From: Pollutibacter soli
GTDB taxonomy: Bacteria > Bacteroidota > Bacteroidia > Chitinophagales > Chitinophagaceae
Direction of reading: 5' to 3'
Length of the DNA stretch: 64,000 bases
NCBI GenBank assembly: GCA_029269725.1
Contig: JARJHS010000007.1
Span: 62,001 to 126,000, forward strand
The notes under the pieces are model-generated. The model saw only the letters and a program-made list of their open reading frames with translations. It did no database searches and had not been told where the DNA came from. Numbering within the stretch: the first letter of the stretch is position 1; the number at the start of each line of letters is the position of its first letter. A program made the translations under genes and the position numbers. Below, piece by piece: positions 1 to 64,000 of this stretch.

Positions 1-819
1 GGGGAACTGACTGCGGGTATTGCGCATGAGATTCAGAATCCATTAAATTTTGTAAATAATTTCAGTGAGATCAGTTCGGAATTGATAGAGGAAGCGGAGG
101 AGGCAATAGGCAGAGGATTTTCTGCCGGACAGCCAGGGCAGGAAGCAGGAAAAAAAAGCCCATTAGTCGCAGAGTTGCTTCAGGATATCAAACAGAACCT
201 GGTTAAAATAAACCATCACGGAAAACGCGCGGATGCTATTGTAAAAGGCATGCTGCAACACTCGCAATCGCGGTCGGGTACAAAGGAGCCAACGGATATT
301 AACGCATTGGTTGATGAATATTTGAGATTAGCATACATCAGTTATCAGTCAAAATATCCGGATTTTGAAGCAAAGATGGAAACCAGTTTCGATGCATCAG
401 CCGGGGAGATAAATATTATACCCCAGGATATCGGAAAGGCATTGCTGAACCTGTACAGCAACGCGTTTTATGCATGCAATCATCGTGATGTTAATCCTGG
501 AGACGCCATGCATGACGCCTCCAGGATTAACACAAGCGTCACTACCATAAACACTACGATGATAGAAAACATTATCTCGGTGTCCACCAAACGCATGGCC
601 GATAAAATTGAAATAACGGTAACGGATAACGGCGGAGGCATCGATCCGAAAATCATCGATAAAATATTTCAGCCATTCTTTACTACAAAGCCCACCGGGC
701 AGGGAACGGGTTTGGGATTAAGCCTGGCTTATGACATTATAAAAGCCTACGGCGGAAAAATCGAGGTGGAATCAAAACAGGGAGAAGGAACAGTATTTAC
801 CCTGGTACTTCCCGTGTAA
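1..819 (+). CDS. sensor histidine kinase, C-terminal part (5' end outside window)
   Basis: The reading frame is open from base 1, so only the last 272 residues are present; the sensor and gene start lie upstream. The fragment begins inside the H-box ([17 protein letters not shown], phospho-acceptor His at fragment residue 9). It continues with the second DHp helix ([17 protein letters not shown]), an N-box (ALLNLYSNAFYAC), a G1 box (VTDNGGGIDP) and the ATP lid [16 protein letters not shown], so it has a complete HATPase_c domain. The loop after the N-box is enlarged by a coding palindrome at 490-531. The DHp inter-helix loop is unusually long (GRGFSAGQPGQEAGKKSP). An ATG at 82 is in frame but would remove the phospho-acceptor His, so it is not the true start. 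Autophosphorylation is a family property; the input signal cannot be judged from this fragment. The next kinase starts 43 nt downstream. Confidence 0.93.
   Translation, partial: GELTAGIAHEIQNPLNFVNNFSEISSELIEEAEEAIGRGFSAGQPGQEAGKKSPLVAELLQDIKQNLVKINHHGKRADAIVKGMLQHSQSRSGTKEPTDINALVDEYLRLAYISYQSKYPDFEAKMETSFDASAGEINIIPQDIGKALLNLYSNAFYACNHRDVNPGDAMHDASRINTSVTTINTTMIENIISVSTKRMADKIEITVTDNGGGIDPKIIDKIFQPFFTTKPTGQGTGLGLSLAYDIIKAYGGKIEVESKQGEGTVFTLVLPV
490..531. repeat. 42-nt coding palindrome, copy 1
   Basis: The arms start GTTAATCCTGGAG and end CTCCAGGATTAAC around a CATGCATG centre. The palindrome is 42 nt, complete apart from two mismatched pairs. It lies in frame inside the kinase, in the loop between the N-box helix and the next beta strand, and adds about 14 residues (containing NPGDAMHDASRIN). 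Related copies occupy the same loop at 9433-9474 and 20904-20945. The arm bases differ between copies but stay paired. Confidence 0.85.
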
Positions 820-862
820 AAAACGGCTGAATTGTATTTGAAATGAATCAGAAAAATTACCA

Positions 863-3800
863 ATGAGAAAAGTAATAAAGGCTTTATTCATTTTATTGCT
901 TGTCGCCGCAGATGTTTATTTTGCAGATGCTCAGCAACCACAATTCAGTGTACAGATTGATGAAAAAGTACATCATTTCGGTCCGGCCTATGGATTAACA
1001 CAGGATCAGCAGGGATATATGTGGTTTGGGAGTTTTACAAAAGGACTGATCAGGTACAACGGAAAAGATTTTAAATATTTCCGTCACGCTCCGGAAAACG
1101 CAAACTCGCCAGGAAGCAATATCATCGTTTCAATGGCTGTTGATTCTTCTGGTATGATCTGGCTGGCGTTGTTTGGTGCAGGTGTTGACAGGTATAATCC
1201 GGCGACCAATACATTTACACATTTCAATTTTAGTCAGACTGATACCAACACCATCAGTTCAGATACAGTACTATCTGTTACGGCTGTACGAAATGGCGGT
1301 TTATTTATTGGTTCTTACGGTGGCGTGGACACATTCAATACGGCGACAGGAAAATTCAACAGATTTAGAAGAGAGATCAACGGAAAGCCTGTTAAAAATG
1401 AGTTCAAAACATTTAAAGTTTACGAAGATAAAAATGGTGAGATATGGTCAACGGCAGGTGATCTTTTCGAAGGTAAGCCTTCCGATAGTGGGGGTTTGTT
1501 CCGATACAATCCATCTACACGAAAGCATACTTTCTACACGGCTGATCCAAAAAATCCGGAGAGCCTGATTAATCCTAATGTATTCGCATTCTTTGAAGAT
1601 AGTCGTGGTAATTTCTGGATCGGATCAAAAGGAAATGGCCTGCATACACTTGATCGCAATACCGGGAAATTCACTCGTTATCTCTATGATTCTTTGCACC
1701 GGGAAAAATTAAGCCGGCCTCCGGTTTCTTTAAAAGATAGCAGCGACTTTATCAGTTTTATAAATGAAGATCATGCCGGAAAGCTTTGGATTGGTTCAGT
1801 TGATAACGGAATCAACTGGTATGATCCGGCAACAAAACAGCTTTATCATTATGGTTCTCTCAGAGAAAAAAAAATACAATCGGATTTCAATAAGGATACG
1901 CTTACCGGCTACAAAGAAACCGGATCATTTCGCTTTTTTCTTTCGAAGGACAGTCTCACCTGGATTACAGGAATGTCTGGAAACATTTACCTGGTCAGTT
2001 ATGGCCGTAAAACAATTCCTTACTACCCGAATAAAGAAGCCCCTAATTCCTTTTACCTCGAGCCCAACGATAGTATTCTGTGGTTTGGTACAGCAGCTGG
2101 ACTTGTGCGAAAAGATTTAAAAACCAACGTGCAGAAAACCTGGAAGCAGGATCCCAAAAATAATAACAGTATAAGCCACAATGAAATTGTAACTATTCAA
2201 CCTGATGAAAAGGGCAGGCTATATGTTGGATCACATAAAGGAGGGATGGATTTGTTTGATCCGGAAACCGGCAGCTTTACCCATTTTCGCTATGATAGTA
2301 CGCTTGGTGGATCTAAGCCGATCGATTCCATACATAACATCTTCATAGAAAACGATCAGTGGCTTTGGATGGCGGGCGAGATGGGCCTTAGTCGCTTGCA
2401 CAGACCATCGGGAAAATTCATGACCTGGCGACATAACCAGACCGATTCTAATGGAATTATCGGCCAAACGGTTTATTCTATAACAAAAGATGCTAAGAAT
2501 AATTTGTGGTTTGCGAATGAAGGAGGCGTAGATACATATGTGGAATCAGATTCAACTTTTAAACATTACCTGAAAGGATATTCTGCCCGTGCGGTAATTA
2601 AAGATGCCAGTGGAAAACTATGGGCGGGTACGGATGGCGGTTTATTTTATTTCGATGAAGCCCGCGATCATTTTGTTTCATTAGGCTCTTCGATACTCGG
2701 AACTGAAATGGATCAGATACTTAGTTTGCTGGAGGATAATGACCATAACATCTGGATCTCCACCAGTAATACCATCCTAAAATTGAGTGCCGACCGGGAG
2801 CATGTGCAAAGATTTAATGCTGACTATGGTGTACTTTCCTCCAACTGGAACTGGCTCAACAATTACAAGGCGCATGATGGACGGCTTTTCATAGGTGGAA
2901 GTAAGGGCTATTACATGTTTAATCCGGCTGAAATCAATGTGAGCAGTTCGGCACCGCTGCTGGCATTTTCACAGTTGACCATTGGCGGAACTGCAATTTT
3001 TCCGGAGAAGAATGGAATCCTGACGGAACCCATCTGGAATGCAGATCAGATCAGGCTGGCGTATAATCAGAATTCATTTTCGATAGATTTTGGGGCTGTC
3101 AATTATAATTCCAACGAAGCAATTAAATACCTCTACCGACTGGAAAATTATGATGAAGCATGGAGGGATCTCGGTACTGATCACAAAGCGTCTTTTTTTG
3201 CAGTACCACCGGGCAATTACAAACTGCGGATCAAAGCGGTGAATGGTGAGGGAACAAGTACAGAAAAAACCATCGATATCCTGATTACACCACCCTGGTG
3301 GAGAACATGGTGGGCGTATATGATGTATGCGCTGTTGGCAATGCTGGCGGGCTGGCAGATCTATTTGTACCAGAAAAGATTTATTCTTTCCAGAGAAAGA
3401 GAACGCAACAGGGAGAAAGAACTGGAACATGCGAAAGAAATTGAAAAGGCATATACCAAACTGAAATCAACGCAGGCACAACTGATACAATCTGAAAAAA
3501 TGGCTTCGCTGGGTCAACTGACGTCGGGCATTGCACATGAAATTCAGAACCCGTTGAATTTCGTGAATAATTTTTCAGAGGTTTCAGCAGAGCTGGTGAC
3601 AGAGGCAGAAGGCAGGAGGCTGGAAGCAGGAGAGAACAGCCCCGTAGTTTCAGAGTTACTTAACGATATCAAACAAAACCTTGAAAAGATAAGTCACCAT
3701 GGGAAGCGTGCAGATGGTATTGTGAAAAGCATGATGCTGCACAGCAGACCCGGAACTGAAATCAAAGAATCTGTTGATATCAATGCTCTGTGTGATAAAT

Positions 3801-4273
3801 ATCTCCGGTTGGTTTATCATGGTTTAAGAGGTAAAGACAATACACTTCAGGTTGATCTGAAAACAAATTATGATCCTTCCATCGGTGAAGTTGAACTGAT
3901 TCAGGACGATATCAGCAGAGTGTTGCTCAACATTATCGGTAATGCATTTTATGCTGTGCATGAAAAATCAAAAAGACTTTCTGCAGAAAATAAAGAAGAT
4001 GGTGTCGCATATGAACCGGCGGTGACATTGACCACAAAAAAAACAGCTAACCAGATATTGATTTCAGTAGAAGATAACGGAATAGGGATACCCGAAAATA
4101 TAATGGACAGAATATTTCAACCATTTTTTACGACGAGGCCGACCGGCCAGGGTACTGGCCTGGGTTTATCCATTTCCTATGATATCATTAAAGCACATGG
4201 TGGAGAAATAAAAGTGAAAAGCACCGAGGGGGCCGGTGCTGAGTTCACAATCATTTTAAATTCTAATCCATGA
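863..4273 (+). CDS. propeller-type (Reg_prop/Y_Y_Y) sensor histidine kinase
   Basis: The protein has 1136 residues. A Sec signal peptide covers residues 1-24 (ending FADAQ). A periplasmic beta-propeller of Reg_prop blades follows at about 30-730, with repeated units such as GNFWIGSKGNGLHTLDR. A Y_Y_Y domain lies at about 733-810 and a PPWWRTWWAY juxtamembrane motif leads into one transmembrane helix at about 815-835. The cytoplasmic part has a coiled coil, a DHp domain with phospho-acceptor His892 ([14 protein letters not shown]), an N-box near 1020 and a G1 box VEDNGIGIP near 1069. The lid reads [16 protein letters not shown], with Arg where most paralogues have Lys. In hybrid two-component systems this sensor type is usually followed by receiver and AraC domains; here the protein stops after the ATPase, so it must act through a separate receiver. 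The ligand is unknown; the fold often monitors polysaccharide breakdown products. Confidence 0.95.
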   Translation: MRKVIKALFILLLVAADVYFADAQQPQFSVQIDEKVHHFGPAYGLTQDQQGYMWFGSFTKGLIRYNGKDFKYFRHAPENANSPGSNIIVSMAVDSSGMIWLALFGAGVDRYNPATNTFTHFNFSQTDTNTISSDTVLSVTAVRNGGLFIGSYGGVDTFNTATGKFNRFRREINGKPVKNEFKTFKVYEDKNGEIWSTAGDLFEGKPSDSGGLFRYNPSTRKHTFYTADPKNPESLINPNVFAFFEDSRGNFWIGSKGNGLHTLDRNTGKFTRYLYDSLHREKLSRPPVSLKDSSDFISFINEDHAGKLWIGSVDNGINWYDPATKQLYHYGSLREKKIQSDFNKDTLTGYKETGSFRFFLSKDSLTWITGMSGNIYLVSYGRKTIPYYPNKEAPNSFYLEPNDSILWFGTAAGLVRKDLKTNVQKTWKQDPKNNNSISHNEIVTIQPDEKGRLYVGSHKGGMDLFDPETGSFTHFRYDSTLGGSKPIDSIHNIFIENDQWLWMAGEMGLSRLHRPSGKFMTWRHNQTDSNGIIGQTVYSITKDAKNNLWFANEGGVDTYVESDSTFKHYLKGYSARAVIKDASGKLWAGTDGGLFYFDEARDHFVSLGSSILGTEMDQILSLLEDNDHNIWISTSNTILKLSADREHVQRFNADYGVLSSNWNWLNNYKAHDGRLFIGGSKGYYMFNPAEINVSSSAPLLAFSQLTIGGTAIFPEKNGILTEPIWNADQIRLAYNQNSFSIDFGAVNYNSNEAIKYLYRLENYDEAWRDLGTDHKASFFAVPPGNYKLRIKAVNGEGTSTEKTIDILITPPWWRTWWAYMMYALLAMLAGWQIYLYQKRFILSRERERNREKELEHAKEIEKAYTKLKSTQAQLIQSEKMASLGQLTSGIAHEIQNPLNFVNNFSEVSAELVTEAEGRRLEAGENSPVVSELLNDIKQNLEKISHHGKRADGIVKSMMLHSRPGTEIKESVDINALCDKYLRLVYHGLRGKDNTLQVDLKTNYDPSIGEVELIQDDISRVLLNIIGNAFYAVHEKSKRLSAENKEDGVAYEPAVTLTTKKTANQILISVEDNGIGIPENIMDRIFQPFFTTRPTGQGTGLGLSISYDIIKAHGGEIKVKSTEGAGAEFTIILNSNP

Positions 4274-4406
4274 GCCAAAGAAAAACCGACTGTCCGTAAC
4301 CGGTAGTTTGTAATCCAACCTTGAGACTTGTTGTGCAGGGAATACACAAGCGTTATCAGTAAACGATTTAATCGGTTTGTGAACATTTTGTTCTAAAAAT
4401 TGCAAC

Positions 4407-6626
4407 ATGAAAATAATTATAATCACTATTTGCATCTTATCCTTAACAGCAGGGCTATGTGCACAAAACAGAAAAATTGATAGTCTCGATAAACTAATCA
4501 GCAAAGCATCTTCGGACACTGACAGGATCAACCTGGTGGCAATAAAACTGGATATCCTGAGCGCTATCAATCTGGACACTGCTATTCAGATCGGCAATGA
4601 CTATTTGAAGCTTGCTCAACAAATAGATTACTATAAAGGCGAGTTGAAGCTAAGGCAGAAGCTGGCTTCAAATTATGCTTTCAAAGGACAATTCGCAGAA
4701 GCATCTGAACAATTGGATTTTCTGGAGAAATTTATAAAACCTGCTGAAGATTCCGCAGATATTGCTGCCCTGTATGCCAACAGGGGAATGTTGTATGGCC
4801 TTCAAAGTAAGTACGATACATCCATCTACTGGTATGAAAAGGCCATCGCTATCGACGAAATAAATGACAGATATAATCACCTGGGTACGGAATATTCCAA
4901 TATCGCTATTGCCTATCAGCAGCAATCAAATTATACGCAGGCACTTTTTTATCAGCAAAAGTCATTAAAGAAGGGTGAAGAGAATAAGAATGAAGTAAGC
5001 ATGGCTTATACCCTAATGAATATTGGAAATACCTATGATTTAATGGGAGATCCGGGGCGGGCAGAAGAAAACATACTGAAGGCAATCGACCTTGCAAAAA
5101 AGAAATCACTGGTAAATGTTGAATTATATGGATACAGCAATCTGGCCAGTATGTATACGCGGATGGCGAAATGGGAGCTGGTCTATGATAATGGGATAAA
5201 AGCCGCTACACTGGGTGCTTCCATGGGCGATAAAGGTATCGAGGCTGCGAGTTTGTCAAAAGCTGCAACGGCCCTGGTGATGCTTGGTAAATATGATGAT
5301 GCAATTGCTTTATCTGAAAAAGCCATTGCCATAGCCGATTCCACCGGCGTTCCCCTGAATGTTTACCAGGCATACACAGTGAGGGGAAATATATTCAGAG
5401 TTCAAGGTAACTATGCTAAAGCGATTCCTTTTTATGAAAAGGCTTTTAAGGCCATGGAAGGTTCAGATATCTATTCAAAAGATTTCGGTATTGTCTACAC
5501 CGAGGCTTCCGAGTGTTACGAAAAAACAGGCAATTTTAAAAAGGCATTGGAAGTGTACAAAGTAGCCAAACAAATTGTTGATTCGGTAAGTAGTAAGGAT
5601 AATATAAGGAAAGCTACGGAGCAGGCAATGAATTTTGAATTTGATAAAAAACAGGAATTGCTGGCAGCCAAACAAAAAGCAAGAGATGAAGTGTCTGCTA
5701 CGAAACAGATTGCCCTTGCTGTTGGATTGGCGCTCACATTAATTCTCGCCGTTGTTGCCCTTGCAGGGTTTAGAAACAAACAGAAAGCAAATACCTTGCT
5801 TCAGGTTCAGAAAAATGAGATTGAAAATACATTGGCATTATTAAAAGCCACGCAATCCAAGTTGATTCAGTCGGAAAAAATGGCTTCACTGGGTGAACTC
5901 ACGGCAGGCATTGCCCATGAAATTGAAAACCCTTTGAATTTTGTAAACAATTTTGCGGAAGTAAGTAGCGAATTGATCGATGATATGAAGGCAGAGATCG
6001 CAAATAAAAAATTTAGTGAGGCTGTGGAAATTGCTGATGACCTGAAGCTGAATCTGCAAAAGATCAATCATCACGGAAAACGAGCGGACCTGATTGTAAA
6101 AGGAATGCTGCAGCACAGCAGAAGTACAAAGGGGGATAAAGAGCGCACGAACATCAATGCGCTGGTGAATGAATATGTTAAGCTGGCTTATCACGCATAC
6201 CGGGCAAAGGATAATGCATTTGAAGTGAAACTAGTGACCAATTTTGACCCTGCAATTACTGATATGGAAATAGCGCCTCAGGACATTGGGCGTGTGCTGT
6301 TGAACATACTCAACAATTCGTTTTATGCCGTTGCTGAAAAAAAGAAGACAGCGGCGGAAGGTTTTCAACCAACCGTATCCGTTAGTACGAGAAGGACGGG
6401 GCAAACAGTAGAAATTCAGGTGACCGATAATGGCAACGGTATCCCGAACGAGATAGTTGAAAAAATATTCCAGCCTTTTTTCACAACCAAACCGACTGGC
6501 CAGGGTACAGGCCTGGGATTATCACTGGCTTATGATATTGTGAAGGCACATGGCGGTGAGATAAAAGTGAACAGTTCGGGAAATCAAGGGAGTTCTTTTT
6601 TGATAATTCTGAACGGCAGTCTTTGA
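4407..6626 (+). CDS. TPR-containing membrane sensor histidine kinase
   Basis: The protein has 739 residues. The signal peptide is residues 1-20 (ending GLCAQ). A periplasmic helical region of TPR repeats covers about 50-395, with units such as [20 protein letters not shown]. One transmembrane helix lies at about 434-454, followed by a coiled coil and the kinase core with phospho-acceptor His504. The H-box reads HEIENPLNF; this paralogue alone has Glu instead of Gln after HEI. N-box ([13 protein letters not shown]), G1 (VTDNGNGIP) and the standard lid are intact, so the enzyme should be active. The DHp inter-helix loop is of the short, acidic/basic type ([18 protein letters not shown]). The gene lies 133 nt after the previous kinase and directly before the soluble kinase at 6670. 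TPR sensors bind peptides or partner proteins in general, but no ligand can be named. Confidence 0.94.
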
Positions 6627-6669
6627 CTGAGTTGGTTTTTTATTGACTAAAGAAGATAAAACTAAAAAA

Positions 6670-9600
6670 ATGCAGGTGAACGGTCGAGAGGCGGAAGAGA
6701 TTAAGCTGGTGTACGAGTCATTCATTAACAGCTTGTTTGGTGCAGAGCTTGAAAGATATGCATCCTTCCTGAGCGAGGATTACCGGCTGATTGGAACGAC
6801 TGAGGCCGAAGTATTTTTTTCGAGACAGGAAGCGGTTGATTTTCTGGAGAAAACAGCAGATCAGCTTTCCGGTAACATAAAGCGAAGAAACGCCAGCCTG
6901 TATGTAGAATGGGTTGATGAGTTGGTCTTTATCACCGACCTTTTCGATGCATGGGTTCGTGTGGAAGAAGTCTGGATATTTTATTCAAAAGCGAGAGTAA
7001 CATCCTGGATGAAAAAGGATACAGGGAACTGGAAAATGATCCAGCAACATTTTTCAATACCTGATTCAAAAGCGCAGGAAGGTCAGACCATAGGGTTGGA
7101 AAAAATCTCGCAGGAGAATCTGGAGCTGAGAGATGCAATTAAGCGAAGGACTGTGGAGCTCGAACAAAAAAACCGCGAGCTGGAAGTTGAGGCATCACTC
7201 GAGCGGGTAAGGGCAGGAGCGATGGGAATGCAGAAGCGGGAAGATATGCTAGGCATCTGTCGTACCATATCAGAGGAATTGACAAAACTTGGAATCAAAG
7301 AAATCAGAAATGTGCAGACTGCCATATTCTACCCGGAAAAAGGCAACTATCTGAATTATGAATATTATCAGAAACACAACAGGGAAATTTTCACTGAAGT
7401 GGATTTTGCAAGCGAGCGTACACATAAGGACCAGAAAGATTTTGCAAACACGATGCTGAGTGGGGAGGGAGCTTTTTATACTAAAATATTTTCGGGTGAA
7501 GAATTGAAGCAATGGTACAGTTACCAGTTAGGAACGGAACAGTTGGCCGATCAATATCTATTGAATGCGCATTCACTTAATTATTACTGGTTTTCCCTGG
7601 GGGCAATTGCCATTGGAATTTCTGCCTATTACCCATTGACTGAAGAAGAATTACAATTATTCAACCGTTTCCGGAATGTTTTCAATCTTTCTTTTCGTCG
7701 TTATCTCGATATTGAAAAAGCAGAAGTACAGGCCCGGGAGGCGCAAATTGAAGCGTCGCTGGAAAGAGTGCGCAGCCGTTCTCTCGGCATGTTGAAAAGT
7801 GATGAACTCAGCGATGTAATCCACGTCATTTATAAACAATTGATTCATTTGAGTATTCCCATTTCGCATGCTGGTTTTGTAATGGACTATAAAGAGCGCG
7901 ATGACCACCGGATATGGATAGCTGATGAATTTGGAACACCTGCGCAGGTTACTGTTCCCTATTTTGATGCGATCTATTATAACCAGTTCAATGAAGCAAA
8001 AAAAAGTGGCTTGAACTTTTTTACTACCCGGCTGAACTTCGAAGAAAAAAATAAATTTTACCAGGATCTTTTCAAATATATCCCTGGTTTTCCTGAGGAG
8101 TCGAAAGTTAAAATACTCAGTGAACCTGGATTTACAATATCGACTGTGTTGCTGGAAAATGTAGCCCTGTACATTGAGAATTTCACAGGCATTCCTTTTT
8201 CTGATGAGGAGAATTCTGTCTTAATGCGATTCGGCAAGGTATTTCAGCAAGCCTATACACGTTTTCTCGATCTGCAGAAAGCGGAAGCCCAGGCAAGAGA
8301 AGCAAACATCGAAGCAGCGCTGGAGAAAGTACGAAGCAGAACGATGGCAATGCAACGCAGTGATGAACTGGCAGCCAGTGCTGCCGTTATGTTTCAACAG
8401 ATCAAAAGCCTTGGCATAGAAAGCTACACCAGCGGATTTAACATCTGGGACGAAGACAAAGATTCATTGACTTCATGGATGAGCAATCCGACAGGCGCTC
8501 TTAACCCGCCATTCATCATGCCGGCGCGCGAATATGATCAGCATAACAGATTTTATGAAGCATGGAAAAATGGAGAACAATTTATTGTAGATGATCTTAC
8601 CGGGGACCGGGCCAGGGCACATTATAAATACCTCCGCTCTTTTCCGTTGCTGGAAAAATCTTTTGCGATGGCAGAAGAAGCAGGTATCCGAACACCTGAA
8701 AGGCAGGTACACAATGTGGTGTTTTTTTCTCATGGCTACCTGTTGTTTGTAACGCTCGAACCAAAACCTGAATGGCAGGATTTGTTCAAACGTTTCGGAC
8801 AGGTGTTTCAGCAAACTTATACCCGCTTTCTCGATCTTGAGAAAGCAGAAGCGCAAACCATCAGGGCAGAACAGGATCTGATGGAAATAAAAGCGGCAAG
8901 AAAAAAAGCAGAGGATACTTTGCTTGAGTTGCAGGCAACGCAAAAGCAATTGATACAGGCGGAGAAGATGGCGAGCCTTGGTGAGCTTACTGCAGGTATT
9001 GCGCATGAGATCCAGAATCCCTTGAATTTCGTGAATAATTTTTCCGAGGTGAGTGCTGAGCTTACGGAAGAGGCAGAAGCCAGAAGGCAGGAGGCAGGAG
9101 AGAACAGCCCTTTAGTTACTGAGTTGCTGAACGATATCAAACAGAATCTTTCTAAGATAGGCCATCATGGAAAAAGAGCAGACGCGATTGTGAAAAGTAT
9201 GCTTCAGCATTCACAGTCGAGATCAGGCACTAAAGAGCTAACGGAAATAAAAGAGCTCACAGACGAATACCTGAAGCTTGCGATACACGGTTATAAAGCA
9301 AGGAACAAATCTTTTGAAGTGACGATCAACACCAGTTATGATGAATCAATTGGAAAAATCAATATAGTTCCGCAGGAAATCGGCAGGGTATTACTGAACT
9401 TGTTTAACAACGCGTTTTATGCCTGTGCTGCAGTCAATCGCAGAGACGCCATGCTTGGCGTCTCTGCGATTGACAACAACACTGGAAATATTGTTGCCGT
9501 CATGACCAGGCGGGTTGGGAATGCGGTGGAAATAACGGTAACGGATAACGGCAATGGCATTGATCCCAAAATCATAGATAAAATATTCCAGCCGTTTTTT

Positions 9601-9741
9601 ACGACAAAGCCTACCGGGCAGGGAACAGGGCTGGGATTGAGTTTGGCCTATGATATCATAAAATCACATAATGGAGAGCTGAAAGTAAAATCAGAAGTGG
9701 GGAAAAAAACAACATTTGTCATTCAGCTTCCAATTTCATAA
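6670..9741 (+). CDS. soluble SnoaL-like plus triple GAF-like sensor histidine kinase
   Basis: No signal peptide or transmembrane helix is visible, so the kinase is probably cytoplasmic. Residues ~5-135 look like a SnoaL/NTF2-like fold (YASFLSEDYRLIG, VTSWMKKDTGNWKMIQQH). Three GAF-like modules follow at about 165-345, 345-531 and 531-719. Each starts with a helix such as IEASLERVRSRSLGM and ends with FGKVFQQAYTRFLDLQKAEA. The kinase core follows, with phospho-acceptor His779. The loop after the N-box carries a coding palindrome (9433-9474). I place the start at ATG 6670; a TTG at 6643 is in frame and 16 nt after the preceding stop, so the protein could be nine residues longer. The modules are the same type as the 12 copies in the giant kinase at 28856. 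Ligand unknown; the SnoaL-like domain on a kinase is uncommon. Confidence 0.92.
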   Translation: MQVNGREAEEIKLVYESFINSLFGAELERYASFLSEDYRLIGTTEAEVFFSRQEAVDFLEKTADQLSGNIKRRNASLYVEWVDELVFITDLFDAWVRVEEVWIFYSKARVTSWMKKDTGNWKMIQQHFSIPDSKAQEGQTIGLEKISQENLELRDAIKRRTVELEQKNRELEVEASLERVRAGAMGMQKREDMLGICRTISEELTKLGIKEIRNVQTAIFYPEKGNYLNYEYYQKHNREIFTEVDFASERTHKDQKDFANTMLSGEGAFYTKIFSGEELKQWYSYQLGTEQLADQYLLNAHSLNYYWFSLGAIAIGISAYYPLTEEELQLFNRFRNVFNLSFRRYLDIEKAEVQAREAQIEASLERVRSRSLGMLKSDELSDVIHVIYKQLIHLSIPISHAGFVMDYKERDDHRIWIADEFGTPAQVTVPYFDAIYYNQFNEAKKSGLNFFTTRLNFEEKNKFYQDLFKYIPGFPEESKVKILSEPGFTISTVLLENVALYIENFTGIPFSDEENSVLMRFGKVFQQAYTRFLDLQKAEAQAREANIEAALEKVRSRTMAMQRSDELAASAAVMFQQIKSLGIESYTSGFNIWDEDKDSLTSWMSNPTGALNPPFIMPAREYDQHNRFYEAWKNGEQFIVDDLTGDRARAHYKYLRSFPLLEKSFAMAEEAGIRTPERQVHNVVFFSHGYLLFVTLEPKPEWQDLFKRFGQVFQQTYTRFLDLEKAEAQTIRAEQDLMEIKAARKKAEDTLLELQATQKQLIQAEKMASLGELTAGIAHEIQNPLNFVNNFSEVSAELTEEAEARRQEAGENSPLVTELLNDIKQNLSKIGHHGKRADAIVKSMLQHSQSRSGTKELTEIKELTDEYLKLAIHGYKARNKSFEVTINTSYDESIGKINIVPQEIGRVLLNLFNNAFYACAAVNRRDAMLGVSAIDNNTGNIVAVMTRRVGNAVEITVTDNGNGIDPKIIDKIFQPFFTTKPTGQGTGLGLSLAYDIIKSHNGELKVKSEVGKKTTFVIQLPIS
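9433..9474. repeat. 42-nt coding palindrome, copy 2
   Basis: The arms start GTCAATCGCAGAGACGCC and end GGCGTCTCTGCGATTGAC, with one mismatched pair near the centre. It is in frame and gives residues VNRRDAMLGVSAID in the loop after the N-box of the kinase at 6670-9741. Arm bases that differ from copies 1 and 3 are matched by the complementary change in the opposite arm. Confidence 0.88.
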
Positions 9742-9746
9742 ATAAG

Positions 9747-9959
9747 ATGGTTAAGTCGACCTGTACATATTTATTACTCACGGCGCTTGTAGTTCAGGGA
9801 TATACGCAAACTGCGATAGTGGACAGTTTGAAAAATGCTTTGGAAAAAACAAATGTTCCTGTGCAGCGGTTCACCATTGTGCAGGAGCTGTTGGAAGAGG
9901 CAGCCGGATGGGGGGAGATGGGATTGATTCCGCAAATTATTCAAATGACATCAAAGTAA
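9747..9959 (+). CDS. short exported ORF, probable remnant of a TPR kinase N-terminus
   Basis: This 70-residue frame begins 5 nt after the preceding kinase stop and ends 4 nt before the next kinase start. It has a convincing signal peptide (ending QGYTQ, residues 1-21). A short segment follows (DSLKNALEKTNVPVQRF) that resembles the start of mature TPR kinases in this array. The rest (EEAAGWGEMGLIPQIIQM) matches nothing I recognise and no kinase domain follows. The simplest reading is the leftover 5' end of a kinase gene whose body was deleted. A genuine small periplasmic protein cannot be excluded. Confidence 0.45.
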   Translation: MVKSTCTYLLLTALVVQGYTQTAIVDSLKNALEKTNVPVQRFTIVQELLEEAAGWGEMGLIPQIIQMTSK

Positions 9960-9963
9960 ATCG

Positions 9964-11931
9964 ATGAAGGAAAGATTAATTGTAATCCTGCTTCTGTTTC
10001 TGTCGAATTCTGGCTTTACCCAAACGGTTGAAGCGATTAACGAACTGCATCATCGATTGGCCATTGCAACTGATGATACAAGTAAAATTAACCAGCAGGC
10101 GTACTTATGTTTATTGTATCGTCTTGGAAATACTGACTCTTCGCTTTTTTATGGTGAACAGGCTTTAGCAGCTGCAAGAAAAATCAATTATGTGCAGGGT
10201 GAAATACTGGCGTTGTCATTTATGGGTATAACGCTTGTACAAATGGGTAACTTACCCAAAGCACTTGAAACTTCATTTAAATCCATTGAACTTGCTAAGG
10301 AAAATGGATTAGGAAATTATTCTGGTGCATTAAATGCTATCGGGGAGGTGTACATTGTACTAAAGGATTTTCCAAAAGCATTAAAATATTTACAGGAACA
10401 AAAATCGATGTGTGAGGCCGATGGTAATATCGAATCACTGGCTTATGCAAAAAAAGACCTGGCAATAGTTTTCGAAGAAATGAATCAGTTGGATTCAGCA
10501 ATGTTTTACGACGAGCAGGCAATGAAAGATTTTAAAAAAATAGACAGGGAGGAGCCTCAGGTTTATGAAATATGGGGCAACATAAAAATGAAAACGGGGA
10601 ACAAGGCTGAGGCGTTGGCATTTTATAAAAAAAGTCTCCAGGTATCACTTAAAAACAATGAACGCAGGTCTTCATCTTCTGCCTATATCAAGTTGGCATC
10701 CTACTTTAAAGAAATCTTACAGCCTGATTCCGCGATTTACTATGCTCAAAAGGGACTTGAGCAATCAATACTGATCTCTCAGAAGAAAACAATTCAGGAA
10801 GCAGCATCACTTTTATCGTTGTTGTATGAACCGACGGACATTAAAACGTCATTGCAATATCTTAAAATTTCCGGTGTGTATAAAGATAGTTTGTTTGGTG
10901 CCAACAGCCTTCAGGCTATTCAAACCCTGGTAAACCAGTCCGAAGAACATCAAAAACAAATAGAGGATGCAAAAATTAATTACAGGAATCAACTCAAGCA
11001 ATATGGATTACTCGCAGTACTGGCGATAGTGTTGATCATTGCTTTCATCCTATATAGAAATAATAGCGAAAAACAAAAAGCAAACAAAGTTTTACAAACA
11101 ACGCTTTCTGATTTAAAATCTGCACAACAGCAATTGATACAAAGCGAGAAAATGGCCTCGCTTGGCGAACTTACCGCAGGTATCGCGCATGAAATTCAAA
11201 ACCCTTTAAACTTCGTCAACAACTTTGCTGACGTAAACCGGGAATTGCTTTCTGAATTAAAGGAGGAAGTAAACAAAGGAGATCTGGAAGAAGTAAAGGC
11301 GATAACAGATGATGTAATTGAGAATTCAGAAAAAATACTGCATCACGGCAAACGTGCCGATGCTATAGTTCGTGGTATGTTACAACACAGCAGAACTTCG
11401 TCCGGACAGAAAGAGCCAACAGATATTAATTCGCTATGTGATGAATATTTACGACTCAGTTACCATGGCCTTCGTGCAAAGGACAAATCTTTTAATGCGA
11501 CATTGAAAACCGACTTCGACAATTCCATTGGCGTGCTGAATATTATCCCGCAGGAGATCGGCCGGGTGATCATGAATTTGCTGACGAATGCCTTTTATGC
11601 TGTTAATGAAAAGAAGCAAAGTCATTCAACCGGCTATGACCCCATTGTTTCTATCAGTACAAAAAGCTTCAGGGACAGGGTAGAGATAAAAATAGCAGAC
11701 AACGGCAATGGTATTTCTCAAAACATTATTGATAAAATATTTCAGCCATTTTTTACGACAAAACCAACGGGCCAGGGAACGGGTTTAGGTTTGAGCCTGG
11801 CCTATGATATTGTAAGAGCACATGGAGGAGAGTTGCGGGTGGAAACCTTGTCCGCAGAACCCCCAGTCCAGATGCCCAACGAAAAAGTAATAACAGGAAC
11901 AACATTTATTATATCCCTGCCGGTAATCTAA
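9964..11931 (+). CDS. TPR-containing membrane sensor histidine kinase
   Basis: The protein has 655 residues. Signal peptide 1-20 (ending NSGFTQ); periplasmic TPR repeats at about 35-320 (for example KALKYLQEQKSMCEADGN); one transmembrane helix at about 347-367 ending in LYRNN; then a coiled coil and a kinase core with phospho-acceptor His409. The DHp inter-helix segment (ELKEEVNKGDLEEVKAI) and the second helix ([14 protein letters not shown], Arg replacing Lys) are nearly the same as in the following gene, so the two are close tandem duplicates. N-box is [13 protein letters not shown] and G1 is IADNGNGIS. The C-terminus has an insertion of about 15 residues (ETLSAEPPVQMPNEK) before the last beta strand, which is unusual in the array. 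The next kinase starts 9 nt downstream, so the two are probably co-transcribed. Confidence 0.94.
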   Translation: MKERLIVILLLFLSNSGFTQTVEAINELHHRLAIATDDTSKINQQAYLCLLYRLGNTDSSLFYGEQALAAARKINYVQGEILALSFMGITLVQMGNLPKALETSFKSIELAKENGLGNYSGALNAIGEVYIVLKDFPKALKYLQEQKSMCEADGNIESLAYAKKDLAIVFEEMNQLDSAMFYDEQAMKDFKKIDREEPQVYEIWGNIKMKTGNKAEALAFYKKSLQVSLKNNERRSSSSAYIKLASYFKEILQPDSAIYYAQKGLEQSILISQKKTIQEAASLLSLLYEPTDIKTSLQYLKISGVYKDSLFGANSLQAIQTLVNQSEEHQKQIEDAKINYRNQLKQYGLLAVLAIVLIIAFILYRNNSEKQKANKVLQTTLSDLKSAQQQLIQSEKMASLGELTAGIAHEIQNPLNFVNNFADVNRELLSELKEEVNKGDLEEVKAITDDVIENSEKILHHGKRADAIVRGMLQHSRTSSGQKEPTDINSLCDEYLRLSYHGLRAKDKSFNATLKTDFDNSIGVLNIIPQEIGRVIMNLLTNAFYAVNEKKQSHSTGYDPIVSISTKSFRDRVEIKIADNGNGISQNIIDKIFQPFFTTKPTGQGTGLGLSLAYDIVRAHGGELRVETLSAEPPVQMPNEKVITGTTFIISLPVI

Positions 11932-11940
11932 GCTGCAGAC

Positions 11941-13998
11941 ATGAAATCAATCCTGACACTTATATTTATTTTGTTTTTGGCCTCCTTCTCAGAGGCGCAA
12001 AAGCTACTGCCCGACAACCTGCAAAAAGCGTTCGATAATTCAGTGGATGATTCGGCCAGGTTCATATTCTCACGGCCCATTTATACATTTTATGAAGAAA
12101 CGAATCGGGACTCCGCGTTACATTACGCACAGATTCGTTACGCCATTGCAAAAAAGAATAATCGCAGACTTGAAGAAGCATATACACAGGGGCAAATGGC
12201 TTATCAGCAAATTTTCCTCGGACGTTTTAGTGAGGCATTGACGAATCTTTCAGAAGCTATGCAGATAGCCACCAGCAGTAGCGAAGCCCCTACATGGGAG
12301 CTTACTGTCTATTCGTCACCGGGCAGGAACCGTGAACTGACTCTCTCTATGCTTAATCACATGTATGGCCACCTGAAGTTGCAGACCGGTAGTACTGAAA
12401 GCCTGCAATACTTTAAAAAAGGCGCTGAAATTGGTAAAGAAATAAACAATGATTTTCGTGTAACCGTCGGTGATATGGTTTTAGCTGCTAATTATCTTAT
12501 GCTTAATCAACCTGACTCGGCATTATTTTATGCCAAAGAAGGTGAAAGCTACGGTATAAGAGGTGGCATCTCAAAATACCTTGCATATATATGGTCCGTG
12601 ATGGGAAATATCTATGCAAAAAAGGGGCTTGATTCATTGGCTTTGTCCTACTACCACAAGTCGCTGCACACGGCAATACCGGAATCAAACTTCACAGTGG
12701 TTGCAGGAGTATATGAAAATCTGATTAATTTTTATAAGCGCAAAGGGGATGCCGACTCTGTACTATTATATGCAACGAAATTTCTGGCTGTTGTAAAATC
12801 GCTTGGTGCAATAACGTCTTTTGTTACAGGTAATGCTAACCTCGGAGCCGCCTATCAAAACATGGCTGATGCATACTCTTTGAAAAACGAGAGGGACAGT
12901 ACGATCAAGTACATGCAGGTTGCTCTCGCGATTAAAGACAGTCTGACAGCTACTAAACTCAGCAGGCTTTCAGCATTTCAACGCCTGACACTGGATGAAC
13001 AACTTAGTTTGCAGAACGCAGAGAAAGAGCGGATCAGGGAGGAAAGCAGGCTTCGAACGTTTAGTCTGATTGGGGTTATTGTTGCTGCCGTAATTATAAT
13101 GCTCATCATTTATCGCAATAACCGGCAGAAACAAAAGGCATATAATCTTCTGCAGAAGCAAAAAGAGGAAACGGACATACAAAAAGACAAAGCAGACAAG
13201 GCACTTCAGGAATTGAAGGCAACACAAGCCCAACTGATTCAATCAGAAAAGATGGCCAGTCTGGGAGAATTGACTGCAGGCATTGCGCATGAGATTCAGA
13301 ACCCGTTGAATTTCGTGAATAATTTTTCTGACGTAAACCGGGAATTACTATCTGAATTAAAAGAAGAAGCAGAAAAAGGAGAACTGGAAGAAGTAAAAGC
13401 GATAGCAAATGATGTAATCGAAAACTCTGAGAAAATACTTCATCATGGCAAACGAGCAGATGCTATTGTAAGAGGTATGTTGCAACACAGCAGGACGTCT
13501 TCAGGACAGAAGGAGCCGACAGATATTAATGCATTGTGCGACGAATACCTGCGGTTGAGTTACCATGGTCTTCGTGCAAAGGACAAGTCGTTTAATGCAA
13601 CGCTGAAAACAGAATTTGATGAGTCTGCTGGAATAATAAATATTATTCCGCAGGATATCGGTAGAGTGATCATGAACTTGCTGACAAATGCTTTTTATGC
13701 TTTGAATGAAAGGAAGCAGAAGAATTCATTGAATTATGATCCGGTTGTTTCGATTAGTACAAAAAAAATCAACAACAGCATACAAATAAAAGTAACGGAT
13801 AACGGCAACGGTATTCCCCAATATATCATCGATAAAATATTCCAGCCATTTTTTACAACGAAACCGACAGGCCAGGGAACGGGCCTCGGTTTATCATTAG
13901 CCTATGATATAGTCAAAGCACACGGCGGCGAGATAAAAGTCACCAGTATTGAAGGAACAGGTAGTGAGTTTTCGATCATAATGCATTCAGCAGGTTAA
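11941..13998 (+). CDS. TPR-containing membrane sensor histidine kinase
   Basis: The protein has 685 residues. Signal peptide 1-20 (ending SFSEAQ); periplasmic TPR-like helices at about 35-345 (units such as [14 protein letters not shown]); one transmembrane helix at about 374-393 followed by [10 protein letters not shown]; a coiled coil; and a kinase core with phospho-acceptor His450. The core is strikingly similar to the upstream neighbour from [13 protein letters not shown] through [13 protein letters not shown], whereas the TPR regions are much less alike. The duplication therefore kept or homogenised the catalytic half while the sensor diverged. A FIST-domain gene follows 8 nt downstream and is likely in the same transcript, which fits the known tendency of FIST proteins to sit beside signalling genes. 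Confidence 0.94.
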
Positions 13999-14006
13999 TA
14001 ATCGTT

Positions 14007-14408
14007 ATGAAATCAAAATCAATCAGCGGAAAATCGACGGAAGATATTTCGGTAGCATTACAAAAAAGTATGTCGGATAATTTCAAGCCTGCACTGGCCT
14101 TTGTATTTATTTCCATCAGGCAGGACATTGATGCCATAAGAGCTACGCTTGATCAGCATGACATAAAAATCTTCGGCGCCTCATCAGCAGGTGAATTCAT
14201 TGACGGAGAAATTGGCAAAGAAAGCATTGCCATTCTTTTACTGGATTTGGATCCTTCCGGCTTTATTCTTTTACTGGAGGATTATTCGGATCAGGATCCG
14301 GTGGCCCTGGCAGGAGCAATGGCCGCGAAAGCTGTCGAAAAATTCAAGAAGCCATCATTCATTATTTCCGGAAGTGTTTATGTAAAACCAGAATGGAGCG
14401 TATCGTAG
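14007..14408 (+). CDS. FIST_N part of a frameshifted FIST sensory protein
   Basis: The 133-residue frame holds the first half of a FIST_N domain: residues 50-75 (IFGASSAGEFIDGEIG) are the typical Gly-rich core, followed by SIAILLLDLDPSG. The frame then leaves the homologous sequence at ISGSVYVKP and ends nine codons later. The continuation of FIST_N plus all of FIST_C is in the -1 frame from about 14389. Intact FIST proteins are about 380-400 residues, and the two pieces together give 388. FIST proteins are predicted small-ligand (possibly amino-acid) sensors associated with signal transduction. The gene starts 8 nt after a kinase. The shift is a one-base loss in the sequence or in the organism; I see no convincing slippery heptamer. 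Confidence 0.8.
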   Translation: MKSKSISGKSTEDISVALQKSMSDNFKPALAFVFISIRQDIDAIRATLDQHDIKIFGASSAGEFIDGEIGKESIAILLLDLDPSGFILLLEDYSDQDPVALAGAMAAKAVEKFKKPSFIISGSVYVKPEWSVS

Positions 14409-15160
14409 GCGAACCCATCATCAAAGCTATTGAGGCAGTTACCGGAACGGAAACAGAAATCTGGGGTGGCAGGGCCGGTGATGATTTTTTGTTTGAGGAG
14501 ACGTTGGTGTTCAGCAATCACCAGGTATTGAAAACAGGAATTATTTTTCTTGTGCTGGATAGTGATAACATTCAGATCAGAGGGTTGGCGGCTTCAGGGC
14601 AAAAACCCGTAGGTACAGAAAAAACCATAACCAAAGCATCAGACAATTGTATTTACGAGATCGATCATCAACCGGCCGCCGAGATGGTGTTGAAATTTCT
14701 GGGTCTTCATCTAACACAGGAAGAAGCAGAAGTTTTTTATCCCAATCATAATGTCATCTTCAGTGTTGCCAGAGGTAAGGGTGAACCGGTGCTGAGAAGT
14801 GTGGGATTATTCAATTGGACGAACAAATCTGTGTCCGTGCTGGCAGCTGTAAAGGAAGGAGATAAAATCAGGCTGACACTCCCTCCCGATTTTGAAATAA
14901 TCGAAGAAGTAAGCAACAATGCCGCAAAGGCTAAGGCAGAAGAAATTCCTGATGCTGAAGCCTTGCTGATGTTTTCGTGCATTGGCCGGCTCGCGCAATT
15001 TGGTCCGCTGGTAGGCGATGAAATTGAAGGCGTCAGGAAGGTGTTTGATGTTCCCATGGCCGGCTTTTTTACCTATGGTGAATTTGGCAGAACCAGGGGC
15101 GGGGATAATGAATTTCATAACAATACCTGTTGCTGGGTCGCAATGAGAAGTAAGAGGTGA
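14393..15160 (+). CDS. FIST_N end plus FIST_C, second part of a frameshifted FIST protein
   Basis: This 255-residue frame overlaps the previous one by 16 nt. It continues FIST_N (GEPIIKAIEAVTG, then EIWGGRAGDDFLF) and contains the complete FIST_C domain to FFTYGEFGRTRGGDNEFHN and CCWVAM. The ATG at 14393 is probably not a biological start; the frame is the continuation of the gene that begins at 14007. The last residues (MRSKR) and the stop codon come from a purine-rich direct repeat at 15144-15173, so the native C-terminus has been replaced or extended by repeat DNA. If translated alone it would lack the N-terminal half of FIST_N and is unlikely to fold normally. Confidence 0.78.
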   Translation: MERIVGEPIIKAIEAVTGTETEIWGGRAGDDFLFEETLVFSNHQVLKTGIIFLVLDSDNIQIRGLAASGQKPVGTEKTITKASDNCIYEIDHQPAAEMVLKFLGLHLTQEEAEVFYPNHNVIFSVARGKGEPVLRSVGLFNWTNKSVSVLAAVKEGDKIRLTLPPDFEIIEEVSNNAAKAKAEEIPDAEALLMFSCIGRLAQFGPLVGDEIEGVRKVFDVPMAGFFTYGEFGRTRGGDNEFHNNTCCWVAMRSKR

Positions 15161-15173
15161 GAGGTAAGAGGTG
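15144..15173. repeat. short purine-rich direct repeat
   Basis: Imperfect tandem units of the type GAGAAGTAAGAGGT / GAGAGGTAAGAGGT. The repeat overlaps the 3' end of the FIST frame and supplies its stop. A related sequence occurs in reverse orientation near 24980-25024. Confidence 0.6.
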
Positions 15174-15177
15174 TGTA

Positions 15178-15199
15178 GGGACAAGGCATGCCTTGTTCC
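15178..15199. repeat. intergenic palindrome related to the coding palindromes
   Basis: The core ACAAGGCATGCCTTGT is a perfect 16-nt palindrome, extended by GG on the left and (after one extra T) CC on the right. Its layout (GRGAC arm, CATG centre, GTC arm) resembles the 42-nt coding palindromes. It could form a hairpin, but no T-run follows, so it is not a clear terminator. Confidence 0.65.
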
Positions 15200-15352
15200 A
15201 CTGTATTGAAATATAAACGACCGATGAAGAATTTAAAAGTAACAAGATAGATCCGGAGAATTTCGATGCTTTATAGAAGATAAAAAGAATGAAACGAAAC
15301 TCACACCTTACCCATGTCCCGTCAGAGAAATCCTGTAGGTAGAACGAAAAAC

Positions 15353-18300
15353 ATGAATAAACGATTTTATACAATTGTATTATCGCTGTTACTGCTTAGC
15401 GGAATTGAATTGCCTGCTCAAAGCCTCCGTTTTAAAAGGGTTCTTGATGACCCTAATAGTATGGTTGTTGATATGAAACAGGATAAGCTGGGTTTTTTCT
15501 GGTTAATCAATACTACAAAATTGCAAAAATTTGACGGGGTAAAGCGACAGACTTTCTTAAATGACCCGGGAAATTCTAATTCAATAGCCTCTGGTGAGGT
15601 TTTGTCTTTGATAATAGATGCTGACAATATTTTATGGATTGCGATCTATGGTTCGGGCCTGGATAGATTAGACCTGTCCACAAATACCTTTACACATTTC
15701 CGGCACAACGCGCAAGATGCTTTTAGTTTAGGCAATGATACCGTAAATGCAATTTTTGAAGATCATGCCGGAAACCTTTGGATTGGCACCAATGAGGGAC
15801 TGGATTTACTGGATAGAAAAACAGGAAGGTTTACTCACTACGGTAATAACAACAATGACACTGCTGGTACCAATTACCCGCAGATACTTAAAATATATGA
15901 GGATAAAAATAGGATGCTTTGGATTTGTGGGAAATCATTATCAAAAGATCATATGTCTCCGGGAGCCATTAATCGTTTTGATCCGGCCACTAAAAAATTC
16001 ACTCCCTACTTACAGGATTCGGCAAAAGCCAACAACGGCATCCCGGGAACGTGGTTAAGAGATATGTATGAGGACAACGAAAATAATTTTTGGATAGTTA
16101 CAGATGCTGGCTTGTATACAATGGACAGGAACACAGCTAAAAGTACTCGTTACTATCCGGATCCTTTCAATTCAGGTAATTTGAGTCAGACTCCGGTTGC
16201 TGAGGAGTTGGGTTCAGACATCCATTTTATAACCGAAGATTCATCCGGTGCATTATGGGTTGGAATAGGCCAGCATGGAGTAAACAGGTATGATCCTGTT
16301 ACTAAAAAGTCAAAACATTTTGGTCTGCTATACGATTTTTTGAATGTATCGGCATCCTGGAAAAAGGATACTGCAACAGGCCTGAATCTTTCATTTGCAA
16401 TTAAAGGAGTAAGTACAAAAGACGGTTTATTCTGGGTTTTGGGTTTAGGTGGCATATACCAACTGAATTATAAGAAAACAACCTTTCTGTTTAATAATAT
16501 TTCAAAAGCAGCCTTAGCACTCCACCTGGAATCCGATGGTAAAATTTTATGGATTGGTACTGATAAAGGGCTGTTAAGAAAAGACCTGGCCACTCAAAAA
16601 GATAAATTATTAGTCTTTAACCCGAACGACAATAAATCAAGGGGTAAATACATATTTTCCATAACAGCGGATGAAGCAGGAAATCTCTGGTTAGGCACCG
16701 GTGCCGGCTTGCTGAATTTTGACCCGGTTACCGAAAAATATGTACAGTACAGAAACAATCCTGAAAACTCCGGAAGCATTTCCAGCGATAATGTATTCTA
16801 TTCTTTTTTTGATCATCATAAGAATTTATGGGCCGCCTCTGACTCTGGTATTTCACGCATGGACCGGGCCACCGGGCAGTTTACCAATTATAGTGTGGAT
16901 CAGATAGCTGGTAATTACACAGGTTTTGAAGTTAACCGGATAGCAGAAGACCAGGATCATAATATCTGGCTAACAGCTAATTGGGGACTCTTTAAACTTG
17001 ATATCAAAAAAGGAAAATTTACGAAATACCTTGTTGATGACCTGAGATCCTTATGTGTGGATGCAAACGGAAGAATATGGGCAGGTGGCTGGCAGGGGCT
17101 TTATGCATTTAACAAAACAAAAGATAAGTTTGATCTTTTTGCTAATGAAGATTCAGCAGTAAATATCAGTGGTGTATTAGATCTTATAGAAGATGACCAA
17201 AAAAATCTTTGGGTATCTACCACCAACGCTATCATTAAGATCAATGAAAACAGGACTAAAATAAAAAAATATACGGAAGACAATGGAGTACAACTTTCGC
17301 AGAGTCTCTGGTCCTTCAGTAGTTTTAAAGCAGCTGATGGAAGGTTGTTTTTAGGTAACTATTTTGGTTATTATTCATTTCGTCCTGATCAGCTGAACGA
17401 TATTAATACTGCTCCGCCATTGAATATCACCAGCTTTAAACTGGGCGATAAACTCATCAATTCAGGTAACAGTAGTTTATTATCATTACCCATCGCGCAA
17501 ACTGAAGAGATCAGGCTGCGCTATGATCAGAATGTTTTTTCTTTTGATTTTTTTTCAGCAGATTATACATCACCTGCTGAAAAAAAATATTCCTATATGC
17601 TGGAGAACCATGATAACACCTGGCATGATATCGGCGGCGAACACCGGGCTTCTTTTTATAGCATTCCACCAGGCACTTACAAGTTCAGGATAAAAGCCGT
17701 TAGTGACGATGGCGGATCTGTAGAAAAATCAATCCGGATTGTTATCAGTCCACCCTGGTGGGCAACATGGTGGTTCCGCATGTTGTCGGTAGTCGGAATT
17801 ATTGCAATTATTTATGCTATTGTTAAAGAACGTTCAAGAAAACTAACGGCAGAAAATCTACGCCTGGAACAAAATGTAACTGAACGAACGGCACAACTCA
17901 ACAAATCATTGGAAGACTTAAAAGCCACCCAGGCACAGCTGATACAATCCGAAAAAATGGCAAGCCTCGGCGAGCTCACAGCAGGCATTGCTCATGAAAT
18001 ACAAAACCCCTTGAACTTCGTAAATAATTTCTCTGAGGTCAATAAAGAACTGCTTACCGAATTAAATGAAGAAATAGACAAAGGGAATTATGCAGAGGTA
18101 AAAATGATTGCGGCTGATATTTCTGAAAACGAGGATAAAATCAGTCACCACGGCAAACGAGCCGATTCCATCGTCAAAGGTATGTTGCAGCACACCCGCA
18201 AGAGTTCGTCTGAAAAAGAACTGACCGATATCAATGCGCTTGCAGATGAATACCTGCGCCTGGCGTATCATGGGTTAAGGGCAAAAGACAAAAGTTTCAA

Positions 18301-18736
18301 TGCTACGCTGAAAACAGAATTTGATGATGGTATTGGCAAGGTTAGTATTGTACCACAGGATATCGGAAGGGTGTTATTGAATTTGTACAACAATGCATTT
18401 TTTGCAGTGAATGAAAAACTTCATCGTATGAACGCGATGCATAGCGTCCCCGTGAATGGTATACCCAATCCGCGTTATGAACCAATTGTGTCAGTCAGCA
18501 CAAAGAAATCAGAGAGTCGTCTGGAAATAACGGTGTCGGATAACGGAAATGGGATCCCGGACAAAATAGCGGATAAGATTTTTCAACCCTTTTTTACTAC
18601 CAAACCAACCGGGCAAGGAACCGGCCTGGGATTGAGCCTTGCATATGATATCATTAAAGCACATGGCGGGGATATAAAAGTGGAGAGTAAAGAAGGGGTG
18701 GGAACGGCGTTTACAATTCTTTTGCCCGTCTCTTAA
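15353..18736 (+). CDS. propeller-type (Reg_prop/Y_Y_Y) sensor histidine kinase
   Basis: I place the start at ATG 15353, which gives a standard signal peptide of 23 residues (ending ELPAQ). The in-frame ATG at 15314 adds 13 polar residues before it. The protein is 1127 residues: Reg_prop propeller at ~25-720 (blades such as GNLWIGTNEGLDLLDR), Y_Y_Y at ~724-800, the PPWWATWWF motif and a transmembrane helix at ~803-825, a coiled coil, and a kinase core with phospho-acceptor His881. The loop after the N-box (NNAFFAVNEKLHRMNAMHSV) seems to hold a decayed version of the coding palindrome (18432-18447). G1 is VSDNGNGIP and the lid is standard. There is no receiver or HTH domain. The gene is separated from the FIST gene by 192 nt containing repeats, so it may have its own promoter. 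Confidence 0.94.
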   Translation: MNKRFYTIVLSLLLLSGIELPAQSLRFKRVLDDPNSMVVDMKQDKLGFFWLINTTKLQKFDGVKRQTFLNDPGNSNSIASGEVLSLIIDADNILWIAIYGSGLDRLDLSTNTFTHFRHNAQDAFSLGNDTVNAIFEDHAGNLWIGTNEGLDLLDRKTGRFTHYGNNNNDTAGTNYPQILKIYEDKNRMLWICGKSLSKDHMSPGAINRFDPATKKFTPYLQDSAKANNGIPGTWLRDMYEDNENNFWIVTDAGLYTMDRNTAKSTRYYPDPFNSGNLSQTPVAEELGSDIHFITEDSSGALWVGIGQHGVNRYDPVTKKSKHFGLLYDFLNVSASWKKDTATGLNLSFAIKGVSTKDGLFWVLGLGGIYQLNYKKTTFLFNNISKAALALHLESDGKILWIGTDKGLLRKDLATQKDKLLVFNPNDNKSRGKYIFSITADEAGNLWLGTGAGLLNFDPVTEKYVQYRNNPENSGSISSDNVFYSFFDHHKNLWAASDSGISRMDRATGQFTNYSVDQIAGNYTGFEVNRIAEDQDHNIWLTANWGLFKLDIKKGKFTKYLVDDLRSLCVDANGRIWAGGWQGLYAFNKTKDKFDLFANEDSAVNISGVLDLIEDDQKNLWVSTTNAIIKINENRTKIKKYTEDNGVQLSQSLWSFSSFKAADGRLFLGNYFGYYSFRPDQLNDINTAPPLNITSFKLGDKLINSGNSSLLSLPIAQTEEIRLRYDQNVFSFDFFSADYTSPAEKKYSYMLENHDNTWHDIGGEHRASFYSIPPGTYKFRIKAVSDDGGSVEKSIRIVISPPWWATWWFRMLSVVGIIAIIYAIVKERSRKLTAENLRLEQNVTERTAQLNKSLEDLKATQAQLIQSEKMASLGELTAGIAHEIQNPLNFVNNFSEVNKELLTELNEEIDKGNYAEVKMIAADISENEDKISHHGKRADSIVKGMLQHTRKSSSEKELTDINALADEYLRLAYHGLRAKDKSFNATLKTEFDDGIGKVSIVPQDIGRVLLNLYNNAFFAVNEKLHRMNAMHSVPVNGIPNPRYEPIVSVSTKKSESRLEITVSDNGNGIPDKIADKIFQPFFTTKPTGQGTGLGLSLAYDIIKAHGGDIKVESKEGVGTAFTILLPVS
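18432..18447. repeat. decayed coding palindrome
   Basis: ACGCGATGCATAGCGT is a palindrome with one mismatched pair around ATGCAT. Pairing becomes poor further out. It lies at the same loop after the N-box as the three well-formed 42-nt palindromes and encodes the similar residues RMNAMHSV. I read it as an older, eroded copy. Confidence 0.5.
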
Positions 18737-18743
18737 ATTCAAC

Positions 18744-19125
18744 ATGGGAAGAGTCACAAGAATATTACTGCTGTTATTGCCATTTTCCTCTGTTGTTCAG
18801 AAGAATCCATATTGGGAGGTCTGGCAAAAAAAGAGGATGAGAGTCTTTTATTACATTGGAATAATGCGACCAATGATTCTGTCAGGAACGTCAGCATGTT
18901 AGAAAAAACTGTTACGGATAACAGCACCGTTATATATCCTAAAATCATTGATAAAATATTCCGGCCGGTTTTTACTAAAAAACCAACGGGCTAATGGACA
19001 TGCCTTGGTTTATCATCGCCATATGATATTGTGGAAGCCCATGTAGGAGAAATAACAGTTATCAGCATTCAGGGTAGAGTCACTCAGTTTGACATTTCTT
19101 GGCCCCTTCCAATTGATCGAGCAGA
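18744..19125 (+). pseudogene. collapsed TPR sensor kinase relic
   Basis: ATG 18744 opens a kinase-like signal peptide (MGRVTRILLLLLPFSSVVQ). After a frame change, the frame around 18812-18994 reads HWNNATNDSVRN, like the start of mature TPR kinases here (compare SGATNDTARM at 21267). It then jumps directly to TVTDNSTVIYPKIIDKIF and FTKKPTG, the end of an ATPase domain, where it meets a stop. After the stop, bases up to ~19125 still decode as a corrupted ATPase end (compare CLGLSSPYDIVEAHVGEI with [18 protein letters not shown]). The TPR, membrane helix, DHp and N-box are missing. An internal deletion plus frameshifts made this gene non-functional. Confidence 0.8.
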
Positions 19126-19181
19126 AAATGCAAAGGAAACCGGACAGAATCTATAACTTAAACATCTATAGGTCGCAGAAC

Positions 19182-21257
19182 ATGATTCACAGATTTTTCA
19201 TAGTGATTATCTTTTTAATCGGATACAGTCTTTCGTCTGCGCAATCCCGGCGGGCCGATAGTCTTACTACACTGATTGTAGAAGAAAAAGATCCTTACCG
19301 GAAATTTGATCTGCTGAGAGCAAAACTGGAACTCATCAATATAGAATTCGGGAGCAATGTTGATTCTGCTTCCTGTATCCAGCTTCTGCAGATTGCGCAG
19401 GATCTGAAAAACGATTCATTACTCGCTATAAGCTACAATTGGATCGGCGCTTTTTTTTCTTTTACGAACGGTGACAATGTAACTGCGCTGGAGTATTTTT
19501 TTAAGGGAGTACCACTCGCTGAAAGGGCGAACGACAAGCGAAGACTCAGCTCTCTGTACTTCGATATCGCTGTAATTTATTATGAGCTGCAGGATTATAC
19601 TTCTGCATTTGAAAACACCGTGAAGGGTGGTGAAAACCTGCCTGATAAATCATCGCCCAATTATGATTTTATGGTGGGACAGTACGAGCGCAATATGGCG
19701 GCGTATTACATGTCCATTCCGCAGCCGGATTCGGTATTGAAGTATGCGCGGTTACACGCAGCAACTGCTGAACGGTATAAGGGTTTTAATTTTCAGTTTT
19801 CCGCATTACTGCTCCAGGGCGCTGCCTGCGCACTTTCCCAACAGGATTCACTTGCGAGCATGTATTTTGAGAAGGCGTCTGAGATGGGACGTTTCATAAA
19901 AATCTATTCACTCAGTGGATTGTTCTATAAGTATTACCTGCGGTTTCTTATCGATAAAGGTAAATTGAATGAAGCCCGGCAGGTAGCAAAACAATATCTG
20001 GCACAGAGTGAAGCGGATGGAATTCCCCTGGCAGGTTTGCGAGCTGCAGGTTTTTTACGCGAAGTGTATGATTCGCTTCACAATGTAGACAGTGCATATT
20101 ATTATTCCCGGTTGGAAGCGGACATTAATGCCCGCATCTTCAGCCAGGAAAATGTAAATAAAATTAAAGGTCTGGCGTTCCAGGAAGAGCTGCGTGGTAT
20201 TGAAGAAGTTGCTGCTAAAGCTGCTTCAAGAAACAGGATCAGACAATATGCATTTCTTTTCGGTATCGGAGTACTGTTACTGATTGCATTCTTTCTATAC
20301 CGGAATAACAGGCAAAGGAAAAAAGCGAATGTTCTGTTGTTGCAACAGAAAGTTCAGGTGGAAAACCAGAAGGAAAAAATAGAGAGTACATTATCAGAGT
20401 TAAAATTGACCCAGGCGCAACTTATTCAATCTGAAAAAATGGCAAGTCTTGGTGAGTTGACCGCAGGGATAGCGCACGAAATTCAGAATCCGTTGAATTT
20501 CGTGAATAATTTTTCTGAGGTGAGTGTTGAATTGACCGAAGAGACAGAAGGCAGAAGACAGGAGGCAGGAGAAAACAACCCTGCTGTCACAGACTTGTTA
20601 CAGGATATCAAAAAGAATCTTTCCAAAATTAATCACCACGGTAAGCGTGCCGAAGCAATTGTAAAAGGAATGCTGCAGCATTCACAGGTTCGGTCCGGTA
20701 CAAAAGAATTGACAGATATCAATGCTTTGGTTGATGAGTACCTGCGATTAGCACTGCAAAGCTATAAAGCGAAGGACAATTCCTTTGATGTAATAGTCAA
20801 TACCAACTTTGATGAATCAGCCGGAAAAATAAATATCGTTCCGCAGGATATTGGCCGGGTATTGTTGAATTTACTGAACAATGCGTTTTATGCTTGCGCG
20901 TCTGTTAATCGTAGAGACGCCATGCATGGCGTCTCTACGATTAACAACGTGGTTTCCGTTGCAACAAAACGTACCGCAGATAAAATAGAAATAACGGTAA
21001 AGGATAACGGCAGTGGCATTCCACTGAATATTATCGATAAAATATTCCAGCCATTTTTTACAACAAAGCCAACCGGTCAGGGAACAGGTCTTGGATTATC
21101 TTTAGCGTATGATATAATCACAAAAGGGCATGGCGGCGAGTTAAAAGCAAACTCGAAGGATGCCAGCCCGTCTGCCCGGCTGAACCATTCCGATGGGGAT
21201 GATGCAGCAGGACAGGGCGAAGGGTCTGAGTTTACAATTATTCTACCGACAACCTAG
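19182..21257 (+). CDS. TPR-containing membrane sensor histidine kinase
   Basis: The start at ATG 19182 gives a clean signal peptide (21 residues, ending LSSAQ). An in-frame ATG at 19089 lies inside the preceding relic and adds 31 unlikely residues. The protein is 691 residues: periplasmic TPR-like helices at ~30-340 (for example ALEYFFKGVPLAERANDK), transmembrane helix at ~356-375 ending LYRNNRQRKKA, coiled coil, and kinase core with phospho-acceptor His432. The loop after the N-box carries the perfect 42-nt palindrome (20904-20945). The end of the ATPase domain has an extra stretch (KDASPSARLNHSDGDDAAGQ) before the last strand, and DIITKGHGG replaces the usual DIVKAHGG. The next kinase starts 9 nt downstream, so the pair is probably one operon. 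Confidence 0.94.
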   Translation: MIHRFFIVIIFLIGYSLSSAQSRRADSLTTLIVEEKDPYRKFDLLRAKLELINIEFGSNVDSASCIQLLQIAQDLKNDSLLAISYNWIGAFFSFTNGDNVTALEYFFKGVPLAERANDKRRLSSLYFDIAVIYYELQDYTSAFENTVKGGENLPDKSSPNYDFMVGQYERNMAAYYMSIPQPDSVLKYARLHAATAERYKGFNFQFSALLLQGAACALSQQDSLASMYFEKASEMGRFIKIYSLSGLFYKYYLRFLIDKGKLNEARQVAKQYLAQSEADGIPLAGLRAAGFLREVYDSLHNVDSAYYYSRLEADINARIFSQENVNKIKGLAFQEELRGIEEVAAKAASRNRIRQYAFLFGIGVLLLIAFFLYRNNRQRKKANVLLLQQKVQVENQKEKIESTLSELKLTQAQLIQSEKMASLGELTAGIAHEIQNPLNFVNNFSEVSVELTEETEGRRQEAGENNPAVTDLLQDIKKNLSKINHHGKRAEAIVKGMLQHSQVRSGTKELTDINALVDEYLRLALQSYKAKDNSFDVIVNTNFDESAGKINIVPQDIGRVLLNLLNNAFYACASVNRRDAMHGVSTINNVVSVATKRTADKIEITVKDNGSGIPLNIIDKIFQPFFTTKPTGQGTGLGLSLAYDIITKGHGGELKANSKDASPSARLNHSDGDDAAGQGEGSEFTIILPTT
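20904..20945. repeat. 42-nt coding palindrome, copy 3 (perfect)
   Basis: All 42 bases are self-complementary: the left arm starts GTTAATCGTAGAGACGCC and the right arm is its exact reverse complement. It encodes VNRRDAMHGVSTIN in frame, in the loop between the N-box and the strand VVSVATKR of the kinase. A perfect palindrome of this length in coding sequence implies recent insertion or continuing selection or conversion. Confidence 0.93.
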
Positions 21258-21266
21258 ATATCCAGG

Positions 21267-23288
21267 ATGAAAATATTTATCAGAATCGTTCTGTTCATTT
21301 TTTTGCCAATCACGATTTTTGCGCAAAGGGACAGCCTATATCTTAAAAGTTTGTACAAATCATTATCCGGGGCAACCAACGATACTGCAAGGATGGCAGT
21401 ATGTCACAAGCTTGGATCATACTACAGTCTTGAGGATCGGGATAGTTCAAATATTTATCTCGAGAAAGCATTGTCAATCGCTGTAAGATTGAACCTGAAG
21501 TTTGATGAAGCCACTATATTGGCTCAAATGGGGGTTAACCTGATGCAGCAGGAAAAATATTCGAAATCATTGGAGTTCTATCTGAAGGCATCAAATATTG
21601 CAAAAGACCCGGCTATAGAAAAGACCATCTGGCATTTGTCGCCCGGACAAAGTCCATCTGGTGCACGAATGCTTCTTCTAAGCTCCAGTTACGATTTAAT
21701 CGGATTATTAAATGCATATGCCGGAAACTGGGTTGTTAACACTAAGAACCAATTGAAAAATTACCGGGAGGCAGAGAAATATGCAATAGCATCAGGAAAC
21801 CGCAGCCAGATTGCTTATGTGACCTTTCACATGGGCATTGCATATATGAATGAGGGAAAATTAGATTCAGCACAATTATTAATCGAAAAAGCGGTTTCAA
21901 CATTTTCTGAATTGAAAGATCAATCTGGTTTAGGTCGGGCATTGAAATTTCTGGGCGACACCTTTGAGAAGATGGGGAACCTCGATTTAGCTGTTAACAC
22001 CCTTCGTCAATCAATTGCAACTTTAAAGGAAACTAACGATCAACTGCATCTTGGCCTCGGGTATCAATCATTAAGTCGAGTATTTGCGGATGTAAAACAA
22101 AAGGACTCCGCTTTGTATTGTGCCAGGGAAAGCCTTAAAATTTTCGAGAAGCGCAAAGACGCGGCCTGGAAAAGAGACTCTTATAATCTGCTTACTTCAG
22201 CATTTGAGCAGGTGGGTATGGCGGATAGTGCAGCCGTGTATTTGAAATTGTCAAAATCATTAAGCGATAGCCTTAGCGCAGAAGAACGAAAAAATCTTCT
22301 CGCTTTCCTGGACGTGGTTGTCGATGAACAGGTGAAACTGGAGAACCTGGAGAAAGAAAAAATAGAAACGAAGATCAAAGTCAGAACGTATAGTTTAATT
22401 GCAGGTCTTGGTATTCTTTCTCTGATCGGTCTGATTTTATATCGTAACAACAAAAAGGAGAAGAGAGCCAAAGCAACTTTAGAAAAAACCCTGCAGGAAT
22501 TAAAATCTACACAGGCGCAATTGATTCAATCGGAGAAGATGGCGAGTCTTGGTGAGCTTACCGCAGGAATTGCGCATGAGATTCAAAACCCATTGAATTT
22601 TGTGAATAATTTCTCGGAGGTCAGTGCCGAATTAACGGAGGAGGTAGAAGGAAGAAGGCAGGAGGCCGGAGAGAACAGTCCTAAAGTATCAGAGTTGCTG
22701 CAGGATATCAAAAAGAATCTTTCTAAAATAAATCATCACGGAAAACGCGCCGACGCTATAGTGAAAGGTATGCTGCAGCACTCACAGGCGTGGACAGGAA
22801 CCAGGAAGCCAACTGAAATTAACGCACTCGTTGACGAATACCTTCGATCGGCTTTACAAAGTTTTAAAGCTAAAAATGATTCTTTCGAGGTACTGATCAA
22901 AACAAACTACGATGGTTCAATTGGAAAAATGAATATTGTCCCGAATGAAATGGGTAAGGTACTGTTGAATATTTTTAACAATGCGTTCTATGCGTGCACA
23001 GAACGAAGTCGTAATAATTCTACCGGTAACAATATAGTTTCTGTTTCCACCAAACGTGTCGCCAGCAAAATTGAAATAACCGTTACGGATAATGGTTCCG
23101 GTATCAATTCGAAAATCATCGATAAAATCTTTCAACCATTTTTCACAACTAAGCCACCAGGCCAGGGTACAGGTCTGGGATTGTCACTGGCATATGATAT
23201 TGTAAAAGCCCATGGAGGTGAACTGAAAGTTGTTTCAACACAGGACGAGGGCGCTGAATTCTCAATTATACTGAATGCAAAAGCATGA
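21267..23288 (+). CDS. TPR-containing membrane sensor histidine kinase
   Basis: The protein has 673 residues. Signal peptide 1-20 (ending ITIFAQ); periplasmic TPR helices at ~30-350 (units such as KLDSAQLLIEKAVSTFSELK); transmembrane helix at ~375-395; coiled coil; kinase core with phospho-acceptor His437. The DHp inter-helix loop is the EGRRQEAGENSP type. The loop after the N-box (CTERSRNNSTGNN) has no palindrome but shares the NAFYAC start of the palindrome-bearing kinases. The lid reads [16 protein letters not shown], with Pro for the usual Thr. It lies 9 nt after the previous kinase and 36 nt before an amino-acid permease gene that could be co-transcribed. Confidence 0.94.
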   Translation: MKIFIRIVLFIFLPITIFAQRDSLYLKSLYKSLSGATNDTARMAVCHKLGSYYSLEDRDSSNIYLEKALSIAVRLNLKFDEATILAQMGVNLMQQEKYSKSLEFYLKASNIAKDPAIEKTIWHLSPGQSPSGARMLLLSSSYDLIGLLNAYAGNWVVNTKNQLKNYREAEKYAIASGNRSQIAYVTFHMGIAYMNEGKLDSAQLLIEKAVSTFSELKDQSGLGRALKFLGDTFEKMGNLDLAVNTLRQSIATLKETNDQLHLGLGYQSLSRVFADVKQKDSALYCARESLKIFEKRKDAAWKRDSYNLLTSAFEQVGMADSAAVYLKLSKSLSDSLSAEERKNLLAFLDVVVDEQVKLENLEKEKIETKIKVRTYSLIAGLGILSLIGLILYRNNKKEKRAKATLEKTLQELKSTQAQLIQSEKMASLGELTAGIAHEIQNPLNFVNNFSEVSAELTEEVEGRRQEAGENSPKVSELLQDIKKNLSKINHHGKRADAIVKGMLQHSQAWTGTRKPTEINALVDEYLRSALQSFKAKNDSFEVLIKTNYDGSIGKMNIVPNEMGKVLLNIFNNAFYACTERSRNNSTGNNIVSVSTKRVASKIEITVTDNGSGINSKIIDKIFQPFFTTKPPGQGTGLGLSLAYDIVKAHGGELKVVSTQDEGAEFSIILNAKA

Positions 23289-23324
23289 GGTGGAATATCG
23301 TGTACCTTAATCAACCAATAATAG

Positions 23325-24665
23325 ATGATTTCTGAAAAAACAGAGGAAGGACTACAAAGGGTCATCGGCATTCCGGGACTAACGATGTCCACCATTAATG
23401 GTTCGATAGGCTCAGGAATTTTCATCCTGCCTGCAATCGTTGGTCTGCAACTGGGTGCGGCTGGTATTTTCTGTTATGTTTTTTGTGCATTGATGCTGGC
23501 ATCCATCATGCTCTGTTACATTGAAGCCGGCAGCACCATCACAAGATCGGGTGGGTCATACGCGTATGCGGAAGCAGCCTTTGGTCCATTTGCAGGATAC
23601 CTGGTCAATTGGCTGTACTTTTTTGGTTGGGCAGGACTGAGCAGTGCGGCGGTACTGCATATTCTTGCAGACTCACTATCACTACTGTTTCCGATTTTTT
23701 CGGAGGGGTTCGCGAGGTCAGTATTGTTTTTTGTAATTCTGACTGTAATTACACTCATCAATATTTATGGAACAAGTATCGGCGTGTTATTTTTAAAAGT
23801 GGTTACCGTCTTTAAAATTCTTCCATTATTAGCGCTCATTGTTTTCGGCATTCAATACATCGATCTTCAGCATCTTCGGATAGGAACGATGCCATCGATA
23901 CAAATGTTTGGAGACACGGCCCTGATCCTGTTCTTTGCATTTGCAGGTTTTGAAACGTCACTCAATGTGAGTGGTGAGATAAAAAATCCGCAGCGTACCA
24001 TTCCTGTTAGTCTTATCACAGCAGGCACTTTCACATTAGCTGTTTATATTCTGTTACAGGTGGTAACGCAGGGAATTCTTGGCGATTCCCTTAGCGATTT
24101 CAAAGAAGCTCCACTTGCGGAAGTGGCAAAACGCATATCAGGTAATACCGGAGGTGTGATTCTGATCCTGGCAGCAACACTCTCCTGTTTTGGGCTCGTA
24201 TGCAATGACATTTTTGCTTCACCCCGTTTGCTTTTTGCAGGTTCGATTGACGGTATGTTTCCAAAACAATTCGGCAAAGTGCATAAAAAATTTGCAACAC
24301 CGTGGTTCGCCGTATTGATTTATGCATCGATGATTTTTATTTTTTGCGTTGCTGGCGGATTTAGGCAGCTGGCTGTCCTTGCGAGTGGTGCAGTGTTGCT
24401 GATTTACCTGGCAGTGGCATTATCCGTTTTAAAATTGAGAATGAAAACACAGCCTGGGGAGAAAATATTCCGCATACCTTTTGGACCGCTGGTGCCATTG
24501 ATTTCTATTGCTGCAATAATTTGGTTGCTGACAAGTTTAAGCAGGACGGAAGTGTTATCGACTATCGGTTTCATTGGATTGATCAGTGTATTTTATTTGT
24601 TTACTTCTTCCTATAAAAGAAGAACGAAAGCACTGGAAAGGGGAGCGTCCAACGGGATGAGATAG
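23325..24665 (+). CDS. APC-superfamily amino-acid permease
   Basis: The 446-residue polytopic membrane protein has about 12 predicted transmembrane helices. TM1 carries the substrate-binding glycine motif GSIGSGIF (about residues 26-33), and TM6 carries FFAFAGFETSLNVSGEIKNP (about 202-221), the typical APC unwound helix with a conserved Glu. The family imports or exchanges amino acids, polyamines or related organic cations using ion gradients or antiport. The exact substrate cannot be called, although the APA/cationic amino-acid branch is plausible. It follows a kinase by 36 nt and precedes a 410-nt gap, so it is probably the last gene of the preceding transcription unit. It is the only inner-membrane transporter in the window. 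Confidence 0.9.
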   Translation: MISEKTEEGLQRVIGIPGLTMSTINGSIGSGIFILPAIVGLQLGAAGIFCYVFCALMLASIMLCYIEAGSTITRSGGSYAYAEAAFGPFAGYLVNWLYFFGWAGLSSAAVLHILADSLSLLFPIFSEGFARSVLFFVILTVITLINIYGTSIGVLFLKVVTVFKILPLLALIVFGIQYIDLQHLRIGTMPSIQMFGDTALILFFAFAGFETSLNVSGEIKNPQRTIPVSLITAGTFTLAVYILLQVVTQGILGDSLSDFKEAPLAEVAKRISGNTGGVILILAATLSCFGLVCNDIFASPRLLFAGSIDGMFPKQFGKVHKKFATPWFAVLIYASMIFIFCVAGGFRQLAVLASGAVLLIYLAVALSVLKLRMKTQPGEKIFRIPFGPLVPLISIAAIIWLLTSLSRTEVLSTIGFIGLISVFYLFTSSYKRRTKALERGASNGMR

Positions 24666-25075
24666 AAGCCTGGGCTTCATCATGGCCACGGCATTAAAAA
24701 TCGCTGCTCTGTTCGCCTGTCGGTGTCCGGGATTGTTGCAGATGATTTAGTTGAAGCACAGGCAATAAGAAAAGTTCGATACTAAACCCGGTGAAACGCT
24801 TCAGTTTGTAATTTTATTTTCAGGTGATTAGAAGAAACCGATCGATTATTTGTTGCAATTTTTGATCTTTAAATTCATGCGGAATAACTGATCTGTCGGA
24901 GATAACATTTAAAAGGCCGTCATCCCTGAACCTATCCGGCAAACCAGATACCAAATCCAACACTTCTGTACTTTTCGCATATTTCGTACTTCTTACTTTT
25001 TATTTCGTACCTCTTACCTCATACCATTGATTTGATCCGCGCTTATGCATGATCGTCTGATTTTAATTATAATAT
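24666..25075. other. 410-nt intergenic region
   Basis: No convincing gene, RNA or relic is visible. A small GAAGCC/GGCTTC inverted repeat overlaps the permease stop (24665-24678) but has no T-run. Near the right end is a pyrimidine-rich repeat (24980-25024). A promoter for the propeller kinase at 25076 is expected here, but I could not identify one. Confidence 0.6.
24980..25024. repeat. pyrimidine-rich direct repeat
   Basis: Two imperfect units of the type ATTTCGTACTTCTTAC / ATTTCGTACCTCTTACC. The reverse complement resembles the purine-rich repeat at 15144-15173, so this is a dispersed simple repeat in this genome. Confidence 0.5.
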
Positions 25076-28000
25076 ATGAAACTATGCCTGCTTTCTGTTG
25101 GTTTGCTTGGGCTGTTTCTCATCAATGCATCAGCTCAGCATTCAGCCTCCTTCACTGCCTACAGCATCAAAGGATTACCTCCGAAATCAATTGTAACTTC
25201 CATCTACCAGGATAAGGAAGGTTTTCTGTGGTTTGGGGGAGTGAGTGGGCTGTACCGTTATGATGGTAATCTGCTGGTTCGGTATCAACATAAGCCCGGG
25301 GATAGCACAAGTCTACCCCATAATTACATCCTTGATTTTTGTGAAGATGTCACAGGGAATCTTGTGCTCGGTACGCTTGGTGGCGGGCTTTGTGTATTCG
25401 ACAGAAAAACAGAAAAATCAATCAGCGTTAGTGGTCTTGATAATCTACCGGAAGTGAAGGATAATGGATTGATATTTTCTGTTTCCCGATCTCCGTTTTC
25501 TGATTTCATCTGGTGTGGTACAGCAGCCGGGACGGTGTTGAAATATGATCCTGTGAAACATCATCTCGAAAGAATTTTTTCGATCAAACCACAGCCAGAG
25601 GTCAATAACAAAATGGGGGTTACCTCCGTCCTCGAAATCAGTAAAAACAAATTGCTGATTGCAACGATGCGCGGACTTTATCACCTGGATCTTGACACAA
25701 AGAAAACGCTTCCTGCATCATCGCTAAACCAAATTTTTACGGGCAGGGATTCATCAGCATATTATGCGCTTTATGCAGATGGGAAAAACAGGATATGGAT
25801 TGGTTCTGACAACAGGATCGACGTCGTTGATAGCAGAACATATGCTGCAATAAATGTGGCAGAGCCGGAAAACCTTAAACAGCTCACAGGATTAACTGTG
25901 TCGGCATTCACGGAACTAAACCAAAGAACCATATTAGCGGGAACCGATAAAGGCATCTTCAGTTGGAATGAAGACGAAAAATATTTTAAGAATCTTACAG
26001 GTGAAAATAAGTTGAATCAATCTATTCGCGGTATCAACCGTTTTTACAAAGATCCGTTGCATAACACCTGGATCGCTACTGAAGGACAGGGGATTTATCT
26101 TTTGAATAAGAACCATGACTTTTTCAAGACCATACCCGGTCTGAAAGCATTGTTAGGCGCGGGGAAATCCAATTTCATTTTTGAAGATGATGCAGGCAAC
26201 TGGTGGATCGGAACAGAGCAGGGTCTGGCAAAATACAGTCCATCAGAAAAAAAGCTCAGGTTAGTTTCTTTACCCGGTGGAAAAGATCATGCAGCGGTGT
26301 TTTCTATTTTCCAGGATAGCCATCGGGGAATCTGGCTTGGTACAGCGTCGGATGGATTGTTTTTTATTGCTGATCCTGCAAAGCCGGAACTGATGAAACA
26401 TTATGCAACTGCAGTTATCGATCAGCAGAATACAGACTGGGGAATCATTTATGCTATCTGTGCTGATAACAACAATAATATCTGGATAGGAACAAGAAGC
26501 AGTGGGCTCATCGTTTTTAATCCATCAACTGGTATATTCAAAAGGCCGGGAGAAAATGACCAGGTGAGTACGGAGGTGGCCGTGAGCGACATACTTAAGG
26601 ATCGGCAGAACAGAATGTGGGTATCCACCTTAAACAAAGGCATTTTCAGATTTGACGCAGTTGATGATAGTTCACTTCGGGGAAAATTTACAAACTTCAC
26701 TACTAACCCGGCAGATACAAACAGCCTCAGTTTTTTTATAACGGTCGCAATGAAAGAAGATGACCAGGGAAATATCTGGATCGGAACGGTGAGTGCCGGT
26801 GTGAATAAATTCGATCCGGATAAAAACAGGTTTACAAGATATTCTACGGACAATGATCTTCCAAGTAACCTCGTGTATGAAATCGAACAGGATAAGAATG
26901 GTAATATCTGGCTGAGTACAGACGAAGGATTAGCTATGCTACCCAGAAAGGGAGGGAGCCCTGTCACCTTTAAGGAAGAAGACGGTCTGGTAACCAGAGC
27001 ATTTAATTTTCTTGCTTCGGCCAGGATGAAAGACGGAACTATTGCATTTGGAACTGTTGATGGGGATGTTATCTTTTTTCAACCGTCTGAAGCAGAAAAG
27101 AATGAACAGGCTCCGGCAATTGTAGATTTCAAATTATTTAATCAGCCATTAAAGTCGGCTGAGCAATCCATTTATTCCCTCCCCTTGTACCGGGCAGACA
27201 CATTCAATTTAAAGTACAACCAGTCGGTATTTACATTTGAGTTCACCAATTTTGATCTGATCAATTCCGAAAAATATGCTTTCGCATATAAACTTGATGG
27301 AGTAGATAAGGACTGGAATTACATCACCAACCGGAAATCTGCTTCTTATACCAATCTTTCGCCGGGCAGGTACCTGTTTCACCTTAAGTCAGCAAATCAT
27401 TCGGGGATATGGTCCGAGAAAGAAGCAAATGCATGGGTGGTTGTCAGACCGCCATGGTGGCGTACCTGGTGGGCCTATCTTCTGTATGCGATAGCGTTGA
27501 TTGCCGGAATTAATCTTTTCATTCGATACAGGTCGCAACAGCTAAGGATAAAAAACCAGCAACTGGAATACCAGGTGAATCTCCGGACGAATGAGTTAAA
27601 GGAATCTCTTTCCAATTTAAAATCCACACAGGCACAACTGATCCAGGCAGAAAAAATGGCATCGCTTGGAGAACTCACTTCTGGTATTGCGCATGAGATT
27701 CAGAACCCGTTGAATTTCGTGAATAACTTTTCCGAGGTGAGTGCAGAGTTGATCGATGAAGCGATAGCCAACAGGCAAAAAGCAAAAGAAAACGGCCACG
27801 AGGTTTCTATCGGGATTGTATCAGATGAAAACGATGAAACTTTACTATTGGACATAAGAGAAAACCTTTTTAAGATCAATCATCATGGCAGGCGTGCTGA
27901 TGCTATCGTAAAAAGCATGTTACAGCATTCGCAGTCGCGATCAGGAGCTAAGGAACTGACAGATATTAATGCTTTGGTCGATGAATACCTGAAGCTCGCC

Positions 28001-28474
28001 ATTCAGAGTTATAAGGCAAAGCACCGTTCATTTGATGTGGATATAAACACCAGCTATGACCAATCCATCGGAAAGATCAATATTGTACCCCACGATATTG
28101 GCAAAGTATTACTGAATTTGCTGAATAACTCGTTTTATACCTGCACTGAACGCTATGCCATGCATGAGATATCTAATAACATTACTACAAAAAATAAAGT
28201 AGACAATAACCCATATCGACCGATAATTACCGTTGCCACCAAACGAGTGTCGGGTAATTTCGAAATAACGGTTACGGATAATGGTAACGGTATCCCGCAA
28301 AACATCATCGGTAAAATCTTTCAACCCTTTTTCACTACAAAACCCACAGGCCAGGGTACAGGCCTGGGCTTATCACTCGCATACGATATTGCAAAAGCCC
28401 ATGGTGGCCTTATCAATGTGGAATCAGTTGAAAAACAGGGGAGTTCGTTTACTCTCGTGCTACCAGTCTCCTGA
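25076..28474 (+). CDS. propeller-type (Reg_prop/Y_Y_Y) sensor histidine kinase
   Basis: The protein has 1132 residues. Signal peptide 1-21 (ending NASAQ); Reg_prop propeller at ~25-700, starting with ITS-like blade GFLWFGGVSGLYRYDG; Y_Y_Y at ~714-790; PPWWRTWWAY and a transmembrane helix at ~797-815; coiled coil; kinase core with phospho-acceptor His873 ([14 protein letters not shown]). The DHp inter-helix loop is the longest in the array (ANRQKAKENGHEVSIGIV plus DENDETLL). The loop after the N-box (CTERYAMHEISNN) shares a short AMH core with the palindrome-derived loops and may be an old eroded copy. The Gly in IIGKIFQPFF replaces the usual Asp. It follows a 410-nt gap and is followed by 381 nt without a gene, so it is probably monocistronic. 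No receiver or DNA-binding output is fused. Confidence 0.94.
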   Translation: MKLCLLSVGLLGLFLINASAQHSASFTAYSIKGLPPKSIVTSIYQDKEGFLWFGGVSGLYRYDGNLLVRYQHKPGDSTSLPHNYILDFCEDVTGNLVLGTLGGGLCVFDRKTEKSISVSGLDNLPEVKDNGLIFSVSRSPFSDFIWCGTAAGTVLKYDPVKHHLERIFSIKPQPEVNNKMGVTSVLEISKNKLLIATMRGLYHLDLDTKKTLPASSLNQIFTGRDSSAYYALYADGKNRIWIGSDNRIDVVDSRTYAAINVAEPENLKQLTGLTVSAFTELNQRTILAGTDKGIFSWNEDEKYFKNLTGENKLNQSIRGINRFYKDPLHNTWIATEGQGIYLLNKNHDFFKTIPGLKALLGAGKSNFIFEDDAGNWWIGTEQGLAKYSPSEKKLRLVSLPGGKDHAAVFSIFQDSHRGIWLGTASDGLFFIADPAKPELMKHYATAVIDQQNTDWGIIYAICADNNNNIWIGTRSSGLIVFNPSTGIFKRPGENDQVSTEVAVSDILKDRQNRMWVSTLNKGIFRFDAVDDSSLRGKFTNFTTNPADTNSLSFFITVAMKEDDQGNIWIGTVSAGVNKFDPDKNRFTRYSTDNDLPSNLVYEIEQDKNGNIWLSTDEGLAMLPRKGGSPVTFKEEDGLVTRAFNFLASARMKDGTIAFGTVDGDVIFFQPSEAEKNEQAPAIVDFKLFNQPLKSAEQSIYSLPLYRADTFNLKYNQSVFTFEFTNFDLINSEKYAFAYKLDGVDKDWNYITNRKSASYTNLSPGRYLFHLKSANHSGIWSEKEANAWVVVRPPWWRTWWAYLLYAIALIAGINLFIRYRSQQLRIKNQQLEYQVNLRTNELKESLSNLKSTQAQLIQAEKMASLGELTSGIAHEIQNPLNFVNNFSEVSAELIDEAIANRQKAKENGHEVSIGIVSDENDETLLLDIRENLFKINHHGRRADAIVKSMLQHSQSRSGAKELTDINALVDEYLKLAIQSYKAKHRSFDVDINTSYDQSIGKINIVPHDIGKVLLNLLNNSFYTCTERYAMHEISNNITTKNKVDNNPYRPIITVATKRVSGNFEITVTDNGNGIPQNIIGKIFQPFFTTKPTGQGTGLGLSLAYDIAKAHGGLINVESVEKQGSSFTLVLPVS

Positions 28475-28855
28475 TCTGTCATTTGAGCATAGATTGCCGA
28501 TCGCAAAAACATTGTGTTTTGCAAATGAATTGGTATTCGTAAATTTCATCAAAGATTATCGGGCGGAAATTGCAGGAAGTTAGTTTCGGGCTATACGTCT
28601 CCCTTCTTTTTGAACCATCCTACCTTATCCATAACAGTGCTTTTTGGAACCCGGGCTGTTTACTACCGCCATTTACGCTTTTTCCAGTTTTGATGCAGGG
28701 ATGTTTGCTGCGGTTGATCATATGTTTTTGCCGCGTAAATTTTTGATCCAATGATATCCGGCACCCGCTGTTTTGAACCCAGTAAGTACATTTTCATAGT
28801 TGTAAAATGATCATCCACATTTGATATTCCATCTCAAAATCAAACGAGCAGATTA
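28475..28855. other. 381-nt intergenic region
   Basis: I see no gene, RNA, relic or repeat in this gap. It should contain the promoter of the giant kinase at 28856, but no confident Bacteroidota -33/-7 pair could be picked by eye. Confidence 0.6.
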
Positions 28856-31800
28856 ATGAAAACAGACAGCGAAAAAATGCTGATCGCCAGGAACGCTGTC
28901 CTCGAAAGGGAACTGGCTATAAAAAACCGGGAACTGGAAGTTGAAGCGGCTATGGAGAATGTTCGCTCTGCATCCCTGACGATGCAAAATTCAGATGATA
29001 TTGAAAAAATAGTTAATGTACTATTTCAGAACCTGGCAGATCTGAAACTTTCTTTTAATGGAGCAGGGATATTTGTTTTCGATGAAAATGTAAGATCGAT
29101 TCACCACTGGATTAAGGGCATGGGCATCTCACCGGTAAAAAATGTTCTGCCATTTGATAACGGGTTTATGCAGAATGCTGTGGTAAAGGATCTTTGGCAT
29201 GCAAAAGACCACAGAAAGTCTTTCAGTAACAAAACATATCCGAGGTATGAAAAAGATAATTTTTTTCTGTACATCTCGCAATACAATAACTCATCAAAAA
29301 TTCCGGAGGATGTAAAAAATTACATTGATGAGCAGGAATTGTTCACGATGACTGTAGCCGCGGGAGATCATTCGCTGATCGGAGTCGATAGCTGGTCGGC
29401 TGAAGTTACAACAGAAGATGAATTCAGGATATTACAGAAGTTTGCCCGCACTTTTGATCAAGCCTATACACGCTTTCTCGATCTTCAGAAAGCAGAAGCT
29501 CAGGCAAGGGAAGCTCAGATAGAAACGGCTCTTGAAAAAATTCGTTCGCGATCACTTGCGATGCACAACTCCGGTGAGCTGAGAGAGATTATTGGAACTG
29601 TTTTCTCAAAGCTGCACGAACTAAAAGTTACGCATGATACGATTGCCATTCAACTCTTCGATTTCAAAACGATGAACTCTGTTTTCTGGCCTGGCAACAC
29701 ACTATCAGAAGTTGCGCCAAGGGTTTATCTGCCTTATGATAAGGAAATGATGGAGGCCGACACCTGTCATAGAGACTTATGGCATTCCATGCAGACCGGA
29801 GAACGGATCTTCAATAAAATTTACAATAGGAGAACAAAAGATCGATGGTTTGATTACGTGTTTGCCCATAATGATACTATTGTGATCCCCGACCATGCCA
29901 GGGCATTTATAAGGAATGCTGAAAGTCAGGTGGTGTGTTTTATACCTGGAAAAAACGCTGGTTTATTTGCAGATAGCTTCGATGGTTCTCTATTTACAGA
30001 AGAAGAATTTGCTGTTTATAAAAGGGTTGCAATAGTATTTGAACAGGCCTACACCCGGTTTCTTGATTTGCAGAAAGCAGAAGCGCAGGCGCGTGAAGCA
30101 CAGATTGAAGCTGCATTGGAAAGAGTGAGAACCAGGACAATGGCCATGCGTGAATCAAAAGAAATCGCAGACATTGCCGGCAGCATTTTCCATGAGCTGA
30201 AAACACTTGATCTTGTTTTAAACAGGGTGTTGATCTGGGTATTTAATGATGAAGAGAAATATATTTCCTGGTGGTCTGCGAATCCGGAATCAGAAAATGT
30301 TGCAGATAGTTACAGGATAGACTACAATGATCAACCTGTTTTTCTCAGTTACCTGCAGGCCTGGCAAAACAAAACTCCGTTGCATCAATTTACTTTATCG
30401 GGAGAATTGAAAAAAAAATGGGAGGATCATCTTTTCAGTAAAACGGAGTTAGCAGGATTACCTTCAGCAGTAAAGAAAGGAATGAGGGAAGAAGGCGCCA
30501 TTTTCACCACGAGTACGATCAGTGATTATGGCTTAATGATGGTGGGAAGTTTCGAGCCTTTATCAAATGAGAATACTGATATTATCCAAAGATTTGGCCG
30601 CGTATTTCAGCAGTCGTATACCCGTTACCTGGATGTACAAAAAGCAGAGGAACAGGCAAGAGAAGCAAGGATTGAAGCGGCGTTGGAGAAAGTGCGTGCA
30701 CGCTCTTTAGCGATGCACAATTCAGATGAACTAAAACAGGTCGCTGCGTCCTTGTTTGCTCGACTGAAAGAATTGCAGATTTCATTTGATGGGGTACTCA
30801 TCTTTCTTTTCAACAAGCAAAAAAGAAATATCCAACTCTGGATTGCAACAAATCATTTGTCAGAACCGGAAATGATTGATATTCCCTATGACGAAGAAGT
30901 TGAAAATAATGACATCATAAGAGATCTGTGGAAGGCAATCGAAAACGGGGAACATATCTTCAACAGATCATATTCAGGAAATACGAAAAACAATTATTTC
31001 CGCTGGGTTCAGAAAAACAACTTTGAAAAAATTCCTGAACATATCCGGCAGATACAAATAGAAAGAGAGAGCTGGACCGCATGTTTAGCCGCTGAGAAAA
31101 ATTCTGTCATTGGTTTTGATAACTGGTCAGGATACAGCGTCCCCGAAGAAGATTTCCGGATTGTAGTAAGATTTGCCAAAGTATTTGAACAGGCTTATAT
31201 ACGGTTTCTGGATTTACAGAAAGCGGAAGCACAGGCAAGAGAATCTCAGATTCAACTGGCATTGGAAAGAGTTCGCGCCAGGACCATGGCTATGCATAAA
31301 AGCGAAGAGCTAAATGAAGTTGCCAGCCTGCTTTTCAGGCAAGTAACATTGCTAGGTATAGAGGCATGGACGGCCGGGTTTAATGTTTGGAGCGAGGACA
31401 ATGAATCATACATTGATTATGTAACGGATCCTGACGGCGTATTTATTGAACCTTATACTGTGCAGACTAATGCAACCGCAGTATTAAGAGAGGTTCGTGA
31501 CGCGAGGAGAAGTGGTCAGGAATTTTTAGTGCAGTTTGCCGAAGGCGAAAGGCTGAAGGAAACCTACCTGGCACTCGCAGGTTTTGGAGATAAGCAACAA
31601 TATGAGCTCATGCTGCAAGGTGGTTTTGAGTTTCCATTGTATCAGTATGATCATTTTGTATTTGGCCCAAGGGTAAGTCTTTTGTTTATTACCTACAAAC
31701 AAGTTCCTGAAGCACATGATATTTTTATCCGACTCGGAAAAGTTTTTAATCAAACCTATACCCGATTCCTCGATCTGCAGAAAGCAGAAGCACAGGCCAG

Positions 31801-34800
31801 AGAGGCGCAGATAGAAGCGGCATTGGAGAGAGTGAGAAGCAGAAGTATGGCTATGCACAAGAGTGAAGAACTAAAAGACGTGATACGGGTTGTGCTGGAG
31901 CAATTTGCTCATCTCAATATCAACGTGGAGCATGCAGGTTTTTATATAGATTATAAAAACCAGGATGACATGCACATTTGGCTGGCTGATCCGAACATTG
32001 AACCATTCTTTGCCACTTTTCCATATTTTGATACACCCACATGGAATAGTTTTCTCGAGGCTAAAGCAAATGGGACAGTTTTACATACTGACTTGCTGGA
32101 TTTCGAAGAGAAAAACAGGTTCTATCAATCGCTCTTCAAATTATTTACGATACCAGAAGATGCAAAAGAATTTTACCTGCAATGCAAAGGTCTTGCAGTG
32201 TCAACAGTTTTGTTGGATAATGTGGGTCTGTACATAGAAAATTTCTCGGCTATTCCATATTCTGATGAGGAAAACAAAATACTTCTGCGCTTCGGTAAAG
32301 TATTTCAGCAAACCTATACCCGTTTTCTTGATCTGCAGAAAGCCGAAGCGCAGGCAAGAGAAGCACAAATTGAGGCATCACTGGAAAGGGTGAGGGCGAA
32401 GACCATGGCCATGCACAAGAGTGAACAACTGGCCGAAACAGCTAAAGTATTTTTTGAACAATTCAATGTGCTCGGTACTATACCTGATCGCATGAGTATC
32501 GGGATCTTTAATGAAACAAGCCGGAAGGTTGAATTATGGGTTACTGATCAGAGTGGCAATGAAATAAATAATGAATACTTTTTTTCATTGGACGAACCCA
32601 CCAGCATTGCAAAAATCCATGAAGCCTGGAAAAATCAGGAAGACACAATTGTAGTTGATTTGACAGGAGATGATTTCGTGCAATGGATGAAATATGTGAA
32701 AGAGGACGCCCGATTGCCTATCGATGAAAGTAAAATAAAAGGACGGCGCGTTCAGCAGGCCGCTTTTTTTTCAAAAGGGTTTCTGCTTTTCACCACCCAC
32801 GAACCTGTGCCGGGTGAAACCATGCAGTTACTGACCAGGTTTGCGCGTGTTTTTGATTTGACCTACACACGTTTTCTCGACCTGCAGAAAGCAGAAGCTC
32901 AGGTAAAAGAAGCACAAATCGAAGCAGCATTGGAACGGGTGCGTTCACGTTCACTGGCGATGCACAAGACCGATGAATTAAAAGATGTGGTGCGGGTAAT
33001 GGCTGAAGAACTGAAGAACACCGGTGTTATACTCGATGTGTGGGGTGCAGTAATTTGTACTTATTTCCCGGATTCCAAAGATGTGCTGCACTGGACGTCA
33101 GCCGAAGATCCCTCCCGACCTTCTGTTTCATATTTACTGCCCTATTTCAAAGATGAATTATTCGATGATGCCTGGGCCTCTAAAAACAGAGGTGATAGTT
33201 ATTTTGCGAAAGTGTTTTCGTTTGAAGTGAAAAACGCCTTCTTCAAACATGCCTTTGAGCACTCTGATTACCGACTGTTACCTGAAGAGCACAAAAAAAA
33301 TATTTTAGAGAGCAAGAACCATGGTATCGCCTGGGCCTGGGCTAAGAACTCTGCTATTATGATTCCTTCCATACAGGGTGAACTGCCATCCGAAGAAGAA
33401 AAGGAAATACTGATTCGGTTTGCTAAAGTTTTCGAACAGTCCTTTATCCGCTTTCTTGATCTGCAAAAGGCAGAAGTACAGGCAAGAGAAGCGCAGATTG
33501 AAGCTGCGCTCGAAAGAGTGCGAAGCCGCACGATGGCGATGCATAAAAGTGATGAACTCCTGGATGTAATCATCGTTGTATCTGCGCAATTGCAACAACT
33601 AAATATAAAATTCGGAAACGTAAGTTTTGGAATCAATGAGCCAAACTATGACATGCAATTATGGATGGCGGTAAAGGGCTATGATGAAGCTTTTCTGATC
33701 CGATGGACTAACATCGATAATCCAGGCAATACAAGATTGAAGGAAGCGCAGAAGTCACCGGGAAAAGTGTATTCAGACTTGTTGACCCAGGAGGAGAATA
33801 ACAGTTGGTTGAAACATATCTTCAGCTGCAATCCCGGGCTGGAGATTTTTTCTGAAGAGGTGAAGAGAATACTATTGCAAACGCCCGGTTATGCGCGGTC
33901 GATGATTGTAATGAACGATATATTTCTTGTGATGGGTAATTATGCAGCGGTACCTTACTCAGAAGAAGAAAATTCGATCCTGAAAAGATTTGCGAATGTG
34001 TTCGAACAGGCGTATAAACGTTTTCTTGATCTGCAGAATGCGGAAGCGCAGGCAAGAGAGGCAAAGATTGAAGCAGCGCTCGAAAAGATACGTTCCAGAA
34101 CAATGGCGATGATGCACAGCGCCGAACTTTTAGAGACTTCGGCTTTGCTGGTGAATCAAATAAAAGGACTTGGCGTGAAAACCTGGGGCTGTGCCTTCAA
34201 CATATTTGATAATAATGAGGAGAGTTCAACAGAATGGTTCTGCAATGAAGATGGATATTTATCGACTTACAAAATTCCGAGGGAAGGAGTGTTTCGCATC
34301 TATTACGATGCTGCACAACGGGGAGAAACTTTACATGTACAGGAATTTTCTGCGGATGAGTGTGCTGCGCATTATAAATACCTGAGTACGCTTCCGGGTC
34401 TTCATGAAGAAATGAAAGTTTATGAAACTTCCGGTATAGCATTACCAACGGTTCAGTTTGATAACGTCGCTTATTTTAAATACGGCTATCTTCTGTTTGT
34501 AACATATGAGCCTGTACCGGAATCGCATGAAATATTCAGGCGTTTTGCAAAAGTGTTTGAACAGACGTATACGAGATTTCTTGATTTGCAAAAGGCAGAA
34601 GCTCAGTCAAGGGAAGCGCAGATTGAAGCCGCTTTGGAAAGAGTACGCGCCAGGACAATGGCCATGCACGAAAGTTCAGAGTTGATACAGGCAGCAGAGC
34701 TTTTGTTTGATCAGGTAAAGCAACTCGGTGCCGAACTGCAGGGTGTTGCCTTCGCCATTTGCGATGAACATAGTGAAATGGTTCAGAAATGGACCAGTAT

Positions 34801-36538
34801 CGGTGTTTTCTCTGTTTCATATAATGTTGAACCTGGAGAACGACGCATGTATGAGGCCTGGAAGAACCAGTCAGGCATGTATGAGGAAGTATATGAAGGT
34901 GAAAGACAAAAGCAATACTATGAAGCTTTCATGCAGATTCCCGCTTTCAGGGAAGGTCTTCAGAAATTTATCGACAGTGGTCATCCTATTCCAACCTGGC
35001 AAAAGAACCACGCTGTAACTTTCAAATATGGATATTTGCTTTTTATAACAACAAAGCCCTTTAACGAAACTCAGATATTTCTTCGTTTCGGAAAGGTATT
35101 TGAACAAACTTATACCCGTTTTCTTGATCTGAAAAAAGCGGAGACGCAGGCGATTGAAACCACTAAACGTGCGTCGGTAGATCGCGTACGTGCAGATATA
35201 GCTTCCATGCGCACAACTGCTGATCTCGAAAGAATTACTCCGTTGATCTGGAATGAACTCACCACCCTTGGAGTTCCGTTTATGCGTTGTGGTGTTTTTA
35301 TTATGGATGAAGAAACGCAAAAGGCACAGACATTCCTCTATACAGAAGGCAGATCAATTGCATCATTTTCATCAGGCTTTTCAGATAATACACTGATTTC
35401 GGATGCAGTACCGTTCTGGAGAAGAAAAGAAATATATAAGACACATTGGAATGAGGCTGATTTTTTACAGCAGGCAAAAGCCCTGGTGGAGCAGGGTGCT
35501 ATAACAGATAGTGCAAAATACCTCACAGAACACCGGCCCACTGATCTTTATCTGCATTTTGTTCCCTTTTTGCAGGGTATGTTGTATGTAGGTGCTACCG
35601 ATCCATTGACAGAGGATCATTTACTACTGGTACAGGCGCTGGCCGACGCATTTTCGACTGCCTATGCACGTTATGAAGATTTCAACAAGCTGGAAGCAGC
35701 GAAAAAACAGGTCGACAGCACACTGAACGAACTGCAGGCAACACAGAGACAATTGATTCAATCGGAGAAGATGGCTTCGCTTGGCGAACTTACTGCCGGT
35801 ATTGCACATGAGATACAGAACCCGCTGAATTTTGTAAATAATTTTTCCGAACTCAACAAAGAGTTGTTAGCAGAGCTGAAACAGGAAATTGAAACAGGCA
35901 ACTACGATGATGCAGTAACGATTGCCGAAGATCTTGCCGGTAACGAAGAAAAGATCAGTCATCATGGCCGTCGGGCTGAAGCAATAGTGAAAGGAATGCT
36001 GCAGCATAGTCGCACGGGCGTAAGTGAAAAAGAACTATCAGACATTAATAAAATCGTGGATGAATATTGCAGGCTCGCTTATCATGGATTAAGAGGAAAG
36101 GATAATTCTTTCAGTGCGATCCTGGAAACCGAATTTGATGACAACATAGGTAATGTGAATCTTGTTTCCCAGGACATCGGGAGAGCAGTGCTGAATATAT
36201 GCAACAATGCGTTTTATGCGGTAAATGAAAAGCGAAAGACCTTGGATAAGTCTTACGAGCCAAGAGTAGTGATCTGCACTCACCGGGTTCGGAACGCAAA
36301 CGATGATTTTTTAGAAATAAGAATTCAGGATAATGGAAACGGTATTCCCGTTAATATTGTCGACAAAATCTTCCAGCCTTTTTTTACTACGAAACCCACT
36401 GGCCAGGGAACCGGACTTGGACTCTCGCTGGCTTATGATATTATTACGAAAGGACATGGCGGTGAACTAAAGGTAAATAGCATCGACGGAGAAGGAACAG
36501 AAATGATTATCCTGATTCCAATGTACAATGACCGATGA
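28856..36538 (+). CDS. giant soluble histidine kinase with 12 tandem GAF-like sensor modules
   Basis: The protein has 2560 residues without signal peptide or transmembrane helix. Twelve modules of ~180-195 residues precede the kinase core. Junctions (TRFLDLQKAEAQAREAQIE type, then LERVRSRTMAMHKS) fall near residues 206, 400, 589, 782, 969, 1155, 1339, 1532, 1722, 1906 and 2088; module 12 (about 2100-2280) is the most diverged. Modules fall into subtypes. Modules 6 and 9 resemble each other and module 2 of the kinase at 6670 (HAGFYIDYKNQDDMHIW). Modules 5, 10 and 11 form another set (GIEAWTAGFNVWSEDNE). Modules 1, 4 and 8 keep WHAKDH/LWKAIE-like sites. A coiled coil leads to the DHp domain with phospho-acceptor His2318 and an intact ATPase. 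The helical junctions probably form a continuous signalling stalk. GAF-like assignment is by pattern, not by search; ligands are unknown. Confidence 0.93.
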   Translation: MKTDSEKMLIARNAVLERELAIKNRELEVEAAMENVRSASLTMQNSDDIEKIVNVLFQNLADLKLSFNGAGIFVFDENVRSIHHWIKGMGISPVKNVLPFDNGFMQNAVVKDLWHAKDHRKSFSNKTYPRYEKDNFFLYISQYNNSSKIPEDVKNYIDEQELFTMTVAAGDHSLIGVDSWSAEVTTEDEFRILQKFARTFDQAYTRFLDLQKAEAQAREAQIETALEKIRSRSLAMHNSGELREIIGTVFSKLHELKVTHDTIAIQLFDFKTMNSVFWPGNTLSEVAPRVYLPYDKEMMEADTCHRDLWHSMQTGERIFNKIYNRRTKDRWFDYVFAHNDTIVIPDHARAFIRNAESQVVCFIPGKNAGLFADSFDGSLFTEEEFAVYKRVAIVFEQAYTRFLDLQKAEAQAREAQIEAALERVRTRTMAMRESKEIADIAGSIFHELKTLDLVLNRVLIWVFNDEEKYISWWSANPESENVADSYRIDYNDQPVFLSYLQAWQNKTPLHQFTLSGELKKKWEDHLFSKTELAGLPSAVKKGMREEGAIFTTSTISDYGLMMVGSFEPLSNENTDIIQRFGRVFQQSYTRYLDVQKAEEQAREARIEAALEKVRARSLAMHNSDELKQVAASLFARLKELQISFDGVLIFLFNKQKRNIQLWIATNHLSEPEMIDIPYDEEVENNDIIRDLWKAIENGEHIFNRSYSGNTKNNYFRWVQKNNFEKIPEHIRQIQIERESWTACLAAEKNSVIGFDNWSGYSVPEEDFRIVVRFAKVFEQAYIRFLDLQKAEAQARESQIQLALERVRARTMAMHKSEELNEVASLLFRQVTLLGIEAWTAGFNVWSEDNESYIDYVTDPDGVFIEPYTVQTNATAVLREVRDARRSGQEFLVQFAEGERLKETYLALAGFGDKQQYELMLQGGFEFPLYQYDHFVFGPRVSLLFITYKQVPEAHDIFIRLGKVFNQTYTRFLDLQKAEAQAREAQIEAALERVRSRSMAMHKSEELKDVIRVVLEQFAHLNINVEHAGFYIDYKNQDDMHIWLADPNIEPFFATFPYFDTPTWNSFLEAKANGTVLHTDLLDFEEKNRFYQSLFKLFTIPEDAKEFYLQCKGLAVSTVLLDNVGLYIENFSAIPYSDEENKILLRFGKVFQQTYTRFLDLQKAEAQAREAQIEASLERVRAKTMAMHKSEQLAETAKVFFEQFNVLGTIPDRMSIGIFNETSRKVELWVTDQSGNEINNEYFFSLDEPTSIAKIHEAWKNQEDTIVVDLTGDDFVQWMKYVKEDARLPIDESKIKGRRVQQAAFFSKGFLLFTTHEPVPGETMQLLTRFARVFDLTYTRFLDLQKAEAQVKEAQIEAALERVRSRSLAMHKTDELKDVVRVMAEELKNTGVILDVWGAVICTYFPDSKDVLHWTSAEDPSRPSVSYLLPYFKDELFDDAWASKNRGDSYFAKVFSFEVKNAFFKHAFEHSDYRLLPEEHKKNILESKNHGIAWAWAKNSAIMIPSIQGELPSEEEKEILIRFAKVFEQSFIRFLDLQKAEVQAREAQIEAALERVRSRTMAMHKSDELLDVIIVVSAQLQQLNIKFGNVSFGINEPNYDMQLWMAVKGYDEAFLIRWTNIDNPGNTRLKEAQKSPGKVYSDLLTQEENNSWLKHIFSCNPGLEIFSEEVKRILLQTPGYARSMIVMNDIFLVMGNYAAVPYSEEENSILKRFANVFEQAYKRFLDLQNAEAQAREAKIEAALEKIRSRTMAMMHSAELLETSALLVNQIKGLGVKTWGCAFNIFDNNEESSTEWFCNEDGYLSTYKIPREGVFRIYYDAAQRGETLHVQEFSADECAAHYKYLSTLPGLHEEMKVYETSGIALPTVQFDNVAYFKYGYLLFVTYEPVPESHEIFRRFAKVFEQTYTRFLDLQKAEAQSREAQIEAALERVRARTMAMHESSELIQAAELLFDQVKQLGAELQGVAFAICDEHSEMVQKWTSIGVFSVSYNVEPGERRMYEAWKNQSGMYEEVYEGERQKQYYEAFMQIPAFREGLQKFIDSGHPIPTWQKNHAVTFKYGYLLFITTKPFNETQIFLRFGKVFEQTYTRFLDLKKAETQAIETTKRASVDRVRADIASMRTTADLERITPLIWNELTTLGVPFMRCGVFIMDEETQKAQTFLYTEGRSIASFSSGFSDNTLISDAVPFWRRKEIYKTHWNEADFLQQAKALVEQGAITDSAKYLTEHRPTDLYLHFVPFLQGMLYVGATDPLTEDHLLLVQALADAFSTAYARYEDFNKLEAAKKQVDSTLNELQATQRQLIQSEKMASLGELTAGIAHEIQNPLNFVNNFSELNKELLAELKQEIETGNYDDAVTIAEDLAGNEEKISHHGRRAEAIVKGMLQHSRTGVSEKELSDINKIVDEYCRLAYHGLRGKDNSFSAILETEFDDNIGNVNLVSQDIGRAVLNICNNAFYAVNEKRKTLDKSYEPRVVICTHRVRNANDDFLEIRIQDNGNGIPVNIVDKIFQPFFTTKPTGQGTGLGLSLAYDIITKGHGGELKVNSIDGEGTEMIILIPMYNDR

Positions 36539-37072
36539 TTTGAGATGAACCCGGATAAAAACTAAACTGAATCGATGCCGGGTATAATTCCAACGCATAT
36601 GCAGTTAGCAAACATCATCTACGGATTACTTTTTCTTATTGCTGATGTCAGCGGCTGTTCAGCCAATATCTGTTAAAGAAAAGGTTAACACTTCATTACT
36701 GCATCCGTTATCTGATCGGCCTGTAAATCCTGATTCCGCCCTTCATCACAGTCAGCCGCAGGAGAATTAAATTTTGCCTTCTTGGTCTATTTTAATAAAT
36801 TCAGGAACTCTCCGGTTAAAAAAATTTCTTTGTGATTATGTTTTGAGGTTTATACAGTTTTACTATTACCTCCGGTCAGTGAAATTGAATTGTGACCAAC
36901 CAGAACTCTGTGAATTGCTTCGATAACAGCCGTCATTTTCCCTCGGCAACCCAGGCTGAATTTTATCCGGCCCACCTGATTTGTAGCTTGAATTACTGGT
37001 AATAAAAAGTTTTTTCCAGTCCCGGTGAAAAACACGGCAACAGCATCCATTGCCCATACAAATTCTGCTGTT
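36539..37072. other. 534-nt intergenic region holding a kinase relic
   Basis: The left part contains the small kinase relic at 36599-36770. The remainder, up to the SusC start, holds no gene that I can support. It probably contains the promoter of the SusC/SusD/kinase operon; none could be assigned with confidence. Confidence 0.6.
36599..36770 (+). pseudogene. N-terminal relic of a TPR sensor kinase
   Basis: ATG 36599 opens a signal-peptide-like stretch (MQLANIIYGLLFLIADVSG). One frame over, the reading continues as SAAVQPISVKEKVNTSLL and RPVNPDSALHHSQPQEN before a stop at 36770. The segment NPDSALHHS closely resembles NPDSALHYA near the mature N-terminus of the TPR kinase at 53023. The piece therefore looks like the frameshifted first ~55 codons of a TPR kinase with everything else deleted. 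It is short, so chance similarity is possible. Confidence 0.45.
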
Positions 37073-40045
37073 ATGAAAGTTGGCCACTATGTGATCAGGT
37101 TCAGACTTTTGATTTTGTTATATATCCTGGCATCCATTTTCTTTTACACACCAGCGTACGCGCAGGAAACATATCACGGTACAGTGAAAGCTGGCGACGG
37201 CAGTCCATTGGCAGGAGCTACAATTCAAAATACACAATTGAAAACTTCTGTGGTTTCTGACACCGGCGGTAATTTTTATATCCAGGCAAACCGGGGAAAT
37301 GAACTGATAATTTCGTTTATAGGATACCGTAATTACCGCCATGTGGCCGGTGATCAAACTTCACTTGCATTTGTACTCTCAGAAACTTCGCTTAATCTGA
37401 ATAATGTCGTCGTGATCGGGTATGGTACAGCAAGAGTGAAAGACCTGACAGGCGCTGTCGGCACTGTTACAGCAAAGGATTTCAACAAGGGTATATTTTC
37501 GTCACCTGATATGTTGGTTCAGGGAAAGGTTACCGGCGTACAGATATCCAGAGATAATGGCCAGCCCGGAGGGGCATCTACTATTAAGATCCGTGGTAAT
37601 TCAGCACTGAACGGCACAGGTCAGCCATTGTATGTAATCGACGGCGTTGCGCTCGATGGAAGAACATTGCAGGCAGGCGTGCCTGGCTCGTTTGGATCTG
37701 CATCCAGTTTAAATGGAGTGTTGCAACCGTCAGGAATCAATCCTTTAAATTTTATTAATCCGGACGATATTGCTTCAATCGACATTTTGAAAGACGCATC
37801 TGCTACTGCCATCTATGGGTCAAGGGCCGCTTTTGGAGTAATGATTATCAATACAAAAAAAGGCCAGGCTGGTGCTCCCCAGGTGCAGGGATCAATATCC
37901 ACTGGTGTGTCTTCATTGTTGAAAAAAGTTAAAGTATTGTCAGCAGAGGAGTTCAGAAATGCATTGGTCTATTACAATGTTTCTGATCCGGAAAACCTCG
38001 ACAAAGGCGCCAATACGGATGCACAGGATGAAGTATTCAGGGATGCACTGCAGCAAAATTATACGGTAGCCGTTACCGGTGGTAATGAAACCGGCAGATA
38101 TCGCATATCAACACATTTTTTAAGCCAGGATGGAATCATGATTCACACCGGCTTTAAAAAATATGGGATGGATTTGAGTACCAATTTCAAATTTCTCGAC
38201 AGTAAAAAACTGGGACTCGACATCAACCTTATGGCGAACCAGTCAATCCAGGATGTGCCAAATCCGGATATCGGAGCCGGATCAATCGTTGCCAGGACGC
38301 TTCAATGGAATCCTACAGCTCCTATAAGAAATGCAGATGGGTCATTAAACATTCTTAATGTGCAAAACCCTGTGGCCGCGATTGAGAACGTGAATACCAA
38401 AACTAAAATCACCACAGTACTCGGAAGTTTTGCTCCTTATTTCAGATTCACCGACTGGCTGGAGTATAAGTTGCTGATGAGTCTGAATTATAGCACCGGT
38501 GTGTCAGGATTTTCTGAAAGCATGTCTCCAAATGCACCTACAGGTTTTGCGGCGATCACTAATTCAGAAATGATCACCAAACAGGTCACCAACACATTGA
38601 ATTTTAAAAAGAATATTTCCAGGGGCCTCAACCTGAACGTTGTTCTCGGTTATGAATTCATGGATTTTACCATGAAGGGAAATTACCTGGATGGGCGCGG
38701 AGCGCTGGGCATTGGATTTGGCAACTACGGCCTCGATTATACAAACTACATTCAATATTCGGGAAGAGATGCACGCAATATATCTTCTTTTATCGATCCG
38801 GTATCCCAGTTGAACTCATATTTTGGTCGTGCGATGCTAAACTTTAAAGACCGATATCATTTCACGGGTACTTTCAGAGCCGATGGGTCCACAAAATTCG
38901 GCGAAAATAACAGGTATGGCTATTTCCCTTCTTTTGCAGCTGCATGGACTATCAGCAGAGAAGATTTTTTTAAAGCAGGATTTATAACACTGCTGAAACT
39001 AAGAGCAGGCTGGGGTATTACGGGTAACCAGGAATTCCCCTCTGGTTCTTCACAGGCAAAATATTCTTTTCGTGACAACGGAAGTCTGATCCAGGTGAAC
39101 AGTCCCAACCCTGATCTGAAATGGCAGTCGGATCAGCAATTTGATATCGGCCTGGATTTTTCGATGATGGATGATAGGATTTCAGGTACCATCGACTTTT
39201 TCCACAAATCAACTTCAGATCTATTATTTCCCAGTCCCCCGATCCAGCCGGCACCACCTTCATCAGTTGTGCGATGGGTTAATCTCGACGGTGAAGTGAT
39301 CAACAGCGGACTTGAAATGCTTATCAATGGATCAATCATACGTGGTGAAAAGCTTTCATGGGATCTGAGCGTAAATGCTACTTTTCTGAAGAATAATGTA
39401 AAGGATATTCCCACGCCTGTTTACACGGGATTTGTGTCAGGGCCCATACAGATCATTCAGAACGGGCATCCGATGCAGACTTTTTATACTAGAAAATATC
39501 TCGGACTTGATAAAGATGGATTTTCCGAGTTCGCAGATGATGGAACTATTTTCCAATATGTAGGAAATCCCAACCCGACAACTTTATTAGGCGTAAATAC
39601 AAATCTTCAATACCAGAAGTTTTACCTGGTGGCAAATATGGTCGGCGCTTTTGGTCATGACGTGTATAATGCCGCAGAAATGATTGCACTGCATATCGGT
39701 AACATACAGGTGGGTAATAATATTTCGCGTTGGAGGTATGAGAATCCGGTCAGGGAATCGCTAACTAATCCGATGACGGCGTCATCAAGATTTGTAGAAA
39801 AGGCCGACTATTTTAAAATGTCGAATCTGACGATTGGCTACAACTTTGGAAAAGCAGGCAAAGCATTTAAAAACCTGAACCTGTATATCACGGCCCAGAA
39901 TCTGTTTTTAATCACCGGCTACCGGGGATTTGATCCGGAAGTGAATGCCATTGCGGGAAGCAATATCCCTTCTCTCGGTATCGGCTACCCGCAATATCCA
40001 CCTTCGAGAACTTTTTTGCTGGGGATCAATTTCACCTTGCAGTAA
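37073..40045 (+). CDS. SusC/RagA-family TonB-dependent outer-membrane transporter
   Basis: Start at ATG 37073 (990 residues) gives a good signal peptide (ending TPAYAQ, residue 31); an in-frame GTG at 37025 would add 16 polar residues. After the signal comes a carboxypeptidase-regulatory-like domain (~33-110, HGTVKAGDGSPLAGATIQN), then VVVIGYGTARVKDLTGAV as the TonB-box/plug junction. The plug domain contains LVQGKVTGVQISRDNG and PLYVIDGV, and a large beta-barrel ends in RTFLLGINFTLQ. The family imports glycans or peptides across the outer membrane with a SusD lid, powered by TonB. The SusD partner follows 17 nt downstream and a propeller kinase 2 nt after that, suggesting a nutrient-responsive uptake operon. 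The substrate is not evident, as no glycoside hydrolase or peptidase lies nearby. Confidence 0.93.
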   Translation: MKVGHYVIRFRLLILLYILASIFFYTPAYAQETYHGTVKAGDGSPLAGATIQNTQLKTSVVSDTGGNFYIQANRGNELIISFIGYRNYRHVAGDQTSLAFVLSETSLNLNNVVVIGYGTARVKDLTGAVGTVTAKDFNKGIFSSPDMLVQGKVTGVQISRDNGQPGGASTIKIRGNSALNGTGQPLYVIDGVALDGRTLQAGVPGSFGSASSLNGVLQPSGINPLNFINPDDIASIDILKDASATAIYGSRAAFGVMIINTKKGQAGAPQVQGSISTGVSSLLKKVKVLSAEEFRNALVYYNVSDPENLDKGANTDAQDEVFRDALQQNYTVAVTGGNETGRYRISTHFLSQDGIMIHTGFKKYGMDLSTNFKFLDSKKLGLDINLMANQSIQDVPNPDIGAGSIVARTLQWNPTAPIRNADGSLNILNVQNPVAAIENVNTKTKITTVLGSFAPYFRFTDWLEYKLLMSLNYSTGVSGFSESMSPNAPTGFAAITNSEMITKQVTNTLNFKKNISRGLNLNVVLGYEFMDFTMKGNYLDGRGALGIGFGNYGLDYTNYIQYSGRDARNISSFIDPVSQLNSYFGRAMLNFKDRYHFTGTFRADGSTKFGENNRYGYFPSFAAAWTISREDFFKAGFITLLKLRAGWGITGNQEFPSGSSQAKYSFRDNGSLIQVNSPNPDLKWQSDQQFDIGLDFSMMDDRISGTIDFFHKSTSDLLFPSPPIQPAPPSSVVRWVNLDGEVINSGLEMLINGSIIRGEKLSWDLSVNATFLKNNVKDIPTPVYTGFVSGPIQIIQNGHPMQTFYTRKYLGLDKDGFSEFADDGTIFQYVGNPNPTTLLGVNTNLQYQKFYLVANMVGAFGHDVYNAAEMIALHIGNIQVGNNISRWRYENPVRESLTNPMTASSRFVEKADYFKMSNLTIGYNFGKAGKAFKNLNLYITAQNLFLITGYRGFDPEVNAIAGSNIPSLGIGYPQYPPSRTFLLGINFTLQ

Positions 40046-40062
40046 TTCTTAATGATTTGTGT

Positions 40063-41631
40063 ATGTCAAAAAGTTGTTTGCTCATCATCATACTTTCACT
40101 AACGATGCTGTGTTGTACGAAATTGGATGAATCTTTCCGCGGTGACGTTACGTCCGGCCAGGTGAAGGAAGATTCCAGCAATGCTGCTCAACTCCTGCTT
40201 GGCGTATACAGGTCCATGTATCTTCCCTTTACACAGCAACTATCCATTTTTCCATTGATGGAGTTTACAACGGATGAGGCAATTATGCCCACGCGCGGCG
40301 GTGACTGGGATGATAACGGAGTCTGGCGTGCATTACATGAGCACAAATGGTTGCCCAACAATGATCAGATCAGGCAACCATTTAATCATCTGAACGGTAC
40401 AAGTTATGCCGCTACCGATTTGTTACGGTATCATCCAACTGAGCAACAGGCTGCCGAAGCGCGTTTTGTGCGCGCATGGGTAATGTATCTTCTACTCGAT
40501 TTTTTTGACCAGGTGCCCTACCGCGATACTGCGGAATCTTTGGTAGAACCCGCGAGAGTGAGAAGGGGAATTGAAGCACTCCAATATATAATCGATGAGA
40601 TTCGTGCAATAAAACCATTGCTGTTGCCCATTACACAAAACTTTCGGGCAAATAGGTTTGCTGCGGATTTTCTGCTCATGAAATGTTATCTCAATAAACA
40701 TATCTATGAACACAGGCCAGTTCTCCCGGCATCTCCTTCGGCAGAAGATATGAACAAGGTAATAGAGCTGGCAGATGACATTATATTGAACGGCAACTTT
40801 TCATTGAGCAAAAACTATTTTGACAATTTCGCACCAGATAATTCTACACTGAGTAATGAAAACATTTTTGTCTTACTGAATCAACCCAATGCAACACCTG
40901 ATAACCAGAGTTTTCTTATATGGCTAATGGTACTTCATTATAACCAGGGGTTTGGTTGCTGCAATGGCGGGTCAACGCTTTCTGATTTTTATGATCTTTT
41001 TGAAGCCCGGGACATCCGGCGGGGTTATACCTATCCCTCCAGTGGTTTCCCGCCAAATCCGGGCAATCGCACAAACGTTGGATTCCTCTTTGGGCAACAA
41101 TATGACTGGGTAGTGGATACACCGCTGAATGATCGTTTAGGGAACCGACTCAACTTTCTTCGTGAAGTTCATAATGTCGAAACGGTCCCGTCGAATATTG
41201 AAAACGGGGGAATAAGGCCTTTAAAATATTATCCGGATTATCAGAGTCCGTTTAGTCCGGACAATGATTTTGTACTTTTCCGGTTCAGTGATGTATTACT
41301 GATGAAAGCAGAAGCAATTTATCGGGGAGGACATGCAACGTCTGCAGGCCCTTACGGAAGTAGTCCTCTTTCTATCATCAATTATATCAGAACGCATCCA
41401 TCAAGAAACGCTTCCCCTTTGACCGCGATAACAGAGCAGGATCTGATCGATGAGCGCGGGAGAGAATTATGGTGGGAATCCTGGCGGCGGCAGGATATGA
41501 TCCGGTTCGGAACATTTCTTAAACCATTCCAGGAAAAAATGTATGACAGTGATCCCAAATACCTGTTATTCCCTATTCCGGAGGAGCAGGTGGCATTGAA
41601 TAAATATCTCAAACAAAATCCGGGTTACTGA
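40063..41631 (+). CDS. SusD/RagB-family nutrient-binding lipoprotein
   Basis: The ATG at 40063 is preferred; an in-frame TTG at 40057 adds two residues. The 522-residue protein has a lipoprotein signal with lipobox around LTMLCCTKLDESF (Cys near residue 17). The SusD helical TPR-like scaffold is visible (YRSMYLPFTQQLSIFP near the N-terminus; ARFVRAWVMYLLLDFFDQVPY; VLLMKAEAIYRGG). The typical family ending is LLFPIPEEQVALNKYLKQNPGY-like, finishing in PGY. It is expected at the cell surface as the lid and ligand-binding partner of the SusC transporter 17 nt upstream. The stop codon is only 2 nt from the start of the propeller kinase at 41634, so the three genes are almost certainly co-transcribed. 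Confidence 0.92.
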   Translation: MSKSCLLIIILSLTMLCCTKLDESFRGDVTSGQVKEDSSNAAQLLLGVYRSMYLPFTQQLSIFPLMEFTTDEAIMPTRGGDWDDNGVWRALHEHKWLPNNDQIRQPFNHLNGTSYAATDLLRYHPTEQQAAEARFVRAWVMYLLLDFFDQVPYRDTAESLVEPARVRRGIEALQYIIDEIRAIKPLLLPITQNFRANRFAADFLLMKCYLNKHIYEHRPVLPASPSAEDMNKVIELADDIILNGNFSLSKNYFDNFAPDNSTLSNENIFVLLNQPNATPDNQSFLIWLMVLHYNQGFGCCNGGSTLSDFYDLFEARDIRRGYTYPSSGFPPNPGNRTNVGFLFGQQYDWVVDTPLNDRLGNRLNFLREVHNVETVPSNIENGGIRPLKYYPDYQSPFSPDNDFVLFRFSDVLLMKAEAIYRGGHATSAGPYGSSPLSIINYIRTHPSRNASPLTAITEQDLIDERGRELWWESWRRQDMIRFGTFLKPFQEKMYDSDPKYLLFPIPEEQVALNKYLKQNPGY

Positions 41632-41633
41632 AT

Positions 41634-44600
41634 ATGGCATTAAAAATCATCAGTGCAAGTAACATACGGACTATTTTTCAATTCCTAACGATACTGCAGG
41701 TATTAGTCACCGCCGGTTCTGCCCAGGATCGTCCCTTACAATTTGTGGGAATAAATGCCCCGCTGCAGAAACCGATCGGGAAAATCAGAAATATGGCCCA
41801 GGATCCGTATGGGTATATGTGGTTTTCCGGGGAAGGTGCGGATTGCATTTACCGTTATGATGGACTCAGGATAATTGAATACAGGCACGATGATAAAAAT
41901 CCGAATTCATTGGGTGGTAAAAGTGTAAGTGCTGTTTTTGCAGATCAGAATGGTATTATATGGATTGGTTTGAATCAGGATGGTGTGGATCAATTCAATC
42001 CGGCAACCGGGGTTTTTAAACATTTTCAGATTGAACAGGACGAATTCGCTGGTACAAGTTATGTGGTTATGGCAATTCACTTCGACCGGAAGGGACGATT
42101 TTGGGCCGGAACTGAACGGGGACTGCATCGGCTCGATGAAAAGACGGGCAGGTTTGTCCACTACCGCCATCGGCCAGGCGACAAAAAAAGTCTGAGCAGC
42201 AATCTTGTTTCTAATATATATGAAGATAGGGAAGGTAACCTCTGGATCGCAACCGGGTATCCCTGGGATAACCTGGGTCAGGCGGAAGGGGGATTAAATC
42301 GCCTTGAAGCTGACGGCAGTTTTACAAATTATAAAAATGATCCAGCTGATCCCACAAGCCTGATAAATAATAAAGTGAGGGCAATATTTGAAGATAGTAA
42401 AGGCAATTTTTGGGTAGGAACAGCGGGTGATGGCCTGCACCTGATGAATAGAAAGACAGGAAATTTTAAAAGATTTCTACACGACCCTGCTAACCCGAAT
42501 CAGCTAAGTCGGCCACCGCTAAATCCTAAGTACATATATGATCATATCAGTTTCATCACCGAAGATTCCACCGGATCCCTGTGGATCGGCACCATGTCTT
42601 CCGGGATCAACAGGTATGATGCCATCACAAAAAAAATCACGCATTACGAAAACAGCAATGGCTTTCCTGACAAATATATCTGGAACGGATTTCAATCCAG
42701 GGACGGAGTTATCTGGTTGAGTACCCAGGAGAACCACTTATTTCGTGTTAACCCGTTCAGGCAATCTTTCAGTAACACACCAACCACAGATCCGGTATTT
42801 CGTTTTTTTGAGGATGACGAAGGCTTCTTATGGGCGGGTACCTATGAAGGTGGATTACTGAAGTACGATAAAAATGGAAAACACCTGCAAACTTTCAAGC
42901 ATAACAAGGCGGATTCATACAGCTTATTTGACAGTCTTAATATTGTGCTCGCATTCTTTCAGAATCAGAAAGATACCATCTGGATTGCCACAGCTAACGG
43001 GGTCGGTTTTTTTTCAAAATCAAGTAATAAGTTCTCAAAAATCCCCTTGTCTGTGCAGTATGATACAGCTATTCAACGAATGCCTTTTACCAGTATATTC
43101 CAGGACAAACAAGGCCTATACTGGTTTGCCGGCTGGACGTCGGGACTTGTTTCTTATGACCCACACACCCATTCTGTTGAACAGTTTCTGAATTCATCAA
43201 AAGATGCGGGGAGTATCGGATTTAATACCGTGTTTGAAGTTTTTGAGGACAAAGCCGGTAAATGCTGGATTGCTGGTAATAAAGGAATCGATCTTTTCGA
43301 CAAGCAAAAAAAACTGTTTCATCATTATCTGAATGGTTTTTCTGCGTTAGAACTATTTGAAGATTCGCGTGGCATTTTATGGGCTGCAACTGAAAAAGGC
43401 CTCTACAAGTACAATGTTGATGTGGATAGTTTTTATGCATTTCTTGATCCGCAGTCGGAAGCCGGTACGACAGGTCTCACTCAAATTTGTGAAGATCGCT
43501 TCAAAAACCTCTGGCTTTATTCGTCCTCTTCCATCATCAGACTGAATCCGGATACTAAAGAAACGTTCATACTAGGTGAGAATTTCGGTATTGAACATCT
43601 TTCTCAATCTCCAAGAGCCTTGTTTCAGACCAGGGAAGGCAATTTTTTTGCTGGCCACAGCAACGGCTTTTATTCATTCAATCCAGAAGAAATACCATTG
43701 AAATCGAATAACCTCGACATCATAGTAACGGACGTTTTCATTAACAATAAACCTGTCCTTCCGGATTCAACGAAGCCATTAAAAACACCTGTTGAAGAAA
43801 TCAGCAAACTGACCCTGCCTTTTAATCAAAATAATCTGTCTTTCGTTTTTTCAGCCGTGAACTACCAGGCACCTGAAACTATCAGGTATTTTACCATGCT
43901 TGAAAATCATGATAACATCTGGCGAGAAGTAAGAAACGAAAAGGCCTCAGACTATTTTAACCTTTCACCAGGAAAATACATGTACAGGATAAAGGCGTTT
44001 GATTTTACAGGCTCAAAAGGAGAAAAGCAAATTATAATTTTAATTCATCCGCCCTGGTGGAAAACATGGTGGGCCTACTGTATATATGGATTATTGTTGG
44101 TCCTGGCATTTTTCCAGTTTTCCAGGTACCAGAAAGCACGCATCATTATTAAAGAACGACAAAAAGCGCAGCAATTTGAATTAGCGCAGGCCAAAGAGAT
44201 AGAAAAGGCGTATCATCAATTGAAAGCCACACAGGCTCAGCTGATTCAATCAGAAAAAATGGCTTCTCTCGGGGAGTTAACTGCTGGCATTGCGCATGAA
44301 ATACAGAATCCCTTAAACTTCATCAATAATTTCGCTGAGATCAATAAGGAGTTAATCCAGGAAATGAAGGAGGAATTAAAAAAAGGAAATTATTCCAATG
44401 CTGAAATGATAGCTTCTGATCTGGATGAAAATGAAAACAAGATAAATCATCACGGCAAAAGAGCTGATGCGATTGTGAAAGGTATGCTGCAGCACAGCCG
44501 CAGTTCATCCGGTATAAAAGAACCCACGGACCTGAATGCGCTAGCTGATGAATACCTGCGCCTGGCTTATCATGGTATGCGTGCCAGGGATAAATCATTT

Positions 44601-45077
44601 CATGCAATTTTGAAAACGGATTTCGATCCAGCATTGGGTAAGGTGAATATTATTCCGCAGGATATCGGACGGGTTCTGTTGAACCTCTACAACAATGCCT
44701 TCTGGACGGTGTCTGCTAAAGCAAAAGAGTTGTCACAAATCACGATCAGCCAATCAGCACTATCGGATTCAGATAATGGAAATAAAACAATGTCTCCTGG
44801 AAAATATGAGCCAGTAATTTCAGTCACCAGCCGGAAATCCGGAGATAGAGTTGTCCTTTCAATTTCCGATAATGGAATGGGAATACCCGACAACCTGAAG
44901 GAAAAAATATTTAACCCGTTTTTTACAACAAAGCCAACTGGCGAGGGCACCGGGCTTGGTCTGTCTATATCCTACGACATCATAAAAGGCCATGGTGGTA
45001 ATATCTTCGTGAAAAGTACACCAGGTCAAGGCTCTGAATTTGTTATTGAACTGGATGCAGATCTTAACGACGGCTAA
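41634..45077 (+). CDS. propeller-type sensor histidine kinase coupled to a SusC/SusD operon
   Basis: The protein has 1147 residues. Signal peptide to about residue 31 (ending TAGSAQ); Reg_prop propeller at ~35-725 (blades such as GYMWFSGEGADCIYRYDG); Y_Y_Y at ~730-805; PPWWKTWWAY and a transmembrane helix at ~811-830; coiled coil; kinase core with phospho-acceptor His888. The N-box is VLLNLYNNAFWTV. The lid differs slightly: [20 protein letters not shown], with FNPFF and GEG replacing FQPFF and GQG. The loop after the N-box is ~30 residues longer than average (SQITISQSALSDSDNGNK). Start codon 2 nt after the SusD stop indicates translational or transcriptional coupling, so this propeller may report on the substrate imported by that pair. 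The next propeller kinase is its closest relative in the window. Confidence 0.95.
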   Translation: MALKIISASNIRTIFQFLTILQVLVTAGSAQDRPLQFVGINAPLQKPIGKIRNMAQDPYGYMWFSGEGADCIYRYDGLRIIEYRHDDKNPNSLGGKSVSAVFADQNGIIWIGLNQDGVDQFNPATGVFKHFQIEQDEFAGTSYVVMAIHFDRKGRFWAGTERGLHRLDEKTGRFVHYRHRPGDKKSLSSNLVSNIYEDREGNLWIATGYPWDNLGQAEGGLNRLEADGSFTNYKNDPADPTSLINNKVRAIFEDSKGNFWVGTAGDGLHLMNRKTGNFKRFLHDPANPNQLSRPPLNPKYIYDHISFITEDSTGSLWIGTMSSGINRYDAITKKITHYENSNGFPDKYIWNGFQSRDGVIWLSTQENHLFRVNPFRQSFSNTPTTDPVFRFFEDDEGFLWAGTYEGGLLKYDKNGKHLQTFKHNKADSYSLFDSLNIVLAFFQNQKDTIWIATANGVGFFSKSSNKFSKIPLSVQYDTAIQRMPFTSIFQDKQGLYWFAGWTSGLVSYDPHTHSVEQFLNSSKDAGSIGFNTVFEVFEDKAGKCWIAGNKGIDLFDKQKKLFHHYLNGFSALELFEDSRGILWAATEKGLYKYNVDVDSFYAFLDPQSEAGTTGLTQICEDRFKNLWLYSSSSIIRLNPDTKETFILGENFGIEHLSQSPRALFQTREGNFFAGHSNGFYSFNPEEIPLKSNNLDIIVTDVFINNKPVLPDSTKPLKTPVEEISKLTLPFNQNNLSFVFSAVNYQAPETIRYFTMLENHDNIWREVRNEKASDYFNLSPGKYMYRIKAFDFTGSKGEKQIIILIHPPWWKTWWAYCIYGLLLVLAFFQFSRYQKARIIIKERQKAQQFELAQAKEIEKAYHQLKATQAQLIQSEKMASLGELTAGIAHEIQNPLNFINNFAEINKELIQEMKEELKKGNYSNAEMIASDLDENENKINHHGKRADAIVKGMLQHSRSSSGIKEPTDLNALADEYLRLAYHGMRARDKSFHAILKTDFDPALGKVNIIPQDIGRVLLNLYNNAFWTVSAKAKELSQITISQSALSDSDNGNKTMSPGKYEPVISVTSRKSGDRVVLSISDNGMGIPDNLKEKIFNPFFTTKPTGEGTGLGLSISYDIIKGHGGNIFVKSTPGQGSEFVIELDADLNDG

Positions 45078-45190
45078 ACAGGAAATAAAAAAGCATACTC
45101 TTTATATCAGGCGCCTTATAGAATAATTTTTTGAAAAAGATACTGATGATGTTTTCTTACAGGATTTCCGAAGGTTCGCGATTTAACTAA

Positions 45191-48100
45191 ATGATGAAAA
45201 TTCTCGCTACCATGAGATTACATCTGGCCATAACAGTTACAACATTTTTCATTTTAATGTTTAGCGAATTTGTTGCTGCGCAGCAAGCAGATTTTCAGTT
45301 CTACCCCGTAACAGGACCGAACGGAAAGCCGCTGGGAAAAATAATGACCATTGCGCAGGATCCGCAAGGATACATGTGGTTTGCAGATCAGGGCGAAATT
45401 GCTATTCACCGTTTCGATGGAAGCAGGATAATCAGTTTCAAATATGAAAACGGCAATCCGAATTCATTAACACTTTTAAATATCGAAACTTTATTTGTTG
45501 ATAATACAGGTGTCGTTTGGATCGGAGGTAGTGGGCTTGATCGGCTTGACCCTGCTACGGGTAAGTTCACCCATTACCGACATAATGACAATGACAGTTC
45601 CAGTCTGGCCGCTGATGAAGTCACTTCAATAGTTAAAGATAGCAAGCACCGGCTCTGGATAGCAACTACCAAAGGTCTGGATCGGCTTGATGAAAGCAGC
45701 GGGAAATTTATTCATTACCATCATCAGCCTGGAAATAAAAATAGCATCAGCAGTGATTACATATGGAGGATCTATGAAGATCGTTCCGGAACAGTCTGGA
45801 TAGCGACGGGAGGACCCTGGTCCCGTGACAATCCGGAAGACGGAGGTTTGAACAGGTTAAATGAAGATGGGAGCTTTACAAGCTACAAACACGATCCGAG
45901 AGATCCGGCAAGCCTGATTGATAATAAAATTGCTGCGGTCTTCGAAGACAATCGTGGCGTGTTTTGGGTAGGTACCTCCGGTGATGGGCTGCATACGATG
46001 GACAGAAAAACGGGTCGTTTCCAAAGGCATTTGTACGACCGTGCAAACCCTGAAAAGCTAAGCCGACCGCCGTTAAGCGCGGCTGATATATACGATAAGA
46101 TCACATTTATTAATGGCGACAGTACCGGGGCAATATGGATCGGAACCCTGGCATCCGGCATTAGCAGGTACGATCCTGTTACAGAAAAAATCACGCATTT
46201 CAAAAACAGTCATGGATTTCCAGATACATCCAGTTGGAATGCTTTTACATCGAGGGATGGAGAATTCTGGGTAGCCACACAAAATTCGAAATTGTACCGG
46301 GTGAATCCATTTGATAAAACACTGCCTACCGTAGGAGGATTCGAACACAATCCACCCACGTCTTTTGCTGAAGATGACAGTGGAAATTTATGGGTGGGAT
46401 CAGACGGTGGGGGATTGAGGCAATACGATCGAGCGGGCAAACTGATTCAACAATTCAAACACGATCCTGCTGACTCATTTAGTTTATTCGATCGCTACAG
46501 TACAATTTTATCCCTCCACTATGACGGGGGCGACACAATGTGGATCGGCACGCAATCTGGCCCGGGCTATTTCAACACATCATTGAAAAAATTTTTCAGG
46601 CTAAACGTGCCCATTAAATTTAATCCGGAATCCCGATTCAGGAATGTACCCGACATCACAAAAGATAGAAATGGAAATATATGGTTTGTATTGAATACTA
46701 ACGGCCTTCTTTGTTATAACCCGGCAAAAAATTTTGCGACACAATATTTAAATGATCAAAAGGATACCAATACAATCAGTTCCAATGCTATCGTAAGTGT
46801 TTTTGAAGATCATTCAGGTACTATATGGGCGGGTGATTTTGCAGGAGGAATCAACCGGCTGGATTCAAAAACGGGGCTCTTCAAACATTATATAACAAAT
46901 GTGCCTTGTCATAAAATATCGGAAGATGCCAGGGGAACTCTTTGGGTGGCCACCAGCATGGGGCTGCACTACTATGAACCACAAACAGATCAGTTTCTGC
47001 CGTTTTTCGAAACTGAATCACCATTAAGCAACACACTTGTTTTAAATGTACTGGAAGACGATAAACATAATTTATGGTTACATGATTTTTCCAGCCTCAT
47101 AAAAGTGAATCCTGTTTCGAAAGAAACTTTTATTTATGCGGATTATTTTGGTATCATTCCCAACAGCGTCCTTCCGCTTGCTTTTCACAAAAGAAAAAAC
47201 GGACATTTCCTGCTAGGTCACCAAACCGGATTTTATTCATTTGATCCAGAACAACTCGCGTTTATTGTTCCGAAATTAGAAATCGTTCTTTCAGAAATAC
47301 AGGTAAACTCGGCCCCGTTGCCCCATGCCACCAGAAGTCAGTTTATTAACCCGGATGCCGATCCGGATAAACTGAGCTTAAAATACTTCGAGAACAACCT
47401 TTCATTCAGCTTTTCGGCTATTGATTACCGCGATCCCGTGGCAATCAGGTATTTTACTATGCTGGAGGGTTATGACAATAAGTGGAGGGAGGTTAAAGGT
47501 GAACAGGCCGCTCATTTTTTTAATATATCGCCTGGTAACTATACATTCCGAATTAAAGCATATAACCATGAAGGAACGAAAGGCGAATATTCTTTGCCTG
47601 TCAGTATCCATCCGCCCTGGTGGCAAACCTGGTGGGCCTACCTGTTATATTTTGTGGCTGCCGTTATTGCCATTTCCGGTGTGATTCGTTGGAGGACGAA
47701 TGCATTGAGGAAGGAAAAGAAAGTTCTTGAAGAAAAAGTAACAAACCGCACCAGGGAATTAAAAGCAGAAAAGGAATTAGTGGAAAAATCTCTTACCGAA
47801 TTAAAAGCCGCTCAGTTGCAGCTCATACAATCAGAGAAAATGGCTTCTCTTGGAGAACTTACTGCGGGCATTGCACATGAGATACAGAACCCGTTGAATT
47901 TTGTGAATAATTTTTCTGAAGTGAGCGCTGAATTAACCGAAGAGGCCGAAGTCAGAAGGCAGGAGGCAGGAGAGAACAGCCCTTTGGTTACAGAGTTGCT
48001 GCACGATATCAGGGAGAATCTGGCCAAAATAAGTCATCACGGAAAACGTGCAGATGCAATAGTAAAAGGCATGTTACAACATTCCCATAAGAGTGAAGGA

Positions 48101-48631
48101 ACAAAGGAACCGACAGATATCAATGCATTATGCGATGAATACCTGCGGCTGGCGTATCACGGATTGCGCGCAAAAGACAAATCATTTAATGCAATTCTTA
48201 AAACAGATTTTGATGAGTCGATCGGAAAAATCAATATCGTTCCGCAGGATATCGGTCGTGTATTGCTGAACATAATTAACAATGGGCTTTATGCAGTGAG
48301 GGAAAAACAGAAAGAGAAACAAAAAGAGAAACAAGCAAAGAAATTGAAGGAGAACCATGAGATGGAATACGAGCCGGCAGTTTCAGTATGCACAAGAAAA
48401 CAAGCAGACAACATTATAGTAACAATATCGGATAATGGCAATGGTATTCCTGATAGAGTAATCGATAAAATCTTTCAACCGTTTTTTACAACCAAGCCAA
48501 CTGGCGAAGGAACGGGATTAGGACTGTCTTTGGCTTATGATATTGTAAAAGCGCATGGCGGAGAAATCAAAGTAAAAAGTAAAGAAGGAGAAGGCACACA
48601 ATTTTCGATTGTTTTGAATTCTGAATCATAG
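45191..48631 (+). CDS. propeller-type (Reg_prop/Y_Y_Y) sensor histidine kinase
   Basis: The protein has 1146 residues. Signal peptide to ~31 (ending EFVAAQ); Reg_prop propeller at ~35-730; Y_Y_Y at ~734-805; PPWWQTWWAY and a transmembrane helix at ~813-832; coiled coil; kinase core with phospho-acceptor His896. The propeller opens like that of the upstream kinase (KPLGKIMTIAQDPQGYMWFA against KPIGKIRNMAQDPYGYMWFS), so the two are tandem duplicates. Their DHp loops differ, however: this one has the EVRRQEAGENSP type. Both share the lid variant TTKPTGEGTGLGLS. The loop after the N-box contains three 12-nt repeat units (48308-48343) coding QKEK-type residues, which lengthen a charged surface loop. 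A 113-nt gap separates it from the upstream gene. The output partner is not encoded here. Confidence 0.95.
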   Translation: MMKILATMRLHLAITVTTFFILMFSEFVAAQQADFQFYPVTGPNGKPLGKIMTIAQDPQGYMWFADQGEIAIHRFDGSRIISFKYENGNPNSLTLLNIETLFVDNTGVVWIGGSGLDRLDPATGKFTHYRHNDNDSSSLAADEVTSIVKDSKHRLWIATTKGLDRLDESSGKFIHYHHQPGNKNSISSDYIWRIYEDRSGTVWIATGGPWSRDNPEDGGLNRLNEDGSFTSYKHDPRDPASLIDNKIAAVFEDNRGVFWVGTSGDGLHTMDRKTGRFQRHLYDRANPEKLSRPPLSAADIYDKITFINGDSTGAIWIGTLASGISRYDPVTEKITHFKNSHGFPDTSSWNAFTSRDGEFWVATQNSKLYRVNPFDKTLPTVGGFEHNPPTSFAEDDSGNLWVGSDGGGLRQYDRAGKLIQQFKHDPADSFSLFDRYSTILSLHYDGGDTMWIGTQSGPGYFNTSLKKFFRLNVPIKFNPESRFRNVPDITKDRNGNIWFVLNTNGLLCYNPAKNFATQYLNDQKDTNTISSNAIVSVFEDHSGTIWAGDFAGGINRLDSKTGLFKHYITNVPCHKISEDARGTLWVATSMGLHYYEPQTDQFLPFFETESPLSNTLVLNVLEDDKHNLWLHDFSSLIKVNPVSKETFIYADYFGIIPNSVLPLAFHKRKNGHFLLGHQTGFYSFDPEQLAFIVPKLEIVLSEIQVNSAPLPHATRSQFINPDADPDKLSLKYFENNLSFSFSAIDYRDPVAIRYFTMLEGYDNKWREVKGEQAAHFFNISPGNYTFRIKAYNHEGTKGEYSLPVSIHPPWWQTWWAYLLYFVAAVIAISGVIRWRTNALRKEKKVLEEKVTNRTRELKAEKELVEKSLTELKAAQLQLIQSEKMASLGELTAGIAHEIQNPLNFVNNFSEVSAELTEEAEVRRQEAGENSPLVTELLHDIRENLAKISHHGKRADAIVKGMLQHSHKSEGTKEPTDINALCDEYLRLAYHGLRAKDKSFNAILKTDFDESIGKINIVPQDIGRVLLNIINNGLYAVREKQKEKQKEKQAKKLKENHEMEYEPAVSVCTRKQADNIIVTISDNGNGIPDRVIDKIFQPFFTTKPTGEGTGLGLSLAYDIVKAHGGEIKVKSKEGEGTQFSIVLNSES
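48308..48343. repeat. in-frame 12-nt tandem repeat (3 units)
   Basis: Units CAGAAAGAGAAA, CAAAAAGAGAAA and CAAGCAAAGAAA encode QKEK, QKEK and QAKK. The array falls in the loop after the N-box of the kinase at 45191-48631, the same loop that takes palindrome insertions in other paralogues. Confidence 0.8.
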
Positions 48632-48735
48632 CAAGGCAAGCTTATCAGATTTTTTCGCTGGCTTTTTATTTATGGATTGAAGTTAAAGTAAGATGAATGA
48701 AATGGAGATAAGCGATACCAATTGAGTTTAATAAC

Positions 48736-50841
48736 ATGGTAGTCTTAAGAATATTGGTTCTTGTATCATTTGTTTTGCAGATGAAATTCTCTGCTGCGCA
48801 AACCGATTCTTCTGCGAGGGAGTTCCCTTTCTATTTTCAGTCCGGATTTACCCGGCATTTTCAATTAAACACCAACAGGCTTGCAGATTCCATCAACCGG
48901 ATGAAAGTAAAGTTACAGCAACTGGATCCGGCCGATACCGCAAGATTTCGCCTGACAATCGGGATTGCTATTCCGTATATCGAAATCAATAACGATTCCA
49001 GCCTGAAATATGCCCTGCTTGCTAAAAAGGAGGCGCAACGTTTCAAAATGCCGGCTTTTGAAGGGCAGGCTAATGATTTCCTTGGTGCGGTATACATCCG
49101 GCTTGGCAATAGCACTTTAGCATTGCAGCATCTCATCGAAGCCAGGAATTATTTCCAGAAAGTGAACAGGAAAGCATCACAGATGATTGTGATTGGACGT
49201 AACCTGGGAGATCTGTATGCAAAGGAAGGTGATACGCTTCTGGCCAAAGAGAATTATTTCAATGCGCTTTCCATCGAACCAAAAATAAGCAGCGAATTTC
49301 AGTTTCGAAGTTGGGTGCTGACGGGTTTGGGCGAAATCTATTTGCATTCTGGGCAGCTCGATTCAGCATTGTACTATACAAATGAATCTATTGCAATTTC
49401 AGACAGGAACGAATTAATTATTCTCAGGAAGTATACTGCGCAGGCTTTGCACAATCTCGGATTGATTAAATTAAAGAAGGGAGACACGGTGGCTGCTTTC
49501 AACATTATGCAGCGAGGGCTGGAAGCTGCGTACAGGCATAATAATTACCAGATCACAGGCGAAATATTTTTGTCCATAGCTGAAATCTATGCAGCCCGGC
49601 ATATATCTGACTCCGCGTTTACTTTTTACCAGGCGGCATACGAAGTGGCGAGTGAAATGAGGATATCCGATCTTTTGGGTAAATCCAGCCTCAGGCTGAA
49701 AGAATACTATAAAGCCAAAGGAAATATTGATAGTGCACTCTACTATGCTGAAAAAGTGTTGGGAGCATCTGTTTTGAGCAGAGATATTGAAAAAGCAAAA
49801 CAAACACAGACGCTCACATTTAAAGAGAGTTTAAAGGAACAACAACGCCGTAATGAAGTGGCCAGGTCGCGCGCACGAACGATTTACATTTCTCTTGCTA
49901 CTATTTTAGCTGTGGTTCTCATTTCCGGTATATTTCTGTACAGGAGTTACAAAAAACAAAGGGCGGCAAATCTGACATTACAGAAACAAAAACAGGAAAT
50001 CCAGGAAACGTTGGAATTGCTTCGCTCCACCCAAAAACAATTGATACAGGCCGAAAAAATGGCATCCCTCGGCGAGCTTACCACGGGCATTGCACATGAG
50101 ATTCAGAATCCGTTGAATTTTATTAATAATTTTTCTGAAGTAAATAGAGAGCTGATCTCAGACTTAAATATAGAAATTGAAAAAGGAAATTATGACGAAG
50201 TGAAAATCATCGCTGCAGACATTTCTGAAAACGAAATGAAAATCAATCACCACGGCAAACGTGCAGATACAATTGTAAAAGGCATGCTGCAACATTCCCG
50301 GAAGAGTGAAGGAACAAAGGAGCCGACAGATATCAATGCCTTATGTGATGAGTACATTAGGCTTGCCTCCCATGGTTTGCTTGCAAAGGATAAGACATTT
50401 AATACAACCATTAAAACGGATTTCGACCCCGCTGCCGGCAAAATCAATATCATTCCTCAGGATATTGGGAGGGTGTTGTTAAACCTGTTTAACAATGCAT
50501 TTTATGCAGTGAAAGAGAAACAGAAAGAGAATGAAGAACATTCGGAGGAAAAGGATAAGCTGGTGAAAGTATATGAGCCGACAGTTTCAGTGCGCACAAG
50601 AAAAGACGCTGACAAAATAAAAGTCACGGTAAGTGATAACGGCAATGGAATTCCTGGTAAAGTGATTGATAAAATATTTCAACCGTTTTTTACAACAAAG
50701 CCCACGGGCCAGGGAACAGGGCTGGGGTTGAGTCTGGCGTATGATATAGTCAAGGCACATGGAGGTGATTTATTGGTGGAAACCACGCCAGGCATGGGAA
50801 GCAGCTTTATTATCGAGTTGCCTGTTCAAAAAAACGACTAA
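48736..50841 (+). CDS. TPR-containing membrane sensor histidine kinase
   Basis: The protein has 701 residues. Signal peptide 1-22 (ending FSAAQ); periplasmic TPR repeats at ~60-345 (for example LALQHLIEARNYFQKVNR and SALYYTNESIAISDRNE); transmembrane helix at ~381-402; coiled coil; kinase core with phospho-acceptor His454. The H-box reads [19 protein letters not shown], with Thr for the usual Ala before GIAHE. The N-box is VLLNLFNNAFYAV. The following loop is rich in Lys and Glu (KEKQKENEEHSEEKDKL). G1 is VSDNGNGIP and the lid is standard. A 104-nt gap precedes the gene, and the next kinase starts 10 nt after its stop, so this is the first of a likely two-gene unit. Confidence 0.94.
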   Translation: MVVLRILVLVSFVLQMKFSAAQTDSSAREFPFYFQSGFTRHFQLNTNRLADSINRMKVKLQQLDPADTARFRLTIGIAIPYIEINNDSSLKYALLAKKEAQRFKMPAFEGQANDFLGAVYIRLGNSTLALQHLIEARNYFQKVNRKASQMIVIGRNLGDLYAKEGDTLLAKENYFNALSIEPKISSEFQFRSWVLTGLGEIYLHSGQLDSALYYTNESIAISDRNELIILRKYTAQALHNLGLIKLKKGDTVAAFNIMQRGLEAAYRHNNYQITGEIFLSIAEIYAARHISDSAFTFYQAAYEVASEMRISDLLGKSSLRLKEYYKAKGNIDSALYYAEKVLGASVLSRDIEKAKQTQTLTFKESLKEQQRRNEVARSRARTIYISLATILAVVLISGIFLYRSYKKQRAANLTLQKQKQEIQETLELLRSTQKQLIQAEKMASLGELTTGIAHEIQNPLNFINNFSEVNRELISDLNIEIEKGNYDEVKIIAADISENEMKINHHGKRADTIVKGMLQHSRKSEGTKEPTDINALCDEYIRLASHGLLAKDKTFNTTIKTDFDPAAGKINIIPQDIGRVLLNLFNNAFYAVKEKQKENEEHSEEKDKLVKVYEPTVSVRTRKDADKIKVTVSDNGNGIPGKVIDKIFQPFFTTKPTGQGTGLGLSLAYDIVKAHGGDLLVETTPGMGSSFIIELPVQKND

Positions 50842-50851
50842 AGATGCTTCA

Positions 50852-52942
50852 ATGAAATTTTGGATCGCTGCGTTTCTTTTACACTTTTTGACATTGACCG
50901 TATGGGCACAGGACAATGACATCGAAAAACTGAAGAAAGCGGTTGCCCGAAGAAGTAGTGATACGGTTGAATTAAAGGCCTTGCAATTACTTTCCAGTGC
51001 ATATTCCCAAAGCAATGATTTAGATTCCGCATTCAAATATGCAATACTGGCTCTTCCCTTGGAAAGGCGATTCGGCCATATATTAACAGAGGATACCATC
51101 CGGGTTTTCTGGTTGATGTCTATAGGGATAGTGTGTCGCTTTTCAGAGTATCCTGACTCGGCAATATATTTTGGATTGAAAGCGTATGACCTTGCCCGAA
51201 AGCTCCGGTTCAAAAGAGGTGAAGGTTATGTACGCTGCAGCCTCGGTGAAGATTACAGACTGCTGGGGGATTTTCCCGAATCACTGGAACATCTGTTTGC
51301 AGCATTGCAGATCAGCAGGGAGATAAAGGATAAGCACCTGGAACAGGAATGTTTCGATTTTATTGGAACAGCCTATGTAGACCTTGGCGACAGCAGGCAG
51401 GCACTTCAGTATCTGTTCGCAGCAAAGGAACTGGATAAGCCTGTGCAGCTTGAGCGCATGGCCGGTTTCCGGCTGTCCAATATCGGCGAAGCATACGCGA
51501 AAATGCAAATGGCCGATTCTGCCTTATATTACCATGAACAAGCACAGGCTGCTCATGCGAGAGGTGAGACCAGCGGTGAATTAGCATCGGTAACCGCATT
51601 AAAATCTTTGGTTTTCCTGCGAATGGGAAGCGTACAGGAGGAAAAGGGGAATTATGAAAAAGCTTTGCATTATTACAAAGCCTCTGCAGATTTAAATCAG
51701 GTTGTTCATTTGGGAACAACTCAGTTTTTGCGCGCCCGCCTCTTTCACAAACTCAATCAACCCGACTCGAGTCTTCAGTATGCCCGCATTGCTTTTGTTA
51801 ATAACAGGAGGTCTTTACAGAAAATCTGGCTCCTTCAAAACAGTAAGTTGCTGACAACGCTTTACAAGGAACAGAACAAAAATGATAGCGCTTTATACTA
51901 CCAGGATATTGCCATTTCGATAGCTGATAGTGTTTATGGACCGGAAAGAATGCAGCGTTTGCAATTGCTTACGGTAAGTTTAAAAGAGAAGGAACAAAAA
52001 GATCAGTTGGAAAAAGAAGGGTTTGAAAACAGGATAAGAATGTTGTTATTATTGTCTGCCCTTACTGTTTGTATATTGATAGCATTTTTGCTGTATCGGA
52101 ATAACCGAACCAAACAGAGGTCGAATATAATACTTGAGAAAACACTTAAAGAACTCCGATCAACTCAGGCCCAGCTGATTCAATCGGAAAAAATGGCAAG
52201 TCTTGGTGAGCTTACGGCCGGTATTGCACACGAAATTCAGAACCCGCTGAATTTTGTAAATAATTTTTCCGAAATCAATAAGGACCTGCTGAATGAAATG
52301 AAAAAAGAAATTGATGCGGGAAGTTTTTCAGAAGCAAAAGACATCGCAGGTGATATTATCTCAAATGAAGAAAAGATAAATTACCATGGCAAGAGAGCTG
52401 ATGCAATAGTAAAAGGAATGCTGCAACATTCAAGAAAGAGTGAAGGAGCAAAGGAACCAACAGATATCAATGCATTGGCAGATGAATACTTTAGACTCGC
52501 TTATCATGGGTTTCGGGCGAAGGATAAATCATTTAACGCAAAACTCGAAACCGATTTTGATCCTGCTGTCGGAAAAATAAATGTTGTTCCCCAGGACATA
52601 GGCAGAGTGTTGCTGAATGTGATTAATAATGCATTCTATGCGGTTTGGGAAAAAGAGAAAGAGAACCAGGATCAAAAGCTTCCCTATGAGCCACAGGTGT
52701 TGGTTATCACCAAAAAGAAAGGCGAAACGTTTTCAATAACAGTAAAGGACAATGGTACTGGCATACCACAAAATATTGTCGACAAGATCTTTCAGCCTTT
52801 TTTTACGACAAAGCCGACGGGTCAGGGAACGGGATTGGGTTTGTCACTGGCTTATGATATAGTGAAAGCACATGGAGGTGAAATAAATGTAAACAGTTAC
52901 CCGGGTGAAGGTACTGAATTGGTCATCTTAATTCCGGTGTAG
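50852..52942 (+). CDS. TPR-containing membrane sensor histidine kinase
   Basis: The start at ATG 50852 gives a signal peptide of 20 residues (ending LTVWAQ). An in-frame ATG at 50759 lies inside the previous gene and would add 31 residues without a signal role. The protein is 696 residues: TPR repeats at ~55-350 (for example SLEHLFAALQISREIKDK), transmembrane helix at ~395-416 ending LLYRNN, coiled coil, and kinase core with phospho-acceptor His460. The segment from ~52241 to 52566 is nearly identical in DNA to 54289-54614 in the next kinase, while the rest of the genes differ. The second DHp helix has [12 protein letters not shown] (Tyr for the first His of the usual HHGKR), a change shared only with that neighbour. 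The loop after the N-box is EKEKENQDQK-like. Confidence 0.94.
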   Translation: MKFWIAAFLLHFLTLTVWAQDNDIEKLKKAVARRSSDTVELKALQLLSSAYSQSNDLDSAFKYAILALPLERRFGHILTEDTIRVFWLMSIGIVCRFSEYPDSAIYFGLKAYDLARKLRFKRGEGYVRCSLGEDYRLLGDFPESLEHLFAALQISREIKDKHLEQECFDFIGTAYVDLGDSRQALQYLFAAKELDKPVQLERMAGFRLSNIGEAYAKMQMADSALYYHEQAQAAHARGETSGELASVTALKSLVFLRMGSVQEEKGNYEKALHYYKASADLNQVVHLGTTQFLRARLFHKLNQPDSSLQYARIAFVNNRRSLQKIWLLQNSKLLTTLYKEQNKNDSALYYQDIAISIADSVYGPERMQRLQLLTVSLKEKEQKDQLEKEGFENRIRMLLLLSALTVCILIAFLLYRNNRTKQRSNIILEKTLKELRSTQAQLIQSEKMASLGELTAGIAHEIQNPLNFVNNFSEINKDLLNEMKKEIDAGSFSEAKDIAGDIISNEEKINYHGKRADAIVKGMLQHSRKSEGAKEPTDINALADEYFRLAYHGFRAKDKSFNAKLETDFDPAVGKINVVPQDIGRVLLNVINNAFYAVWEKEKENQDQKLPYEPQVLVITKKKGETFSITVKDNGTGIPQNIVDKIFQPFFTTKPTGQGTGLGLSLAYDIVKAHGGEINVNSYPGEGTELVILIPV
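52241..52566. repeat. near-identical tract A (gene-conversion candidate)
   Basis: About 326 bp running from the H-box (AACCCGCTGAATTTTG) to GATTTTGATCCTGC match 54289-54614 at a constant offset of 2048. I count six mismatches by eye. Sequence on both sides is clearly more diverged. The tract covers the DHp domain and the start of the ATPase domain. Confidence 0.85.
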
Positions 52943-53022
52943 ATAACGATCCGGAGCTAAACTTTGCCAGATGAAACTCGACTCATCTATACCGAATAAG
53001 CTTACAGATTAACTGAAAGTAT

Positions 53023-54996
53023 ATGCGCATTGCAATTTTATTCACTTTGGTTGTGCTTTTACTGACTAAGACAGCGAACAGTCAGGCACCTTCGCCGGAG
53101 GAATCTGGAGACACTGTATTGTTAAACCCAGTTCTACAAAAACTTGGAAAATTTTTTTTCAGAAATCCGGATTCAGCACTTCATTATGCAACCCTTGTTT
53201 ACGATATCGGTGTGAAAATGAAAAATTATCCTGTCACAAGTTTTGGTTTGCAGATGATGGGTGAAGCATATACGTTCAAAGGTGAATTTCCCCGCGCAAT
53301 AAGAGCTAAACTGGAAGCGAAAAAGCTAAACACGATTCACAACGACAAATGGCGCGAAGCTTACACCAATACTTTTATCGGATATACCTATATAAATCTG
53401 GGAGATTACCAGCAGGCATTGAAATGTTTGCTTCCGGCCAGGACGGAGCTGGTGAAAGCTGCAAACGACTGGATATTTATGGGCTTTAATTCGTCAAACA
53501 TAGGGTACTGCTATACCATGCTGGATATGCCGGATTCTGCTTCGTTCTATAACAGAGAGTCAATACGTTTACTTGATCTTGGCAATGAAAGCCAATACTT
53601 GAAAAGTAGTTTGAGAAATCTAATTTACGACCGCTTAGGCCAGGTATTGGTCAGTCAGGGCAAACTTGAAGAGGCCATCAGCAACTACCGCATGCTCATA
53701 GAAAGTGGTTCGGCGGATAGTTCATTATTCAGTGATCATGTTACTGGTCAGCTGAGACTAGCGCGGATTTATGTTCGATTAAACAGCGATGACTCCGCCT
53801 TGTTGTATGCCAGTAGAGCGCTGGAGAACAGTTACAAGGAAAGTCAATCCCTCGGTATTTTGCAAGCTGCATCATTAGCAGCATCTATCTATAAAAAAAG
53901 GGGAAATTCGGATAGTTCACTGCACTATCTCACGATTGCTAATGCGTTGAACGATTCTATTTATGGTGTGAAAGACTTCAGTGAGCTTCAGTTGCTAGCT
54001 TTAAAGGATCAACAGGATCAACAGGATCTGATAGCTGAGAAAACTGCAATACGGAACACTCTTAGTATTTCTCTTGTGGCTGTCGTGGCTGTGGCACTTC
54101 TCGTCATCACACTGATTCTTCGTCGGAATAATAAAGTGAAACTGAATGTTAACAGGCAATTGGAATTGCAGAAAACAAATCTTGAGAGCACGCTAAAGGA
54201 GCTCAGATCAACCCAGGCCCAGCTGATTCAATCCGAAAAAATGGCATCACTCGGTGAACTCACTGCCGGCATTGCACATGAGATACAAAACCCGCTGAAT
54301 TTTGTAAATAATTTTTCCGAAATCAATAAGGACCTGCTGAATGAAATGAAAAAGGAAATTGATGCGGGAAGTTTTTCAGAAGCAAAAGACATCGCAGGTG
54401 ATATTATCTCAAATGAAGAAAAGATAAATTACCATGGCAAGAGAGCTGATGCAATAGTAAAAGGAATGCTGCAACATTCTAGAAAGAGTGAAGGAACAAA
54501 GGAGCCAACAGATATCAATGCATTGGCAGATGAATACTTTAGACTCGCTTATCATGGGTTTCGGGCGAAGGACAAATCATTTAACGCTAAACTCGAAACC
54601 GATTTTGATCCTGCAATTGGCAGGATTAATATTGTTCCGCAGGACATGGGTCGTGTGCTTTTAAATGTAATTAACAATGCACTTTTTGCAGTGCAGGAGA
54701 AACAGATGAAGAAGCAGAATCAGGAAAAACCCTATGAACCGACAGTTGCTGTTTCCACAAAAAAGGAAGGTGAAAAGATATCAATAACGGTTACGGATAA
54801 TGGCAGTGGCATACCGAAGGACATTATTGACAAAATCTTTCAGCCGTTCTTCACCCCCAGGCCTGCAGGGCAGGGAACGGGATTAGGGTTGTCACTGGCT
54901 TATGATATTGTAAAAGCGCATGGAGGAGAAATATTCGTCAGGAACCTCCCCGGTCAAGGAGCTGAATTTGTCATCACATTCCATACAAATTCATGA
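53023..54996 (+). CDS. TPR-containing membrane sensor histidine kinase
   Basis: The protein has 657 residues. Signal peptide 1-21 (ending TANSQ); periplasmic TPR-like helices at ~45-320 (starting FRNPDSALHYATLVYDIG); transmembrane helix at ~349-369 ending LRRNN; coiled coil; kinase core with phospho-acceptor His419. The DHp region shares the near-identical tract with the upstream kinase. The ATP lid is the most divergent in the array: [16 protein letters not shown], with three substitutions relative to FFTTKPTGQ. The glycines of the G2 box remain, so activity is likely. An 80-nt gap precedes it. A 751-nt gap follows, so it ends this run of five kinases. Confidence 0.94.
   Translation: MRIAILFTLVVLLLTKTANSQAPSPEESGDTVLLNPVLQKLGKFFFRNPDSALHYATLVYDIGVKMKNYPVTSFGLQMMGEAYTFKGEFPRAIRAKLEAKKLNTIHNDKWREAYTNTFIGYTYINLGDYQQALKCLLPARTELVKAANDWIFMGFNSSNIGYCYTMLDMPDSASFYNRESIRLLDLGNESQYLKSSLRNLIYDRLGQVLVSQGKLEEAISNYRMLIESGSADSSLFSDHVTGQLRLARIYVRLNSDDSALLYASRALENSYKESQSLGILQAASLAASIYKKRGNSDSSLHYLTIANALNDSIYGVKDFSELQLLALKDQQDQQDLIAEKTAIRNTLSISLVAVVAVALLVITLILRRNNKVKLNVNRQLELQKTNLESTLKELRSTQAQLIQSEKMASLGELTAGIAHEIQNPLNFVNNFSEINKDLLNEMKKEIDAGSFSEAKDIAGDIISNEEKINYHGKRADAIVKGMLQHSRKSEGTKEPTDINALADEYFRLAYHGFRAKDKSFNAKLETDFDPAIGRINIVPQDMGRVLLNVINNALFAVQEKQMKKQNQEKPYEPTVAVSTKKEGEKISITVTDNGSGIPKDIIDKIFQPFFTPRPAGQGTGLGLSLAYDIVKAHGGEIFVRNLPGQGAEFVITFHTNS
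54289..54614. repeat. near-identical tract B (gene-conversion candidate)
   Basis: Partner of 52241-52566 (about 326 bp, roughly 98% identical by eye). The abrupt loss of identity on both sides fits a conversion tract better than simple recent duplication of the whole gene. Confidence 0.85.
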
Positions 54997-55747
54997 AACC
55001 ATCCTACTCTCCGCAATAACTTGTCCGGACTTCTTTCGCCTTGCCTTGTAAACTCTACTTTATTTTCCGCCTCTTTAAATCCTGTATTTCCGCTTTGACC
55101 TGTAAGCTCCATAGCTACATTCTTTAGTTTAGGGGCGCCGTTGAAAAATGCGAATCCTGTCCGATATTGAATTAAAATGGAATTTTGGTGTCAGCGTCTG
55201 GGCGCATTTTAGAGTCAAAGCGTGAAATGCCTTGTACCTGGTCGACTTTGGATTTCGGTTTAGACTTCGCATCCTACTATTCCGGATTTCAGCAAAATGC
55301 AGCATTTCAACGAACAACGACCAACGACCAACGAAGAACGAACAACGAACAACGATGAACACCAACTCTCAACTTAAAACTCCAATTACTTCAGGTCCGC
55401 TTTTCCGCACTTCAGGACTTCATAACAATGCTTCGGGAAATAATACCCCATTTAAAGCGTCACGCCACTGTTTTTCATGCATCATTTGTATGTGCAATGA
55501 TATCTAATGAGCAGGATAAAGACTCTGCATAAGACCAATTTCTTGCCTGGATTTATTTCAATGCTCAGCCACCGCATTGAGAATTCAGGTGTGGAGAAAA
55601 CAAAAAAACATTTTCATTTTTTCTGACTTCGATCCGGGATGAAATAGAAAGAACACAGCGATCAGCATGTTTGCCGTGCTCCCACTTCATCATTTTCAGT
55701 TTTCGAAGTCAGCATTCTTTACCTCAATATTTTCAAAAAAATTTAGT
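54997..55747. other. 751-nt intergenic region
   Basis: No supported gene or RNA is present. The region contains the 7-nt tandem repeat at 55308-55356. Open frames across the repeat on either strand have repetitive, low-complexity translations and are not credible. The right part, up to the SusC start at 55748, is AT-rich (a run of A's near 55601-55608 and T's near 55735-55745) and should contain the promoter of the second SusC/SusD pair. Confidence 0.6.
55308..55356. repeat. 7-nt tandem repeat (7 units)
   Basis: Seven consecutive heptamers: CAACGAA, CAACGAC, CAACGAC, CAACGAA, GAACGAA, CAACGAA, CAACGAT. This is a short variable-number-type repeat in the gap before the second SusC gene. The function is unknown and strain-to-strain length variation is possible. 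Confidence 0.85.
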
Positions 55748-58700
55748 ATGAAGTATGTACTAATGCTAGCTGCCATTTTGCTTATTGGCTTTACCTCAGC
55801 ATTTTCGCAAACGGTTATTACGGGCCGGGTTATTGATGCAAGGGACAGTACTGCAGCCCTGGGAGTTTCGGTCGGTGTTAAAGGAACCAATCTGGGCACG
55901 ACTACCGACGGTAATGGCGCGTTCCGGCTTTCCGTACCAGCAGATGCGAAAACACTTGTTTTCAGCAGTGCTGAATTCATTACGCGGGAGATAAATATTA
56001 ATCCAGATCGAACAGACTATTCTGTGATGCTCGAGAGGACATCTACTGCATTGCAGGAAGTGGTGGTGTCCGTAGCCTATGGGGAACAAAACAGGAAAAA
56101 AATAACTGGAGCAGTTGGGAAATTACAGGGGAACGCCGTAGCCAATATTCCCATGCCCACGGTAGAGCAGATGCTGCAAGGTAAAATTGCCGGACTTCAA
56201 TCTGTATCTCCTTCCGGTCAGCCGGGTTCATTCCAGCAGATCCGCATTCGTGGTATTGGATCCATTAATGCTTCTGCTGAGCCATTGTATGTGATCGATG
56301 GTGTTCCGGTAAATTCCGGTGATGTTTCGGGGCTGACCAATTCCAGTAACCTTCTCGCTACCATCAACGCAAACGATATCGAAAGTATATCAGTTTTAAA
56401 AGATGCTGCATCGGCATCCATTTATGGTTCAAGAGCAGCGAACGGTGTTATACTGATCACCACAAAAAAAGGACGCGCGGGTAAAGCTGTTGTACGCGTG
56501 GATGCTGAATTTGGTAAAAATGACATTGCATTTTTACCTGATGCCGCGGTACCGCTAAACAGGGAACAATTTAAAGAACTGACTACTGAAGGCGTACTTA
56601 ATATCGGCGGTTCTCCCGCCGATGCTGAAGATGTCCTGAACAGTTTGGGATACAACACCACCGCAAATTACGACTGGCTTGACCTGGTGAAACGACAAGG
56701 ACAACAGCAGCAGATCAATGCCTCCGTGTCAGGCGGAGATGCAAAAACAACATTCTATCTATCGGGTGGATACTTCAAACAAATGAGTGTAGTCATCGGC
56801 TCTGATTTTAAAAGATACTCTGCTCAGCTTTCGTTAAAGCATAATGTCGACAAACATTTTTCCGTAGGAACCAACATCAATATTTCCACATTCAGACAAA
56901 CGGGAGAAACGGAAAGTGGATTTTTCAGAAATCCAATGCTTGCAGCAATGGCTTTGTTACCCACCCAGGAAGCATTTAATGCCGATGGTTCACCCAATTA
57001 TGATCCGACAGTGTTTTACCAGATATTTAATCCGCTGGCAATACAGCAATATGATCGCCAGCAGAACAATACTCTTAAAGGACTGGGTTCAGTGTTTGCA
57101 GAATATAAAATACTTCCAAACCTGAAATTAAGCTCACGGTATGGGGTAGACTATAACAACATTGAAGAAATATTTTACAATAATCCTTTTTTCGGTGATG
57201 CGGCAACTGCGGATCCTGGAACATCAGGCGCTTTTTATAACAATTACACCCGTCTGTACAATTGGGTCTGGACCAACCTCGTCGATTATAATTTCAAAGC
57301 ATGGAATGATAAACTCGACGGCTCTGTCACTGCTGGTTACGAAGCGCAAAAATCAAAAGCTTATGTACAGGCAGCCAATGGAACAGGAGTTCCGCAAACC
57401 ACCTTACTCAGGTATCCTTCTGTGGCAACACCGATATCTGTTGGTGTGAGCGGATCTGACTATGCGTTTACATCTTTGTTGTCAAAAGCACAGATCGGTT
57501 ATCTCGATAAATATATTCTTTCAGGTAGCATCCGTCGCGATGGATCATCGCGTTTTGGATCTGATACACGTTACGGAACTTTCTGGAGTGTCGGTGCCGC
57601 ATGGAATGTTGACCAGGAAAATTTTTTACAGGGTATCAAATTTTTATCAGCACTCAAGTTACGTGCTTCCTATGGTGTTAATGGTAATGCGGGTATCGGC
57701 AACTACGACTCACGCGCATTGTATTCTTTTAATGGTTCCTATAACGGACTGCCAGCAAGCGTTCCGGGAAGTGTAGGTAATCCCGGATTGACATGGGAAC
57801 AGAACAAGCCATTTGACATCGGACTGGAAGCAGGAGTTTTCAAGAACCGGGTAACAGTAGAGTTGGACTGGTATATCCGTAAAACAGAAAGGCTGCTCCT
57901 GGATGAACCACTTTCGCAAACCAGCGGATTTAATTCATTCAAGAACAATATCGGCGCAATGGAAAACAAAGGATTTGAAATTACACTGAACGCGATACCT
58001 GTGCAAACCAGAAACTTCACCTGGCAGATCGGCTTTAATGCAGCATGGAACAAGAATAAAATTACCAAATTACGTGATGGTGTAAACGAAATTATCAATG
58101 ATCCTTATATCCAGCAGGTGGGTAAAGACGTACAATCAATTTATACTTACCTGTGGGCGGGAGCAAATCCTGAAACCGGTGATCCGGAATGGTATACTGA
58201 TGCGTCGAAAGGAAGCAGGACAAGTGATTTCGGAGCAGCAGAACGTGCTATTTACGGCAGCCTTTCACCCAAAGGTTTCGGAGGAGTGAACACATCGCTT
58301 ACTTATAAGTTTGTTTCCCTGAGTGCGCAGCTGAATTATCAGTATGGAAATTATGTGTTTGACTCATGGGCATTTCTTTTTCTTGGTGATGGAGCTTTTG
58401 GTAGTCTCAATCAATATACAAAGCAATTACAGCGGTGGCAGAAACCTGGAGATGTTACCACGGTGCCCAGGTATGATTTTTTCAATTCAACAGGATCAAA
58501 TATTAATTCAACCAGGTATTTCAATAAAGGAGATTATCTCCGTTTAAGGAATGTCACTTTAAGTGTTGATCTTCCACAGAACATTATCAGCAAACTACAC
58601 CTGACGAAACTGAGTTTATATGTGCGCGGCACCAACCTCTGGACGAAAGCATTTGATGATCAGATAACCATCGACCCGGAGCAACCGATCAACGGTACAA

Positions 58701-58759
58701 GCGATATACAGTTTTATATTCCTAAATCAGTAACGTTCGGAGTAAATATTCAATTATGA
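55748..58759 (+). CDS. SusC/RagA-family TonB-dependent outer-membrane transporter
   Basis: The start at ATG 55748 gives a signal peptide of ~21 residues (ending TSAFSQ). An in-frame ATG at 55667 would add 27 residues before it. The protein is 1003 residues. It has a carboxypeptidase-regulatory-like domain (~22-100, GRVIDARDSTAALGVSVGVK). The TonB-box region is LQEVVVSVAYGEQNRKKITGA-like; a plug follows with MLQGKIAGLQSVSPSGQPG and PLYVIDGVPVNSGD, and a beta-barrel ends PKSVTFGVNIQL. It would import an oligomeric nutrient together with the SusD at 58792. The SusC stop overlaps an upstream SusD ATG candidate (58756, ATGA), so translation is probably coupled. It is only distantly similar to the SusC at 37073, so the substrates probably differ. 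No catabolic enzyme lies nearby to suggest one. Confidence 0.93.
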   Translation: MKYVLMLAAILLIGFTSAFSQTVITGRVIDARDSTAALGVSVGVKGTNLGTTTDGNGAFRLSVPADAKTLVFSSAEFITREININPDRTDYSVMLERTSTALQEVVVSVAYGEQNRKKITGAVGKLQGNAVANIPMPTVEQMLQGKIAGLQSVSPSGQPGSFQQIRIRGIGSINASAEPLYVIDGVPVNSGDVSGLTNSSNLLATINANDIESISVLKDAASASIYGSRAANGVILITTKKGRAGKAVVRVDAEFGKNDIAFLPDAAVPLNREQFKELTTEGVLNIGGSPADAEDVLNSLGYNTTANYDWLDLVKRQGQQQQINASVSGGDAKTTFYLSGGYFKQMSVVIGSDFKRYSAQLSLKHNVDKHFSVGTNINISTFRQTGETESGFFRNPMLAAMALLPTQEAFNADGSPNYDPTVFYQIFNPLAIQQYDRQQNNTLKGLGSVFAEYKILPNLKLSSRYGVDYNNIEEIFYNNPFFGDAATADPGTSGAFYNNYTRLYNWVWTNLVDYNFKAWNDKLDGSVTAGYEAQKSKAYVQAANGTGVPQTTLLRYPSVATPISVGVSGSDYAFTSLLSKAQIGYLDKYILSGSIRRDGSSRFGSDTRYGTFWSVGAAWNVDQENFLQGIKFLSALKLRASYGVNGNAGIGNYDSRALYSFNGSYNGLPASVPGSVGNPGLTWEQNKPFDIGLEAGVFKNRVTVELDWYIRKTERLLLDEPLSQTSGFNSFKNNIGAMENKGFEITLNAIPVQTRNFTWQIGFNAAWNKNKITKLRDGVNEIINDPYIQQVGKDVQSIYTYLWAGANPETGDPEWYTDASKGSRTSDFGAAERAIYGSLSPKGFGGVNTSLTYKFVSLSAQLNYQYGNYVFDSWAFLFLGDGAFGSLNQYTKQLQRWQKPGDVTTVPRYDFFNSTGSNINSTRYFNKGDYLRLRNVTLSVDLPQNIISKLHLTKLSLYVRGTNLWTKAFDDQITIDPEQPINGTSDIQFYIPKSVTFGVNIQL

Positions 58760-58791
58760 GAACGGGAAATTTCATCTTAAAAAGAAAAGAC

Positions 58792-60216
58792 ATGAAAGCT
58801 CAGAATAAAATTTTTAATATCGTTGCCAGCGTGCTGATCCTGGTTATTTTTTCCGTTTCCTGCAGTAAGGATTTTTTGGAACTGGAGCCATATAGTGATG
58901 TTTCTGCAGACATAGCCATTTCCAATGAAGCCGATATGGGTGCCGCACTGAATGGAGCCTATGGAACCCTGAGGAACAGTAATCTTTTCGGAAGGACACT
59001 GCCTTTATTTGGAGACCTGATTGCCGACAATGTATATATCAGTGCCATCAACAGTAACCGCTATCTTGATTTTTTCCAGGTAAACTATACGGTGAACAAT
59101 ACCAATGCATCAGCCATATGGCAGAACGCATATACGACTATCCTTCGTGCGAATAATATCATCAATAGCGAACTTGCCAGTTCCGGGAAGGTAGATCAGT
59201 ACCGCGCTGAGGCCAGGGCAATCCGGGCATTGATGTATTTTGAATTGGTAAAACATTATGCAAAACCTTACCAGGTGGATCCATCAGGTTTAGGTGTTCC
59301 GATTGTTCTTACTTACGATCCGAAATTGAAACCGGAAAGAAACAGCATCGCTGAAGTGTATGCACAAATTGAAGACGATCTTTCAAAAGCAATTCCGGAT
59401 TTATCGGTTGATAATTCTTCAGGTTTTTTCACCAGCTACGCAGCAAAGGCTTTGCTTGCACGTTTGTACCTGTTTAAGCATGAATGGTCAAAGGCACTGA
59501 CCACAAGCCAGGATATCATCGATAATTCGGGATTCACACTGGTACCGGCACAAGGTGTTGTAGATTTCTGGAAACGAAACACACCAAGAACAGATAAGGT
59601 TGAAGTGTTATTTGAAGTTGCTTTTGATGCGGTGCAGAATGCCGGCATTGATGCGCTGGATTATTTTTACGATCAGCAAGGTTATGGAGATGCATTGGCC
59701 GCAGACGCATTCTATGTAATGTTTTCTGCCACTGATGTACGTCGGCAGCTTTTTCTCACCAGCAGTCCTATTCGCGGCGATGTGAAAGTGGTAAACAAAT
59801 ATCCCAACAGCAGCAGTGCTGATCCCGATGAGTTTAAAGTACTGCGGTTGTCCGAGGTTTATCTTACTGCAGCTGAAGCTGCATTTCAGTCCGGAAACGA
59901 ATCGCTTGCATTGGATTATCTCAATGAGCTTGTAGCTGAACGTGATCCCGCTTTTGCAGGATATAGTTCATCCGGCCAGGCCTTGTTCAATGATATACTC
60001 ACAGAACGAAGGAAAGAACTTGCTTTTGAAGGTCAGCGTTACTGGGATCTTGCGCGGTATAATCTTCCGGTGAACCGTATCAACATGTCAGCGAATTATC
60101 CCGGCAATGTCCCACTGACAATTGCAGCTGATAATTTCCGTAGAATTTTACCGATCCCGCAAACGGAACTGGATGCAAACCCCAATATACGTGATCAGCA
60201 AAATCCGGGGTATTGA
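58792..60216 (+). CDS. SusD/RagB-family nutrient-binding lipoprotein
   Basis: From ATG 58792 the 474-residue protein has a compact lipoprotein signal (hydrophobic IVASVLILVIFSVSC, lipobox SVSC). An alternative ATG at 58756 overlaps the SusC stop (ATGA) and would add 12 mostly polar residues; coupling favours it, signal shape favours 58792. SusD hallmarks include FLELEPYSDVSADIAISNE near the N-terminus, the helix AEARAIRALMYFELVKHYAK, LRLSEVYLTAAEAAFQSGN and a C-terminus ending QQNPGY. The lipoprotein should sit at the cell surface as the lid of the upstream SusC. A 376-nt repeat-rich gap follows, which likely ends the operon. Confidence 0.92.
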   Translation: MKAQNKIFNIVASVLILVIFSVSCSKDFLELEPYSDVSADIAISNEADMGAALNGAYGTLRNSNLFGRTLPLFGDLIADNVYISAINSNRYLDFFQVNYTVNNTNASAIWQNAYTTILRANNIINSELASSGKVDQYRAEARAIRALMYFELVKHYAKPYQVDPSGLGVPIVLTYDPKLKPERNSIAEVYAQIEDDLSKAIPDLSVDNSSGFFTSYAAKALLARLYLFKHEWSKALTTSQDIIDNSGFTLVPAQGVVDFWKRNTPRTDKVEVLFEVAFDAVQNAGIDALDYFYDQQGYGDALAADAFYVMFSATDVRRQLFLTSSPIRGDVKVVNKYPNSSSADPDEFKVLRLSEVYLTAAEAAFQSGNESLALDYLNELVAERDPAFAGYSSSGQALFNDILTERRKELAFEGQRYWDLARYNLPVNRINMSANYPGNVPLTIAADNFRRILPIPQTELDANPNIRDQQNPGY

Positions 60217-60234
60217 GGAAAGACGAAAAGTTAT

Positions 60235-60342
60235 AAGTTTTAGGTGTTAGGGTATAAGTTAACCTAAGCAAGAGCCAGATTCATTTCTCGTTGATACAGC
60301 AGGTTCGTTCATGCTCCGGAAGGAGCATCCTGTTTGCAGCCG
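60235..60342. repeat. 108-nt direct repeat, copy 1
   Basis: Starts AAGTTTTAGGTGTTAGGG and ends TGTTTGCAGCCG. It contains the perfect hairpin ATGCTCC-GGAA-GGAGCAT (60311-60328) and is followed by CCGCCC-GAA-GGGCGG. Copy 2 (60390-60497) matches with about 11 differences. Confidence 0.85.
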
Positions 60343-60389
60343 CCCGAAGGGCGGGTATGTAGATGGGTAGGAAATAGCCTGAAAGAGAA

Positions 60390-60497
60390 AAGTTTTAGGT
60401 ATTAGGTTATAAGCTAACCTAAGCAATAGCCAGATTCATCTCTCGTTGCGTCAACAGGTTCGTTCATGCTCCGGAAGAAGCATCCTGTTTGTAGCCG
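60390..60497. repeat. 108-nt direct repeat, copy 2
   Basis: Starts AAGTTTTAGGTATTAGG and ends TGTTTGTAGCCG. The internal hairpin has one mismatch (ATGCTCC-GGAA-GAAGCAT). Its left end is also the left arm of a long inverted repeat with 60505-60547. Confidence 0.85.
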
Positions 60498-60547
60498 GAT
60501 GCATTTGGCTATTGCTTAGGCTAACTTAAAACCTAACTCTTAAAACC
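60391..60547. repeat. long imperfect inverted repeat
   Basis: Left arm 60391-60434 (ending CTAACCTAAGCAATAGCC) is complementary to right arm 60505-60547 (starting GGCTATTGCTTAGGCTAAC) over about 43 nt with a few mismatches. The loop holds the rest of the copy 2 direct repeat. As RNA this could form a strong stem between the SusD and DUF3500 genes and might act as a terminator or 3'-end stabiliser. It also resembles a non-autonomous mobile repeat. Confidence 0.75.
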
Positions 60548-60592
60548 TATAAACTTTCTTTTTATTCTTACCTTTCTGTACACTCCCGTTGT

Positions 60593-61621
60593 ATGTTTCG
60601 AAATTCAATATTGCTGCTATTTGCCTGCCTTTGCGTGTTACCTGTGTGTGCACAGAAGGCGATAAAAGAAAATATGTCGGCTGCTGCACAAAAGTTCCTG
60701 GCAGCCCTTTCCGCTGACCAGAAACAGAAAGTACAATTTGCTTTTACTGATGATGAAAGATTTCATTGGCATTATGTACCGATGGACAGGAAAGGCATTC
60801 CCTTGAGAGAGTTGAGCACAACTCAACGCGAAGCGGGGTTAGCATTACTGCGTATCGCGTTGAGTGATTCCGGTTATGGAAAAACAATCTCTATCGTGCA
60901 GTTGGAGAATGTGCTTCGCGAAGTGGAGGGCAGATCCGCAAATGATGATTACCGTCATCCGGGGAAATATTATTTCTCCCTCTTCGGAAATCCTTCAGCA
61001 GATAACATCTGGGGCTGGCGTTTTGAAGGTCACCACGTCGCCTTTAATTTTTCATCCAGAAACGGGAAACTGTTTTCAGGAACCCCGTCATTTCTTGGAT
61101 CAAATCCGGGTATTGTATTATCTGGTCCTGAAAAAGGAAAACAGATACTTAAAAGTGAAACGGAAACGGGACTGGCGCTGGTGAGATCCCTGGATGCCAG
61201 TCAGCAATTAAAAGCAGTGATTCAAACCAAGGCCCCTGCAGAAATCGTCACCGGGAACAGTCGCATTGCCATGATCAGCGATCCTAAAGGAATTTTGTAT
61301 AGCGAACTTTCATCGTCTCAACAAAAACTACTTCTTGAATTATTAAGCATCTATATCCAACGATATACAAAAGCGCTCGCTTTGGCAATGATGGGCGACA
61401 TCGAAAAGGCCGGACTCAGTAATCTCCGTTTTGCATGGGCGGGTGAATTAGCTACCGGTCCCGGCCACCCGCATTATTATCGCATCCACGGCCCGACGAT
61501 TATAATCGAATATGATAACACGCAAAACAATGCCAACCATGTGCATACCGTAGTCCGTGATCTGAAAAATGATTTCGGAGGCGATGAACTATTGACGCAT
61601 TACAAACACGAGAAACATTGA
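60593..61621 (+). CDS. DUF3500-family exported protein
   Basis: The 342-residue protein has a signal peptide (1-20, ending LPVCAQ). The body matches DUF3500 in my recognition: FAFTDDERFHWHYVPMDRKG near residues 49-68, then DDYRHPGKYYFSLFGNPSA, WGWRFEGHHVAFNFS, and a C-terminal RFAWAGELATGPGHPHYYRIHGP followed by EYDNTQNNANHVHTVVRD. The many conserved His, Trp and acidic residues suggest a metal or ligand site, but the biochemical function of the family is not established. It is separated from the SusD gene by the repeat cassette and from the next gene by 220 nt, so it is probably transcribed alone. Confidence 0.88.
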   Translation: MFRNSILLLFACLCVLPVCAQKAIKENMSAAAQKFLAALSADQKQKVQFAFTDDERFHWHYVPMDRKGIPLRELSTTQREAGLALLRIALSDSGYGKTISIVQLENVLREVEGRSANDDYRHPGKYYFSLFGNPSADNIWGWRFEGHHVAFNFSSRNGKLFSGTPSFLGSNPGIVLSGPEKGKQILKSETETGLALVRSLDASQQLKAVIQTKAPAEIVTGNSRIAMISDPKGILYSELSSSQQKLLLELLSIYIQRYTKALALAMMGDIEKAGLSNLRFAWAGELATGPGHPHYYRIHGPTIIIEYDNTQNNANHVHTVVRDLKNDFGGDELLTHYKHEKH

Positions 61622-61841
61622 CGTTCCACGTTCAACGCTGGCCGATGTCGTTGATATATGCTGTAAAGATTACAACCCTGCTATTGTTACGAATAGCTCC
61701 AGCCACTGAGGCCCAGGTTTAGCTTTCTGCGTTTAACCTTTGGTTTTGATCGATTATACGCGGATATGTATTTTTTTGAAAACAGAGTTGTAGCTTAGAT
61801 ATGAAAAGATCAGTGGAAATTTCAAATCAAAACGGTGCATA

Positions 61842-62249
61842 GTGTCTGTTCATTTCAACATAGCAATAACAAAAGAGATTTTGGAGCAATCAAAAAATTG
61901 CGGCCACCAGTCTCCTGAAAACGGAACCCACTGCGCAATCGCCATTGCATTAAAAGATATATTTCCTGATGTGTATGTTGCGGCGGATTGTATGTACCCA
62001 TTTGGGAATGCCGATGACGAATGTAAAAAAGTATCTATACCTCTTCCCCCGATAGCCCGGCAATTCGCCAAATTATTTGACGGATTCTATCTGACACCCG
62101 GCCTTCGTCTTCTGCTCCCGGCCTTCGAATTTCCTATCGAGATTCATGATGAGGTGATCAACATGATTAATATTGATGATTTGCATGGAGTGATTAATTC
62201 CTCGTCATTCAGGGTGGAGGAAATAAGTGTACAACAATGCCACAGATAA
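61842..62249 (+). CDS. uncharacterised 135-residue protein
   Basis: The frame opens with GTG at 61842, immediately after an in-frame TAG, so no earlier start is possible. The protein is soluble-looking, without signal peptide or membrane helix. It contains five cysteines (C20, C31, C50, C61, C133), with motifs KNCGHQSPENGTHCAIAIA and ADCMYPFGN. A hydrophobic/acidic second half follows (FPIEIHDEVINMINIDDL). I do not recognise the family and assign no function. The intact frame in a region otherwise free of open frames supports a real gene. It lies 85 nt before the start of the last kinase. Confidence 0.6.
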   Translation: MSVHFNIAITKEILEQSKNCGHQSPENGTHCAIAIALKDIFPDVYVAADCMYPFGNADDECKKVSIPLPPIARQFAKLFDGFYLTPGLRLLLPAFEFPIEIHDEVINMINIDDLHGVINSSSFRVEEISVQQCHR

Positions 62250-62334
62250 TAAATTTGATTCCCACTAATTCGGCTTATTTTCCAATTTCATGTTAGCGGT
62301 CAGGTCAGTGATTTCGCAATCGTTTATGTCTGTT

Positions 62335-64000
62335 ATGAGAAAGTTCCTTTTCCTTTTATGCCTTTTCCCGGCCTTGTATGCGACCTCACAATATAAAGTG
62401 CGGTTTATTTTAAATGAAAATACAGCCATTCCCCACGACAGCATTTACATAACTGGCACCTTCAATAACTGGGATTCTACTGCGAATAATAAGTACCTGA
62501 TGCAACCGCTGGGAAATCGTCAATATGGCATAACGCTCGATTTGCCGGCAGGTGATATGAGGTATAAATTTCATCGCGGGAGCTGGCTCAGTGTGGAAAA
62601 AGAACTGGACGGTAACGAGGTGTTTGATCGTAATGTCAAAATTAATTCTGATACTACGTTAACTGCCAGGGTGGATAACTGGAGGGACCAGTTATTTGTT
62701 GATAAGAAACTCAAGTTGCAGCGCGAAACATCAGATACCGGTCGCGTGAAATTACTGGATGCCATTGCCAGGAATTACGGCTTCTTTTCTGAGTTTTTCA
62801 ATATCGATTCCGCACAATATTATGCACAGGAAACCCTGAAATTGTACCAGGAGATCAGTGCATCTGATGAAACCAGTTTATGGGAAGACCTGGGATCATC
62901 GCGGGAAGTGTTGGCTAATTTATTCAGCTCGCTGGGCAACTATCCGAGGGCGTTAGAGCTACGCTTTGAGAATCTGCGCGTGGCGGAAAAAAGAAATGAT
63001 CCGTTATATCTAGCTGATGCGTTCCGATCTATATCCAATACCTACCTTTCTATAAAAGATTATCCAAACGCACTCAGGTATGCACGACTTAGTTATACCA
63101 CACTGAAGTCACTGCCACCAGATACAGAGGCTTACCAGCATATGAAATGGCTCTCTGATTACCAGTTGGCCGAATGCTTTTACGGATTGAATGATCTTGA
63201 TTCTTCGCTGTTTTATATATCCCAGCCTGTCAATGGTAACTTACTCACGGCAACCTCCGGAATGGCTTTTAAATCGTTGTTGCTGGGTGATATCTACCGG
63301 TCAAAAAATCAACCGGACTCCGCTTTCAGAAATTACAGGAATGCAATTTTCTACAATGCTTCTGTGTACTCAGCCGTCGTTAATGGTATGTCGCTGCTGG
63401 GTATTTCAAAGTTATTCCGCAATGCAGGGCAGCCGGATTCAGCCATTGCATATGCACGATCTGCATTCTCGGTATATGAGAATAATTTATCTAATCTGCA
63501 GAGCTGGGGCGAGAACAAAGATGCATATGTAGCTGAAGTGGTGTTTACTCTATCAGAAATGTACAAAGCCGGAGGCCAGCCAGACAGTGCATACAAGTAT
63601 CTGCAAATGGCAACGGTGCTGAAGGATAGTCTTTACAATAATGAAAAGCTCCGCCAGTTTCAGGTCCTTGACTTTAATGAAACGGCACGTGTACAGCAAC
63701 TCGAGCAACAGGAAAGAATCACAGCAGAGCGATATCGCAACCGTATAAAAATTTATGGACTGATCGGTGGCCTCGTTGCGTTTTTGGTAATTGCGTTTGT
63801 TCTTTACCGTAATAACCGTCAAAAACAACAATCCAACCAGGAACTGACCGAACAAAAAGGCAAACTGGAAGAAACACTGCAGGAATTGAAATCGACGCAG
63901 GCACAATTGATCCAGAGCGAAAAAATGGCTGGTCTTGGTGAACTTACCGCAGGCATTGCACATGAAATTCAGAACCCTTTGAATTTTGTAAACAATTTTT
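62335..64000 (+). CDS. TPR sensor histidine kinase with N-terminal carbohydrate-binding-like domain (3' end outside window)
   Basis: ATG 62335 gives a signal peptide of 19 residues (ending YATSQ); ATG 62326 in frame would add three residues. Residues ~20-105 look like an early-set/CBM48-type (glycogen-recognition-like) fold: SIYITGTFNNWDST, then PAGDMRYKFHRGSW. TPR helices follow at ~130-440 (for example ALRYARLSYTTLKSLPP; QPDSAFRNYRNAI). One transmembrane helix lies at ~473-494 ending [10 protein letters not shown], followed by a coiled coil and the H-box with phospho-acceptor His543 ([16 protein letters not shown]). The window ends 13 codons later, so the rest of DHp and the ATPase are not visible but presumably follow. 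It is the only TPR kinase here with this extra domain, which suggests a carbohydrate or protein-surface ligand. Confidence 0.9.
   Translation, partial: MRKFLFLLCLFPALYATSQYKVRFILNENTAIPHDSIYITGTFNNWDSTANNKYLMQPLGNRQYGITLDLPAGDMRYKFHRGSWLSVEKELDGNEVFDRNVKINSDTTLTARVDNWRDQLFVDKKLKLQRETSDTGRVKLLDAIARNYGFFSEFFNIDSAQYYAQETLKLYQEISASDETSLWEDLGSSREVLANLFSSLGNYPRALELRFENLRVAEKRNDPLYLADAFRSISNTYLSIKDYPNALRYARLSYTTLKSLPPDTEAYQHMKWLSDYQLAECFYGLNDLDSSLFYISQPVNGNLLTATSGMAFKSLLLGDIYRSKNQPDSAFRNYRNAIFYNASVYSAVVNGMSLLGISKLFRNAGQPDSAIAYARSAFSVYENNLSNLQSWGENKDAYVAEVVFTLSEMYKAGGQPDSAYKYLQMATVLKDSLYNNEKLRQFQVLDFNETARVQQLEQQERITAERYRNRIKIYGLIGGLVAFLVIAFVLYRNNRQKQQSNQELTEQKGKLEETLQELKSTQAQLIQSEKMAGLGELTAGIAHEIQNPLNFVNNF

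Follow-up and report, generated by a model that had tools for sequence, protein, structure and literature searches.

A 136-kb locus of Pollutibacter soli in which many kinases of one subfamily with unrelated sensors may share three receivers

The DNA analyzed here is a 64-kb window (C35:62001-126000; G000:C35) of the Pollutibacter soli genome, which comprises 6.12 Mb in 37 contigs. Domain scans and a profile of the kinase core agreed with a preliminary description of the window, which had counted 17 kinases with sensors of at least three types: all 17 belong to a single subfamily and lie on the + strand, 15 are whole and two are cut by the edges, and their sensors are of the TPR (10), propeller (5), and tandem GAF-like (2) types. 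In window coordinates, the TPR kinases are encoded at 1-819 (5' end cut by the edge; whole gene C35:60768-62819, 683 aa), 4407-6626 (739 aa), 9964-11931 (655 aa), 11941-13998 (685 aa), 19089-21257 (722 aa, with a weak TPR-like match, E 0.0014), 21267-23288 (673 aa), 48736-50841 (701 aa), 50759-52942 (727 aa), 53023-54996 (657 aa), and 62290-64000 (cut by the right edge; whole gene C35:124290-126671, 793 aa), two of these assignments being taken from the whole genes that reach past the edges. For the gene at 50759-52942 the longest frame is given, and its real start is probably more internal; an 83-bp "exact match" between this frame and 48736-50841 proved to be merely their overlap. The propeller sensors, which are of the Reg_prop/Y_Y_Y type in Pfam domain scans, occur in the products of 863-4273 (1136 aa, propeller plus Y_Y_Y), 15314-18736 (1140 aa), 25076-28474 (1132 aa), 41634-45077 (1147 aa), and 45191-48631 (1146 aa). 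The two GAF-like kinases are a 1032-aa protein with SnoaL_3 and tandem GAF-like units (6643-9741) and a 2560-aa protein with at least 11 tandem units of about 190 aa (28856-36538). A model of the repeat unit of the latter (pLDDT 87, 17 related units) appears to resemble GAF, with one match at E <= 0.001 and a TM score of about 0.5. A FIST gene in two frames also lies on the + strand at 14007-15160, with part of FIST_N at 14007-14408 and the end of FIST_N plus FIST_C at 14393-15160. SusC/SusD pairs and propeller kinases are present, features that point to Bacteroidota.

The array continues on both sides of the window. A genome-wide search for further members of the core, which the preliminary description had proposed, brought the total to 37 kinases, of which 29 lie within C35:30529-165448 (about 135 kb), all on the + strand, against 0.8 expected there by chance. 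The first array kinase is separated from the rest by about 9.5 kb carrying other genes, and an opposite-strand block (C35:138986-155295) breaks the right part of the array. The remaining eight kinases are on contigs C23 and C34, distant from any matching receiver. Among the + strand kinases of C35 outside the window, propellers were recognized in those starting at 30529, 52464, 56272, and 135288, TPR in 127522 and 156184, a 7TMR-DISM sensor in 159304, and a SnoaL plus GAF-like sensor in 43448. No sensor was recognized in 131400 or 161691, and a 345-aa kinase (C35:51424-52461, + strand) is likewise sensorless; the last is preceded by two FIST genes (C35:48815-49972 and C35:50087-51226), and another FIST gene (C35:130178-131422) lies immediately before kinase 131400. 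A sequence comparison of the FIST protein of C35:50087-51226 with solved structures gave no match up to E 1. The domain scans left out kinases C34:199168, C34:353119, C34:363335, C34:365480, and C35:163097; by BLAST, the sensor of C35:163097 resembles that of the 7TMR-DISM kinase 159304 (27.5%). Pfam comparison at E values up to 1 yielded no convincing new domain for five kinases with unassigned sensors.

No REC or HPt match was found in window positions 1-64000, as had been stated, and on the contig the closest REC matches lie at C35:37270 and C35:126926. The conclusion that the array has no response regulator is nevertheless an artifact of the window edge. A stand-alone REC of 124 aa, which we call RR1 (C35:126920-127294), starts 248 bp after the edge-cut last kinase of the window, and two more receivers close the array: a single-domain REC (RR2, C35:165470-165865), 21 bp past the last array kinase, and a REC joined to a class III cyclase domain, PF00211 (RR3, C35:165865-166908). 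The array is accordingly not a receiver-free orphan, since receiver genes adjoin it. Instead of a regulator for each kinase just outside the window, three matching receivers are found for the whole set. The further claim that no DNA-binding protein is encoded in the window held at E <= 0.001 for the 26 of 55 ORFs of at least 100 aa that were covered. The best explanation of the window is that it forms the central part of a signal-integration locus of 136 kb (G000:C35:30529-166908).

RR1 to RR3 stand apart from the other receivers of the genome, which holds 94 REC matches. With RR1 as the query, the whole-genome search returned 267, 191, and 106 bits for RR1 to RR3 and 52 bits for the next match. 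When a profile of foreign receivers was run against 776 collected frames, the same three again led at 194, 194, and 144 bits, followed by two multi-REC proteins (102 and 90 bits). A core kinase is found within 10 kb of only 5 of the 94 RECs: within 500 bp of RR1 to RR3 and at about 3 kb from the other two. By sequence, RR1 to RR3 form the only receiver subfamily of the genome that matches the core kinases. Inspection by eye indicated that RR1 to RR3 retain the acidic pair, the phospho-acceptor Asp, the Thr/Ser, and the Lys, residues whose roles we assume to be those of conserved REC positions in general. The catalytic domain of RR3 matches PF00211 at E 5.7e-22, and its K, D, and GD residues line up with those of the solved adenylyl cyclase chain 5x4t_A; we take the K and D to be adenine-selecting residues and D to be the metal residues, and RR3 is predicted to be a class III adenylyl cyclase. 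There are 17 cNMP-binding matches in the genome. The Pfam Hpt model, which is blind to a Spo0B-like fold, gave one match above the cutoff genome-wide (a 740-aa frame on C23), one subthreshold match (C32), and none on C35, and a phosphorelay via HPt is not evident from these searches.

The kinase core is a discrete subfamily. A profile of its DHp and ATPase domains, built on 14 of the 15 complete cores of the window, found 37 proteins at 366 to 460 bits, with the next hit (115 bits) being a 108-aa remnant; a profile made from foreign genomes only recovered the same number above 200 bits (lowest, 320; next, 129.5), as did the whole-genome search for the core. The preliminary description had called the cores almost the same, which is true of DHp helix 1, near-invariant in all, and too strong for the whole core, where pairwise identity over the 37 averages 58% (45 to 85%). 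The share of the commonest residue in alignment columns is 88% in helix 1 (the first 46 columns), 49% in the following loop, 80% in helix 2, and 66% in the ATPase domain. At H+7, H+11, and H+12 of helix 1, which we take to be specificity positions from EnvZ rewiring work, all 37 kinases have N/N/F, a combination found in 0 of 20 other HisKA-motif proteins among the collected frames; the specificity residues predicted for the individual kinases are thus identical rather than distinct. Identity at such positions across paralogues is insufficient as proof of a shared partner. Mutual information (APC) between kinase and receiver columns in 68 adjacent pairs gave scattered top pairs and no interface signal. 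A lineage-level switch was seen in the same 68 pairs between kinase H+3 and receiver residue 17 (26 Q-E, 16 K-R, 4 Q-R, 2 K-E, 20 others), which may merely follow phylogeny.

Kinase and receiver occur in the same genomes. In a phylum sample of 158 genomes that are at least 90% complete, our own included, both the kinase core (E <= 1e-60) and the receiver (E <= 1e-20) were found in the same 34 and neither in the other 124 (Fisher, 2e-35, a statistic that ignores kinship); we set these cutoffs by the gap seen in the P. soli genome itself. Presence and absence rest on up to 16, 26, and 8 candidates per genome scored in the kinase, receiver, and control searches, respectively. The control, a REC-oxidoreductase from the same contig, was present in 21 of 158 genomes, 9 of which also carry the module (P 0.015), so that its overlap too is somewhat above chance. 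Among 40 relatives, again including our own genome, the kinase was found in 5 and the receiver in 6, the kinase carriers all being among these six; the sixth (G033) has a receiver match and no kinase match. Carrier genomes have 1 to 5 receivers, with two in 20 of 34, and 1 to 37 kinases, the kinase counts of the phylum sample being lower bounds that were unchanged in eight genomes recounted over all candidates. The next largest kinase sets found number 22 and 11 in two relatives and 12 in the phylum sample. Receiver number rises moderately with kinase number (Spearman, 0.61), so some subpairing is possible.

The same association is seen at the level of gene order. Named genomes were searched with RR1 and RR2 only, blind to kinases, and 80 loci were kept of at least 552 confirmed; the closest receivers among the matches listed are from Chitinophagaceae and other Bacteroidota. 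A core kinase is present in 73 of the 80 loci: in 66 it ends within 1.5 kb upstream on the same strand, in 4 it lies solely downstream, and in 3 it is at a greater distance (L097, L129, and L147). Seven loci have no core kinase; in two of them (L076 and L133) the contig ends no more than 301 bp from the receiver, and the five with enough flank are true misses (L123, L134, L140, L146, and L150). FIST genes occur in 5 of these 80 loci and a REC-cyclase in 54, and the genes usually run kinase(s), REC, REC-cyclase. The loci of Hymenobacter perfusus (L104) and Mucilaginibacter gilvus (L102) each have one or two kinases. Six foreign second receivers were picked by hand for scanning, five of them since no cyclase had been tagged; four carry SpoIIE (Ignavibacterium, Chlorobiaceae, Rhodohalobacter, and KSB1), that of Scytonema carries PAS-AAA_35, and that of Mesorhizobium carries a cyclase. 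The second receiver of more distant lineages may have other outputs.

Convergence on one or few receivers, which the preliminary description had raised, is well supported by sequence, as there are three receivers for 37 kinases, both occur in one and the same set of 34 out of 158 genomes, and the putative specificity residues of the kinases are identical. We infer that many unrelated sensors probably converge on RR1 to RR3 as shared receivers. An alternative is that each kinase has a private partner located at a distance, one of the other 91 receivers. In favor of this, most array kinases lack an adjacent receiver, and the genome has 94 RECs; the reading is unlikely, since the residues at the putative specificity positions do not differ in any of the 37 kinases, the matched receiver subfamily has just three members, and kinases and receivers keep to the same genomes.

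Another reading, also raised before, is that the shared helices allow heterodimers and cross-phosphorylation, so that the array would compute at the kinase level before the receivers. The near-invariance of DHp helix 1 is consistent with such mixing, and three kinases with altered glycine boxes (C34_363335, C35_127522, and C34_353119) could depend on an active partner. The catalytic boxes are, however, conserved, with glycine boxes unaltered in 34 of 37 kinases, and sensors of different folds should make mixing harder; we regard mixed dimers as quite improbable.

The cores might also be alike simply through recent copying or gene conversion, with partner sharing not selected. Core similarity is indeed higher between neighbors (Mantel rho -0.32, 0 of 2000 permutations), and the neighboring genes at 50759-52942 and 53023-54996 of the window share a 125-bp identical stretch and a fourfold-site identity of 0.63. 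Over all pairs, however, fourfold-site identity averages 0.315, only slightly above the 0.279 of codon-matched shuffles, and 5 of 406 pairs exceed the 99.9th percentile; these near-saturated synonymous sites largely refute recent amplification, which we regard as very improbable, and on them we reject gene conversion as a general cause of core likeness, one pair standing out. Synonymous sites near saturation indicate that selection, not recent copying, keeps the cores alike. The sensors tell the same story: in the five most similar core pairs they are 23 to 37% identical where alignable and show no relation in one pair. One neighboring pair has 85% core and 32% sensor identity, and the nonneighboring kinases at 6643 and 19089 of the window have 74% core identity and sensors with no detectable relation. 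The cores are thus mostly old paralogues held alike at the protein level, and at least one exchange between them has been recent. In a tree with 128 foreign cores, the 37 kinases fall into 10 pure groups, two of them of 11 members, one weakly supported (0.356), which suggests a lineage expansion mixed with older lines. Old cores held alike while sensors diverge are what would be expected if all must fit the same receiver.

Convergence on the shared receivers could work as follows. The 29 array kinases with their unrelated sensors, together with the eight elsewhere, would present one DHp surface, through which all 37 would phosphorylate the same small set, RR1, RR2, and the REC of RR3. Phosphorylation of RR3 would set cAMP production, and given convergence, cAMP is very likely the output; its readers might be among the proteins that gave the 17 cNMP-binding matches. 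For the single-domain RECs, possible roles are to share phosphoryl groups, to buffer them, to compete for them, or to carry them. More tentatively, and with somewhat less than even confidence, we propose that the locus represents a widespread, undescribed module of interchangeable one-transmitter kinases and a fixed REC/REC-output pair. Sensors would be gained by adding genes before the same receiver, and the output would be swapped by clade (cyclase, SpoIIE phosphatase, or PAS-AAA), making the module a prokaryotic plug-in signal integrator. In P. soli it would feed 37 inputs into a cAMP hub, and the single-domain REC would work as a common phosphoryl buffer, adding up kinase and phosphatase activities.

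In the textbook view, two-component systems work as insulated pairs, and the specificity of paralogous kinases should drift apart. In P. soli, dozens of old paralogues apparently retain a single receiver-facing surface despite far-diverged sensors. The array is thus a natural experiment in selection for sharing versus insulation and offers a model, open to direct test, for the large-scale integration of signals into a single second messenger, and it provides a predicted partner for many orphan-looking Bacteroidota kinases.

Many-to-one two-component signaling is itself textbook knowledge, and the earlier view that no system of this form has been described can stand at most for scale and composition. 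The Spo0F system relays to Spo0A, with Spo0B as a step in the relay; in P. soli no matching HPt is found, and a REC-cyclase is present instead. Most of the kinase genes of P. soli are clustered with receivers, unlike those of KinA-E/Spo0F. The array kinases combine different sensors with a homologous phosphotransfer domain, as expected of a hub, and two single-domain receivers and a REC-cyclase match them by sequence, location, and co-occurrence, from which we infer sharing. One review counts KinA-E/Spo0F, with five kinases, and LuxN and LuxP to LuxU as many-to-one integration (PMC12471899). In its account of Bacillus subtilis, KinA-KinE likewise join differing sensors to homologous phosphotransfer domains, with five kinases and one single-domain receiver there versus 37 kinases here (PMC12471899).

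REC-linked class III adenylate cyclases resemble RR3 in having a REC followed by a PF00211 domain; unlike them, the REC-cyclase here usually has as neighbors a stand-alone REC and one-subfamily kinases whose number varies. A likeness to what we take to be the HstK dual Ser/Thr-His kinases of cyanobacteria is seen in the Scytonema locus L127, where a Pkinase-AAA-GAF-HK protein with the same core is encoded just upstream of the matching receiver; L127 carries REC-PAS-AAA_35 in place of the REC-cyclase. Unlike HstK, none of the 17 window kinases has a Pkinase match in the domain scans. Locus L128 has a frame equal in length to the L127 Pkinase-AAA-GAF-HK protein. A further parallel is NosP-NosK, in which a FIST protein acts as a heme NO sensor beside a sensorless kinase (PMC12570481). 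As in NosP-NosK-NosR, FIST genes adjoin a sensorless kinase in P. soli and a receiver has a second-messenger output, which is a c-di-GMP-type domain in that system and a PF00211 class III cyclase in RR3 (PMC12570481). FIST-kinase pairs are just part of the inputs here, unlike in NosP-NosK-NosR. In a 2010 survey of 44,008 two-component genes, 1.7% were in tetrads, the largest class in the tabulated passage (PMC3018481). Searches of open-licence PMC text listed no paper that describes, in its title or the opening of its abstract, a kinase array with this REC/REC-cyclase pair, and these searches gave no description of the scale, the fixed REC/REC-output pair, the swapped outputs, or the close co-occurrence. 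The many-to-one kind is known, and the P. soli locus, with 37 kinases and three receivers, looks like an extreme case of it.

Two adjacent kinases of the array (window 50759-52942 and 53023-54996) share a 125-bp identical stretch in their cores; their fourfold identity is 0.63, and their sensors are 32% identical. Recent gene conversion between the two genes, confined to the core, has probably taken place. Remnants of kinase ATPase domains are found in short frames inside the array (positions 60229-60771 and 155687-156013 of contig C35, JARJHS010000007.1) and probably represent decayed members. The FIST gene at window 14007-15160 on the forward strand is broken into two overlapping frames of 133 and 255 aa; single-frame FIST genes are located at C35:48815, C35:50087, and C35:130178.

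A core kinase of 2,560 aa (window 28856-36538, forward strand) carries at least 11 tandem units of about 190 aa, to which Pfam gives no assignment. The unit is predicted by modeling to adopt a GAF-like fold and to end in a long helix, and its kin also occur within window 6643-9741 and C35:43448-48778. The array is broken by two SusC/SusD pairs (window 37025-41631 and 55667-60216), an amino acid permease gene (23325-24665), and a DUF3500 gene (60593-61621). Opposite-strand genes within it (C35:140454-143546) encode a cNMP-binding histidine kinase and a pyridine-nucleotide oxidoreductase fused to a REC; these two may form a pair that responds to cAMP.

The kinase/receiver system is patchy even inside the genus: of the 24 other members searched (G001 to G024), two have the system, and in the remaining 22, most of which are drafts of 2 to 3 Mb, both kinase and receiver are absent at the cut-offs used. 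In lineages further off (loci L118, L125, L130, L131, and L127, the last from Scytonema), the module's second receiver carries a SpoIIE phosphatase or PAS-AAA_35 rather than a cyclase; across these more distant lineages, outputs are exchanged on a related receiver.
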